From positions 51,254,348 through 51,318,347 of the forward strand of contig JAFMSR010000002.1 of assembly GCA_022818135.1 (NCBI GenBank): a stretch of 64,000 nucleotides of DNA, read 5' to 3'. Source of the DNA: Saxidomus purpurata (Eukaryota > Mollusca > Bivalvia > Venerida > Veneridae). Position 1 is the stretch's first letter. Every line of letters begins with the position of its first letter. Below are positions 1 through 64,000 of this stretch, in pieces. The notes under the pieces are model-generated. The model was not told where the DNA came from. It ran no database searches and saw nothing but the letters and a program-made list of their open reading frames with translations. A program made the translations under genes and the position numbers.

Positions 1-72
1 TAATAGTTACACATCGTAATGCCATGCTAAGACTGAAACTTTTGGTTTATTTTATTTTTGAATACATTCGTG

Positions 73-440
73 TTAAAGGGGCACTAGCTCCCTACATCTA
101 GCAGGTTATTTTATCAAAATACAAATAATGTATGTGTTCAATGCACGTAAAATGATAGATAAATACAATTCTGAAGAACAACATAATCGTAAAATGCCTC
201 GTTTTAGCTAAATTAATCAGCATAAATGCCTTTTGTAAAATATCCCTATTCACCCATTAACGACAACAACTTTACATAGAGTATTGAATGGTTTATGTTA
301 TAACAACATATTTTAAAACACTGATTTTATCAGTAATGACTGGAATGTTTAGCTTAAACTGCTAGGTTAAGTAATACAATACTTGTAAATATTCTATTTT
401 TTTATACTTTTGAAATACCAGTTATAGGGAATGTATGTTA
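73..440. repeat. Family-A MITE, copy 1
   Basis: Begins with TTAAAGGGGCAC and a conserved subterminal block (CTACATCTAGCAGGTTAT), and shares its interior with the element at 544-892. The right terminus is weak: only a decayed CAGTTATAGGGAATG remains. No coding capacity. Likely a non-autonomous DNA transposon; superfamily not determined. Confidence 0.65.
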
Positions 441-543
441 ACAGTTTCAAAACTTACATTAGATCAAAAGTGAAATCTTAAAATGCAGTAATATGATTTG
501 ACAATGCTTCAGAATAATATTTTGAAAATTGAGTACTGCCAAC

Positions 544-892
544 TTAAAGAGACACTCCCTATATCTAGCAGATTATATTCTCGAAACATAGATTATGTGT
601 TCAATGAACGTAAAATGGTAAATAAATACAATATCAAAGAACCTAAGGCGAAAAAAAGCCACATTTTACCACAATTAATCAATATAGAGTTTTTCTGTAA
701 TACAGTGCATCCACCCATTAATTGTACAACAACAACTCTACATAGATTATTAAATGGTTTATGGTACTGCCGCTGATTTTATCAATAATGACTCGGAATG
801 CATAGCTGAAACTTTTTAATACTTTCAAAGATTATATTATTAATGTTTGGAGGTTATTTAGTCGACATCAGTTATAGGGTATGCCCTTTTAA
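544..892. repeat. Family-A MITE, copy 2
   Basis: About 350 bp with imperfect terminal inverted repeats, TTAAAGAGACACTCCCTA on the left and TAGGGTATGCCCTTTTAA on the right. It is the best-preserved copy in this orientation. The 92-codon ORF across it is a by-product of the repeat and is not conserved in the other copies. Confidence 0.75.
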
Positions 893-1590
893 TCAATTTA
901 ACTGTTACTAAGTAACTAACTTGAAACTTTAATACAGAGGAAAAGCATGAACACATAATTATGTGTCTAAGTAAGTCAATCTTTTTCCATGAACTGAGTA
1001 CAGTAACTGACCTTTACATTTTGCAAATTCACATTCACAGACATATTATCAGGAGGCAAGGTAATTAATTTCTGTGGGGTCATTCAAGGAACTTTATCAT
1101 AAAAAGGATAGCATGCAAAGATAACACTCAACATCCTTCTGTACAATCACCACCTGGAACCGAAATATCAATTTTATACAGGAAGCAGGTTTTATCAGCA
1201 AAGATTTCTACAGGAAGCGGTCATTTTGATTTGTTGATTCGAATGTTAGAGAATGTTTGAACATGTGTTTGTAAGAAATGTTTACATGTGGAAGGAATAC
1301 TTTCAATTTTGTGAACTTTGTGCTGCGCAGAACAGTAGCATTTGCATAAAAATAACTATGAATCTAAATGCAAAATGATGGTGTGAACTGAGGATTTGAA
1401 AAATAAGCTTATGCTGTGCAGCAAAGGTAAACATTTAGAATATTTTATTCATGTACCCTATGCATATTTGCTACGGTAGCAATTATTGAAGCTTTAAGTA
1501 ATATGTTTTCATTAAATAGAACCAAAATACTATAGACATGATAGAGATGTAATATAATGCATCATGTTGTGTACATTGTAATATTGCAAT
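893..1590. other. Unannotated AT-rich interval
   Basis: No gene, RNA gene or repeat that I can support. No ORF here is longer than expected by chance. Confidence 0.5.
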
Positions 1591-1649
1591 TTAAATAAAT
1601 GCATATACATTTTTGGTGATACATGTATTTAGATAATAAATAAAACTCA

Positions 1650-1850
1650 GAATCTTTAAAATAATATGAAACTCTTGCCAGTAAACTTGATTACATTTCA
1701 CTCCAGGTGGGGATACTAATGTAACCTCTTCTTCAGACCAGGTTTTCACCAAGTAGGAGTCGCCTTTATTCCTGAGGATGACTGGCATATTTAGGCCAAA
1801 ACCTGGAGATGAAAGCAAACCAGTCTTGGACCAGGACAGTCTTGTAGTAT
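1650..1850 (-). other. Coding-like island, possible exon or exon relic
   Basis: The minus strand is open for about 65 codons and reads like protein (for example MPVILRNKGDSYLVKTW followed by SEEEVTLVSPPG), with normal amino-acid balance, unlike the AT-rich shadows nearby. There is no ATG at its start (the nearest is internal), and no convincing splice donor follows. I do not recognise the family. It could be an exon of a gene extending outside the region, a captured gene fragment, or chance. Confidence 0.25.
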
Positions 1851-1889
1851 TATAATAATAGGTATGTAGTCTTCACCTTACTTTGAGTG

Positions 1890-3055
1890 TAAACATTGAT
1901 AACTACAATTTTTCATTCACAAGTTACAAAATAGTTGCTAATACAGTTCTCAACAGTGTTTACTGGATTCTTAGACTAGAATAATTGTAATTAGACTAAG
2001 TAGAAAAAAAGTGTTTCAACATGTTAAAGGCACGGCAAGATGTTAATTGATATCTAGAGTCATCCTTGATATGTGTTACTGTATCACAATATAAGCTCAT
2101 AATACAATGTAACAATGTCTTGTTATGATAAGGGCCTGCACATTTTAATTTTTAAAGTTGAAAGTTCACAATTCTTCTTGTAATACAGTTTGAGTTAAGT
2201 AAATATCTTAAACGGTTTTTGAGAAATGACTATTTTTGTACCCCTATCCCCATTTTGGCATATGACAAAATTTGTCAGTTTAGTCACAAAATGTGAGGTC
2301 AAAATATTTTTTCTCAAAAATGTTCATTTCTTTTACACTACAATTTTCCTATTGTGCCTAAGATTACTACTACATAATTGTTCTTTCCAGTTAACTCATC
2401 ATTTTTGAAATATAACAAATGTAACTTTCTGGTAGTGCAAAAATCCAAAACCTCAGCAGTGACATCCCTTAATCAGAGAGAAACCCATATGCCAGGAAGC
2501 ATTTGGAAAAAAAACAACTAAATTTGGAGATCAGATTTGTGTAGGAGTACAGGAAGATCTGTAAGTAATTGTTTTGCACAATGATAAAGGACACATATTT
2601 TCCTTGTTAAAACTATGTCTACATTATATTTCTGAGATGCAGTTTTATACAGTATAACTGAGCATGCTTTTAATGTTTGGTCAGTTGAGGTACCTGAACT
2701 TGATGTAAATATGGAAATTTCATCCTTCATATATAATAATTTATTAACATATAATACAACTAAATGTACATGATGTAGGAATTACATGTGTAATGATGTC
2801 CAGACGGTAATTAATACTACGATAATTTTTTCTAGAGTTCCCATGATCAACATTTGACCTTAAAATGGAAAGAGATCTCATCAGCGGAAAGGTAGTATGA
2901 CTATTTCAAGAGGTCTCTATTTACTAAATGCTCAGAAAACAAAATGTGGAAAACTAGTTAAATTTTAGACTGTATATTTATTAAATTATAATCGTTTACA
3001 GTATATGTATACATACAGAACTAAAATAATATGTGCCATTAAAATCATTTTAAAT
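1890..3055. other. Unannotated AT-rich interval
   Basis: No supported gene or repeat. Short minus-strand ORFs (for example near 2518-2730) have no recognisable motif and no splice context. Confidence 0.5.
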
Positions 3056-3059
3056 GTGT

Positions 3060-3192
3060 TGCACAAGGCTATTGACGACGTTCATTGACGTTAGCACGCC
3101 TCACTTGTCTGTCGAAATATCCCAGACGTGTTCGATTGGGTTGGGATCAGCACTTTTAGCTGGCTAGTCATCAATGAAATCAATGTTATTGT
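3060..3192 (-). pseudogene. Tc1-like transposase fragment (minus-strand part)
   Basis: On the minus strand the translation gives DPNPIEHVWD, the hallmark around the third catalytic region of Tc1 transposases, preceded by a segment matching the usual DWPAKS stretch in which the tryptophan codon has become TAG. After VWD a frameshift is needed to continue into LGYFDRQVRRANVNERRQ. It is a dead fragment. The next piece of the same protein lies on the opposite strand immediately to the right. Confidence 0.75.
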
Positions 3193-3199
3193 TGTAAGA

Positions 3200-3295
3200 A
3201 AAATTGCAGTGTCTTTAGCTGATCTCCAACAGAACAATATTCCACCGGCAGAAATCAACGCTTTAGTCAATTCTATGCGCCGCCATTTCAGTTAA
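3200..3295 (+). pseudogene. Tc1-like transposase C-terminus (plus-strand part)
   Basis: The plus strand reads SLADLQQNNIPPAEINALV then NSMRRHFS and a stop, which is the C-terminal tail of a Tc1 transposase (IP...INxLVxSMRRR). It should lie directly downstream, on the same strand, of the DPNPIEHVWD fragment. Here the two parts are head to head, so the copy has been rearranged by an inversion or two nested insertions. Confidence 0.75.
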
Positions 3296-4155
3296 CCTTT
3301 GGCCATAATTTTTGCACCAAACGATGCATCATGGAACACTCTTAAACGCATATATAACAATGATTCCCCGATTTATTTTCATCTAGCTATGTTCAAGCAA
3401 ACTTAGCAGAAGTTTCTTATTTTGTTAAGTATATGGGTATGTAGTTGATAGAATAATTGCTATTCTGTAATGCATATACAGGTGACATTATAACATAAGA
3501 GTTTACACATTTTGCAGAAAAAAGTTGATCCGGCTCTCGTTGAATACAACAAGGGGGGAAGTGTATTACGTCCAGATAAAAGCAAAAACAGTGTTTACTG
3601 CTTTAAACCAATAGGGCAGATAAGAGAGAATACCTTCATACCAACAGCCAACACAACAGTGGTTCATACTTAATATGAAAGACATTCAGGAATTGGATGA
3701 AAAGTTCATCATTTGCCATGTGATGGGGATTTGTAATGGTATACAAATAGTTGTAGACAAGACTTCCATGAGTATGCATGACCAATTGTCTGTAGATTCA
3801 ATAAACATTTAAACAAAATCAATTGAATTGTAATAGTCCAAATTTGGGCCCTGAGCTACGACCTTTGTTTTCCTCGATTTTTAATGTTGTTTTATAATAA
3901 GCTAATAGTACATTCACGGCTCAGTGCTTGAAATCGGACTATATATACGCACACCTCCGATAGATCTAGCCATTTTATCAATATACATATATAAAATGTA
4001 CACATAAATACCACTTTTTCAGTTTAAGCTCAATTGAGCACATGAGACTTAGCAAATGAAAGTATGTGTTACCTTTGGAAAATAAATATCTTTTACTTTT
4101 ACTTTAGTTTTCTTGGTCTGAGAAATAAAACAAACATATAATGTTGCTGAACCAA
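3296..4155. other. Unannotated interval between Tc1 relic and minisatellite
   Basis: AT-rich sequence without a supported gene. The first 40 bases may still belong to the Tc1 copy. Confidence 0.45.
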
Positions 4156-4159
4156 TATG

Positions 4160-4500
4160 ACGAGATAGAGGAATGTTCCTCTATGTTAGAAAAATATATC
4201 AGACAAGAACGATAGAGGAATGTTCCTCTATGTTAAAAAAACATCAGATGAGAAAGATAGAGGAATGTTACTCTATGTTAGGAAAATGTATCAGACAAGA
4301 AAGATAGAGGAATGTTCCTCTATGTAAGAAAAATATATCAAATGAGAAAGATAGAGGAATGTTACTCTATGTTAGAAAAATGTATCAGACAAGAAAGATA
4401 GAGGAATGTTACTCTATGTTAGAAAAAGGTATCAGATGAGAAAGAAAGAGGAATGTTACTCTATTTGCTAAATAAAGAGGAATGTTACTCTTTCTCTGTT
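4160..4500. repeat. 47-bp minisatellite with palindromic core
   Basis: About seven tandem units of roughly 47 bp. Each has the core ATAGAGGAATGTTCCTCTAT, a near-perfect 9-bp inverted repeat with a two-base centre. In several units the right arm has one C-to-A change (TTACTCTAT). The last two units are shortened and merge into the retrotransposon fragment that follows, so the first 25 or so codons of the ORF beginning at 4453 are minisatellite. Confidence 0.9.
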
Positions 4501-5975
4501 AAGACTAATTTAAGTACTGTTGCCTTTGATTTTCAATGTACCCCCGGAAAAAGGACAAATGGAATTTCCTTTTTTATTCTGGAAGGCCTTACATGTATAA
4601 AATCAAGAATTAAGTTACAGAATACAATTAGTGATAGCTTCATTTGCATGTTAGGGGTTAGACAAGGGGACTGCCTTTCACCTTTCCTATTTTCCATGTA
4701 CATAAATGATCTAGAGGATACTTTTATGCTGAAAGGTTTTAACGGCATCGATCTCCACATTTTCAAATTGTTTTTATTAATGTATGCTGATGACATTGCT
4801 ATTATATCAGAAACCGCAGAAGATCTTCAGAAAGGGCTAGATAATCTGGATTAATACTGTCAAAAATGGAAACTGGTCGTTAATGTAAATAAAAAAAGTA
4901 ATGATATTCAAAAAAGGAAGAAACATAAGAAATTATAGATTTGTATACGGGAATAACGATATAGAAATTGTAAGTAAATTCACATATCTAGGAATAGTAT
5001 TTACACCTAAAGGGTCATTTACGCAAACCTATGAAACATTGTCAGGCCAAGCACTCAAAGCTATTTTCAAACTAAAAACTTACTTTCAATCGTTCACTGT
5101 ACTATCAGTTTCACATGTACTAGATCTTTTCGACAAACTTATTGTTCCCATTTTAAGTTTTTAGAGGTGTTGAGAATGAATCACGTTTTTTACTATGTTA
5201 ACAAAGGCTTATAGACATCTTTATACAAAATTGAAATACAGTTTTAAGTGATTCTTCACGAGCGTCCACTTACAAACTATTTTCTGATTTTAGTTTCAAA
5301 CTGTATCTAGATAATATAAAAGTCTCAAAATTTAGAGTCGCCTTAACGAGATTAAGATTACCTGCACATAGGTTACTAATAGAAGCCGGCAGATGGCATA
5401 AACCAAATAAAATCCCTAGAAATGAACGGAAATGCCTTATATGCAACACTCTTGAAGATGAATTTCACCTCATAATGGCATGTTTAGTTTACAAAGTCCT
5501 CAGGAGGCAATACATTAAGAAATATTACTGGAAACACCCAAATATTCCAAAGTTTGTTGAGTTGCTAACATCTGAAAACATTCAAATATTACTAAAACGG
5601 TCTACTTTTGTATTTAAGGCTTTTAAATTAAGAGAAACAATTTATTATAATTAACACTTTTCTCCTCAAAAAGGAAAGGTAAATGTTCTACATGCATGAT
5701 TATTGAATATCCTTTGGCGATGTATGCAAATAAATATTTTCATGTACAGTAAAAGAATATTCCATGCTGTCAATCTAATGAATTTTTACTTGCCTTGTAG
5801 ACAATACATTTTTATGCTAACCAACCTATTATAATGTAAGAAATATGATATATGTATTGATTATGAAATTAACACTATTGACTTGTTATGTGCCTATTTG
5901 TAATGTAACTGTATACCATGTTGGAACTCATGGGTTTGTAACCTTTTGTTCAATAAACTATATATCATAACCGAA
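4500..5975 (+). mobile_element. 5'-truncated non-LTR retrotransposon
   Basis: Three reading frames together give the C-terminal half of a non-LTR reverse-transcriptase protein. The 5' end is lost at the minisatellite. After the coding part (ending at 5654) there is about 320 bp of AT-rich 3' region that ends near CAATAAACTATATATCATAA. A CR1/jockey-type or related clade is likely; exact clade not assignable by eye. Confidence 0.85.
4530..5654 (+). pseudogene. Reverse transcriptase (RVT_1) ORF2 remnant, frameshifted
   Basis: Frame 1 (to 4854) carries GVRQGDCLSPFLFSMYIND and the catalytic YADD motif, then an in-frame TAA. A +1 shift near 4885-4900, in a run of A, restores the expected continuation (MIFKKG...FTYLGIVFT) up to 5164. 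After a disrupted stretch a third frame from about 5235 to 5654 contains RLRLPAHRLLIEAGRWHK and a zinc-knuckle-like CLIC-X7-H-X4-C motif, which such proteins carry near the C-terminus. It cannot encode a functional enzyme. Confidence 0.85.
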
Positions 5976-6359
5976 AAGGTCGATTTTTTTATTTTTAACT
6001 AGGATAGTCAAACTTTTTTTTTTCACAGATTTCCTCTGTATCTAATATCAATGAAACTGTTATACAGATCGATATTTTTGGTTATAACTATGGCAATGTT
6101 TATTATTCTAGAAGTATAAATCACTGAATAATGTTTTATCTAAAATTATGATGGCCACTTTGAACGGTAATATCACTTTAATATATCATAAGATGTGACA
6201 CGTATATAATGACCTCAATATAAGACGTGATTCGGCTGCACTCCTTTTTGATATATAGGTTGTTAACTGGTTTGATATTTTTTAAAGTTTTGTGAGTTTT
6301 ATTCGTCCCTTACGTCTGAGATTTTTGCATTAATTTTGTTCATATAATTCTTTTACGGT

Positions 6360-6770
6360 TCTTTCGTCCGAAATCACAAAGTAAATTTATATATATATAG
6401 ACAATTGTGCCTGATGAATTGTATGAAACGCGTAGCACAGTTAATTTAGTTAATTAAATCATTATTTTAAAGCCATATCAAGTCATTTTTATTTAATTCA
6501 TTATATATATTGCCTTTTCCGGCATTTAAAGGGTTTTAAACCTTAGGACTATATATATCATATTCGTTTCTTTGTATTGAATAAATTAATATATGTTGGC
6601 AAATTTTACACAATATATTGGTCAAACTGTGAAACTGTGAATCCAAAAGTCTTATCAGAACAAACCTGAACGAACAACTTTTGAAAGTGGCGGCCAATCT
6701 AAATACCTTAAAAATGGGGACATAGTGTTTACAAATAGAGAACATTTGTCGTATGAATAGAAGATATTAT
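6360..6770 (+). mobile_element. Penelope-like element remnant
   Basis: A short frame from 6593 reads TQYIGQTVKL, then a stop, then IQKSYQNKPERTTFESGG..., resembling the YIG part of a GIY-YIG endonuclease domain as found in Penelope-like elements. The hammerhead-like motif 150-190 bp upstream, including ACGCGT, is also typical of these elements. No reverse transcriptase domain is left, so the element is dead. Confidence 0.5.
6403..6442 (+). ncRNA. Candidate type-I hammerhead ribozyme
   Basis: The order of elements is stem I 5' arm AATTGTGC, core CTGATGA, a very short stem II (ATTGTAT), core GAAAC, a minimal stem III (GC), cleavage triplet GTA, then the stem I 3' arm GCACAGTT. The stem I arms pair over eight positions with one G-U pair. 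The ACGCGT palindrome across stem III fits ribozymes with a tiny stem III that work as dimers, as described for Penelope-like elements. The second copy at 18962-19001 retains all core positions. Confidence 0.6.
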
Positions 6771-8323
6771 GTCCAGCAGGAAAGAACAAATCATTATGCG
6801 AATGCAACGTGGCATTATTTGGCAATAAACTAGATCACTGAAGTTTACAAGATTATACTTATTTGGTTAATATTTAATATTTGATTCTTTAAAAAAACGT
6901 ACACAATTATACGAATTATGTACTGTAATTGAGAAATTGAAGTAAAAAAAGTATACAGTTCAATATAATTTACGAAAATTTCACACAATTGCAAACAACT
7001 ATGTTGTATACAATAATCTGATTATTTTCCAGTGTCTGGAAAAAAGATAACTCACTCACTTATAACGTACATGTATAGACCCCGAAAATGCAAGAGCAGA
7101 AAAAAAAACGAATTGACATATAATCTTGTTCTGAACTGTATCTCTGTGTAGCTGTACGAGTCACATATATTGTTCTGGTGGTGATGTTGCAGCATTAGCT
7201 AATTTTATATGATTTGTAGAAGATAAACATATTTTGCCTAAATCTTCGTCAACGTCAGTATATCATGTTAAGTGTTTCTTATAACATGTAGCGAAATAAA
7301 TTCCTGAACTCCATTCTAACCCGAATTAATGTTCATTATGTTAATGATAAGAGGCGATAATCTCATGAAAACTGATACATTTTCTTTGCACAATGACGCC
7401 AAATATCCTTAAAATGTTTTAATTACTAGTATTTACTAGATTTATCATATTATTTCAACTTCCCCAAGTGACTTCCTTTAGCAAACATATGCACAAAACG
7501 ACTCAGTTGAACATTGACATAGATATTACATTTGGATGCTTGAAATGATGGTCGAGATTAAAGTCATTGATAATAAAGTTATGACTTAATTTTCTCTGGT
7601 TTATAGATGAAGTACTGACGGAAAACCACGCAACGTTAGTAAGTATTTGCATTCAATGTTTCATACTATTTTGGGTAACAGTAGTGTATTTAACGATGGT
7701 CATCCTACTTAATACATTTAAAAGTGGGTACTGATTTTTTTTGTGGTCCCCCGTTTTAATTGCAAGGCTTGGCTTTATAATTGAAAGTGGGTAGAGTTTC
7801 GACCGACTTGTAGATCGAACGTGATGTTATCTTAGGTGATAGTATCAATAAACCTCACTTGTGTTAGCCGTGTCTGCTTGTTAAACTTTTTGTAATATAA
7901 CCGTAAATGGCGAAAGTTAGGTTGACGCTTTACACGCTCTAGTGTAGGCAACTGGTGAAACTGAAATACCATAAACTAGCCATAGTGTCACGTGGTGTTC
8001 ACCGCAATCTTAGATATTGCTTGATGAATATCTATTAGCTGATAGTCGAAGATAATGAAAATATCTGGAGATAGATTTAGGATATCTAATTCTATATCAT
8101 AATGAAATATTTTGGCTTCCGTGTATTTATGCTACATTTATAAACCACTGCTTTTGCATAGAAAGGAACATATGAATAAGATTGTAAATGATACATTTTA
8201 CGAACGAGGCCAGAAAGTAGGCATTAAGATGTTCTGATCTTCAATATTTTCAAAAACTTTTGTTAATTGTTGTTATATTTTAACGAACGTGCGTAGTCAA
8301 GTTGTCATGTAGCGGTCAATCAT

Positions 8324-8692
8324 TTAAAGCTGCTTGCTCTCAGTTACCGTTGAAAAAAGTATTTTTTTAAAAATTGACATCCTAATACATAAATATAAAA
8401 CTAAAGGCTAGAATCAAAATATAAGCAAACATCTAGGTAGGAAATTGCCGAAATCGATTGAAAATGTTGGTTTTACGGCACCGCTACATTATATGTTTTT
8501 ATTGGAGTTTCAAAAGCATTTGCAACGCTTTATTATTTGGTAGCGTATAATTTGAAATCTACAGATATACATGTACGTGTCAGGAATTTATACTGGAGCC
8601 TTTTGTATGACTATATGTTCTAAAAGATGTTATTTTCATACTGTTTGAAGAACTTTATTTTTTAACCAAAATCTGAGAGAGAGCAGCTTTAA
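8324..8692. repeat. Family-B MITE, copy 1
   Basis: 369 bp, bounded by TTAAAGCTGCTTGCTCTCAG and its inverted form ending GAGCAGCTTTAA. The TTAA at each end suggests a piggyBac-type target site, although TA cannot be excluded. The centre contains an imperfect TTTCAAAAGCATTTGCAACG palindrome next to a GCACCGCTAC block found in all copies. Confidence 0.85.
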
Positions 8693-11178
8693 ATGGCAGT
8701 TGTTTTGTGTAATGTTTAAAGGTGAAAGCAACTTCGATCATTTTTATGTAAACGGAAACAGCAGTGTCGAAAATGCGGAATCCACTGAAACTTGCGTGTT
8801 TCAGGCGTTCTGCTTTGCTGTTTTGCTATTTTGTTGTGCCCCAAAAGGCATTCCTGGACTTATGCTGAAACAAAGTATATTGGCCGTAACTAGCAAAGAA
8901 CACTGAAAATGCAACCCCATTCACAAATACCTACCGTCCGAAAAACACACATTTGAATCTGGAACCACTGGTTGATCAACGCTGGAAGTTGTACATTGAT
9001 AATCCAATGCACGAGTGATCACGTTTTACTACTACATTGTATGACCACCTACCACAATGTATACATGCAGTATAGCTTAAAGTGGAATTATGCGCATTTT
9101 TTTCAAGTAAATATCCGGCTGAAATAGGTGTGTGTATAAAAGGTTAGAGGAAATAATAGATTTTAACCAAATACACCAAACTTTTGCCGTTACCAGTACG
9201 AAATAATAACTTTCCAAATATAACTTTTCTTATTTTGACTGGGGGAGTTTTTGTTAGAAAAACAAACAACTGCATGCAGGAGTTGCTTCCCTTCCACTGC
9301 CAAATATCTACCAACAACAAAAACAACACAAGGGAGATCACTGCGAAGAAAGGAACTATTCTTTTATCAGTTTTTTTTTATTTCTAAAGCACCAACTTCA
9401 AATACTAATGCGGCATTATCATTAATTTAACACATTTAAATGCACAGTGACCAAAAATTGCTTTTATAAAACTGTCACCGAAAATACACTATGTGCAGTA
9501 AGATGCGCATAATGTCACTTTAACGAGTCTATCATGATAATGTTTTCAATATTGCAATTAAAGCTAACGACCATCAAAGGTGCGTTACACCAAGTGTAAA
9601 AGTGCACCCGAGGTCCACTGTCCGATGCCTTAAAGTAGTATATGAAATAATATTTTGATTTTGAAATGATCTGTGACTTACAGCTTCTCCTCGGCGGCTT
9701 TCACCGTTGTAACCTAGTAAACTTAATTTGCAGTGCAGGCACTGTTCACCTTCTGCGTTATTTCCACACTTGCGATTTTATGATGGTAAGACTTCCTGCA
9801 CTGTAAGAAATTTGCGGGAAGAATTTACAGCGATGTTTATGTGTTCTTATATCATTGATTGAAATTATTTACCACGGGAGATATGTATAATTGTACCTCT
9901 TATAACTTTTGCATCTGCAGTTTATCAAACATAACTATTGAAGTTACGGAATAATGCTACATGTACATGTACACCCGCAACGGTTTTACTACTCATGTTC
10001 ACTTTAGGCAGATGAGCAACCTGTCCATTTGCAAATAAAGGGTTTAATGTCAATTACATACAACATAACTAGATTATTGAAGTTTCATTTTAATTATCTG
10101 AACTAACCAATAATATCTTAAATTAACCCAGTGGGGGCTGGGGCTACATGTTTAAAATGCTTTTATTTCCTGAAAAAGCTTGTTCAGAATTTGATTATAT
10201 TTGGCAAAAGTAATCAACTTCGTAATTTCTAAGAATTGAAAATTTAAAATATTGTTGTGTGTTTTTGTTTTAAGAAATGTGATCCTTAAGCGGGTGTAGC
10301 ATAGAAACTTAAGAACTTTTGTTTTCTGAAACTAATAGTGCTGATTTAATTCAACTTGCAGCGTCTCAGTTATGTATTACTGTAAGATGCAGCAAAAAGA
10401 ACAACCCCTCAGAGATAAGGTCCCAATGGGGTGTTGAAATTTTTCATGCTTCTTTTTTCTGAAAAGGCTTGTCAGAATTTGATTTTGTTTGGCACAACTG
10501 GTCAGTTTTTTTATTCTCTAACAACGGAACATTTAGAAACGGCTTTGTACTGAATGAAGGGATGTCGTGCTTTTATTACATAATTATTCTATATAGAAAC
10601 TTAAGAATTATTGTTGTCTGAAACTAGTAGTACTGATTTAATTTAACTTACGACAATTAAGTTCTATATGGCTGTAACTTGAAGAAAGAAATTAGCCCAT
10701 TGGAGATGATGCCCGAGTGGGATGGTGAAATTTTAAAAATGCTTTTTTCACTGAAATAGACAAAGTTAACCAACATACTTTCCAGGTGTTCTTTTTCAGC
10801 TTGAAGACGATCACACCGTAACGAAGAAATATTTTAAATTTTGATTTCACCCTTTCAATTAGTCCACAGATTTACTGTAGGTGAGATCCATTTGACTCTT
10901 CATCTTTAACTTTTTCATTAATGAATTGTGGTACCACACTTAAAATTTATAAAGTTTATGTCTTATTTAGCGCTTTACATAATGTGCTGTCTACATTCGA
11001 TTGAAATATACAAACTTCAGAGTTTTTGCAGTTAAAAGTTGTCCTGTTCCGTTTTGGAAATCAGTTGAAAATCACTCCAAACCCGGTGAACAAAAATCAC
11101 AAATAAGGTATTTAATCGTCAGCATCATTTCTCACATACATGCAAGCCTATCAATGACCATTCGTGACCCGAGCTTAA

Positions 11179-11540
11179 ATGTAAAAAAAATGTAAAGATA
11201 CACATTTCACAAAGTTGAACGATTTCAAACAATTAGAAAATAATTTATTCCAAACAGTCGTATGGGGTCAGGTATTACTTTTTCATCTCACATATCTAAA
11301 GCACGTTTCTACATACAGGTTTTTATGGTTACTAAAACTTACTGGTATAATTAGTTAATACATTTAAGACTGAAAATTTACTGGTTACAATATGGAATAC
11401 ATTGTACATCATTATTGCAAAACACAGTTTTATACATGTGTACAATACAATGTAGTACATTTTCTTTTCATTTCATCGCTCTTACCTGTATAGAAAATTA
11501 CATGCCGAATAACATCGACTGCAAACATTTTATATGTATA
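11179..11540. other. Spacer between duplicated segment and L1-like tail
   Basis: AT-rich, no supported feature. Confidence 0.45.
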
Positions 11541-12300
11541 TAATTTAATCTTGAAACCTAAACTCGAGAGCCCTTATGTACATAGGTACTGGGAGGAATT
11601 AATCTTGCATCACGTTCATTGGAACTCCTTTTATTTTTTTAATAATAAAGTTCTTCAAGAAAACAAAGTTAAACAGTTGAAATACAAGGCAATACATAGA
11701 CTTGTTGCTACTAATTCATATCTTTTTAAAATGAAAATATTTAAAAGCCCACTGTGCAAACAATGCGGAGATTTTGAAGATTATGATCATTTTTTTATAA
11801 GTTGTCCTTATCTCAACTTTTTTTGGGAAAAGGTATCAGACATCTTCAGAAAATGTGGAATTTGCAAATCATTAAAGACAATAGAACACATTATCATTGG
11901 CTACAAAATAAATTTTATTGAGTGCAATTTTAAGTTATATCGCGTACAACATATACAAAACATATTTCATCAGCGAACGTAGAACAAAGTCTTCAAACTT
12001 ACTGAAACTCCTATATTACGATTTGGTAGTGTTAATTCAATACATGGTTAAGAAAAAAGAGAAAACATTTTTTATTAATAGATTTACTAATTATCTTAAG
12101 GATATATTATAAAAGAGATTTTACCAATTTGAATGTTTGAAATTATTTGTCTCAATGTTGTTTTGTTAAAAAAATTACACTATCAATTTATTAAATATAT
12201 TCACTTTGTATAATTGAAAATTGAATTGCATGTACTATTATACATATATGAATTATGTTTATGCTTTAGTGTAAATAAACGGATTGTCGATAGGCAATTC
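11541..12300 (+). mobile_element. 5'-truncated L1/Tx1-like retrotransposon tail
   Basis: The frame from about 11551 to 11940 gives WNSFYFFNNKVLQENKVKQL followed by LKYKAIHRLVATNSYLFKMK and a zf-RVT cysteine/histidine motif (CKQCG...DHFFISCP...W). A frameshift around 11920-11945 joins it to a second frame (YIAYNIYKTYFISE...) ending at 12112. This is the C-terminal end of an ORF2 protein only. The remaining 3' part is AT-rich. The element lies just downstream of the A1 duplicon border. Confidence 0.8.
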
Positions 12301-12688
12301 CAAAGAGAAAAAAAATGTAGAAATAATTTATAGGATATAGTAACACTATAATTATATATAAATATTTATCACATGGACTATGTCATAACTAAAACATTTC
12401 GTTACTCTATAAGCTCTAAATGAAAGAGATATCATAAATCATAAAAATACATGTATATAAAATAAATAAGGTTTTAATGATAAAGCACACTGTAAAATAT
12501 TAAGTATGCACATACAAATGTGTGTCACAGAAAATTCTTTGGCAAGTACAATATAGATATTGAAGAACAACTTAAACCGTAAGAAAACATATATGCGGCT
12601 TTACATAACAAGTGTTCGTAATGATATGTTTCAATTTGTTCATGAGAAATGTTGTTTTTTGCACTAGAAGGCGAAAAACCGGCAACAT

Positions 12689-14598
12689 CTAGATGAATAA
12701 CTGTTGTTTTGCATCTATGACATAATTTTGAATAGATGTTAAATCGCTAATACCCCTTAAGACGACCCAATAAGCAGCCTTCATTTGTTCGGCACGGTTC
12801 GACTCAGCTCTGTTTTGAAAATGGCTCGAAACATGACCACTCGGAACAGGTGAGCACGGTTCACAATTAAGTGATCTAAGTATGAGCTTCATTTCGCACA
12901 TCGACCGATATATTCCATCTTGCCAATCAGTGAACTTTTTTTGTGTGCTTGTTTCAATATCCGAGTTTATCAGTCCGCTTGCATTATGGAGAGTCTCTAT
13001 ATAATTAGCAAGTTCATTCAAGCGCTCGTAAACAATGTGTGTATTGTTGCAAAAATTTGGCATCCCACCATTCCTCTGAAAATAATCCGAATATTTATAC
13101 ATTTATAAAGTTTTATAACAGCTTGCGAACTTTTCTATACATTTTAAGACGATGTAGTAATGAGAACCATTTTACATTTTGTTAAGCTGATCAAATTCTT
13201 ATGTATTTTGGTTGAACGTGTTACTATACTTTCAGACTTACATTACTGAGAAACAAAATGTAATATCAACATTTACACGATTTCATGTAATGCGCATTCT
13301 GAATCTTCATAGATTTAGTTGGTATGCCAAATCTGTATACAGTTACGATCGGTCATGATTAAGTTGTCAAGATAACTACTAATTGTCGAGAGTTAACAGA
13401 AAATACATTTTCCTTATCTTATTATAGATTTATCAGAATAACGTTCAAATATTGATAATCGATAGGTATATTTGTATGACATAAGTCTAAGAATTAAGTA
13501 TTGTTTTGCTAACACGACAATATCGGTCACATTAAATGATAATTAATAATGAAATAAGAGAATAAATTTATTCCGGTCACTTACATATTGCACCTTTTCA
13601 TTATCAGTTTCTTCAGTTATCTGTTCCCTTTCGTTAAGTTCAACAAGCCACTTGTCTTCTATCTAAAATGTTTTACACACACTTCTTTATAAACTATTTT
13701 CTAGCCTACAGAAAACATCTATTTTACTAGAAACTATTTATGCTTTCCAGAAATCAATGTAATTATAATAAGATACTGCAATTTGTTACTAATCAAAACA
13801 ACAACAACAAAACAAAAACAACACAACAAAAATTAGCAGGACTTATTACTCAGTTATGTAACAGACATGAATTGACAAGCCTGTAATAAAATTGCTTTAT
13901 TATGTTATAAAAAGCCATTGTGTGAAAGGAATTAAAGTACTGACGTTACATTTTTTTTGTATTAAGATATTAAACTTTGATACTAGATACTGCCAATGAA
14001 GAAACATCCTGACAATGCAAAATTTAAACGATGAAAAACTTTACTTACATATGGTTTTATGTCTTCAGCTGAATATCTGGCTCCCACTATTTTTGGTTCA
14101 AGGTCGTTCAAATATCTCATCAAAGTCGCGTTTGTAGTAGGTTCATTGTTCGCCGGATTGCAATTTCCTTCCGCAGAAAAGCAGGGTGGAAGTCGTGTTT
14201 CTCGAACAGTTCTTGATAAAACGCCTGCCATACTTCCGGTCATGGAGGACACAAATATGCAGAAACCTAAAATAAAATTGAAAATATGTATTTAGTAAAT
14301 TTTAGATATCCAGTTTCATATTGTACAGTGTTGTTTAAAAACAATTCTTAAGTAATATCCATAGTTTTTAATACTTTTTTTATTGCTTTCATCTTTTTTG
14401 TTTTAAGAAATATGACTTCTATGAATTAAAAAAAAATCATGAAGTCATCTGAATACTACATAAATAAAACCGAATTTCATTTTTGTTATTTAAAGATATT
14501 CATTTAACTGAAGGTCTTGTCAAACCGCATCTATTCAGTGAAATATCAAAACAATATTGCTTGATAAATCATAACGTACATAAGTACACAAAAGCCAT
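12689..14598 (-). CDS. A1: secreted four-helix, class I cytokine-like protein
   Basis: Four coding exons, all GT-AG: 14598-14580 (19 nt), 14266-14049 (218 nt), 13662-13585 (78 nt) and 13075-12689 (387 nt with stop), giving 233 residues. Intron phases are 1, 0, 0. Residues 1-20 are a leader (MAFVYLCFCIFVS...). Cys35 and Cys42 precede helix A (about 50-76). Exon 3 codes for a charged loop. Exon 4 holds helix B (116-138), helix C (144-175, ending in C-E-P-C at 176-179), a loop, and an amphipathic helix D (198-231, with YWVVLRGISDL). N-glycosylation sequons occur at N52, N116 and N136. The start was chosen because the 19-nt exon, its GTACGT donor and its phase are conserved in A2 and A3. A1 lacks one cysteine (Ser163) that the paralogues keep, and one residue before N136. 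A class I cytokine identity is inference; the family is not recognised by sequence. Other secreted helical proteins are possible. Confidence 0.8.
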
Positions 14599-14700
14599 GC
14601 TAATTCTTTATCAAATATTTTAATGTCTACAGCTGATTTTATAGTAACAAGAGTCTTAGTTTGTCTCGTTTTCTTTTGTTTAAGAAAGACATTCTTCGTG

Positions 14701-14930
14701 ATTTTATATACAACAGGTGATGGAAATTCAGTTTGAGTCATGTATTCCAATTTTAGAAGTGAAATTAAAACGCCGACACATCGTAAGTATTTAGATACCA
14801 AACCTGTATTTTTTATGCACTACGTAGTTTCCTTGTTTCTATAAAAGTTTAAAGAAACTATTCATTACATTGATCGTTCATCTTAGATGTGATTTTCAGG
14901 TACTTGACTCTTCCGAGTGTTTGTGGGAAG
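14701..14930 (-). promoter_or_regulatory. A1 core promoter and upstream blocks
   Basis: On the gene strand: a TATA box (TATATAAAAT, 14710-14701), a Rel/NF-kB-like GGAAATTC on the opposite strand (14722-14729), GAAACAAGGAAAC (14827-14840) resembling an IRF-type GAAA repeat, and ACTCGGAAGAGTCAAGTACC (about 14900-14920) with an ETS-like CGGAAG core. All four occur in the same order before A2 and A3. A TGTGGGAA word (CSL-like) is also present here. Factor assignments are by motif resemblance only. Confidence 0.6.
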
Positions 14931-15586
14931 TCTGTGGGATATAACATTTAAAATTCTCTTCTGGTTTCGTAAGTTATCGTAGTAAACTAATATGCAGCTA
15001 TTCGACATGCAGATATTGTCCCAACATTTGACTTATTTTTATTTATACGACAAAGTTAGTTAAAATAAAGGGCAACCATTCAGTAAGTTTGATAAATGTA
15101 TTTTGTGACAATATATACCGTACCTGTTTCTGATCGGTGCAAGCAAGTGACAAAATGCATATAACGCAGGAAAAAAAACATCAAACAATTATAATCCAAT
15201 ATTAGTTATGCCAAGTTACAAAATTCTACTCAATCTAGTGCCGTCGCGTTTCTTATATCACAAAATTGAGGTTGCCACAGGGTATTGTCTGCGTGTGCTT
15301 TCCTTGGGGAGATCTTTTTGAGATCTTTTCATAACCATTTATATCTAAACGCATTAAACTTGTTTTATCTACGAGGAATTTTAAGTTTGGTTGGATCTGA
15401 TTCTGTTTAATTTCAGAACATATAGGTTTTTTTGTATTCAGATTATACCATTTTTTAAATTATGCAAAGCCCAATAAAAGAACAATTGACGAACTTTTGC
15501 AGAATAGCATGTATGTTTGCTAAAATTAAGATTTCGTTGTTTTTGCAAATCATCGACTTTAAGTTGGAAATACATGTTTCCTTCAA

Positions 15587-15965
15587 TTAAAGAGGCACTC
15601 CCTAAAACTGGTATACAATTAGAAAATTTACAAAGCAAAAACGATAGAATATTTGCAAGTATTATTACTTTACCTAAAAGTTTAAGCTATACATTCCAGT
15701 CACCATTGGTAAAATCAGTGTTTTAAAAATTGGTTGAAGTACCGTAAATTATTCAAGTCTCTATGTAAAGTTATTGTTGTGCAATTAATGGGTGGATAGC
15801 GATTTATTACAAATGGTCTGTATGCTGATTATTTTTGCTAAAATGAGGCAATTTTCGATATAGATTGTTCTTTAAAAGTGTATTCATTTATCATTTTATA
15901 TTCATTGAACACATTATTTATGTTTTGCAAATATAATCTGCTAGATGCAGGGAGTGTACCTTTAA
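15587..15965. repeat. Family-A MITE, copy 3 (inverted relative to copies 1-2)
   Basis: Left end TTAAAGAGGCACTCCCTA and right end GCAGGGAGTGTACCTTTAA. The interior matches copy 2 in reverse (for example GCTAGATGCAGGG near the right end and AATTAATGGGTGGAT in the middle). No coding capacity. Confidence 0.8.
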
Positions 15966-16196
15966 TAAACTTTACGGAAGTAAACTGTATTATGAATACA
16001 AATAATTCTTTTTAAATCTATTGTATCGAATCATCGCACAATCAAACTGCAAGATCACACAGATATCCTGTTTTCAAAATTAGCTATAAGTATTACATAA
16101 AATTATGAAAGCTTGAAACAGTTGGAGGCATAAAATCCACCATTAAGAATTACTGCTATTAACATTACGATTCAGATTAAGAAATGATTTTGTTTT

Positions 16197-17245
16197 TATG
16201 CCCCCGAAGGGTGGCATATTAAAATCGCACCGTCCGTCCGTCTGTCCGTCTGTCCGTATATGCCCAGTAGACATTACGGGGTTAGGGTTTGAGTACAACT
16301 TAGCATTGTGAGGTTCTTTGAGTTCATTCCGTCATTATGGGGTTAAAAATGGCATTGTAGGGTTAAATAATTGTATTGTGGGGTTGAAAAAGATGAAAGA
16401 AAGATCAAAGGCATAACCTCACAAAGTCCGTTTGGTAAGTACGTCCGTCCGTCTGTGCGTCCCCACTTACAAGTTCGTGTCCGGACTGTAACTCTTTCAT
16501 GCATTGAAGGATTATAAAATAACTTTGCACAAATGTCTAGCACATCAAGACGACGTGTCGCGTGCAAGACCCACGTCCCTAGCTCAAAGGTCAAGGTCAT
16601 ACTTAGAGTTTGAAGGTAATGGATTTCTCTATATATGCATATATGCACACATTCATGTCCGGACTGTAACTTTGTCATGCATTGAAGTATTATAAAATAA
16701 CTTTGCACAAATGTCTAGCACATCAAGACGACGTGTCAAGTGCAAGACCCACGTCCCTACCTCAAAGGTCAAGGTCACATTTAGAGTTTTTAGGTTATGG
16801 AATCCTGTATATATGTATACATTTGTGTCCGGACTTTATCATGCTTTGAAGGATTTTAAAATAACTTGGCACAAATGTCTATCACATCAAGCCGATATGT
16901 TGCGTGCAAGACCTAAGTCCCTACCTTAAAGGTCAAGGTCACACTTACAGTTTATTTGTAATGGAATCCTTTATATATGCATACATTTGTGTCAGGATTG
17001 TAACTTTTTAATGCATTAATTGATTTAAAATAACTTGGCACAAATGTTCAGCACATCAAGACAATGTGTTGTCTGCATGAACCATGTCCCTACCTCAAAG
17101 GTCAAGGTCATACTTAGTGTTTAAAAGTAATGGAATACTGTATGCATCGTTATTCTGTCATGCATGGAAGGATTTTAAAATTCATAGCACATTTATTGAG
17201 CACATGGAGAGGACACAGACTGTGAGGCACCTCTTTCGGGGGCAT
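16197..17245. mobile_element. TIR element with internal ~170-bp tandem units
   Basis: Bounded by perfect 11-bp inverted termini, ATGCCCCCGAA (16198-16208) and TTCGGGGGCAT (17235-17245). Inside, after a CCGTCCGTCTGTCC run, there are four to five diverged tandem units of about 165-180 bp, each beginning near GTCCGGACTGTAAC and including CAAAGGTCAAGGTCA. ORFs here follow the repeat and are not genes. It is non-autonomous; I associate such cassettes with bivalve genomes. Confidence 0.8.
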
Positions 17246-18542
17246 TCGTCACTTGTGAGGGACAGCTCTTGTTACAACTTGATATGAAATTTTGCATCTA
17301 TGCTTAGTGTAATCGAGAAGACACATGTTGACTTCTTGCAAAGAGGGTAGGGAGTCAAAAGGAGCAAATAGTAAATTTGTTTGAAAGCCAAACGTAAAAA
17401 AACATATTTCATTTTTGTTTTCTATTTGTTAGGGCACCTCAAAACCAAACTAATTAGTCGTCGATTAGCTAAAAATTTGTACATGTTTGTGAAATGTATC
17501 GGTCATTAATGGCATTTATGTTTCAGACATTACGATTATTAAACACTACACCACAACATATGATAAACAGTTATATAATAAATAACATTGTTTACGTTTC
17601 GGCCATGTGTGTCAAAACCACAAATTGATTTTAAGCGGATGAAATATAAAGATCTTTGAAGTATTCATGCTGCAATTTGATAGCCCTTCGTTGGGTTTTA
17701 ACTATGTTTCAAGTTTGTTTTTGGAAGTTTAAACTTTCGGTAAGAGCAGCGCATTCCACCCTATTGATGTTGTGTAATAGGTGATGTAACATCTGTCATA
17801 ACATAATTATACAAACACATATATTAATAAAACGATCTGATCGTGAGGCTTCTAATATTATATGTCTTCAGACTTATGTCAGCGGGCAGTTAAACAGTTG
17901 CAGTTGATAGAGCTTTAGCTTATATATCACATCTTACCTAATGTAAAATTGACTATGTCATATTCATATGAATTATTCATTTCTGAAAAGTAATGAATTA
18001 CAATCAATTTGGTGGATGAAATCATGCATATGAATATTTTATTATTAATATCGTTAATTGCACGATTTAATTTGCGTGAAACGTTTCATTTTTCTTTCAC
18101 TTTCAACAACCAGCATAATACATTAATGCAAACAATATCTAATCAGTTTTGGTTTGTTAATTGATTCAATTTCAAGTTTATATGGAATTACTTTCAATGC
18201 GGATATGTGTAGAAGAGGTGCTTTGTTAGTAACCCACAACCTGTAAAGCTATACAAACTTTCGTTAGTTTCATTTCCAAATCAAAACAAAACAATGAGAG
18301 TAGATAATCAGATACTGCAGTCGTTTAACGAAGTGTAAAATTGATAAGAGTATTCTGACAAGGATTATTTATAATGTCATAGTATAGAATTAGATTAAAG
18401 TCATATTACCATTCAAAATGACCACATTAGGTTATAGTCAAGAATTATGCTGAAAACACAGTCACTGTGGATGCTTTAAAACATATAAGAAATAAGTTTT
18501 ACCAAGTTATTTCTGTTATTGACAGAAAAACTAAGATAGGTA
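17246..18542. other. Unannotated 1.3-kb interval
   Basis: AT-rich with no supported gene, RNA gene or repeat. It separates the TIR element from the second copy of the 5.2-kb duplicated segment. Confidence 0.5.
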
Positions 18543-18924
18543 GATTATTTATTTTTGACTAGGATAGTCAAAAAAATATTTTTTACAGAATTCCTCTATA
18601 TCTAATAAATCAATGAAACTGTTATACAGATCTATATTGTTTGGTTATAACTATGGCAATGTTTATTATTCTAGAAGTATAAATCACTGATGGCCACTTT
18701 GAACGGTTATATCACTTTAATATATCATAAGAAGTGACACTTCAAACATTTTTTGACAAAGCTGTATACAATGACCTCAATATAAGACGTGATTCGGCTG
18801 CACTCCTTTTTGATATATAGGTTGTTAACTGGTTTGATAGTTTTAAAGTTTTGTGAGTTCTATTCATCCCTTATGTCTGAGATTTTTGCATTAATTTTGT
18901 TCATATAATTCTTTTACGGTTCTG

Positions 18925-19320
18925 TCGTCCGAAATCACAATGTAAATTTATATATATATACAATTGTGCCTGATGAATTGCATGAAACGCGTAGCACAGT
19001 TAATTTGGTTAATTAAATCATTATTTTAAAGCCATATCAAGTCATTTTTATTTAATTCATTATATATATTGCCTTTTCCGGCATTTAAAGGGTTTTAAAC
19101 CTTAGGACTATATATATCATATTGAATAAATTAATATATGTTGGCAAATTTTACACAATATATTGGTCAAACTGTGAAACTGTGAATCCAAAAGTCTTAT
19201 CAGAACAAACCTGAACGAACAACTTTTGAAAGTGGCAACCAATCTAAATACCTTAAAAATGGGGACATAGTGTTTACAAATAGAGAACATTTGTCGTATG
19301 AACAGAACATATTATGTCCA
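18925..19320 (+). mobile_element. Penelope-like element remnant, second copy
   Basis: Same content as 6360-6770: the hammerhead-like motif followed by a short frame with CAATATATTGGTCAAACTG (QYIGQT). It differs by a deletion of about 17 bp after ATATATCATATTG and a few substitutions. Confidence 0.5.
18962..19001 (+). ncRNA. Candidate type-I hammerhead ribozyme, second copy
   Basis: Identical to the motif at 6403-6442 except for one T-to-C change in the short stem II (ATTGCAT). CTGATGA, GAAAC, ACGCGTA and both stem I arms are unchanged. This only reflects recent duplication, so it is not independent evidence of selection. Confidence 0.55.
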
Positions 19321-20865
19321 GCAGGAAAGAACAAATCATTATGCGAATGCAACGTGGCATTGTTTGGCAATAAACTAGATCACTGAAGTTTACAAGATTA
19401 TACTTATTTGGTTAATATTTGATATTCTTTAAAAAAACGTACACAATTATACGAATTAAGTACTGTAATTGAGAAATTGAAGTAAAAAAAGTATACAGTT
19501 CAATATAATTTATGAAAATTTCACACAATTGCAAACAACTATGTTGTATACAATAATCTGATTATTTTCCAGTGTCTGGAAAAAAGATAACTCACTCACT
19601 TATAACGTACATGTATAGACCCCGAAAATGCAAGAGCAGAAAAAAAACGAATTGACATATAATATTGTTCTGAACTGTATCTCTGTGTAGCTGTACGAGT
19701 CACATATATTGTTCTGGTGGTGATGTTGCAGCATTAGCTAATTTTATATGATTTGTAGAAGATAAACATATTTTGCCTAAATCTTCGTCAACGTCAGTAT
19801 ATCATGTTAAGTGTTTCTTATAACATGTAGCGAAATAAATTCCTGAACTCCATTCTAACCCGAATTAATGTTCATTATGTTAATGATAAGAGGCGATAAT
19901 CTCATGAAAACTGATAAATTTTCTTTGCGCAATGACGCCAAATATCCTTAAAATGTTTTTATTACTAGTATTTACTAGATTTATCATATTATTTCAACTT
20001 CCCCAAGTGACTTCCTTTAGCAAACATATGCACAAAACGACTCAGTTGAACATTGACATAGATATTACATTTGGATGCTTGAAATGATGGTCGAGATTAA
20101 AGTCATTGATAATAAAGTTATGACTTAATTTTCTCTGGTTTATAGATGAAGTACTGACGGAAAACCACGCAACCTTAGTAAGTATTTGCATTCAATGTTT
20201 CATACTATTTTGGGTAACAGTAGTGTATTTACCGATGGTAATCCTACTTAATACATTTAAAAGTGGGTACTGATATTTTTTGTGGTCCCCCGTTTTAATT
20301 GCAAGGCTTGGCTTTATAATTGAAAGTGGGTAGAGTTTCGACCGACTTGTAGATCGAACGTGATGTTATCTTAGGTGATAGTATCAATAAACCTCACTTG
20401 TGTTAGCCGTGTCTGCTTGTTAAACTTTTTGTAATATAACCGTAAATGGCGAAAGTTAGGTTGACGCTTTACACGCTGTAGTGTAGGCAACTGGTGAAAC
20501 TGAAATACCATAAACTAGCCATAGTGTCACGTGGTGTTCACCGCAATCTTAGATATTGCTTGATGAATATCTATTAGCTGATTATCGAAGATAATGAAAA
20601 TATCTGGAGATAGATTTAGGATATCTAATTCTATATCATAATGAAATATTAAGGCTTCCGTGTATTTATGCTACATTTATAAACCACTGCTTTTGCATAG
20701 AAAGGAACATATGAATAAGATTGTAAATGATACATTTTACGAACGATGAGGCCAGAAAGTAGGCATTAAGATGTTCTGATCTTCAATATTTTCAAAAACT
20801 TTTGTTAATTGTTGTTATATTTTAACGAACGTGCGTAGTCAAGTTGTCATGTAGCGGTCAATCAT

Positions 20866-21236
20866 TTAAAGCTGCTTGCTCTCAGTTACCGTTGAAAAAA
20901 GTATTTTTTTTAAAAATTGACATCCTAATACATAAATATAAAACTAAAGGCTAGAATAAAAATATAAGCAAACATCTAGGTAGGAAATTGCCGAAATCGA
21001 TTGAAAATGTTGGTTTTACGGCACCGCTACATTATATGTTTTTATTGGAGTTTCAAAAGCATTTGCAACGCTTTATTATTTGGTAGCGTATAATTTGAAA
21101 TCTACAGATATACATGTACGTGTCAGGAATTTATACTGGAGCCTTTTGTATGACTATATGTTCTAAAAGATGTTATTTTCATACTGTTTGAAGAACTTTA
21201 TTTTTTTAACTAAAATCTGAGAGAGAGCAGCTTTAA
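20866..21236. repeat. Family-B MITE, copy 2
   Basis: Same insertion as copy 1, carried along by segmental duplication. Ends TTAAAGCTGCTTGC and GAGCAGCTTTAA. Confidence 0.85.
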
Positions 21237-22941
21237 ATGGCAGTTGTTTTGTGTAATGTTTAAAGGTGAAAGCAACTTCGATCATTTTTATGTAAACGGA
21301 AACAGCAGTGTCGAAAATGCGGAAACCACTGAAACTTGCGTGTTTCAGGCGTTCTGCTTTGCTGTTTTGCTATTTTGTTGTGCCCCAAAAGGCATTCCTG
21401 GACTTATGCTGAAACAAAGTATATTGGCCGTAACTAGCAAAGAACACTGAAAATGCAACCCCATTCACAAATACCTACCGTCCGAAAAACACACATTTGA
21501 ATCTGGAACCACTGGTTGATCAACGCTGGAAGTTGTACACTGATAATCCAATGCACGAGTGATCACGTTTTACTACTACATTGTATGACCACCTACCACA
21601 ATGTATACATGCAGTATAGCTTAAAGTGGAATTATGCGCATATTTTTCAAGTAAATATCCGGCTGAAATAGGTGTGTGTATAAAAGGTTAGAGGAAATAA
21701 TAGATTTTAACCAAATACACCAAACTTTTGCCGCTACCAATACGAGATAATAACTTTCCAAATATAACTTTTCTTATTTTGACTGGGAGAGTTTTTTTTA
21801 GAAAAACAAACAACTGCATGCAGGAGTTGCTTCCCTTCCACTGCCAAATATCTACCAACAACAACAACAACACAAGGGAGATCACTGCGAAGAAAGGAAC
21901 TATTCTTTTATCAGTTTTTTTTTTTATTTCTAAAGCACCAACTTCAAATACTAATGCGGCATTATCATTAATTTAACACATTTAAATGCACAGTGACCAA
22001 AAATTGCTTTTATAAAACTGTCACCGAAAATACACTATGTGCAATAAGATGCGCATAATGTCACTTTAACGAGTCTATCATGATAATGTTTTCAATATTG
22101 CAATTAAAGCTAACGACCATCAAAGGTGCGTTACACCAAGTGTAAAAGTGCACCCGAGGTCCACTGTCCGATGCCTTAAAGTAGTATATGAAAGAATATT
22201 TTGATTTTGAAATGATCTGTGACTTACAGCTTCTCCTCGGCGGCTTTCACCGTTGTAAGCTGGTAAACTTAATTTAAAGTTCAGGCTTTTGCGTTATTTC
22301 CACACTTGCGATTTTATGATGGTAAGACTTCCTAGCACTGTAAGAAATGTGCGGGAAGAATTTACAGCGATGTTTATGTGTTCTTATACCATTGATTGAA
22401 ATTATTAACCACGGGAGATATGTATAATTGTACCTCTTATAACTTTTGCATCTGCAGTTTATCAAACATAACTATTGAAGTTACGGAATAATGCTACATG
22501 TACATGTACACCCGCAAGGGTTTAACTACTCATGTTCACTTTAGGCAGATGAGCAACCTGTCCATTTGCAAATAAAGGGTTTAATGTCAATAACATACAA
22601 CATAACTAGATTATTGAAGTTTCATTTTAATTATCTGAACTAACCAATAATATCTTAAATTAACCCAGTGGGGGCTGGGGCTACATGTTTAAAATGCTTT
22701 TATTTCCTGAAAAAGCTTGTTCAGAATTTGATTATATTTGGCAAAAGTAATCAACTTCGTAATTTCTAAGAATTGAAAATTTAAAATATTGTTGTGTGTT
22801 TTTGTTTTTAGAAATGTGACCCTTAAGCGGGTGTAGCATAGAAACTTAAGAATTTTTGTTTTCTGAAACTAATAGTGCTGATTTAATTCAACTTGCAGCG
22901 TCTCAGTTATGTATTACTGTAAGATGCAGCAAAAAGAACAA

Positions 22942-23034
22942 AAAAACAAAAATAATATCAAACAGGGAATGCCACGTACCAAAAACGCAGCCTCCCCAAA
23001 ACGAACCCCACAGCACCCAGAAGTGCACACCACC

Positions 23035-23112
<78 letters not shown>

Positions 23113-23277
23113 CACACGACACACACACACAATCATGTACACACACACATATACACTACCAACACACACTAGCATACAAAGCAAACACACGAGGACAAAA
23201 CGAACAATTAAAGGAACACAGTGGGGCACCGCCTTGGAACGGTCAGTGGCAAAAACACCACTGGGGAGCTTAAACAA
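22942..23277. mobile_element. CA-microsatellite-bearing insertion
   Basis: About 336 bp present only in copy 2 of the duplicated segment. It has a conserved left arm (AACAGGGAATGCCACGTACC, then CGCAGCCTCCCCAAAACG), a long interrupted AC repeat (about 23035-23150) and a right arm with GGGGCACCGCCTTGGAACGG and a CAGTGG...CCACTG hairpin. AACAA occurs at both borders, compatible with a 5-bp target duplication. A second, right-truncated copy lies inverted at 32148-32331. The Cys/Val and His/Thr ORFs here are low-complexity artefacts. Confidence 0.75.
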
Positions 23278-24044
23278 CTCCTCAGAGATAAGGTCCCAAT
23301 GGGGTGTTGAAATTTTTAATGCTTCTTTTTTCTGAAAAAGCTTGTCAGAATTTGATTTTGTTTGGCACAACTGGTCAGTTTTTTATTCTCTAACAACGGA
23401 ACATTTAGAAACGGCTTTGTACTGAATGAAGGGATGTCGTGCTTTTATTACATAATTATTCTATATAGAAACTTAAGAATTATTGTTGTCTGTAACTAGT
23501 AGTACTGATTTAATTTAACTTACGACAATTAAGTTCTATATGGCTGTAACTTGAAGAAAGAAATTAGCCCATTGGAGATGATGCCCGAGTGGGATGGTGA
23601 AATTTTAAAAATGCTTTTTTCACTGAAATAGACAAACCAACATACTTTCCAGGTGTTCTTTTTCAGCTTGAAGACGATCACACCGTAACGAAGAAATATT
23701 TTAAATTTTGATTTCACCCTTTCAATTAGTCCACAGATTTACTGTAGGTGAGATCCATTTGACTCTTCATCTTTAACTTTTTCATTAATGAATTGTGGTA
23801 CCACACTTAAAATTTATAAAGTTTATGTCTTATTTAGCGCTTTACATAATGTGCTGTCTACATTCGATTGAAATATACAAACTTCAGAGTTTTTGCAGTT
23901 AAAAGTTGTACTGTTCCGTTTTGGAAATCAGTTGAAAATCACTCCAAACCCGGTGAACAAAAATCACAAATAAGGTATTTAATCGTCAGCATCATTTCTC
24001 ACATACATGCAAGCCTATCAATGACCATTCGTGACCCGAGCTTA

Positions 24045-25480
24045 TCGCTGCGCGTTTATTGTGACACAAGAGTTCTATATACATGTAATTACTAAATATT
24101 ACTTATATTCTGTACAATTTCGTTTGCATTTCAGTGCTAAATCTTTATCATCTTTTAATTTAAAAATAAATTCACAGCCTTAATTTTCGTCAAAGTCCGT
24201 AACGTGCCATATGCACCTCTTTCGGAAAAAATCGCTAGTTTGTCTGAGTAAGCTTATTACATAATTTGTCAGTTTATCCGGTTGTTTAAAAACCTTTTAA
24301 GCAGCAATTGTTAATTGTTTATATGAATATACCTTTCATGTTACGAACACAATTTTGGATTTCGCAAACTAAAAGGTGCCGTCCTGCTTGGCATTAAATT
24401 TTTTTTTTTGGTTGCTATTTTTAAAGTATACAGATTTGTCAAAATCGAGACGATGTCATACAAGATTCATTCAATGCAAAAACCAAGCTTTATTTTTTCT
24501 AACGGAAACTGGGAGAAGGGAGGGTTCATATCTGTTTTCGATAATCTACTAAAATATTTCGGAAGGTTCCTTTTTTTGGCAATAAAATAAAACATAACAT
24601 ACATGTATTGCAAAGTATATTTATTTAATGACGCTACACTGTGTAAACACGTAAATTCACAAACCCAGTTGTTAAATAGAGAAAAACAAAAATACAATTT
24701 ATTGAACGACTGTATAGTTTACAAGGAAATACTATGTGTTAATTAATGCTGATTCAGTTTAAATAATTAGACGTGATATGTATTATAGCTGTTTCAACAG
24801 TGTATGTTTTGATGTAAAAATAATGTAGGTGTAAAAAGTGAAATATATTTTGCTGCGTATTGGATAAAGTTTATATATTTTATCACAATATTTGACAATC
24901 ATAACTAAAATATATCGATATATGATATGCTGAAAATAAAAGAACTATTCATAAGAGATGAAAATGGAGGACGAAACGAGTTTCCTATTATTATTAAGCA
25001 TACAACAAAAGTAATGCATCAAAACACGTTCAACTAAAATATTGGCTAGACAATCACCGCCTTATGATAAACACATTCAATCAAACCTCTTTACAACCTT
25101 TTTCACAATTCATAAAAATGTATTAAAAATGAACTACGCTTTAATGAATAAACACACACTCCCGTTATGTAAAACGTTAAGGATTGTAAGTACAAATTAT
25201 ATATATCACAGCAAATGATAACGGAAGTACAATATGAACATTGAACAACAAATTTACTTTAAATCTTAAGAAAAAACATGTCTACGACTAAACAAAACCA
25301 GAGAATATAAAAATTATCTTATTTCCAATGAGAAGTGTTTGTAACGATCTGTTTTAATACGTAAAGGAAACTGTCTGAAAAGATAAATAAAATCCTGCAA
25401 TTTCAAGCGAAAAACTCGTTATTATCTATAAATGTTGCTTTGACCACTCGAATATTACTTGAAACCTCTATCAGTATTGA
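24045..25480. other. A2 downstream interval
   Basis: AT-rich and without a supported gene. From about 25140 onward it is homologous to the 3' flank of A1 and A3 (shared TATATCACAG...GTACAATAT words), so it probably holds the 3' untranslated region of A2 or an extinct neighbour. Confidence 0.45.
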
Positions 25481-25483
25481 CAT

Positions 25484-25568
25484 GGATATGTGTTGTTTTG
25501 CAGATATGAGGTAATTTCGAATACTGATTACATCACCAATACCTGTCAAGACTACGAAGTAATGACAC
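25484..25568 (-). pseudogene. Helix-D exon fragment of a fourth A-family copy
   Basis: The minus strand translates as YFVVLTGIGDVISIRNYL then ISAKQHIS, aligning with the A2 C-terminus (YWVVLRGISDLTGIQDYL then HVAIQHIS). No helix A, B or C sequence is attached, and no strong splice acceptor precedes it, so it is best read as a remnant of partial tandem duplication. An alternative terminal exon is possible but less likely. Confidence 0.6.
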
Positions 25569-25742
25569 AAAAACAATTTACTTATGTGGAACTAGAACGC
25601 ATTTAAATCTATTTTCTAATGGAAAAAAGAAAAATATTTTGAAACGATTCACAATAATCAAAATAATCATCAATTCTAAATAATATGAAACACATATTTT
25701 GCATATACACTATCCTGAAAACAAAAGCTTGATACCCGTCTG

Positions 25743-25793
25743 AAATGTTGTTTTTGATACATGGAGGTAATTGAGAATGTCCGTTTCTATTAT
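25743..25793 (-). pseudogene. Second short helix-D tail fragment
   Basis: The minus strand reads IIETDILNYLHVSKTTF, similar to the last 15-20 residues of A2 (DLTGIQDYLHVAIQHIS). It lies directly 3' of the A2 stop codon region, and its DNA repeats the ACATGGAGGTA word of the A2 end. It is a small tandem duplicate of the gene's 3' end. Confidence 0.45.
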
Positions 25794-25795
25794 AT

Positions 25796-27671
25796 CTATG
25801 AAGATATGTGTTGTATTGCTACATGGAGGTAGTCCTGAATACCAGTAAGATCGCTAATGCCCCTCAAGACGACCCAGTAAGCAGCATTCATTTGGTCGAC
25901 ACGGTTTTCAATCGTAGCTCTACTTTGAAAATAGTCTGAAAAATGGCCACTCGGTACGGATGAACAGGGCTCACAATTAAGTGATCTAAGTATGAGCTTC
26001 ATTTCGCACATACATCTGTATATCTCATCTTGCCAATCAATGAAATCATTCTTCATGCTTGATTCATTTTCCGAGTTTATTATTCCGCGTTCATAGTGGC
26101 GCAGAAATTCTATATAATTAACAAGTTCATTCAAACGCTCGTAAACAATGTGTGTATTGTTGCAAAAATTTGACATCCCGCCAGTCATCTGAAAAATATG
26201 AATCGGCATATTCTTAATATGATTTTTTCAATCAGCTTGCTTGAATACATTTTAAGATTATGCATATAATGAGATGCATGATAAAGCTGATCAAAGTCTG
26301 TTAAAAAATGACGTTGTAAATACTTCACTTACAAACAAAGCACTAAAACCTCATTTTTACGAAGGGATGCATTTAGCATTTTCAGCCTCTATACATTCCA
26401 TTTAATAAATGTGCTTTAATTGTATACAATATCGATCACTATTTATCGTGTCTGTTTGCTTAAAACCCGTATTCTTATCCAAGTTTAATCAGAATAAAGT
26501 ACTAAGATGAATAATTTATCTCTTAAATAAATAATATATTATTTAATTTAATTTTGCAGACATTATACTATTGAATTTAATTAATGGTTATTAATAAAGA
26601 TGAAAAATAGGTTTGGTTTGGTAACTTACAGTTTGCATCATTCCATGTGCATTTTCTCTAGCTAAATTTTCTTCTTCGGTAAGTACAACGTACCATATGA
26701 CTTCTATCTAAAATGTTTTAGAATACAATATTTATAATAAAAGACAACATTATATATATTATAGTAGAACACATTTTTATTTAAAAATAAAATAATAAAG
26801 AATTTCAAGGGGAAATGATATTAGTTTGATGATATATTTGGAAAAATAATATACAACTAAGAAATCCAATTGGTCATTGCATTTTGTAACTGATACTAAC
26901 ACAAAACAAAGAGATAAAAAGTTGCAGGAATTTTCGCTCAATTCCTTAAGAGACATGGATTGATAATTCAACAGCATATTGCTATATTCTGTTCAATAAG
27001 CTGAGGTGTGAAGGTGTAAATTTGCAAAAATTGACATCAAGTCTTATGAATGTTTTACACAAATAGTAACAAAGCAATGAAAATAACCTTACTTACATTA
27101 GGCTTAATGTCTTCAGCAGCATATTTTGCTCCGACTATTTTCCGTTCAAGGTCTTTCAAATACCTCGCCAAAGACGCGTTTGTTATAGGTTCATTGATGG
27201 CCGGACTGCATTGTTCTGTCGCAGAAAAGCAGGGTGGATGTCGTGTTTCTCGAACATCTCTTGATAAAACGCCACCCATGGTTCCGGTCATAGAGGACAC
27301 AAATATGCAGAAACCTTAAATGAAATTGAGAAAATATATTAGTCATGTGGTTATTTTTACATTTCAAAGGTTATGTTTATAGTGTTGGTTCAAAGAACTT
27401 TTAAGTCATATCCTTACGTCTTATTACTATTTTATCTGCTTTACGAATACTACTTCTATGAATTAAAAATCATCATAAAGTATAAATACTACACATGTAC
27501 AATAGAACTTAAAATCATTTTTGTTGTTTTAAGATATATGTATTTGTTTACCACTGTAAGCTTTCAAATTTGTTATATTGCTCAAATATAGAGCTTGTCA
27601 AATTACATTAGTTGAATATCAAAGCAGATTTGCTTGTTAAATTAAAACGTACATAAATAAACAAACTCCAT
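25796..27671 (-). CDS. A2: secreted four-helix, class I cytokine-like protein
   Basis: Exons 27671-27653 (19 nt), 27314-27097 (218 nt), 26707-26630 (78 nt) and 26188-25796 (393 nt with stop) give 235 residues with phases 1, 0, 0. Leader MEFVYLCFCIFVS. It keeps the PPC-F...C pair before helix A and NFCNNTHIVYERLNEL of helix B. The C-M-C pair in helix C, LNCEPC at the helix C end and AAYWVVLRGISDL of helix D are also kept. Exon 3 is strongly diverged (EVIWYVVLTEEENLARE) compared with A1 and A3, as expected for a loop. It is the most distant of the three genes. Acceptors are TTTAAG, TTTTAG and TTTCAG; donors GTACGT, GTAAGT and GTAAGT. No stop or frameshift, so it appears intact. Function is inferred from architecture only. 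Confidence 0.8.
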
Positions 27672-27772
27672 TCCAATCCTTTTTAAAATCGATTATATGT
27701 TTACAAATTCTTTATAGTCAGAAGTCTCTCTGTTTGTCGTTGTCGTTTGTTTAAGAAAGACTTTTTTGGAGG

Positions 27773-28000
27773 TTTTATATACGATAGGTGGTGGAAATTC
27801 AGTCTGAGTCATGTATTCCAATTTTATTATTAGATGTAAAATAAAAACACCGACACTTCGCATCTTTCTAGATAGGAAACATTTATTTCCACTAGTACAC
27901 AGTTTCCTTGTTTCGAGATAAGGAGGAAGAACCCAATCTAATTATAGACCATTAATCCGAGATGTTTCTTCGATGTACTTGACTCTTCCGAGTGTTCGTA
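27773..28000 (-). promoter_or_regulatory. A2 core promoter and upstream blocks
   Basis: TATATAAAA (27781-27773), the GGAAATTC word on the opposite strand (27793-27800), GAAACAAGGAAAC (27914-27901) and the CGGAAGAGTCAAGTACATCG block (about 27974-27993) occur in the same order and similar spacing as before A1 and A3, although the surrounding DNA has diverged. This points to functional constraint. Confidence 0.6.
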
Positions 28001-28129
28001 GGCAAATATTGGGGATTCGAAATTAGTAGATTGAAAATATTTTGTATAGTTAGGATAATGAATGTTTTAATAAAGTAAATTATTCAGATATTTGTAATAA
28101 TAATTACCGTTTTTAATCGATGCATGCAT

Positions 28130-28775
28130 AATATATGTTTCGAGCTTTTACCATCGCCTGTAGAAAACTGCAATAATTTTGAACAATATAAAGCATGGCA
28201 AAAATAAAAGTCACCCTGCAATTAATCTTTTTTATGTCAAAATTAAAGTGCCTGCTTAAAACAGTGCTGATGGTGATTAAAAAACAACAACACGAAAGTG
28301 TCACCGTGTTTCTGTATATGGGAGCTTTCCATGTCCATTTAATGATCACCGTTCCGGTAATGTTTTGTCTAGTAGTTAGGCGTTTTATAAACGTATTTGG
28401 TTGGTTCTAAAAGTTTACTTTTGGTGTCATGACATTAAGTTTTCATTGCATTACTGGTGATATTATTTTCTATAACATTTAAATGATTAACCATCAGAGC
28501 AATGGACGAAATGCCTGCTCGGCAAATCGGTTGTTTGTGCAAATCATAAGACATTTGTTGGGAATTATAGAAGTTTTATTAAAAAGCGGTATGAAAACAC
28601 ACAGTTATTGAAGCTTATGTCAAAATGGCGAGATATCATAGTGGAGTTTAATGGCAGATAAAATTTGGGGGTATATTAGGACCCGTTGTGAAATTGACGT
28701 CATTGTCAAAAAGACTTTTCACGAATGGAGTGTTTATTCAACAGTCACAAAATAGATGAAAACAGTAAAAGGGGC
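28130..28775. other. Unannotated interval upstream of mariner relic
   Basis: No supported feature. The overlapping ORFs near 28113-28410 are on both strands and have no recognisable motif. Confidence 0.4.
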
Positions 28776-28779
28776 TAGA

Positions 28780-29640
28780 TTTGGTTTAAGAGACCCATAC
28801 ACCAGGGCATCCTTCGAGTGTTACCTCAGAAATTATAATCAAACAACTTATCGATGTTGTTAAATCGGACGATGACCGAGTTTCAGTTTCACGAATTGCA
28901 CGGACTAGAAAATCTGCAAATTCTAATCGTAGACTAAAAATGAGAAAAACAACTGCAAGATGGATACCCCATCTTCTGACAGACACTATGCAAGATAATT
29001 CCTACTGCTAATGTATCACTAAAACATATCCAGAACTTGAAAAGAACCAGTATTCTAACATTGTTATGGGTGACGAAACATGGTTTCATTTGTTTCAGCG
29101 GATTCGAAAGGTTAACAGCAAAATTTAGGCAATTAATGTGTGCCACTCTCCGTGTTTTGCAAAATAAGTTGATTAGTTTGGACTAATGTTCGTGATATTT
29201 TAAGTATTTATTGTCCAACTTTTTAAATTGTACTGCCGAGAGAAAATATGTAACTGTGTCCTTCTGTAAAGAACAGCGCTAAAGAAAGTTTAGTTATGTA
29301 TACTTCCTCCAAGTAAAGCTATTAAGTACACGTCTTTGCTACGCGTCTTCTATATATTAGCTGCCATTTTTTTACTTTTCGAAAAAGGAAAATATTCGTG
29401 TTCTTCCCCATCCTCCCTATTTCCCAGACCTTGTACCTTGTGAACCCTTTTCCACAAATAGAAAAACACTTATCAGGGATGATTATGGTAGTCTGCGGTT
29501 TATCAGTGTCTGTTGGATATTCCAATTGAAAAATTATTGAAACTGGTATACATTTTGTAAGCGATTGAAACTTTATATAAAGGGGGAAACGTAAGCTATT
29601 GTTGTGCGGTAAAAATAAGTCATCAGACGGAAACGATTAA
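28780..29640 (+). pseudogene. Mariner-type transposase relic
   Basis: Pieces of a mariner transposase in shifting frames: an N-terminal part (TPGHPSSVTSEIIIKQLIDV, then RVSVSRIARTRKSANSNRRL) corresponding to the helix-turn-helix region, ARWIPHLLTD, then MGDETWFHLFQ (first catalytic region), and near 29400 LPHPPYFPDLVPCEPF followed by RDDYGS and RLKLYIKGGN (third catalytic region and C-terminus). Stops and frameshifts separate them. In the third region the last acidic residue of PCD reads E. It is dead. Confidence 0.85.
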
Positions 29641-31385
29641 ACATTTATAATGGTTATAAAAAAGGGTTAAACTTTTGTTAATCATTTTAGGTTTTCTTAA
29701 AACTAGTATGTTTGAATTGTATTCTTTTTTAATGTTTTTATAACAGACGTTAAAGGCCAATAGTGTCACAACTTTCACATCATAATTATGCATTTTATCT
29801 TTTGTTATGTTTGAAAGTGCTTAAGGGCTTTGATTGTGTTACAGATATTGTCAATTTGACAATCTGATAAACTTTGAGACTTCCTGATGAACATTTTTAG
29901 GGAACTTAAAATATGTTACATATACTATATCTTTATATTTGAACTTCATTGGTTATATTGTTAATTACTTCTATCAGGGTTGGTTTGATTGGTTAAACGA
30001 AACTCTGGCAAGATGTATTTAATTTTGAATTCAGAAATGCAAAAAAGAGATCAGACTTGGATTTCCAAGTGAACACATAACAGTGGTTATCAACTAGAAT
30101 AATAGAAACGATATTGTTGTTAAAAAGTTTACGTTTACGGATAACCGTTTACTAATATTTGTTGAATTGTTAAACTGGTGAAAAAAAGGACATTAAAGAT
30201 AAAACGGAATTGTGTTTTTCATTCTCGACATTAAAATAGGGCATGTGACGACAGCAAGCAACGACAATATACGCGAAAAAATACAGCATAAAACTATTAT
30301 TGGAATGTTGTACATCATCAAAATTTCATTAAACGTATCAATTTAATTGAAATTTAATTTCTCAATTATCATTAACTGAATATGGAATATACAGCCGTTA
30401 TTTACTCGACCTGTGACCGTCGTCATGACCCCCATTTTTATATATACCGATATAAAGAAACAATTGTACACATTATTCGAAAATATAGTAAATGTCGAGG
30501 AAACATTACAGGCTACATATTATATAGGTTTTTAACCTATAATTACTCTATATTGTTAACGCTGCTGATTCTATCATGATATGAGACTAAATACTGTAGG
30601 CAACTCGTGACGTTGACGACTGAAAACTTCAATGTAATGTTGATAGCATTTCTTCGTTGAAGTGTAACTAACTAACATCTTGAGATAGTTCATACTGATG
30701 AAGATAATCACTAAAGATAATTACTATATTCGGATACAGGATTTCCTTGTAATGTGTTATCGCAGGATCCTAATAAGATAATTTGGCTTTCCAGTGCTTT
30801 ATACAAGAATGATTGATAATATTTTTCAGTTTCATATTTGTTAATAGACTGTGGTATGCATTTCCGATTGAAATCGATGACTTGTGCAAACAAACACATT
30901 GCTGAGTCGACATACAATAAAACAGTTCATTTTCTTCTATAAATATGCTGCATTCTCATGTAAAAGAATTGCTTTCAAACTGACTTATTATTTTAACAAT
31001 TGCGTGGTTATTTGATTTTCACTCAAACCTAAAGGACGCTGAAAAGCAGACGTAAGTACTGAGTTGACATCATAACTTAAAAGAAAACAATGAGAGTTGA
31101 CGACCTTTCAGCTGTTGAGGCTGTATTTATTATACATGTAATTCTTTGTAACCTGTTTGACCACTTGGTATACCACTTGTTATTCTTTTAACATAATTGT
31201 TGCAGTTACTCTGTTGTGCAGTTTGACAATTTTGATTACTAGTATTAGTATTATACAATAAAGCAAACTTAAATTTACTTTTCTACAGGAGATCGTGTAA
31301 AACTATTATAAGGGTATTCAAAAAGAATTATGAAAGCAGTATGTACATGTATACAATTTTACTGTAGTAAAGTAAGTAAACTAGA
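29641..31385. other. Unannotated 1.7-kb interval
   Basis: AT-rich with no supported gene, RNA gene or repeat on either strand. ORFs here are short and without motif. Confidence 0.5.
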
Positions 31386-31705
31386 ATTGTTATACCCCCA
31401 ACTAATTACAGAGTTATTGCCCTTTCTTAATTTTCCTTGTCCGGAGCATAGCTTGAAAGCTACTTGTTGGAATTTAATACAACTTCATAACATGGTCAAG
31501 CAAAAAGAGAAATTGCAGTACACAAGAACCTTAACTATATCTTGACTAATTATAGAGTTATTGCCCTTTGTTACTTTTCCTTGTTTGGAGCATAACTTGA
31601 AAACTACTGGTTAGAATTTAATACAACTTCATAACATGGTCAAGAACAATGAGAGGTAGTGCAGTGTACAAGAACAATAACTCTATCTTGACAAATTACA
31701 AGAAC
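31386..31705. repeat. Tandem repeat, two units of about 165 bp
   Basis: Two diverged units share TACAGAGTTATTGCCCTTT, a TTTTCCTTGTCCGGAGCATA block and ACTTCATAACATGGTCAAG. A third, partial unit (AAGAACAATAACTCTATC) follows. This is a satellite-like cassette; the 71-codon ORF across it is not a gene. Confidence 0.75.
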
Positions 31706-32147
31706 AATATCTCTATTTAAGCTTTTTTGCAAGGTATTCTATTACTACAAACGTCCTCAGTTTAAAAAGCAGACTTTCGGGGATATTAATCACATTTAGT
31801 GTTAATTGTGTTTAAAAAGAGGGCCAGTTACTGTGTCAGTACTATCTTAACGTAATTTATTTTGTCGTTAAAACCTATAAAACCGGTCTAGTGATTGAAA
31901 TGTAAAATACAGGTTGCATTTAACTTTACAATCATTTTATCGCAAGTCAAAGTGTCTGAGTAATTTTAAATTTAATGAAGACTGAAGCGGATTAAAAAAC
32001 ACATTCCGTTAGGACATGAGCATCAAATATAGTGTTGAACTACAATTATACTTAAAAATAGTTTTGTAAACAAGATTCCCATGATTGCTCTAAATCGCCT
32101 TAAAGCATGTGGAACTCTAAGAATGATCTTATTTTTATACGTTTGAC
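31706..32147. other. Unannotated interval
   Basis: No supported feature. Confidence 0.4.
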
Positions 32148-32199
32148 TGTTGGTAGTGTATATGTGTGTGTGTACATGATTGCGTGTGTGTGTCGTGTG

Positions 32200-32234
<35 letters not shown>

Positions 32235-32331
32235 TGGTGGTGTGCACTTCTGGGTGCTGTGGGGCTCGTTTTGGGGAGGCTGCGTTTTTGGTACGTGGCA
32301 TTCCCTGTTTGATATTATTTTTGTTTTTTTT
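32148..32331. mobile_element. TG-microsatellite-bearing insertion, inverted and truncated copy
   Basis: Reverse complement of the left arm and microsatellite of the insertion at 22942-23277 (GGTACGTGGCATTCCCTG, CGTTTTGGGGAGGCTGCG). It stops inside TGTTGGTAGTG and lacks the arm with the GGAACGG hairpin. The repeat tract runs from about 32160 to 32233. Confidence 0.75.
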
Positions 32332-32689
32332 GATCAAAGAATTTATGTTATCTTTTTGAAATACTTATGGAAGGTGATTATTCTTAGCTAACGAAAAATT
32401 ATGCATTTTATGATAGCCCGCACATTAGAACAGGTGAACATCTAAATCAATAGTTTAATATTGAATTATAATCAGTTGTAATTATATACAAGTTACAAAC
32501 ATTTGTCGGCAAAATTATGCATCAACTTTTTTCCGCATATAAACATAGCTATATATAAACAGGAAGTAACTGCTGAGAGTACACGTAAAACTGTTGCTTC
32601 CTCACCTTCATGCATAGAAAGAAATTCTTGCGCGTTCAGCTTGGTATAAATAAATAATTGCAACTGAAAAATATTAGCTTCAAATCATC

Positions 32690-32860
32690 AGTGGTTAGTG
32701 CACTCGCTTCTCACCAATGCAAACCGGTTTCGATCTACGTCTTTGGTAGTATCTGAGATGGAAGGTGGTCACCAGATGGGTATTCTCCGTGTACATTCTA
32801 TAGTAAGGGTATCATCTGCGCGGTCGGTTCAAAAACCCGCATGAGTTTATGTTTGTTGTT
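32690..32860 (+). repeat. tRNA-derived SINE
   Basis: An A-box-like TGGTTAGTGCACTCG is followed about 30 bp later by a B-box-like CCGGTTTCGATCTACG (one inserted T), then a tail with GGTGGTCACCAGATGGG and TTCTCCGTGTACATTC. The tRNA fold is degraded, so it is a SINE head, not a tRNA gene. Confidence 0.55.
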
Positions 32861-33425
32861 ATTTGTATCTTGCCGACTTTAAATTAAGATAAAAATACAA
32901 ATGTTATCATTTTATCTGTATTGCAGTAGCTACTTTAAGGCTCAGCCTTTATGATAAAGATAACAAAAGATGGAAGCATTGATCCATGTTCTCGAGATTT
33001 GTAACAAAAAGCTCTTTGCACTTCATCAATGTAAAGTCGAAAACAAGACAAATATGACGAAAACAGTCTTAAGCATAAACTTTTAAATGTATTCATCGAC
33101 TGTTAAATATCGTGCATTCTTATCATAGCATTTATAATGTCAGTTATTTGAATGTTTGTTTACATATACTATAGTGTAATTGCTAATAAATGTATTTAAT
33201 TCTTCATAATTAGAATTTAACATCTTTAATTCAGGGGTGTTTGTCGGGAGTAAATGAATATGTTTGTATCTGATATGTGTATTTTTAATTATGTGTTTAT
33301 TTCTACTTGATAGTTTTGTATTTGCTTTAATCTTTTTTTAGGCCACATTGTAAATAATAATATGTAATTTGTCACATAACTGAATGTGTTATACCTTCGT
33401 AAAATTTAGAAACTATTATTATTAT
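32861..33425. other. Unannotated interval
   Basis: AT-rich, no gene seen. A short ATT repeat closes it at 33415-33434. Confidence 0.4.
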
Positions 33426-33429
33426 TATT

Positions 33430-33690
33430 ATTAAACACGACGTATTCAAACCCGTCAACTCGAAAACTCAACGAAAAAATACGTTGTGTTTTCGCCTTTC
33501 ATCAGCTGTGTTTTCACCTTTCATCTGCTGTGTTTTCGCCTTTCATCTGCTGTGTTTTAGCCTTTCATCTGCTGTGTTTTCGCCTTTCATCTGCTGTGTT
33601 TCAACTCTTGGTCCCGCCAAGTCGATAAATCGAAAAAAACGACAAAATGTTTGCTTCTCAAGTTTTCGTGTTTTTCGAATGTAAGTTCTA
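33430..33690. repeat. Family-D element with 24-bp tandem array
   Basis: Opens with ACACGACGTATTCAAACCCG and CAACTCGAAAACTC, followed by about five tandem units of 24 bp (CTGTGTTTTCGCCTTTCATC) at 33484-33600, then CCCGCCAAGTCGATAAATCG and TTTTCGTGTTTTTCG. Words such as GTGTTTTCG and CGAAAACAC occur in both orientations, so the element can fold. A larger relative lies at 42355-42712. Confidence 0.7.
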
Positions 33691-33707
33691 TCAAAATTAC
33701 AACTGTT

Positions 33708-34057
33708 TTAAATTTGCTCGGTCTCCGATTTTGGTTAAAAAAAAAGTGCTTCAAACTACATGGATATGAAAATATTTTAGAACATATAGCCATATTGAAA
33801 AGGTTCCTATATAATTTCCTGTCACGTATATCTGTTGATTTGAAATAAAACGCGACCAAATAATAAAGCGTTGCAAACGGTTTTGAAATTCCAATATAAT
33901 CATATTGTGTAGCGGAGCCGTAAAACCGGCACTTTCAATCGATTTTTGCCAATTCCTACTTAGACTTTTACTTCTATTGTTGATTCTATAATTTATATAC
34001 ATGTATAAGTTTGTCATTTCTGGGGAAAAAACGGCAACTGAGAGCGAGCAGCTTTAA
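33708..34057. repeat. Family-B MITE, copy 3
   Basis: Opposite orientation to copies 1-2. The left end is decayed (TTAAATTTGCTCGGTCTCCG); the right end, CTGAGAGCGAGCAGCTTTAA, is intact. It retains the AAGCGTTGCAAACGGTTTTG palindrome and the GTAGCGGAGCCGTAAAACCG block. Confidence 0.8.
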
Positions 34058-34132
34058 CTGCCCGTCTGACATAGGTTCTGGTCGATATTCTGAAGAAAAA
34101 TTCTACAAGAAGCCTCACGATTAGAATTGTTT

Positions 34133-34155
34133 CATTAAAGCTGCTCGCTATACAT
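34133..34155. repeat. Lone family-B terminus
   Basis: ATTAAAGCTGCTCGCTATAC matches one family-B end, but the remainder and the opposite end are absent. Probably a deletion derivative. Confidence 0.4.
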
Positions 34156-34920
34156 TTTTTTCATTTTGACGAACATGCCCAAAATGGATGCAAACAATGT
34201 TATTTATGATGTTATTGTGTATCATATTTTGTGAGGTAGAGTTTAATCACCGTTATGTCTGCACTTTTACATGAATGCCATTAATGACAGATACATTTTT
34301 ACATACTAGTACATGTACACATTTTGCTAATCGGCGACTGATTAGTTTGGTTTTGCAGTGCCGCAACAGATAGATAACAAAAATGAAATCCGATTTGGCA
34401 CAATTGAGAAAATGGTATCACCTGAATACAGGAAAAACTAAATGTTCTTAAATTAAACAGAATCAGATCCAACCAAACTTAAAACTCCTAATAGATTTAA
34501 CAAGGTTAATGCGTTTAGCAATAAATGGTTATGAAAAGATCTAAAAAAAGGTTTCCCCATAGACAGTACACGCAGACAATACCCTGTGGCAACCTCAATT
34601 TTGTAATATAAGAAACGCGACCGCACTTTATTGAGTAGAATTTTGTAACTTGACATAACTAAAATAGGATTAATTGTTTGGTGATTTTTGCGGCGTTTTA
34701 TGGATTTCGTCATTTGCTTGCACCGATCAAATACAGGTACATGTACGGTATATCTTGTCACAAATATCAAACTTACTGAATGATTGCCCTTTATCGTACA
34801 TTTGTTAAATAAAACAAAATCAAATGTTTGGACCATATCTGCGATTCGAATAGCTGCATATTAGTTAACTACAATTACTTTCGTAACCAGAAGAGAATTT
34901 TAAATGTTATATCCCTAAGG

Positions 34921-35153
34921 CTTCCCACAAACACTCGGAAGAGTCAAGTACCTGAAAGTCACATCTAAGATGAACGATTAATGTAATGAATGGTTTCTTC
35001 AAACTTTAATAGAAACAAGGAAACCACGTAGTGAATAAATAAAAGGTTTGGTATCTAAATACTTACGAGGTGTCGGCATTTTCATTTTACTTCTAAAAAT
35101 AAAATTGGAATTTATTACTCAAGCTGAATTTCCACCACCTATCGTGTATAAAA
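34921..35153 (+). promoter_or_regulatory. A3 core promoter and upstream blocks
   Basis: ACTCGGAAGAGTCAAGTACC (34933-34952), GAAACAAGGAAAC (35012-35024), GAATTTCC (35126-35133) and TATAAAAA (35147-35154) precede the ATG by 330 to 105 bp. The TATA distance predicts transcription start near 35180. TTCCCACA (CSL-like in reverse) lies at 34923. Confidence 0.6.
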
Positions 35154-35258
35154 ACCTCCAAGAATATCTTTCTTAAACAAACGATAGAGACAAACAAAGA
35201 ATCTTCTGACTATAAAAGAATTTGTAAACATATATTAATCGATTTGATCAGAATAAGC

Positions 35259-37154
35259 ATGGCTTTTGTGTATTTATGTACGTTTTGATTAATTAAGCAA
35301 TATTGTTTTGATAGTTCACTGATGCAGTTTGACAAGACCTTCAGTTAAATGAATATATTTAAACAACAAAAGCGATTTTCTGTTTTATATGTGTAGAATT
35401 CAGATTACTTTATGATTTGTTTTAATTAATAAAGAAGTCATATTCGTAAAACAAATAAGATATGAGGAGTAAATAAGTATTAAGAAGTATGGATATGACT
35501 TATTATTTAAGAATTATTTAAATCAACACTGTACAATATAAAACTGGACATCTAAAATTCACCTTATACATATTTTCAATTTTATTTTAGGTTTCTGCAT
35601 ATTTGTGTCCGCCATGACCGGAAGTATGGCAGGCGTTTTATCAAGAACTGTTCGAGAAACACGACTTCCACCCTGCTTTTCTGAGGAAGGACAATGCAAT
35701 CCGGCGAACAATGAACCTATTACAAACGCGTCTTTGGTGAGATATTTGAACGACCTTGAACTGAAAATAGTGGGAGCAAAATATGTAGCTGAAGACATTG
35801 AACCATATGTAAGTAAAGTTATTTTCATCGTTTAAATCTTGCATTGTCAAGATGTTTCTTTGACAATATCTAGAATTAAAATTTGATATCTTATATCAAA
35901 TATTTAACGTTTTCTTTTCACCATCATTGCTTTTTATGACAGAATAAGGCAATATTTGTTTCAGGCTTGTCAATTCATGTCTGTTACATAATTGAGTGAT
36001 AAGTCCTTCTAATTGTGGTCTCTTTTTTAATATTATGTTTTTGTTTTGTTGTTGTTTAAATAAGTAACAAATTGCAGTATCTTATTAATACATTTCTGGA
36101 ATGCATCGTTTCTAGTAAAATTATGTTTTCTGTAAGCTAAAAATAGTTTATAAAAAAATGTATGCAAAACATTTTAGATAGAAGACAGCTGGCCTGTTGT
36201 AGATAACCGAAAGGAACAGATAGCTGAAGAAATCGAGAATGAAAAGGTGCAATATGTAAGTGACCGGGAGAAATTCATTCTCTTATTTCTTTATTAATTA
36301 TCATTTAATGTGACCGATATGATCGTGTTTGCAAAATAATATCTAATCATAATGTTGTACAGATATACCTAATTAACTATATTTGAACTTTATATTGATA
36401 AAACTATAATAAAATAAGGAAAATTTATTTTCTGTTAAGTCTCGACAATTAGTAGTTATCTTGATGACTTTATCATGACCGATCGTAACTGTATAGGTTA
36501 CAATATAAACATACCAAAGGAATCCATTAAGGTTAAGAATGCGCATAACATCAAATCGTGTTTTTGATATAATGTTTTGTTTCTTAGTAAAGTAAGTCTG
36601 AACGCATAGTAACAGTTTTGCCGCACGTTCAACCCAGAAATAAATAAGAATTTGATAAGCTTAATAATGGTTCTCATTGAAAACATAATGTCTTACAATG
36701 TATAGAAAAGTTGGCAAGCTGTTATAAAACTTTATAAATATATAATTATTGGGATTTTTTTCAGAGGAATGATGGGATGCCAAATTTTTGCAACAATACA
36801 CACATCGTTTACGAGCGCTTGAATGAACTTGCTAATTATATAGAAACTCTTTTCCATAATGCAAGCGGACTGATAAACTCGGATATTGAAACAAGCATGA
36901 AAAAGAAATTCACTGATTGGCAAAAAGACATATATCGATGTATGTGCGAAATGAAGCACATCCTTCGATCACTTAATTGTGAGCCTTGCTCACCTGTTCC
37001 GAGTGGCCATGTTTCGGGCCATTTTCAAAACAGAGCTGAATCGAACCGTGCCGAACAAATGGAGGCCGCTTACTGGGTCGTTTTAAGAGGCATTAGCGAG
37101 TTGACAGCTATTCAAAATTATGTCATAGTTGCAAAAGAACGGTTTTTCATCTAG
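35259..37154 (+). CDS. A3: secreted four-helix, class I cytokine-like protein
   Basis: Exons 35259-35277 (19 nt), 35591-35808 (218 nt), 36178-36255 (78 nt) and 36765-37154 (390 nt with stop) give 234 residues; phases 1, 0, 0. Leader MAFVYLCFCIFVS. The cysteines before helix A, NFC before helix B, the C-M-C pair of helix C and NCEPC are all present (seven mature cysteines). Exon 3 encodes IEDSWPVVDNRKEQIAEEIE... like A1. Helix D reads AYWVVLRGISELTAIQNYV. It is close to A1 (about nine in ten residues in exon 4) and divergent from A2. No disabling change. In the 3' region just past the stop there are three 38-bp tandem repeats. Secretion is well supported; a cytokine role is an inference from fold and gene structure. 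Confidence 0.82.
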
Positions 37155-37305
37155 ATGTTACAGAGTTTTCGCGTTACCTCCAAGTGCAAAAACATCATTC
37201 TCATGAACAAATTAAAAATATCATTACGAACACTTGTTATTGAAATATACATAATTATATTCTACGTTTATGTAAAGCCGCAGATATGTTTCCTTTCGGT
37301 TTAGA

Positions 37306-37419
37306 TTGATTTGTTATCCAATGTTGATATTGTACTTGCCAAATTGATTTGTTATCTAATGTTGATATTGTACTTGCCAAATTGATTTGTTATCCAATGT
37401 TGATATTGTACTTGCCAAA
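37306..37419. repeat. Three 38-bp tandem units in the A3 3' flank
   Basis: Three units of ATTGATTTGTTATCCAATGT plus TGATATTGTACTTGCC, differing at one base. A1 and A2 have only a single related stretch at this place, so the expansion is specific to A3. It is likely in the 3' untranslated region. Confidence 0.85.
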
Positions 37420-37967
37420 TGATTTACTGTGATATACATTACATGTATTTGTATTTGCATACAAATAGTTTACAGTGTGTTTTATCATTAAATTCCTTTT
37501 TTATATACATTTTGATGAATTATGAATTGTCTTTCATTTTTAGCATATAAAATAGCGATATGTTTTAGTTATGACGGAGTCCATGTTATAAATATATATT
37601 TAATAGTGTAACTATATCCCATACATTATTTCTACACTATTTCTACGTTTCTGTATAGTACTTGGAGTTTTGAAACTTAGTACTTTTACACACTTATTGG
37701 ACAACATGTTGCGTTGCTATATTGTTATCAGCAGTAGTCGTTGTAGATTTTTAATATTTGTAGTATGTCTTTGTTCTTTTGGTAGTGTACATATATGCAT
37801 GCATTTTTTTGATAAGAAATGATCAGGTAGTGAACAAATAACGTTTCGAATGATTTTTATTTACTTTACTGAGGGCATTATTCACATTGCATTTTCATGC
37901 ATTTTGGATCAGACTCGGCAATATCTCAGGCATGTTGAATGAATCATGTACAAATCTATATGAGTAT

Positions 37968-38337
37968 TTAAAGCTGCCCGCTCTCAGATATTTGTAGAAA
38001 AATAAATTTCTTCAAACTGTATGTAAATAACGTATTTTAGAACAAATGTTGATATAAAAAGGCTCCAGTAAAAATTCGTGTCACGTACATCTCTAAATTT
38101 CGAAAAATTCGCTACCAATTTCAAAAGCGTTGCAAACGCTTTTGAAATTTCAATATAAAAATATATAATGTAGCGGTGCCGTGTAACTGACTTTTTTAAT
38201 GGATTTCTGATATTCCTACCTAGATTTTTGCTTAATTTTTATGTTAGCCTTTAGTTTTATATTCATGAATAAGTACAATGTATGTTAATTTTTTTTTAAT
38301 ATTTGTTTCAACGGTAACTGAGAGCGAGCAGCTTTAA
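37968..38337. repeat. Family-B MITE, copy 4
   Basis: TTAAAGCTGCCCGCTCTCAG to CTGAGAGCGAGCAGCTTTAA. The central palindrome is extended here: TTTCAAAAGCGTTGCAAACG, then CTTTTGAAAT. Confidence 0.85.
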
Positions 38338-38900
38338 ACATGTGTGTTCTTCATATTATATCTGCAGTACGCAGTTCAATTTATACGATTACAACCAAAA
38401 ACATAGCATTTAAACATTTATTTTGGATAAATTTTAAAACTATGCCTAATGCTAGGAAATATATTAATACATCTAACGTCTAATCAAAAAGCTAACTACG
38501 TTTCCTGAAGCAAAGAAGCAAACAGTAAATATTCAGATAAAAATCTACAATCATGACACAAACTAATTATAAAAAGATTCGGTATTCTCATTGCGTAAAG
38601 TCAATGGAAACAGCTGAATTTACGGATGTAGAATTTAATCAGTATTATTCACATAGTATTTGTTTGTTTCAGTTATGTATACTAACATTCAATGGTATTG
38701 AATTTGTATCTCTCAACTTATCTACTGGTTTTGTGTATATAAGTGTTTACTTAGTATCGCATAGTTTAATAAATATACTTCATAATATGTAGTCATTTAG
38801 TTTATTGCCAAACAGAAGGAACCATGGAAACAAAACTTTCAATTTCGCAAACAAATAAGAGGCTTCCTGCTTCACATTTGTCCAATAGCTGGCTCCAGTG
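38338..38900. other. Unannotated interval
   Basis: One 79-codon ORF (38553-38792) has no recognisable motif and is AT-driven; I do not call it a gene. Confidence 0.45.
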
Positions 38901-41343
38901 TTTACAACGCGTTGCAGTTGGCTTTGCCCGCTCGCTATTTTAGCAATCAATATAATTACAATCTTACGTCACACAAAGGCGAATCTGAAACTATTAATAG
39001 AGCATGTAGATATCGGTTAACTCCTCCCCTCCGTTCCTGAATTGAAAGGTCAATTAGGGGCGCATACGATCAGTTTTTATTTGATTCTGACGTTACGTTC
39101 CGAACGTGGAAAGAAAAATTTAAAGTCATAACAGAAGCAGTATCGAATAAAGTATATATCAAAGTGCCATTTGGAAATGGCGGAGCCAGGTGTACACTAA
39201 TTGATGAAACTTTCCCAAAACTTTATGAAATAAACTATGGAAGTTTTATTGCGTACCTCAACGAATAGCCCAACTAATTGCAGCCGGGGGTGCTTTTGCA
39301 CATACGATGGCCGCCCTTCGCAAAGGCAGACTAGATGTAATATCAGTTTGTAAAATTGTTCTGTCTCGCAGTCGAAATATTGAGGCTCTCCACGAGGTAA
39401 TACATGTGCGTAAAAATAAGAATAAAACACATTAACAGCGCACTTTTAAAGTAAGCAAGATTAAAATGTTATCCGAATACTGCAAATAGATCTAAAATGT
39501 CTGGGCTAGGTAAAACAGGACTTTCGTACAATATTTATTCGTTTTAATTTTTGCCCTCAACATTTCGGCTAGCCTGCGGACAACCGCGGGACCCAGGACA
39601 GAAAGCCGCTTGTCTGACAGCAGAAAGTCCTGTGCCGACATGTCGGACCCCCTCTGTACTATGGGTTGGACATATACAGCAGCGTTCCAATAGCCTAATT
39701 AAGTTGGCGTTTCAGTGAGACCCCTTTCACAGATCTGTTATTTATAACTAGAAGGTGAACAACTTGAAAATATCAGCCTATAAAATCGGTTTGCCTTCGA
39801 AGTCGAAATAGTTAGACTAGCACTCTACCAAGTTCTCATACATATGTACAAAGTACATTAAATGTTGACTTTCCGAGAGCTTCTTGTGATTTTACTGATA
39901 GCCATTTAAAAAACAATAACACTGAACATAAATTAGTACGCATGAGTATATCCAGGATATATAATATTATGTGTATATTTTACTTCAGTGACACTGGTGA
40001 CACAGCGGTCAGTGCAAAACAAAAGTTTCACTAAGACGTCGTTTTCCCGCAGATTCTTTAAATATGTTTTCTTTATCATTCGTCGAATGTTTCTTCTTCA
40101 AAATGTGAAAAAAGCCGAAATAAATTTACAAAGTTTTGAGTAACGTGAACTCTGCAGTTATGTGTCCAACATTTCGCTCTGTATGACTACGAGCGGTAAA
40201 TGGATTGGTCAGGATGCAGTATCCAACACTCATCACAGATTTTTATATTGGTTGGAATAAAAAAGAATTGAAATACATGTAAATATATGAGATAAAAGTG
40301 AAACAAATTAGATGATCGTTATTAATCTACTGGTCTGACTGTCATGTCTGCCGTTTCATTTCAAGTTATGGCCGAAGTAACTACGCCCCCTGTTCATTGA
40401 TTTGTATTTTTTCTTAAACTCAACGCCCCGACCGCACGGCTTTTAAAAGTAAAAACACTGTTCACAAGGGAAAATTGTCGAGTTCACTGTCGGCAGTAGA
40501 GATGGAACTTGGGTATGATAATACAACGTCCGTTCAAGTACAGATTTTGACAGATGCACTGATTATGTCAGTACGTACAGTACGGCATTAGATATTAGAT
40601 GTCGTAGACTTCCTTACCTTTTGTGGCGACGCTCTGCGAAATAAAAGGAGTTCCAGTACTGCCGGAGACAAACATATTTTTCACGCATCGATGTACTCAA
40701 TTAATGATAATTTCGTCAATTTAATTACTTTCGTTGACATTTTGTTCCACTTTTGGCAAACAAAATTGACAAAGGCGAGTTGAGAAACAGACTGAAAAAC
40801 GTATTTTTTGAAAAAGCATCACAATATATTTTTGTTCACCATGAATTGTGTAGGATAACAGTTACTGCAATAGAATTCCGATGTGTAAAGTTCCGCGAAC
40901 ATAATTTACATGTAAAACTAATTCATAAACTTACGGTCTACACTTATAATAAAGCAAGATACCGTAGCTCAACGCTGTAATTGAAGGAGATCCCTTTTAA
41001 AAAGAGTATATAGTAATCAACATTTTAAATAAAACAGAAGATCTATATAATTTATCTCGAAGTCACTACAAAATACGCGAAGAAACCTATATTTAACATT
41101 AATAAATACTGTTTGTCACTTGCATTAAAATTACCATGCGGGTTTTTGGGGCGGAGCCAATTGACGGCGTGGGACGGAAAGAAGCTGGACGCTCGCACCT
41201 AAATGTCCTTGAATGGGGAGGAGTTAACCTATAAAGCTAGCTCTAATAATAGTTTCAAAATTGCGCTATGAGTGACGTAAGATTATAACTGTATCGATTG
41301 CCAAGATAGCGAACGGGCAAACCCAACTGCAACGCGTTGTAAA
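38901..41343. mobile_element. 2.4-kb DNA transposon with long inverted repeats
   Basis: Left end TTTACAACGCGTTGCAGTTG and right end CAACTGCAACGCGTTGTAAA are inverted; the homology runs for about 165 bp at each side at roughly 75-80 percent (shared AATCTTACGTCAC and GGTTAACTCCTCCCC). No complete transposase is visible. Interior parts are GC-richer than the surroundings near 39540-39660. Confidence 0.75.
39029..39267 (+). other. Open, coding-like stretch inside the 2.4-kb element
   Basis: About 79 codons open between stops, with protein-like composition: TFRTWKEKFKVITEAVSNKV, then PFGNGGARCTLIDETF. No methionine start and no splice site that I can support. It could be a remnant of the element's transposase or a captured exon. 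Not recognised. Confidence 0.25.
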
Positions 41344-41508
41344 TTAATATTAGAATAAATTTGCTTGATTATCTAACGTCTACACTGGGACATCACGTTT
41401 CCGATAGTTGACCTGATTTGCCCAAAGAACAGGAGGGTTTGTGATACTTTTTGTGACTAGTTGACCTAGCAATTAACTTTAGGCCTAGGTAGGCTTTAGA
41501 ATTTGTCC

Positions 41509-41872
41509 TTAAAGCTGCTCGCTCTCAGATTTTCGTAAAAAAAGAAAGTTCTTCAAACTGTATGTAAATAACGTATTTTAGAATATATGGTCATATAAAA
41601 AGGCTCCAGTATAAATCCATGTCACGTATATCTCTAAATTAAAAAAATACGCTACGAAATTCAAAAGCGTTGCAAACGCTTTTGAATTTTCAATATAAAC
41701 ATACAGTGTAGCGGTGCCGTGTAACCGACCTTTTCAATCGATTTCTGCAAATTTCTACCTAGACTTTTGCTTATTTTTTTATTCTAGCCTTTAGTTTTAT
41801 ATTTATGAATGAGAATTTCAATTTTTGTGAAAAATATTTTTTTCAACAGTAACCGAGAGCGAACAGCTTTAA
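41509..41872. repeat. Family-B MITE, copy 5
   Basis: TTAAAGCTGCTCGCTCTCAG to CCGAGAGCGAACAGCTTTAA. The central AAAAGCGTTGCAAACGCTTT palindrome is perfect. Confidence 0.85.
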
Positions 41873-42182
41873 ACATTGAAAGGTCCATTATCTGGCTAAA
41901 AATATAGAGATTTGTCCAATGTAGTGTTGGCAAATGTCATGCAAATGTTAATTTAAGCAAGTTTCAAGTTTCAAGTTTTATTTCTGATCAAAGTTAATTA
42001 AAAGCATGTGATCATACAAACATATATATTTGTTATATTCTAGCTATAACTAACATGTGATACTTTGAGTAGAAAGAGGTAATTTTGTATATTATTTATA
42101 TAGATTTATGTGCGATAGCTATATAAAGTATTGAGAAATTAGGAGAATGAGTTATTTTTTAAGTGAGATAAAATAGGGAAAT

Positions 42183-42354
42183 ACGACGTGGCAGATATCA
42201 GCCGCCATACCAATCATTTAAACCGTCTGATTAAAACAACGATAAAACACGTTCGGGGAACACTACGTCAAAATAAATCATGATATACTTAAATGATTTT
42301 CATACAACATGCGCGAAGGATGTTATCTATGATAGCTGATTTCTGCCATGTCGT
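42183..42354. repeat. Short TIR element (172 bp)
   Basis: Left ACGACGTGGCAGATATCAGC and right GCTGATTTCTGCCATGTCGT are inverted copies matching at 18 of 20 positions. No coding capacity. It borders the family-D element directly. Confidence 0.6.
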
Positions 42355-42712
42355 GTTTTCGACTTGTCTGGGCGAACAGTCGAAAACAGAAAAACTCGCC
42401 AAGTAACTATTTTGTCGTGTTTTCGACCTTTATCGTGTTTTCGCCTTTAATTTGTCGTGTTTTCGACTGTTTGCACTGAAAAGGAAAAAGAAGTCGCGTT
42501 ACCTTTGTCGGAAACACGAAAAAGGTCGAAAACACGACGTTTTAAAACCCGTCAACTCGAAAACTTGACGTCGTGTTTTCACCCTTTGTTTATCTTGTTT
42601 TCGTTTTTAATTTGTCATGTGTTGGACTTTTCTCCCCGCCAAGTCGGAAACACGAAGAATACGACAAAAAAGCTACTAGAGTTAGTCAAGTGTTCGTGTT
42701 TTCGATACAGAA
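42355..42712. repeat. Family-D element with inverted TCGTGTTTTCGAC words
   Basis: At least seven copies of a GTCGTGTTTTCGAC-like word, some in reverse (GTCGAAAACACGAC), plus GTCAACTCGAAAACTTGACG. Closely related to 33430-33690, with which it shares AAACCCGTCAACTCGAAAAC and CCCGCCAAGTCG. Confidence 0.7.
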
Positions 42713-43499
42713 TCTAACCAAAGAATTTGACTAATGATATTGTAGAAATCTCCATCTCTGACTGTCTCTTGACCGAAGTCGCTAGTTTCTCCTGTAAGTA
42801 CATTTGTAATAGCTAAAGGTGTCCATGTTGTCAGCGGTTTATCGTTATTCATGAGCAGTAAAATAGCTTCTCACAAGTTGATCACTGCTTATTGCATGTA
42901 GTAGTGTATATCAAAATTTTGACTGCAACTCGCGATAGAAAACAGTACTAATTCGGATTACCAAAGTTGAATTGCGAGTTTGAACCGTGTTTATCAATGG
43001 AAATCACTCTAATTTGTCATGTTTTACTCACTTTAATCTATGCATCGATGTGTAACGTGGGCTGTCAATATAACCATTTTCTGTGACTTTTTAAGTAAGT
43101 TAAAAAATAGCCAAACTCGTTTCGGGTGCATGTAAACGTCACCGTCTAATTTCACCATTTGAAAGTAGCTTGTACAGGTCTTAAAACAGTCTTCCAGACA
43201 TAGCGTGTATACTGTTACTAGTAGTCAAACTGCTTAGTCCGAATTATATCCAAATGATAGCACCATGAAAAGCACATAAAAGTTACGTCAAAATAGTTTA
43301 CATAACATTCTGTATCTATGCATATAGTGTATGCTATATACTTCACTCTCAGTCCATTGCCATTCTGATTATCGACGTCATCTTATAAATGTGACGTCAC
43401 AAAAATAAAAACGTATCCATGCAACGCAGATTGACACGATATACGCATGTACCAATTTTTAAATAAATGTGACAACTTTTAATTTTACCGACTAAAGGT
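42713..43499. other. Unannotated interval
   Basis: No supported gene. Two TGACGTCA-like words occur near 43375-43400 without other context. Confidence 0.4.
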
Positions 43500-44270
43500 A
43501 ATGACCCACCTTAAACAGATATTTGTGGCTTCCTACTTAAGGGACCCTATTTGTGCATATCGTCGGCATGTTGTGCTAGGATAATTTATTCTTGAGTTAT
43601 GGCCCTTTGCTTTTATTAGTAAGTTTTGTACGCGCTATTTTTCAGCAAGCACAAGCAGGAAATCAATTAAACTTCACGGACGAAATTGAAACTAAGCTTT
43701 TTTGTGCATGTCATTTGCATGTCGCGCTTTGACAGTTTTTCATTGAGTTACGGCCCTTTGATTTTTTTCAGCAAATTTGTCCGCGCTTTTGCTCAGCAAC
43801 CATATGCCGGATACCTCAAAAAAGTGATCGATACCAAATTCTTTTGTGCATATTTTTGGCATGTTACACTCAGATAATTTTTCAATGAGTCACGGTCCTT
43901 TGATTTTTTTCAGCAAAAATTGTCCGCACCACAATCTTGAAATCAAAATTGATTGATACCGAGACTATTTATGTATATTGTCGGCATTTGAATAATTTTT
44001 CATCCAGTTACGGCCTTTTGATTTTTTCAGCAAAACTAGTGGCTGAAAATCAATGAAACTTACGAGGGGTGATTGATACAATGCCCTACTTGTGCATATT
44101 GTGCTATGAAAATTTTCATTGTGGTACGGCCCTTTTTTAGCACATTTTTGTAGTAATACTCGGCAACTACTTGACGGAAATCATTTAAACTTCACATGAG
44201 TAATGAAAAAATCGAATAGATATGTGTTACGTACATTCTCAGGAATCTAAGCATATCTGATTTTAGGGTA
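43500..44270. repeat. Diverged ~140-bp tandem array
   Basis: Five or so units sharing TTGTGCATATTGTCGGCATG, AATTTTTCATTGAGTTACGG and CCCTTTGATTTTTTTCAGCA. ORFs across it follow the repeat phase. Confidence 0.7.
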
Positions 44271-44407
44271 TCGTTTAGTATTTTTTTCTTTTTTTATAAA
44301 TAAAATTATTCAGTTTTACAATTTCAATTGCTGCTTCCCTTTTACTTTCAAAAATACACTTCGGAATTATCCTCCAATGTTTGCTTTAAGAATAACTTAG
44401 AGTTTAT

Positions 44408-44460
44408 TAAGTCAACTTTTAACAATTAAGAAACCCGAAGGCAGGGAGCGGCACTTAAGA
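44408..44460. repeat. Half of a fold-back repeat
   Basis: AAGTCAACTTTTAACAATTAAG, shortened here to its core TTTTAACAATTAAGAAACCC plus GGCAGGGAGCGG, matches the left arm of the hairpin at 52602-52678. Confidence 0.55.
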
Positions 44461-44670
44461 CAGTTATCATTTTACAGACTTCTCCATGACCATCGGTTTA
44501 GAGCGTTTGCTACTATTGGTCGGTAAAAGGTCATACACATATGTTTTAATTAATATGTAGACTGTGATATGCTAACTCTAATTTTGTAATTGTATTTTAG
44601 CCCAACTGGAGCACATTATGCTTAAAATTACCTGTTGTAACAATTAACAAGTGACAGGAAATTGTCACAA

Positions 44671-44983
44671 AACCAGGTTTTCATTTTCCAGTCTGCTGGC
44701 CGAGCGCAAATGTGTTTTAAAGTCAGTAGATATACATAATGTGAAAAAGAAACAAAGGTCTTCTTCTATATATTACATGTGTAAAAAAAGCAAAGGGCCA
44801 TAATTCAGGCAAAATTGATCCAAACACAAAACCCAGACAATATGCACGAGGGCACTTGATGACAACAGTTGTGTGAGAGTTTGGTTTAAATATCTTGAGA
44901 AATGTAGGAGGAAGTGGGCACGTGACAGTATTCTTCTATATATAACATATGTGGAAAAAAAGCAAAGGGCCATAATTCAGGCA

Positions 44984-45019
<36 letters not shown>

Positions 45020-45897
45020 CTTGCTCTGTGAGGGGTTTGAACCGCTGGTCTCATGAGAAATTTTGTCATCTTACTGTAACAGAATACTCCAAAGTATACA
45101 GGACTGGTAATTTATTCTAAAAATAGACAGTAATAACAGAGTATTCTCCCTTTTATAATAACAGAGTATTCTCCCTTTTATATATACTTAAATAAGGAGA
45201 CACAAAATTGCTAACGGACGGACAGACGGACGACCAGGGGCAGAACATTATATATTCAAAATTCTTTAGTTCACAATTATAGTTCTGTGAAAGTTTGGTT
45301 GAAATCCCTTGAGAAATGTAGGAGTTGCACACAGAAGAGTATTTCTCTATATATATTACATTATGTGGAAAAAAACAAAGGCCCATAATTCTGTCAAAAA
45401 TGATCAAATCACAAAACCCCGACAATATGCGCCAGGGCACTTGGTGACAATAATTCTGTGAAAGTTTGGTTGAAATCCCTTGAGAAGTGTAGAAGGAGTT
45501 GCGCACAGAAGAATTACATGTGAAAAAAACAAAGGGCCATAATTCTGTCAAAAATGACCAAATCACAAAACCCGGAAAATATGCGCCAGGCAAGACAAAC
45601 TCGTGAAAGTTTGGTTGAAATCCGTTGAAAATTAGGAGGATTGCGCACAGAAGAATTACATGGAAAAAAACAAAAGGGCCATAACTCTGTCAAAAATGAC
45701 CAAATCGACAAAACCCCGACATATGCGCCAGGGCACTTCATGACAATACTTCTGTGAAAGTTTGGTTGAAATCTGTTGAGAAATGTAGGAGGAGTTGCGC
45801 ACAGAAGAAATTGTTTACGCCCGGCCGCCCGCCCGCCGCCCGCCCGCCGACATACCCCAATCTAATAACCAGGATTTTTCCTTCGGAAAACCTGGTT
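44671..45897. mobile_element. TIR element with internal ~165-bp tandem units
   Basis: Perfect 12-bp inverted termini AACCAGGTTTTC (44671-44682) and GAAAACCTGGTT (45886-45897). Inside are six diverged units sharing AAAGGGCCATAATTCTGTCA, ACAATATGCGCCAGGGCACT and GTGAAAGTTTGGTTGAAATC. It is interrupted by a poly(A) run at 44990-45019. The 146-codon minus ORF spans repeats and is not a gene. Confidence 0.8.
45020..45062 (-). repeat. tRNA-like SINE fragment
   Basis: On the minus strand GCGGTTCAAACCCCTCACAG contains a B-box (GGTTCAAACCC) and is followed by a long T run. Only the 3' half of a tRNA-like sequence is present; no A box. Confidence 0.35.
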
Positions 45898-45934
45898 AAA
45901 AATTTGTCAAAATGTTTATATTGATGATCTGTAG

Positions 45935-46330
45935 ACAAAACAGGGTGAAACCGGGACAAAACTTAGGTCACAAGGTCAGGTCATAGAAAAATCGCGTGAA
46001 CACTCTAGCATCTACATACAAATTGGTCATAATCGGTCGAAATTGGATCAAATTGGGTCAGAAGCTAGATCAACAGGTAAAATAACAGAAATCTCTCCCA
46101 CTCAATCATCCTGAAAATTGGTTTGAATGTTTCAATTGATAGATCTTAGGGCAAGGATAAAACTGGTTTAAATGGGGTCAGTAACTAGTTACCAAGTAAA
46201 ATAATAGAAAAACCTTGTGAACACACCAGAAGTCACATTTTGAATCTAATCGTCATGAAAATATATCAGAACGTTTATCTTGGTACAGTCTGGGTCAAGT
46301 TCGAAACTGGGTAACATGGGACCAGGTACA
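45935..46330. repeat. Diverged ~120-bp tandem array
   Basis: About three units sharing AACAGGTAAAATAACAGAAA-like, GTCATGAAAATTGGTC-like and AAACTGGGTAACATGGG-like words. No coding capacity. Confidence 0.5.
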
Positions 46331-46584
46331 TTCATCTTTACCGTTTGACCAACTTATTTTTCTTTTGTTATCATTGTTTGGAAAAAAAATAGAGAAACGC
46401 TTAAAACTTTGAACTTTCTTGACCATAATCCATCCTTTTCCCCCGACTGGAGTATGCGTAAACATTTGCAGCTTCACGGCTAGCCTTTAAGAAATCAGAT
46501 AAAAATACATGTAGCTACGTTTGGTCGCTTTACTCGGCTCCCCTATTTTGCCAATGAGCAAACAAACTTCTTTGAGTGATGGTC

Positions 46585-46950
46585 TTAAAGCTGCTCCCTC
46601 TCAGTTACTGTTGAACAAAATATTTTTCACAAAAATTGAAATTCTCATTCATAAATATAAAACTAAAGGCTAGAATAAAAAAATAAGCAAACATCTAGGT
46701 AGAAATTTGCAGAAAGCGATGGAAAAGGTCGGTTACACGTTACCGCTACACTATATGTTTATATTGAAAATTCAAAAGCGTTTGCAACGCTTTTGAATTT
46801 CGTAGCGTATTTTTTTTAATTGAGAGATATACGTGACATGGATTTATACTGGAGCCTTTTTATATGACCATATATTCTAAAATACGTTATTTACACACAG
46901 TTTGAAGAACTTTCTTTTTTTTACGAAAATCTGAGAGCGAGCAGCTTTAA
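46585..46950. repeat. Family-B MITE, copy 6
   Basis: TTAAAGCTGCTCCCTCTCAG to CTGAGAGCGAGCAGCTTTAA, with the central AAAAGCGTTTGCAACGCTTT palindrome. Confidence 0.85.
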
Positions 46951-47385
46951 TGCATAAATAACTGACTTTAACGTGAACATTTTGCTTATATTCTAAACAT
47001 AAATTCTTTTGCAATTTTTTTCTACCTCAAAAGTCAGGGTTAGTAGACTTTATTTTCCATGTGCTTTTTAAACCATCTTTATTTCGAAATACTTTATCTA
47101 TTAGTTATAGCATTTGATAATAAATTGTATTGCTTGTGTTCAACTTTTAATGAAAACATTATTATAGCATATGTTTCTAAAAGCGATTAACAGTTTTTTT
47201 ATTTCTTGTATTGTCGGTCAGTAATTATTCATAGTTTATGTTTATTGTTTATGAAACTAGCGACAATAAATAAAACTTATATTTACATGATATTGTATGA
47301 TTAAATGAATATTTTTAAGGAGTTTTTCACAATTGACGTTTACACCATATACATGTACAATTCATCAAGGATTACGATTCATTTC

Positions 47386-47735
47386 TTATAGCTGCTCGCT
47401 CTCAGTTGCCGTTGAACAAAAAATTAAAAATGACATACTAATATATAGAATATAAAACTAAAGGCTAAAATGAACAATGAAAGAAAAAATGCAAAATTCG
47501 ATTGAAAATGCTGGATTTACGGCACCGACACACTATAATTTCTTTTATATATGAATTTCAAAAGCGTTTGCAACGCTTTATTATCTGGTAGTGTATTATT
47601 TTAAATCTACAGATTACTTTACTGGTATTTATACTGGGATTTTTTTATATGCCTATATGTTCTAAAATATGATATTTTCATACGTTTTGAAGAATTTTAT
47701 TTCTTAAAACAAATCTGAGAGCGATCAGCTTTTAA
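47386..47735. repeat. Family-B MITE, copy 7
   Basis: TTATAGCTGCTCGCTCTCAG to CTGAGAGCGATCAGCTTTTAA; the terminal tetranucleotide has decayed on the left. Confidence 0.8.
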
Positions 47736-47874
47736 AGTTAGATATGTTCACTCAAAATGTTACAATATTTAGAGCAAGAATTTCTCTAAAGACATGCAAA
47801 CTGTTTCTTGCTTCATAACTGAAACTCAATTCAACCATTTTTACTCAAATGTAAGTCTGGTTCCCTGTCGTACT

Positions 47875-48600
47875 GGCATGCTACAGTACGTCAGGCAAAG
47901 CACAATAATGGCGGCGCCCAGTATACTGTTTATAATAGTAAAAATGATAAAAGTATTGATTATTCAAAACTAATGGGCTAATTTGAAATAGTTATTGACA
48001 TAGCTTTAAGAGACGAAAGGTTTTTTGAATGCTCAATCTGTGAACGTTGTAAACGTTGAAAATGTTGAACCAGTAAGTGTACTATATTTCGGACAAGTCA
48101 CTTCAAGAAGACATTTCGGATATGACACTTTTTTATGGTATTTCTTTTCGCTATAGTCAAGCCTAAAAATGTTCAAATTTAAATATGAAAAGGAACCAAA
48201 AACAAAAAAAAAGAGAAAAACTGAGCGTCGCCGGTGCGATTAGAACCTCACCCGTAAAAGTAGAGCGCTGGTGACTTACCCACTGGCCTACGGTGAATGA
48301 TCTTAGTTTCTGCTAAGCTATAAATATTCAATTCCTATATAGAACAGCCGACTAAATATCCAATGAATATCTACCACGTCCGAAAACACGGCTATTCTTC
48401 TTGTTGGTTATTTCTCGTTATACTTTGCTGGTCAATCAAATATTAATAGCAATTTACATTGGGTTTGTATTGACAAATCACATACTGCAAGGTTTTTTGA
48501 ATGATCAACTCCTTCATAAAACCCCCTATTAACACAATGTAAAAAATTGATAGTGTGGGCGCCGCCATTATTGAGCTTCCTGTCCTGTACCGTATGGGTA
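47875..48600. repeat. Inverted CAATAATGGCGGCGCCCA repeats
   Basis: The 18-bp word at about 47909-47926 recurs inverted at about 48544-48561, each with weaker homology outward for 30 bp. They may be the ends of a 700-bp element with a SINE-like head inside. ATGGCGGC is also a YY1-type motif. Confidence 0.4.
48226..48300 (-). repeat. tRNA-derived SINE head
   Basis: Minus strand: an A-box-like TAGGCCAGTGGGTAAGTCAC is followed by the B-box-like GAGGTTCTAATCGCACCGG. Weak cloverleaf, so SINE-derived. Confidence 0.5.
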
Positions 48601-48959
48601 GGGGTAGGTAACACCAGAATACTCAAATGTTTGTTTTCTGTGTTCACTGAATACAAGATGATTTTTTTTAGGTAAAAAAACTGGGTAAAATCAGGGAAGT
48701 TTCTAACGCTCGGTCATATGGCCACGTAAACATCCAAAATCTTTCACGAAGTTACAGAATTTATATCTTTATTGCAAATAGTTTGTTGTCTGAAGAGTCC
48801 ATGTGAAATGATTCATATAATACTGGTATACTATACTGTACATATTTCAACATTCACATGGCTTGAATTAGTTTTATACTGATGTGGTTTAGGGTAATGT
48901 TAGGAATTCTTGCAACTCTTGGTAGTTCTACTTATATTACTACAGTAAATGATGTTGTT

Positions 48960-48983
48960 CGACGCCGCCAAAAGGCGGCGTCG
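48960..48983. repeat. GC-rich 10-bp hairpin
   Basis: CGACGCCGCC and GGCGGCGTCG are separated by AAAA. It stands out against AT-rich flanks and lies 47 bp left of the next TIR element; possibly a transposon end. Confidence 0.6.
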
Positions 48984-49030
48984 GGTATTTGGAATGCAAA
49001 ATAAATTTGATCCATGGACGCGAGTCTATT

Positions 49031-51432
49031 GGCCGGTTGCACAACACACGATTATCCAAGCGGCTATTATACCATAATAGTGAGTTATCGAACACGGAGT
49101 TAATCCTGAGTTATGTTCCGATTATCTTCGTTTGCTGGACGATTTTTTAAATACGACTTAAAATATCTGACGTTCGTGCAAACGAGTTATCTAATCTAGG
49201 CCTATACAAGCTGATGTTATACTTAATGTAGTGCTATTGGTAGGAATCTGTTAAAAACGACGTACAGTGTTTTTGCCATTTGAAAGAGAAATTGTGTAAG
49301 AAATGGTTGACACATACAATGATGTTGTAGAATAAGCCAAATAAAGCAAAAAAAGTATCTTACTTTAAGAATTTCCGAAAAACTGCGCGGACGTATCACA
49401 TCAGAATATAATTAAAATAAACATTTTTATTTTTAAATGATATTAATAATAATTATAGTAATGATAATTCATGATCATTAATAATAATATTAGCAATGAA
49501 TTAATGATAGTAACAGTGAATACATTTTATTTTTATTAATTATTATAATTTTTATATATCCAAAAAATTTTAAGCGGAAAGCGAATTTAGCCCAGTGACA
49601 TTTCTTATGAATAAATGTACTTTAAATATCTGCTGTGATCTGTTCATAAATATCATTGCGGAACAGCCAGCTCTAAACTGAAAGAACTTGTTGTGTTTTT
49701 AATTATTTCATTAATTTAAGTTTCTTGTAATGTAAATTATTAATGATATTTATTTTATTATTATTATTTATTAAAGTCTCATCAATGTACATTTTATCAC
49801 AGTACAAAATACATTGCATACAATATCAGTAAAACAAAAGTACATTGCCACTCATAATTGAGTTACAAGAGACTGTTAATATAGCATAATCTGTACACAA
49901 ATATCACAATTTACATTAAAACTCTAAAACTGACCAACAGTTGTTAATTATAACATATATTAAATCTCATCATACATCTTACAATATAATAGTAGACTAC
50001 ATTTGATACAATAAAACTATATTATATATTATCATTTTAAAATCTCATATTGATATGTGGAAACCGGGGAAAGTATATCAGATGATAGTGAACCTTATTA
50101 CCGCATTTTTGTAAATTTTAATTACACTTAATTAAATCCAATTCTGACCACTGGGTATTCAAAAAAGCGAATACCCAGCTAGATTCGAATACTCGACCAG
50201 CTGGGAGTTGGCTTATTCGAAGCTAACTTGGTATTGGCCGTACCTTATGCACAATCCCAACTCATAGCTGGCTGGATATTCGAGTTTAGCTAGGTATTCG
50301 TTGAACGTTTTTCGAACACCAAACCTCCAGCTGGCAGGTTATTTGAAGCTAGCTGGGTATTCGCAAAACGCATTTTTAGCGTATACCCAACTCCCAACTG
50401 GCTGGGTATTCCAATCTAGCTGGGTATTGGCCTTAACTTATGCAAAAACCAAACTCCTAGCTGGCTGATATTCAAATTGTTAATATTTATACCAAACAAT
50501 AATTGAAACAACCGCTTCCAGAGACAGTTACCCAAGGTGACGGATATTTCCATCTGAACAAAGTGGCTCGTGATAAATACTTTTTCTTTAATACCGTCTT
50601 GCACTATAAAGTAGATTTCTAAATGCAATCTTATCGAAATAATGCATTTTCATAATAAAAACAAACGATATTCAGATACATGTATATTGTGTCATATGCA
50701 GTCATGTTTTCTGTTTCGGACTTTCATGCATCGGCTTGCTTTCTTTTATTTCATCATTAAATGAAATATGGATGTAATTTAAACAGAATATATATTACAT
50801 TTTAAACAAAGTGAAAGCTTGAGGCTGGATCAAGGCACATGTCTGCCACATATAGATAACGCCGCATATATCTCACAAATAGCTATTTTCAACACATAAA
50901 GCACACGACTTACTGAGGCACGGACCGACGGACGGACAACGACAAAACTATACAAGGGATTAATAAGCGTTAGTTGCCATAAAAAGCAAAGGCATACCAG
51001 TCGTTGTATCACTAGCGGTATCTGCCATGTGCAATCCTGTGTTTTAAATCATATCAAAGGCGAAAAACACGCATACGGAAAAGCGGTATCTGATTCTAAC
51101 AAAAATATTCTTCTACAATATTGCTCGTATCTATAATAGCCATGTCTCTTCATAATTAATCTTAACACTAACTAGTCACGCATATATGAGTATATAATTT
51201 CCATGTTCAACGATAAATTGCCGTATAAACCACCCCACTAGCAGGTTTGGATAATCGCGCGTTTATCGGAATCAAAACCGTGAAAAATATGTTCCGGCAA
51301 CTCGATTATAATAAGCGGCGCTTATCAAATCAGTTGCTGAAAGATAGGTCGGTGTTCAATAAACCAGTGTTGTGCAACTGGCTTATTATAATCGAGGGTT
51401 AAGCGCCGATTATATTTGTTCAACAACCGGCC
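49031..51432. mobile_element. 2.4-kb element with GGCCGGTTG termini
   Basis: GGCCGGTTG (49031) and CAACCGGCC (51424-51432) are inverted ends. The subterminal zones contain repeated GATTATAATAAG-type words and GTTGCACAACAC in both orientations. No transposase recognised; the interior is AT-rich, with low-complexity ATTATTAAT at 49420-49560. Confidence 0.5.
50140..50470. repeat. Array of AGCTGGGTATTCGAA words
   Basis: At least eight copies of AGCTGGGTATTCG or its reverse complement CGAATACCCAGCT, spaced 25-60 bp, some joined by TTGGCCTTAACTTATGCA-like spacers. Able to form several hairpins. Confidence 0.75.
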
Positions 51433-52590
51433 ATATGGATAGTTTCGTAAAAAATTAAAATTAAACACGTAGTTTTTCTACATTCGAGGCGTCAATGACA
51501 TGAAATTTGATTTGTACACAAACTTCAAGAAAAGATAAGTAAATCAAAATCATGTCCGCAAACTAAACTCCTTAATACATGCAATAAAATAAGCAAAATA
51601 AAATGACAAGATGAAAATGACACTGAATAGATTTTTCAAAGAGTCGAAATGTAAATTAGTGCTTACAACTGTATGAATTCAATAAAAATAACCCGAGGTG
51701 TTATATTTTGTTCAATTTATTTAATTCATGTAAGTTATTTTGATAAAGAACAGCATTTACCGTTCTTATAAATAAAAAGAAATATAAATTTCGTTAACAG
51801 AAATCCATTCTCAGACTGTCGGACATGTTTAAAATGCGACTCACATTACGGTCTTATTGCGGTCCTATAACGGAAAGCGCAGCGGAAATGTTTTGATTTT
51901 TGTTAATAGATTCTTTATATAACTTGAAATATCTTCTAAAGTAATGTATGTTATTGTGATGTAAAGTTAGATTTTATGAATAAATGTAGTTACAACTGCT
52001 TCTGTGCGATACAAAGGGATACTAGTTAATATGCTGTTTGTCTTATATTTCAAATGATCATGAACGAATCCGTCTATGCAACTCCTGTAAAACATTCGCT
52101 CATTTCATGTAGATAACAGTGTATAAAAAACTATTTAATCACTTTACGGAGAACTTTTAAAATGGAGAAACATCTTATGTCTGCATTACTGTTTCGTCTT
52201 GTATTTATCTTACGAGCAGCGTAATTTTTGCCTTACGGTGGTCGTTGTGAATTGGAGTACTTAGCTGTTTTGTCAATTGTGAAACTTCTGATTTCCGATG
52301 TTTAGTGTATTGGAACTAAAATGGCGATATCTGAACAGTATATTAAACAGTTTATTCTTTTTCCAAGATGAGAATACATGTACTAGTCGGTTGTTAGCAA
52401 TTGAGTAGATTACAATGATCATTTATTGTTTGACCCAATTTGCCGACCAATCGAATCGCTCAGATTTTCAAATAAACGTCTTTTTTATTGAAAGTTAGTA
52501 CTGAAAATCACTTTATTAAGAGTTTGCTCTTAATTGGAAGCATTTTAGGACCGCCCACAATTCATGTCGGTAGCTATGCAAACACCAAGT
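51433..52590. other. Unannotated interval
   Basis: AT-rich. No supported gene, RNA or repeat. Confidence 0.45.
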
Positions 52591-52601
52591 TGGAGTTTTT
52601 G

Positions 52602-52678
52602 AAGTCAAATTTTAACAATTAAGAAACCCCAGTCGCTCGCTCCCTTAAAGGTTTTCTTAATTGTTAAAATTCGACTTA
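52602..52678. repeat. Fold-back hairpin with 27-bp arms
   Basis: AAGTCAAATTTTAACAATTA (then AGAAACC) pairs with GGTTTTCTTAATTGTTAAAA (then TTCGACTT), with a 21-base loop rich in CGCTC. One arm recurs at 44408. Confidence 0.75.
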
Positions 52679-52689
52679 ATAAACACCAA

Positions 52690-53920
52690 CGTATACTAAG
52701 ATTTCGAAATGTCATCTTATGTACATTCACCATAACACAGTAATAATATGACTGCTTTCAGTCTAGAATTGGGACATATAATCCTACTGTTTGGCAAATG
52801 AAGGTCTTGCTATGTCTTCAGACGAGCATAATTGTCTATCATATGGGAAATCCAGTGAGAGGTATGGGTTGTGACTCGCTACCTTACATGTCTTCGAATT
52901 CTGGTCTAGACAAGGGCATTTCTTAAGGGCAACATTTTTAGAATGAGCAAAGGGAGAGTTCCGTTTCTTTGTCACTGCAGTTCCCCTCAATGTCAATTTA
53001 TGCCCTTCAGTCCTATAGATTTTATCCCGCATGGACGGAAGGATGGGATGATGGACACAGGGCGGACAAGATAGTTACAAAAACCATAGAAACAGGAAAG
53101 CTATTGTAACATTTATCAAACGAGTCACAAGACAAATACATGTGTAGATTGTTAACTTTATTTTACAGTTCTTAACATTCAAAACAAGACTCGCAATCAT
53201 TCATACAACAAAACAATGATACAGGAACAAAACCACTTCAAATTCTGGGGTGAAACGATTCCTCTAACGCCGCACAAGAACTCTGAAAATAAAGGATCAA
53301 ACTTGAACCCGTTTTCAAACCACATTGCAATCTCGTAAATACTAGACCCTACAAAATCTTGTTTCGGGCAGAGCGCTTTGTTGTGATATACGAGTACATT
53401 TGGTGTGGAGTTTTAAATACGTTTTATGCACGATATGCTTTGCACAGCACTGCCAATCCAATAAGAAATATTTGTTTATGTGTAGGTTGTGGAGCGATTG
53501 CTTAAAGCGCATTAACAGAGACAAGACATTTTGGACAAGAAACCAATAAACCATTCACTTTTAAAACCAGTCTGTTTCCAGGTGGTGTATTATCTTGAAT
53601 AATGTCAAATATTTGAAGCTTTGTTTTGAACAATTTTTTAAAAAAAAAACATCGAGTAATATTTCTAAATCGAGGAATGAAAGAAAGTTCCGGTTAGGAA
53701 AGTTCAAATTATCAAGGTATTGTAGTGTACCATTGTGTACATTTTTACCTTCAAATGTTCATTTCCATGAAGCCAAGCCTTCGTAAAGCCTCTTCAAGTA
53801 AATTCCAGTCTTCAGGTCCTGGAAAATGAAAGATACTGAATGTAATACAGAAAATGGTTACTGCTGCTATGTGTATCATGTTACTTCTTTACTCACGAGT
53901 CGTTCCGACTGAAAGCAACA
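52690..53920. other. Unannotated interval 3' of the 418-residue gene
   Basis: A minus ORF (52784-53032) contains KKCPCLDQNSKTCK but has no supporting splice sites; the nearby GGACGGAAGG-type words suggest repeat-derived DNA. Confidence 0.4.
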
Positions 53921-53924
53921 AAGC

Positions 53925-54118
53925 TGGGGAGCGGTGTTGTAGAAGTTCAGATGTGTGACGTTTATCTCGGAGGTTGCCGGTTCGAGCCCCAATAGGTCAC
54001 GACCGTACCTCCTTGTATGAAATCAGGACTGGTTTTTCAAGGAATCAGTATCGGAAAGTTACTCGATAAGCTAGAAGCTTCCTTCACAACCGAGTTTAAA
54101 TATATTAGTATAAACTAA
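53925..54118 (+). repeat. tRNA-derived SINE with conserved tail
   Basis: B-box GCCGGTTCGAGCCCC at about 53977, with an A-box-like stretch 45 bp upstream, then a tail with GAAATCAGGACTGGTTTTTC and CAGTATCGGAAAGTTACTCG. Body ends near ATTAGTATAAACTAAAC. Confidence 0.7.
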
Positions 54119-54281
54119 ACTAAGCTTCAGTTCTGTAAACAATTTGAATGAGTACTAGTAGCCAGTTCTATTTGGCAACCGCCTAGAATAGTCAACAGTA
54201 ACGTACGCCCGTTTACATTTTACTTAAACGGTCATCAATGTTCTGGAGACGAAGAGCTTACAATTTTATTCAGTTTGGCCC

Positions 54282-54300
54282 CTGTGACCTTGACCTTGGA
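54282..54300 (-). repeat. Isolated AAGGTCAAGGTCA fragment
   Basis: Reverse complement of the AAGGTCAAGGTCACAG word that recurs in the tandem units of 16197-17245; an isolated relic. Confidence 0.4.
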
Positions 54301-54453
54301 CTATGATTATAGTGATTTATTATAAAAACTTTTGCCTAGTGTGCGTAAACGAGCCATTTCTTTAGATTGAATGTATGTTTTACTATGATAAAGTTTTTAT
54401 TTTGCTATAAATCTAGATCAGTTTTAACGTTTTGAAAAAATAATCGGCCAGTT

Positions 54454-57400
54454 CTAAATTCTGGTAAATTTACTCGTTTCATACAATAGGAGTAGCATCG
54501 TGAAGACAACAGACACAAAGTTTAACTTGATCTTATAAACAGTGACTAAAGTTTTTTCAAAAAGCTTACTCAATGCTTCTTTAAGCAGCTTCTCCACATC
54601 AACGATGTTCATAGAATAAAGAGCGTTCTCGTACTCGGTAAACCCCTCCACAATACCGTCTATGGCCCCTTTTACTGCTTCACAAACTACATGCAAATTG
54701 GAGTTAGCCTCAAAGTTGGGAATATATGCCGGCATCGTCATGTTAACGTACATGTACAGGAAGTCAACTACTCTCGGACAAACACGCTCCGACTCGATCA
54801 TACCAAAGCTATAAAGAAAAAGTATAAATATTTAAAGACATTTTTTGACCTTCAAAGAATGACCTTTTGATCAGTTGATCACGAGTTCGGCTTGTAAGAA
54901 CAGACATTACAAATACGGTAAGAATAGCCCGTAAGTGAAACGTGTAAGGTGTTGGTACGGATAAATATACTGTGATGTGAAGGTCAAGTGTCTGATATTG
55001 ACGACACTGAAATATATGACGTTTATTTTCCTTTAGGCGAGCGCCGTCGCTGTACATTGGTCGGCGGCGGAACTTAAAGATAGTTTTTCTAAGGCTTGCT
55101 TTGCATAACTTATCTTTAGAGTTTGAAAACTTTTAAAATTGTATCCTCGATTGCCACCGCTTATAAAAGCCGTACATGCATTTTTTGATATCCTAATAAA
55201 TCTGTAACTTACACATCCCTAAATCTCCAAACCATTCTCTTATGATTTTCAATAACTTCTTCAGAATTAGGACATCTAACATCCCACATAGTGTTCCGTA
55301 CAACGTTTTTCAGCTCCATGTCTCTATTATATGACATGTCAGGTGGGCTGTACCAGAAGTAGTTGAGCAACCCGGCGTACAAGTGATGTGATGCGAATGC
55401 TACATCTGAAAAATTAAATGTCACATTAGTGTATAGGCACCTTTTGAAATGCTAGTGTTATTGATTTACGCTCTGAATTATTAGTGGGAGAGAGGGGTGG
55501 GGGTGTTTCTTACTACTTGGTGAAAAGGTTAAACCCTTTGTCTATTGGTTCTTGAGGGACATACCCTATAACTGATGCCAAACTAAATAACCTCCAAAAC
55601 AATTAATAGAATCTTTGGAATTATTTTAACTTTATCTAAAAGTTTCAACTATACATTCCAGTCATTATCGATAAAATTATGCTGCAGTACCGTAAACCAT
55701 TGAATAATCTATGCAGAGTTGTTGTACAATTAATTGTTACAGAAAACCTTTTTATTGATTGTGGAAGGAGGAATTTTTCGCCATAGGTTCTTCTTTAAAA
55801 ATGTATTCATTTATCATTATATGATCTATGTTACGAGAATATAATCTGCTAGATGTAGGGAGTGCCCCTTTAATGCATTTTGCACGTGATTTTCTGACCG
55901 TTCAGAATCGGGGTTTGGTGTATATTCGGGCGCGGTACAAATGCATTGGCGTCATTTCAATTGGTGAAAAAGTTTCACGGTGTTCTGGTACTTATAATGT
56001 TTACTGTTAGTTGAAAACCTTACATTTGAATCTGGAGCAGTATCATGCTGTAGCGGGAATACTAAATTCGATAGGGCGGAGTTTATAAAAATGTAAAATC
56101 TTCCAAGGCTTCACTAGATATGTGACACAATTCAAATTTGTGAACAAAAATAAGTTAAACGTTTAACACAATGGTTGTATCTAGGTAAGTTTTTGATTAA
56201 AGAGGCCCCCTAAAACTGCTTGACATTAAATGAATTAAAAGTTGAATATGACCTTACTTTTTTGAATCTATAGCATTACCGAGTAGTGAATATGTCGCAG
56301 TAATGCGAATGGAATACTCATGCAAATTGCAATTAAGAGGTGTGATAGCGAGTTATATACAGAAGGGCTGTAATGGGTGTGCAAAATTTCCTTCCAAGAC
56401 CTTCTTAAAGTTGCAGCTTGGTAATTTAAATTCGTTGAACACATTGCTTATGCATGGAGAATTAAATCTAAAGATTAGTGAATACCCTTTAAAGTAAAGA
56501 AAACATAACAAGAACTGGGCTTAAAGAATCCTCCATCATTTTAAACAAAACATTTTTACATTAAACATTTTAAACATATCAGAAAACTTCATACCTCTGA
56601 GTCCTAATCCCACAAGATATTCGATTGTCTCATTAAAAATGAATCCATGAAATTCCTCGACAAATCTTTTAGCGATGTCGTCTGCGTAAGATTGAAACTT
56701 TGGATCCAAGAGAGGCACAATATCTCTGAAGAATTGATACAAAGATTCGTCTTCCTTCTGCATAAAGTCATTCTTCAAGCGCATCAGCGATTCTGAAGTG
56801 CAAATAAAATAATGATTTCGCGATATATACCGTTGAAATGACTGATGTGTGATCTAACAAGTGCAATGCGTTTGTAGAACTGAGAACAATGCGTGTATAA
56901 TTTCTTAGCATGAAAATAGTTGCTGTATATTTCGAGTATTATGAAGATTGCTGTGTTGCACTTAATTATTAAGGACAAAAGTTTGTCCGGTATAATTAAA
57001 GAAAACAAAAATGAATTGGTGTTTGTTCATAATTATAAAAGCATAACAATATCATCATTTTCTAATCAATTTACACTTTTCAATGTTGTGACGTCGTAGA
57101 AGTTCGTCGGCGTTTAACGCACGTGCACTGGTGTATGCTCGGAGCAGCCGACGTTTAGAAACGCGCATTTTTTGCTATCTTGAAAGCTTCGTAATAACAA
57201 CATATGTGGAGTATTTGTCTAATTTTTAACGTCTTTAAATAGGACTATCCAATGGTAACTAAAATCACCTGAAATTTTTGTAATTATGAAGATTGCCATG
57301 TACATAAGTAATAAATCTGGTTTGCCGTCACGGTTGATTGCGTTTTAGAATAGAATTCTAACACCTTGTGTAGCAAGTAGTCTCAAAAAAAAATGAAAAA

Positions 57401-60400
57401 AAATTTAAAGCAATGTACAATTAAAATTAATTAAACAATTTTAAACCGGACAGAACTTTTGTCCTTAAGTTAGATAATAAAATTTACATGCATTTAAGAA
57501 TTGAATGCGTTTTTTGCATGTCATCGAGGTATGAACTGTCAGAAGTTTTACACCTAATTTGCATAAACACCAAAAAATGGGCAAGTCTATGTTGTTGCCG
57601 GTGTCGGTCATTTTGTTTTTAATTTTGCAGACATTCAGCATCAATGCTCTCATGGATTATAAATCCAATAAATGAATCGTTTAGAAAACAAACTGATTTT
57701 ATGAATGAAAAAGTAGCTAGTCGTAATTACTAATGAGACGCTATGAATACGCACCTGCTTTATGGTGTAATGAAAAGCGGGCGCTGGGGCAGAAATAACC
57801 AATCAGAAAAGAGATTTTGTGTTAACTGATTGCAAGTTGTAATTATATGGTTATGAATCACGATTTTTCCAGTTGTACAAAATTAAATTGTTTTAGCTCG
57901 AGTGCTGCTAGGAAGGCTTAAGAGTTACATGCGTTGGATGTGACGTATTAAGAGCTATCTTACAGATGCTACTTTTACAATTGTTGCATTTATGATCAAC
58001 GCAGTGTTAAGACTTGCCACCTCGATGGAGCTGTACGTGCCATTTATTGACGAAATGTAGCAGTTACTTCCTGTGGCAAGTGCCAAAAGCGATCTGTTTA
58101 AATTGTTTTGATAACCCTAGTTGCTAAGGCAGAATAACTGGACTATAGCAGGGTAAAGTTAACTCACTGATAATTCCCATATCCAAAACGGCAGCCGGGC
58201 ATTTCATTCTCTCCATCAAAATTGGTTTGATCAATGTTCGTGTAGCCAGGACGGCAACGTCTTCCGGGTCGGAATCGAGCATCTTGTAAATTTTATGAAG
58301 GTTTCTCACCAAGTCTTTCATGTCGCATTCTGGGAGTTCAAAGTGATCTGAAATATATGGAGGAAAACACTACTCAAAATACCCTTGGGCTTCTTAATGT
58401 TTACAATGGCATGGCACATCTTTCAGTTTAAAGAGTACAATTCACTGTTGAAATAGTACTCTAAGTAAAAAACTATACGCAAGGTTACCGTAAAGGTTAA
58501 AGTCCAAGAATCACGATCAGCTAGCTACCTTGGTGTGACATGTACATGCATATTAAAAAACGGGCGGACGCTCGGGCATTAGTCGGCTATAAAAAGCCTT
58601 TAAAGCTAAAAAAAAAAGCTTTACAGATATTAAAGATCACTTACTCGATTCCCTTGTTCATTCTGGTTGTGAACTTGATAATGTGCGAAAAGCTAAACAG
58701 CCTAGAAACTAATTGGTTTTTTTAAATGAAAAACTTTACACATTTATTATACAAATATTTAACACAATAACAAGTTTCACTCTGACTCTAAAAGACAAAT
58801 AACAAAAGGGAAAATAGGCCTAAAGTTAGTCATTTACATGCATAAAAGGGAGATAACTAGTGAAAACAGTTTATCAAAAATCAAAATTGGTGTCAAGACA
58901 AAATCTCTTTTGCTGTCGTTGAAAACAAGTCAAGACTAGAAAACTGAACAAGTTTTTAAAACACAAAGCAAGTGGAGACTCCACAGTTTCAAATTCTTAA
59001 ATACCTCCTTGAATTGAATATATGGGGGAATTTATGACCTAAATCTGAAAGCTCCTGTACATTTTTAATTTTGTTTTGATAAACTCATGCAAATAAAGTT
59101 AAACCTTTAAAGATTAATTTCACCTTAGCAGTTTTTTTCATGTCATGCATAGTAAATGCCATTATAAACCTGTAAAGTTTTCATGTTGGATCAGTATACT
59201 TTGCCTACAAATAAACCTTAAAAATGAAATTGAAATTGGAAGCGTAAATAGGTGATCGGAGTACCATGAACGTTCTCGACAGTAAAACAAAACTGAAAGA
59301 TATTTTTGAATTCCAAACCACTCTTCCATGATCACACTAGTAACGGGAAATGCTACATATGCATGAGGCTCACAAGTACAATCACGTAGATGTTACATTT
59401 TTAAGTGGCATTTTGTGTTGTACATGTACAAAATATATGAGGAAAAGGACAGAACAGTAGAGTCCCACAAAACGATTTTTTCTTGTTGAAGAGAAACGAT
59501 AGCGTCTGAACTATTTAGCAAGATTTAATAACGCTTACCTATCATTTCTTCAGCTTTCATCGGTTCTTCCTCCCTGTATTCAAAATATTGTACGATCAGA
59601 CGTGTCAGATAATGGCTTCCTGGAAACAGAAATGCTTCTTCAAGACCTTCAAATGGCTTATAAGACCAGTGATCGGGTGGTGATGTGTTCATTTCATTAT
59701 TTGGTTCGCCAAACCCAGATGGTGCTGGCGAAGAATTCTCGATCCGGGCAATCCGGACCTCTGGTGGTGAAACTTTGTACCTTTTCAACAAGTCTAGTAG
59801 CCCGGGATTATCCCATCGTTTACCTGGAATAATAAATAACGTATTATGCGACGTTATTGTGATTTGTATTAACTGCATAAAACATTGTTCAAGGAAATAT
59901 ATAATTTATATGCATTCATAAATGTTAAAAGTTGCTAGTGACGGAAAGAAATTCTATAAGGGTGTCAAGACATGTATATTTTGCATCGCAACTTACATTT
60001 GTATAAGCTCTCCATTGGCATATTAGGCTACGCAATGCTGTGCAACATTAATGTAAAACATCTGAGAAAGTAACGACACCAGTATTAAACTGCTCAACTT
60101 TCGCAATCATGGAAAATTTATCATACAAAGATTGAGACTTGCGTACATGTATGCCTTGCATGCCAACGTTTCTTCGATTAAATTTTGACGAAACGGGATT
60201 TATCATGATACTGTTAGCGCCACGGTTTCATGGTGGTTCTGTGAGTGAGGAGATAAAGTTAAATTGTATTTAAATATTGCAGCACGTAAGTCGACCCTTT
60301 TAACATCCATCTAAAGAAGTGCGTCTAATTAAAAGAATGCTTTGAATCTTTATCGGATATTTTAGAAATGATAAACGTGTCCCTGTATTTTGTCGTTCAA

Positions 60401-61590
60401 TGAAATACAGTCAGGAGTTCGGATGTGTAGTAATTAAATTACGGGTGCGGTAGCACGAGCAATTTAATTTTTCGCATTCCAACGACTGACTATTTTATTC
60501 AACGATACATTTTTGATTCCAACACATTTCCTGAACTATATTCCATCATGGTAACTTTAAATTTATATAGTCTTGTCACGCGATTTCGTAGCACTTAGGT
60601 TCGAGTAGCAAGATAGACTAGACTTTTCAAGCGTGGATGGTATTTTAGTACTTTGCAAGACGGACACAGTCTAGTTCAAACATTTATACATTCTGCTTGT
60701 TTTTTACATTTTGTTAAGCATGACATGAACCGTTTTGCACGAAATACACGTAGCAAAATTTCCAATACGCAGGAATACAAGTGTACACTTTAGGGAGAAA
60801 AGTCTCGCCGTGTAGCTTGGATAATATGATTACTTAGAAGGTAAGCAAAACATTTAGACATTCCGCTTGTTTTTTACATTTTGTTAAGCATGGCATGAAC
60901 GCTTTGCACGAAATACACGTAGCAAAATTTCAAATTCGCAGGAATAGAAAATGTGTACGAGTTTAGGGAAAAAAAGTCTCGCCCTGTAGATTGTATATGA
61001 CTTGGAAGGTAAGCAAGTCTTTCTGTTTAGATTGATGGAGAAATAAATGATCTATTTCAAAAATGGTTTTTAACATGCTTGTAAACCGCTTCCAAATTCC
61101 GCCATAAAATCGTGACGGGAAGTGCTATAGGAAATTGAAAGAAAACAGTGCCCTCGCATTTCAGCAAAAAATTCAAAAAGTTAAATGTCATTAAAATTTG
61201 AACGCGATAGGTGAAAATAAGAAATGTAGGGTCTTGTATATATATATAGGACAAGGACACGAAATACATCTATGAACAGACGAGAGGCACAATTCTACAA
61301 AATGCGATATACCAAATGGACCTGCTTTCGCGCAGTAATATCAATGAAGAATTAAACACGTGTTTCACGTGTTGTTCACGCCCCCCAAACTAGAAATGTA
61401 GTGAGAGTTTCATGACCAAATGACTACGTTGCAGAGATACACGCTGCGGAGAACGTGTATGTCTTGCCTCATGTGCTTATGTATAACTATAAGTTTGAAC
61501 AACATTTTATGATAAATTAAAGTCTTAAAAATGATTCCACTTACTTTGACAAACCACGCCGATCAACAAGATGAGTGCGAAGGTCCTCAT
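54454..61590 (-). CDS. Unrecognised 418-residue secreted helical protein, six exons
   Basis: Exons 61590-61545 (46 nt), 59823-59539 (285), 58347-58168 (180), 56792-56595 (198), 55405-55213 (193) and 54808-54454 (355 with stop), all with GT-AG borders and matching phases 1, 1, 1, 1, 2. The leader MRTFALILLIGVVCQ is a signal peptide. The mature part is mostly helical, with cysteines at 118, 160, 281, 311 and 343, three of them in a C-P context (KCPAAV, RCPNSE, VCPRVV). Sequons include an N-E-T in exon 4 and N323. Near the C-terminus 396-410 are hydrophobic (LNFVSVVFTMLLLLY), possibly a membrane or lipid-anchor signal, followed by eight polar residues. I recognise no family. Symmetrical exons 2-4 would allow skipping without frameshift. 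A TATA box (61665-61672) lies about 75 bp upstream. Confidence 0.78.
55552..55873. repeat. Family-A MITE, copy 4
   Basis: Lies in intron 4 of the 418-residue gene. Left end TTGAGGGACATACCCTA, right end TAGGGAGTGCCCCTTTAA, with CTGCTAGATGTAGGG. It is inverted relative to copies 1-2. Confidence 0.8.
56193..56225. repeat. Lone family-A-like terminus
   Basis: GATTAAAGAGGCCCCCTAAA resembles one end of family A; no second end seen. Confidence 0.35.
60393..60506. repeat. Fold-back element in intron 1
   Basis: TCGTTCAATGAAATACAGTC on the left is inverted on the right (GACTATTTTATTCAACGA), with pairing extending to AATTAAATT around a 20-base GC-rich centre. The arms match at about three of four positions. 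Confidence 0.55.
60680..61015. repeat. Two ~167-bp tandem units in intron 1
   Basis: Both units share CATTTTGTTAAGCATG, CGAAATACACGTAGCAAAAT and AAAGTCTCGCC, ending in GGAAGGTAAGCAA-like words. They diverge at about one base in ten. Confidence 0.8.
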
Positions 61591-61664
61591 GCTTTACGCC
61601 TTGGGATGAGCTGCTTTCCAACCGAGTTCACTGCAAGTTGTGAAGAGTTGGGCTGGCGGCGGCC

Positions 61665-61672
61665 TTTATATA
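61665..61672 (-). promoter_or_regulatory. TATA box of the 418-residue gene
   Basis: On the gene strand ACTATATAAAGGCC lies about 75 bp upstream of the ATG, placing transcription start near 61635. Confidence 0.6.
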
Positions 61673-61699
61673 GTATATCTACCATGAGGCCCTGCATGC

Positions 61700-64000
61700 T
61701 GTTTTTCGAAACTGTTAACAAACACATAAAGTATTGCAAATAACGCCAAGAAAATAAAACTTCCAATTGCGATATTTGGACCTCTATCTTCTCTCTTGTA
61801 CTTCATTTATTGATAAGGCGAAACATGAGAGTTTAAGACGACCATGAAGTTACGACGGCAATGTACGAAGTCATGATAGAAAAACATCGCGCATCACCAT
61901 CGTCACTTTGTGTAACGACATCGAAACTTCGTGCAGCGCAATCTTGACTTCGTTAAGTAGCTCGACAAATGCACGAAGACAATGTATTGCCTTGGCGAAA
62001 TATCGTATATTTTGTTTGACAAGCCACTAAGTTACATGCACATACCCCAGCAAAATCTTACATTTCTAGGCTCTCATATTTTGCAAACATTGCACTTGGG
62101 ATTCACGTGAAACTTTGTTCTGTGTGTTGCCTAGTTGCACTTCAAACAATAACCACTTAACTGACAAAAAGACACAACAAGCAGGATCAATTCAGCGTAT
62201 GTGTTTGTCTTATGTTTGTTTAAAATAAGAGCAATCACGTTAACCTTAAGTTTTAAGCAATTTTGAATATATTTGGTAGGTATTTTACAAATGCTGACCA
62301 TAACTTTTAATCTTAAAAACAAATGTCGGGTTTTAATATATTTGTTTTACAAATCAACAAATTTAGTGTCGAGGTAGCAGGGATTTTCGTCTAGTAATTT
62401 ATTAAATTTTTTAATTAGTTCAAGGGATACATGTACTTGGTTATATTACGTTTTGTTCTTTTATATTCCTCGGGTCAGTAACATGTATTAAGTCCGTAAA
62501 ACTTCGTAATCTGTTTTTAGTTTAACTGTTTTTAGCTTCAGATACTGTTGAACAACATACAAATTGTGCGTACATATTTGTTAAGGTTATTTAATCTAAA
62601 TTAAATCAACTAACTATTGGAGGGCCTCTTCAGTAATGTACTTGTTCACGGATTCCTCATGCAATGCGTGAAAAAAAAACATTTAAAGGTGTACGCCCCG
62701 GTTACCAAAACAAAGGATAAAGACTATTTATAACATATCTATAACATATTTATAACATTTCTATAACATTTTTGTTCGTACAAAGCCCACAAACTTCAAA
62801 AAGTACTTCTACTGTAAGCAAAAACTATCTACATGTTTCATTGTAGGTTTAGGAAAAAGACCTCTTATCTTTCAAAGTTTCCATTTTGAGTTCTAGACAA
62901 GAACGGTGAAGAAAACACAATAAATCAATACATTCTTTGAGAACATGTATATAATGAGTTATACTAACCTATTTCTTTTATTGAAAGATATAAATTAAAA
63001 ACAGAAAAGGTGGAATCCCAACTATTGGCTAGAAAATGCATTGGAAAATAGCGAAATAAATAACCCGCGAAATAGAGGCTTTTGCAGTATTTTCATATGA
63101 TCCGGGGGAGAAAAGCAATAGAGAAGTATCAAAGATTTGTAAGTATATCCCGACAAGCTGAATGGGAGATTTCGTAAAATGTTTTGGATTTTTGGTTATA
63201 TCTTAACGAAATTTTCTTAATCTTTCTTACAAAAATTCTGATATGTGTGGTAGTTGAAATAAACAAACAGCACATGGAAAAAAAGATTCAGTGAAAAAAT
63301 GTAACACCCAAATAAACTTTGCATTAAATGACGTCATTCCAATACCAAGAATACTACATATCATTATATGTTCCCCGCGGGTCAAAATAAAAAAAAGTTT
63401 TAAATAAGAATACTTTGATCACTAAGAGGAAATTGAAAATGGTAGAACAGTAACCAATCCTGTTCTTATTTTTGGCGGGAAATGTGACGGTTTGTTTTAA
63501 AGTACAGTATAGTCTCGAGACAGCTTTATTTGCTCTGTCTTTTACCTATCAGCCACGTGACATGAGCGCATATTTCTTACTATGTTACTTTTGAGGAAAA
63601 ACTCTCCGGAAAAAGATGTCGCAGACATAATTACACGTTTGACTTTATAATGCCCCCTCGCCCCGCCCCCCCCCCCTTGACACACAGACACTACTAGTTC
63701 ATCGTTTGCATTTTTTCTCTTGATAAGATATACAATCTAATACCCTTAAGAACAGTAAAGGTCTTTCAAGCTTTTCATGATAGAATTAAAAAAAAAAAAA
63801 CGGGTATAAATCTTTTTTTCATGTATATCTTTTGAACCGACTCCTCATTGATGCGCCTGTTCGGTAAATTCACGAGAGAATCGTGCAAGTAAAATCAACA
63901 TGTACACAGGATACATGTATGCCACTTTGAACACAATGAGACACTGGTTTTTTATATGCATAATTTATGTCCCACTATTTGATCGTTATTTTGTTGAGAA
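61700..64000. other. Upstream flank, no supported gene
   Basis: AT-rich. Contains a short array of CTATAACAT-like 12-mers (62725-62775) and a poly(C) tract (63666-63677). The short ORFs at 61531 and 62131 overlap the leader exon in antisense or lack motifs. Confidence 0.5.

Follow-up and report, generated by a model that had tools for sequence, protein, structure and literature searches.

Three closely related genes, denoted A, B and C, lie in a 64,000-nucleotide stretch of the genome of the bivalve Saxidomus purpurata (hereafter, the window), and they raise the question whether their products are molluscan helical cytokines, as proposed in a sequence-only reading of the locus. A survey published in 2026, which covers 18 metazoan phyla or subphyla, reports the IL6R-JAK-STAT module in Mollusca but IL6 in vertebrates alone, and leaves open which ligand activates the molluscan module (PMC13203501). 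The survey used BLASTp and tBLASTn with vertebrate queries, which would miss the family analyzed here because it shows no significant similarity to the four cytokines that we tested. Here we describe a large family of small secreted proteins, apparently not described before, that probably fold into four helices and for which a cytokine-like ligand is the leading, albeit unproven, reading.

Gene structures in the window

Genes A, B and C each consist of four exons with intact frames and GT-AG introns in phases 1-0-0, and encode proteins of 233 (A, minus strand), 235 (B, minus strand) and 234 (C, plus strand) amino acids (Table 1), which confirms the three intact paralogs recognized earlier. At 19 nt, the first coding exon covers just MAFVYL(C) or MEFVYL(C). 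Inspection of the sequences also bears out the other described features, namely, a leader (MAFVYLCFCIFVSAMTGSMA in gene C, with equivalents in A and B), the charged exon 3, amphipathic stretches and the CxxC; the mature proteins contain six invariant cysteines after the leader.

In the IL-6 and G-CSF genes, intron 1 is in phase 1 and is followed by phase-0 introns. The proposed resemblance to this plan holds for the phases, which are retained in divergent paralogs; the exception already pointed out, the missing last intron ahead of helix D in A, B and C, holds as well. The arrangement of the cysteines in IL-6 and G-CSF also differs from that in the family.

Table 1. Positions of the coding exons and other features of the gene cluster, numbered from the first nucleotide of the window
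Feature	Positions	Strand	Remarks
Gene A, exon 1	14580..14598	-	19 nt; MAFVYL and first base of the C codon; ends in phase 1
Gene A, exon 2	14049..14266	-	remaining leader, N-terminal cysteines, helix A
Gene A, exon 3	13585..13662	-	charged A-B loop, 26 aa
Gene A, exon 4	12689..13075	-	helices B, C, D; CxxC; stop
Gene A, TATA-like box	14703..14710	-	112 bases before ATG
Gene A, AP-1-like TGACTCA	14734-14740		upstream
Gene B, exon 1	27653..27671	-	
Gene B, exon 2	27097..27314	-	
Gene B, exon 3	26630..26707	-	
Gene B, exon 4	25796..26188	-	
Gene B, TATA-like box	27774..27781	-	110 bases before ATG
Gene B, TGACTCA	27805-27811		upstream
Gene C, exon 1	35259..35277	+	
Gene C, exon 2	35591..35808	+	
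Gene C, exon 3	36178..36255	+	
Gene C, exon 4	36765..37154	+	
Gene C, TATA-like box	35147..35154	+	112 bases before ATG
Relic of a further copy	25484..25561	-	helix-D piece only; tblastn within the window

No TGASTCA was found within 1000 bases upstream of gene C, and no NF-kB, STAT (GAS) or ISRE consensus site is common to the upstream regions of the three genes. Over 25-26 residues, the relic shares 48-60% identity with A, B and C (E 3e-5 to 0.004).

The family across the S. purpurata genome

In the same genome, 23 loci contain the last exon of the family. Nine of these form an array of 160 kb, one end of which falls in the window, and one is located on a small contig. Contig C14 carries 11 in a divergent array as well as a singleton, and C10 carries another singleton. 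Between the C2 group and the C14 array, those last exons that were compared pairwise share 25-32% identity; the six C14 members that were modeled have the same exon order and phases as the C2 group, and the first exon is 19 nt long in all three C14 members where it was located. Phases 1-0-0 were observed in A, B, C, L038, L040 and L041. Some copies are broken: L047 and L048 are frameshifted, and the frames of L033 and L037 end early. Locus L050 is a near-copy of L046.

The proteins encoded by A and C are 85% identical, and B shares 68% identity with each of them. Whole-gene dN/dS (NG86) is 0.41-0.44 across the three pairs, and the introns are less conserved than exons 1, 2 and 4. Exon 3 is the fastest-changing part of the gene, with 9 of the 26 residues identical in A/B and likewise 9 of 26 in B/C; its base divergence is about that of the introns, and yet it is free of gaps. 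These dN/dS values, the contrast between exons and introns and the gap-free exon 3 indicate that A, B and C are more than chance open reading frames. Purifying selection acts on the last exons of the family: for comparisons inside the C2 group or inside the C14 array, dN/dS is 0.19-0.60 wherever dS could be estimated.

Searches for relatives

Members of the family matched no Pfam entry, and comparison with PDB sequences yielded no relative and no significant similarity to any cytokine. The protein collection returned no match at E values up to 10 with either gene C or the three-sequence alignment as the query. Likewise, no significant match was obtained when the family profile was compared by hhalign with LIF, CNTF, IL-6 and G-CSF, using presumed sequences for the last two. 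Pattern scans revealed no viral relatives, and phage records searched in protein mode gave just four matches, at E 3. In these libraries, the family has no homolog recognizable by sequence comparison, in agreement with the earlier assessment. Among the titles listed from the open-access literature searched for molluscan or other invertebrate class I cytokines, none reports one in molluscs, nor does the survey (PMC13203501). A search of the S. purpurata genome for PF09240 and PF02864 gave no match, and neither did its positive controls.

Predicted fold and cysteine co-variation

For the mature protein, AlphaFold2 predicted the four long helices that had been anticipated, albeit with low confidence (pLDDT 64, pTM 0.62), at residues 52-74, 109-138, 144-174 and 200-233 (lengths of 23, 30, 31 and 34). 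The connections between them are predicted to span 34, 5 and 25 residues, that is, a long A-B, a short B-C and a long C-D loop; long-short-long loops are required for the cross-over connections of the up-up-down-down fold. The fold search, for which a top match to long-chain cytokines had been expected, instead listed generic helical bundles for this low-confidence model, the best being p130Cas, vinculin and designed four-helix bundles, with p130Cas and designed bundles in the lead. Of solved class I cytokine structures, one search with this model listed 8dpu_B and 8d74_D, only at E values of 1.2 and 1.4 (TM-scores of 0.18-0.33), and the other search listed none. A model of exon 4 alone contained three helices (pLDDT 69, pTM 0.60), and its fold matches were uninformative; the viral fold library contained no match at E < 0.001, the best being an unnamed protein (E 0.051, TM 0.46). 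No natural class I cytokine is among the fold matches listed in that other search with the full-length model, for the exon 4 model or for the viral library, which does not amount to evidence of absence. Neither a confident model of another fold nor a strong profile match to an unrelated family was obtained. The proposed molluscan helical cytokine family is thereby supported in part: what stands is, probably, an undescribed secreted four-helix family, whereas a cytokine as top fold match and a significant profile match to the four cytokines were not obtained.

The pattern of cysteine gain and loss bears on the topology. Full-length sequences from 11 of the 23 loci and exon 4 sequences from 18 of the 23 were analyzed, the latter alignment leaving out L047, L048, L033, L037 and L050. 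Among the full-length members, Cys 35 and Cys 166 occur together in 10 and are jointly missing from one; Cys 85 and Cys 201 are both present in six and both absent in five; and Cys 42 and Cys 180 are both present in three and both absent in eight. Among the last exons, a cysteine before helix B occurs together with a C-terminal cysteine in 8 of 18, both are missing in 3, and the former occurs without the latter in the remaining 7, each of which belongs to C2. The cysteine before helix B was counted as one position, although it spans two alignment columns (107 and 114), a consequence of about seven extra residues there in the C14 and C10 rows; the C-terminal cysteine of L042, in a separate column, was counted with the other C-terminal ones, and the variable Cys 164 was excluded from pairing. 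By simple bookkeeping, the two cysteines of each putative pair (35-166, 42-180 and 114-C-terminal) would share one end of the bundle in an up-up-down-down arrangement and would be at opposite ends in an up-down-up-down one. The joint gain and loss of these cysteines, whose pairing was proposed after the data had been seen, thus appears to fit up-up-down-down better than up-down-up-down.

Possible cytokine-like ligands and alternative explanations

Taken as a secreted, disulfide-bonded four-helix family, these proteins would most likely be extracellular signaling ligands that work like class I helical cytokines, a reading to which we assign close to an even chance. The leader would direct the protein to secretion, the mature protein would form a bundle of four helices in which long A-B and C-D loops cross over, and the exposed surfaces of the helices and the A-B loop would bind cell-surface receptors; tandem duplication would have generated the many copies, with the A-B loop (exon 3) changing fastest. 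We infer the up-up-down-down topology, the disulfides and the ligand function, and do not claim membership in the class I cytokines. A secreted up-down-up-down four-helix protein unrelated to cytokines, such as a carrier, a mucosal or hemolymph defense effector or a structural protein, expanded in arrays, is a competing but rather unlikely reading: it agrees with the generic bundles matched by the sole full-length model and with the lack of a sequence link to any cytokine tested, but that model is of low confidence, the predicted A-B and C-D connections are long, and three of the inferred cysteine pairs (35-166, 42-180, 114-C-terminal) would each be split between opposite bundle ends.

A lineage-specific, rapidly evolving reproductive or surface-recognition family, in which the variable A-B loop would recognize gametes or microbes instead of taking part in signaling, would also be compatible with the tandem arrays, the broken copies and the fast change of exon 3; we consider this improbable, given the purifying selection on the last exons. 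Class II helical cytokines, of the interferon or IL-10 type, are likewise helical and secreted, and their vertebrate genes are duplicated, but these genes have phase-0 introns, whereas the first intron of A, B and C is in phase 1, and there is no Pfam match, so that such an assignment seems very improbable.

The family provides concrete, intact candidates for the ligand of the molluscan IL6R-JAK-STAT module. A bolder version, which we regard as rather unlikely, holds that these are independently diversified class I-type cytokines outside vertebrates and insects and the missing ligands of the molluscan IL6R/Domeless-like JAK-STAT module, with more than 20 copies, a diversifying A-B loop, and a fold and 1-0-0 plan of pre-vertebrate origin. 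Were the cytokine reading false, a secreted family with no Pfam entry and 23 loci in one genome would still remain.

Comparison with known ligands

The Unpaired (Upd) ligands of Drosophila are longer than the family proteins. According to the survey, they are invertebrate ligands of Domeless, an IL6R homolog (PMC13203501); the present family is also from an invertebrate, its ligand role being that of a candidate only. Unlike IL-6 and G-CSF, the family lacks the last intron, and it has no profile match to them; the phase-1 first intron followed by phase-0 introns is common to both.

Genes of the LIF/CNTF/OSM type have a tiny phase-1 first exon and a single exon for helices B, C and D. The family shares both features, along with the predicted secreted four-helix design and long-short-long loops, but differs in the separate exon for the A-B loop and in the lack of significant sequence or profile similarity; LIF is not among the fold matches listed. 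The LIF and CLCF1 genes are described as three-exon genes (PMC9221449, PMC8780587).

Gene C aligns locally with human LIF best along CxxCS...GHV at the end of helix C; the shuffle p values are 0.068 (C), 0.116 (A) and 0.236 (B), and a further comparison gave P 0.071. In the LIF subfamily, two cysteines that precede helix A form bonds with a CxxC at the end of helix C; LIF Cys18 precedes helix A and Cys131 lies at the end of helix C. Human LIF has three disulfides, one of them Cys18-Cys131 (PMC3865251). In the family, CxxC is confined to the contig C2 subfamily: none of the 11 copies in the C14 array has it, nor do the singletons on C10 and C14, and the combination with the cysteines before helix A was likewise found in the C2 subfamily alone. 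With 14 diverse last exons, the match disappeared (P 0.27); as the CxxC is, in addition, specific to one subfamily, the CxxC...GHV similarity to LIF was rejected as evidence of descent. Separately, an F-Q-x-[KR] stretch was seen by eye before helix D, which resembles the FXXK motif of the LIF group.

The A/B/C cluster and its gene family

The observation of three secreted-protein genes in the sequence-only reading was borne out and proved to be understated, as they belong to a larger family. Genes A, B and C each comprise four exons separated by GT-AG introns of phases 1-0-0, as judged by translation and splice-site inspection, and have intact translations of 233, 235 and 234 residues, respectively, with pairwise protein identities of 85% (A/C) and 68% (A/B and B/C). 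The dN/dS values obtained by NG86 are 0.197/0.467 for A/B, 0.079/0.193 for A/C and 0.196/0.440 for B/C. Exons 1, 2 and 4 are conserved above intron level; exon 3, which encodes the charged A-B loop, diverges about as much as the introns, yet is gap-free. Of its 26 residues, 9 are identical in A/B, 9 in B/C and 17 in A/C. Over few sites in each case, exon 3 and the N-terminal tail show higher dN than dS in every pair, and the B-C loop does so in two of the three.

A TATA-like box lies 110-112 bases upstream of the ATG in each of the three genes. In A and B, it is preceded, 30 bases upstream, by TGACTCA, which counts as a single observation because the two genes are paralogues; the TGASTCA class occurs three times across the whole window.

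Protein C was searched against the 1.135-Gb genome, in which the window occupies C2:51254348-51318347, at E up to 10, and the 46 exon-wise matches were merged by locus and read back. The last exon, encoding predicted helices B, C and D, was found at 23 loci (Table), including L033 in the C14 array, which had E 1.45 with protein C and was counted on a tblastn E of 1.2e-6; two further matches to protein C (E 1.04 and 9.87) fall outside this count. Beyond the 23 loci, there is a fragment on contig C3863 and a helix-D relic in the window (25484-25561). The layout of the nine C2 loci places the A/B/C cluster at one end of an array that spans about 160 kb. Two of the nine, L047 and L048, are split by an identical frameshift, and the last-exon frames of L033 and L037 on C14 end early.

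Loci L045 (C2:51.146 Mb) and L049 (C2:51.243 Mb) are near-identical copies on opposite strands, L047/L048 form a broken opposite-strand pair with common lesions, and the exon-2 matches L017/L018 are a broken pair with one TAG each. Such near-identical and lesion-sharing pairs suggest a large inverted duplication in the C2 array.

Family loci (contig coordinates) and other features of the window (window coordinates)
Feature	Position	Strand	Remarks
C2 array	C2:51.13-51.29 Mb		9 last-exon loci: A, B, C and six more, all left of A
C3269			1 last-exon locus
C14 array	C14:7.39-7.67 Mb		11 last-exon loci
L042	C14:31.82 Mb		singleton last-exon locus
L043	C10:16.59 Mb		singleton last-exon locus
Second multi-exon, helix-rich gene	53751-59816	-	about six exons, by eye
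Non-LTR retrotransposon piece	4423-4851	+	RVT_1 E 1.4e-10
Non-LTR retrotransposon piece	5235-5651	+	weak Pfam match
Non-LTR retrotransposon piece	11494-11979	+	zf-RVT E 4.3e-9
4.4-kb direct duplication	5977-10404 and 18538-22941		96% identity; copies flank gene A, one each side
Dispersed repeat, ~370 bp	8323, 20865, 33706, 37967, 41509, 46585, 47386	both	seven copies seen
Apparent mariner-type transposase relic	28790-29150	+	by eye

Pfam gave nothing at E up to 1 for three open stretches with exons of the second helix-rich gene, nor a match for positions 28790-29008 of the apparent mariner-type relic.

Divergence and exon plan

In the last exon, the C2 group shares 25-32% identity with the five C14-array members included in the comparison, and the singletons L042 and L043 share 18-43% with the others. 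In the tree, L042 groups with C2 members (support 0.994), and L038 clusters with L040 and L041 in one clade (0.999). For this exon, dN/dS ranges from 0.19 to 0.60 in comparisons inside the C2 group or inside the C14 array for which dS is estimable.

Exons 2-4 were modelled in six of the 11 C14-array members (L035, L036, L038, L039, L040 and L041), in which they measure 176-182, 96-114 and 381-393 nt, with phase 0 introns after exons 2 and 3. The 19-nt first exon was found in L038, L040 and L041 (MNIILV plus one base, GTACG donor) and as a candidate in L039 (MNIIRA, GTATG donor), L035, L036, L042 and L043 being outside that count. For exon 3, L042 (63 nt) and L043 (99 nt) each have a candidate flanked by good splice sites.

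Putative cysteine pairing and bundle topology

Cysteine co-occurrence was compared in 11 full-length members and 18 last exons. Among the former, 10 have both Cys 35 and Cys 166, and one (L042) has neither; Cys 85 (exon 3) and 201 (C-D loop) occur together in six and are both missing in five; for Cys 42 and 180, the numbers are three and eight. The cysteine preceding helix B and the C-terminal one are both found in 8/18 last exons, neither in 3/18, and the former without the latter in 7/18, all C2 members. The clade without 114 and the C-terminal cysteine retains 35 and 166, and L042, without 35 and 166, retains the other two. On an economical reading, disulfides would join 35-166, 114-C-terminal, 85-201 and 42-180, plus 114-177 among C2 members, with few independent events, flexible tails and pairs picked after data inspection.

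In an up-up-down-down bundle, all these putative pairs join the same end; in an up-down-up-down bundle, 35-166, 42-180 and 114-C-terminal join opposite ends, 85-201 and 114-177 being compatible with both topologies. LIF has two more disulfide bonds besides Cys18-Cys131. We take the latter, described in PMC3865251, to be comparable.

Comparison with class I cytokines

Searches of Pfam, PDB sequences and the protein collection yielded no homolog. The best Pfam match of the three proteins was NinB (E 0.0092; 16.2 bits, below the cut-off of 23.8); 14 last exons and nine mature proteins gave best E values of 0.01 and 0.0068, and the weak matches were spread across unrelated families, with at most two members each. 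Against PDB sequences, the three-protein and nine-member profiles each reached E 0.48 and the 14-member last-exon profile 0.022, for a 39-residue piece in cobalamin adenosyltransferase-type chains; the protein collection gave zero matches at E up to 10. With hhalign, the nine-member profile scored P 0.12 for LIF, 0.26 for CNTF, 0.14 for IL-6 and 0.15 for G-CSF; shuffles reached the real score in 6, 13, 6 and 3 of 60 cases, respectively, and reversed CNTF (P 0.0011) did better than any real cytokine. Searches for STAT_bind and IL6Ra-bind domains found no match in this genome or in control genomes, and carry no weight.

The proteins had been proposed to form an undescribed molluscan class I cytokine-like family, for which a match to the long-chain four-helix fold was the key prediction; the low-confidence structure model obtained here did not give such a match among those listed. 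A cytokine reading is plausible, and it is the one that agrees best with the lengths of the loops, the exon plan and the putative cysteine pairs. We consider the chance that these are cytokine-like ligands to be close to even, if slightly below it, and it is rather unlikely that they are true class I ligands for a molluscan receptor. The family is not assigned to the class I cytokines.

C2 members, such as gene C with FQNR and L045 with FQNK, carry an F-Q-x-[KR] stretch before helix D that C14-array and C10 members do not retain in this form. The stretch recalls FXXK, the receptor-binding motif of LIF-group cytokines.
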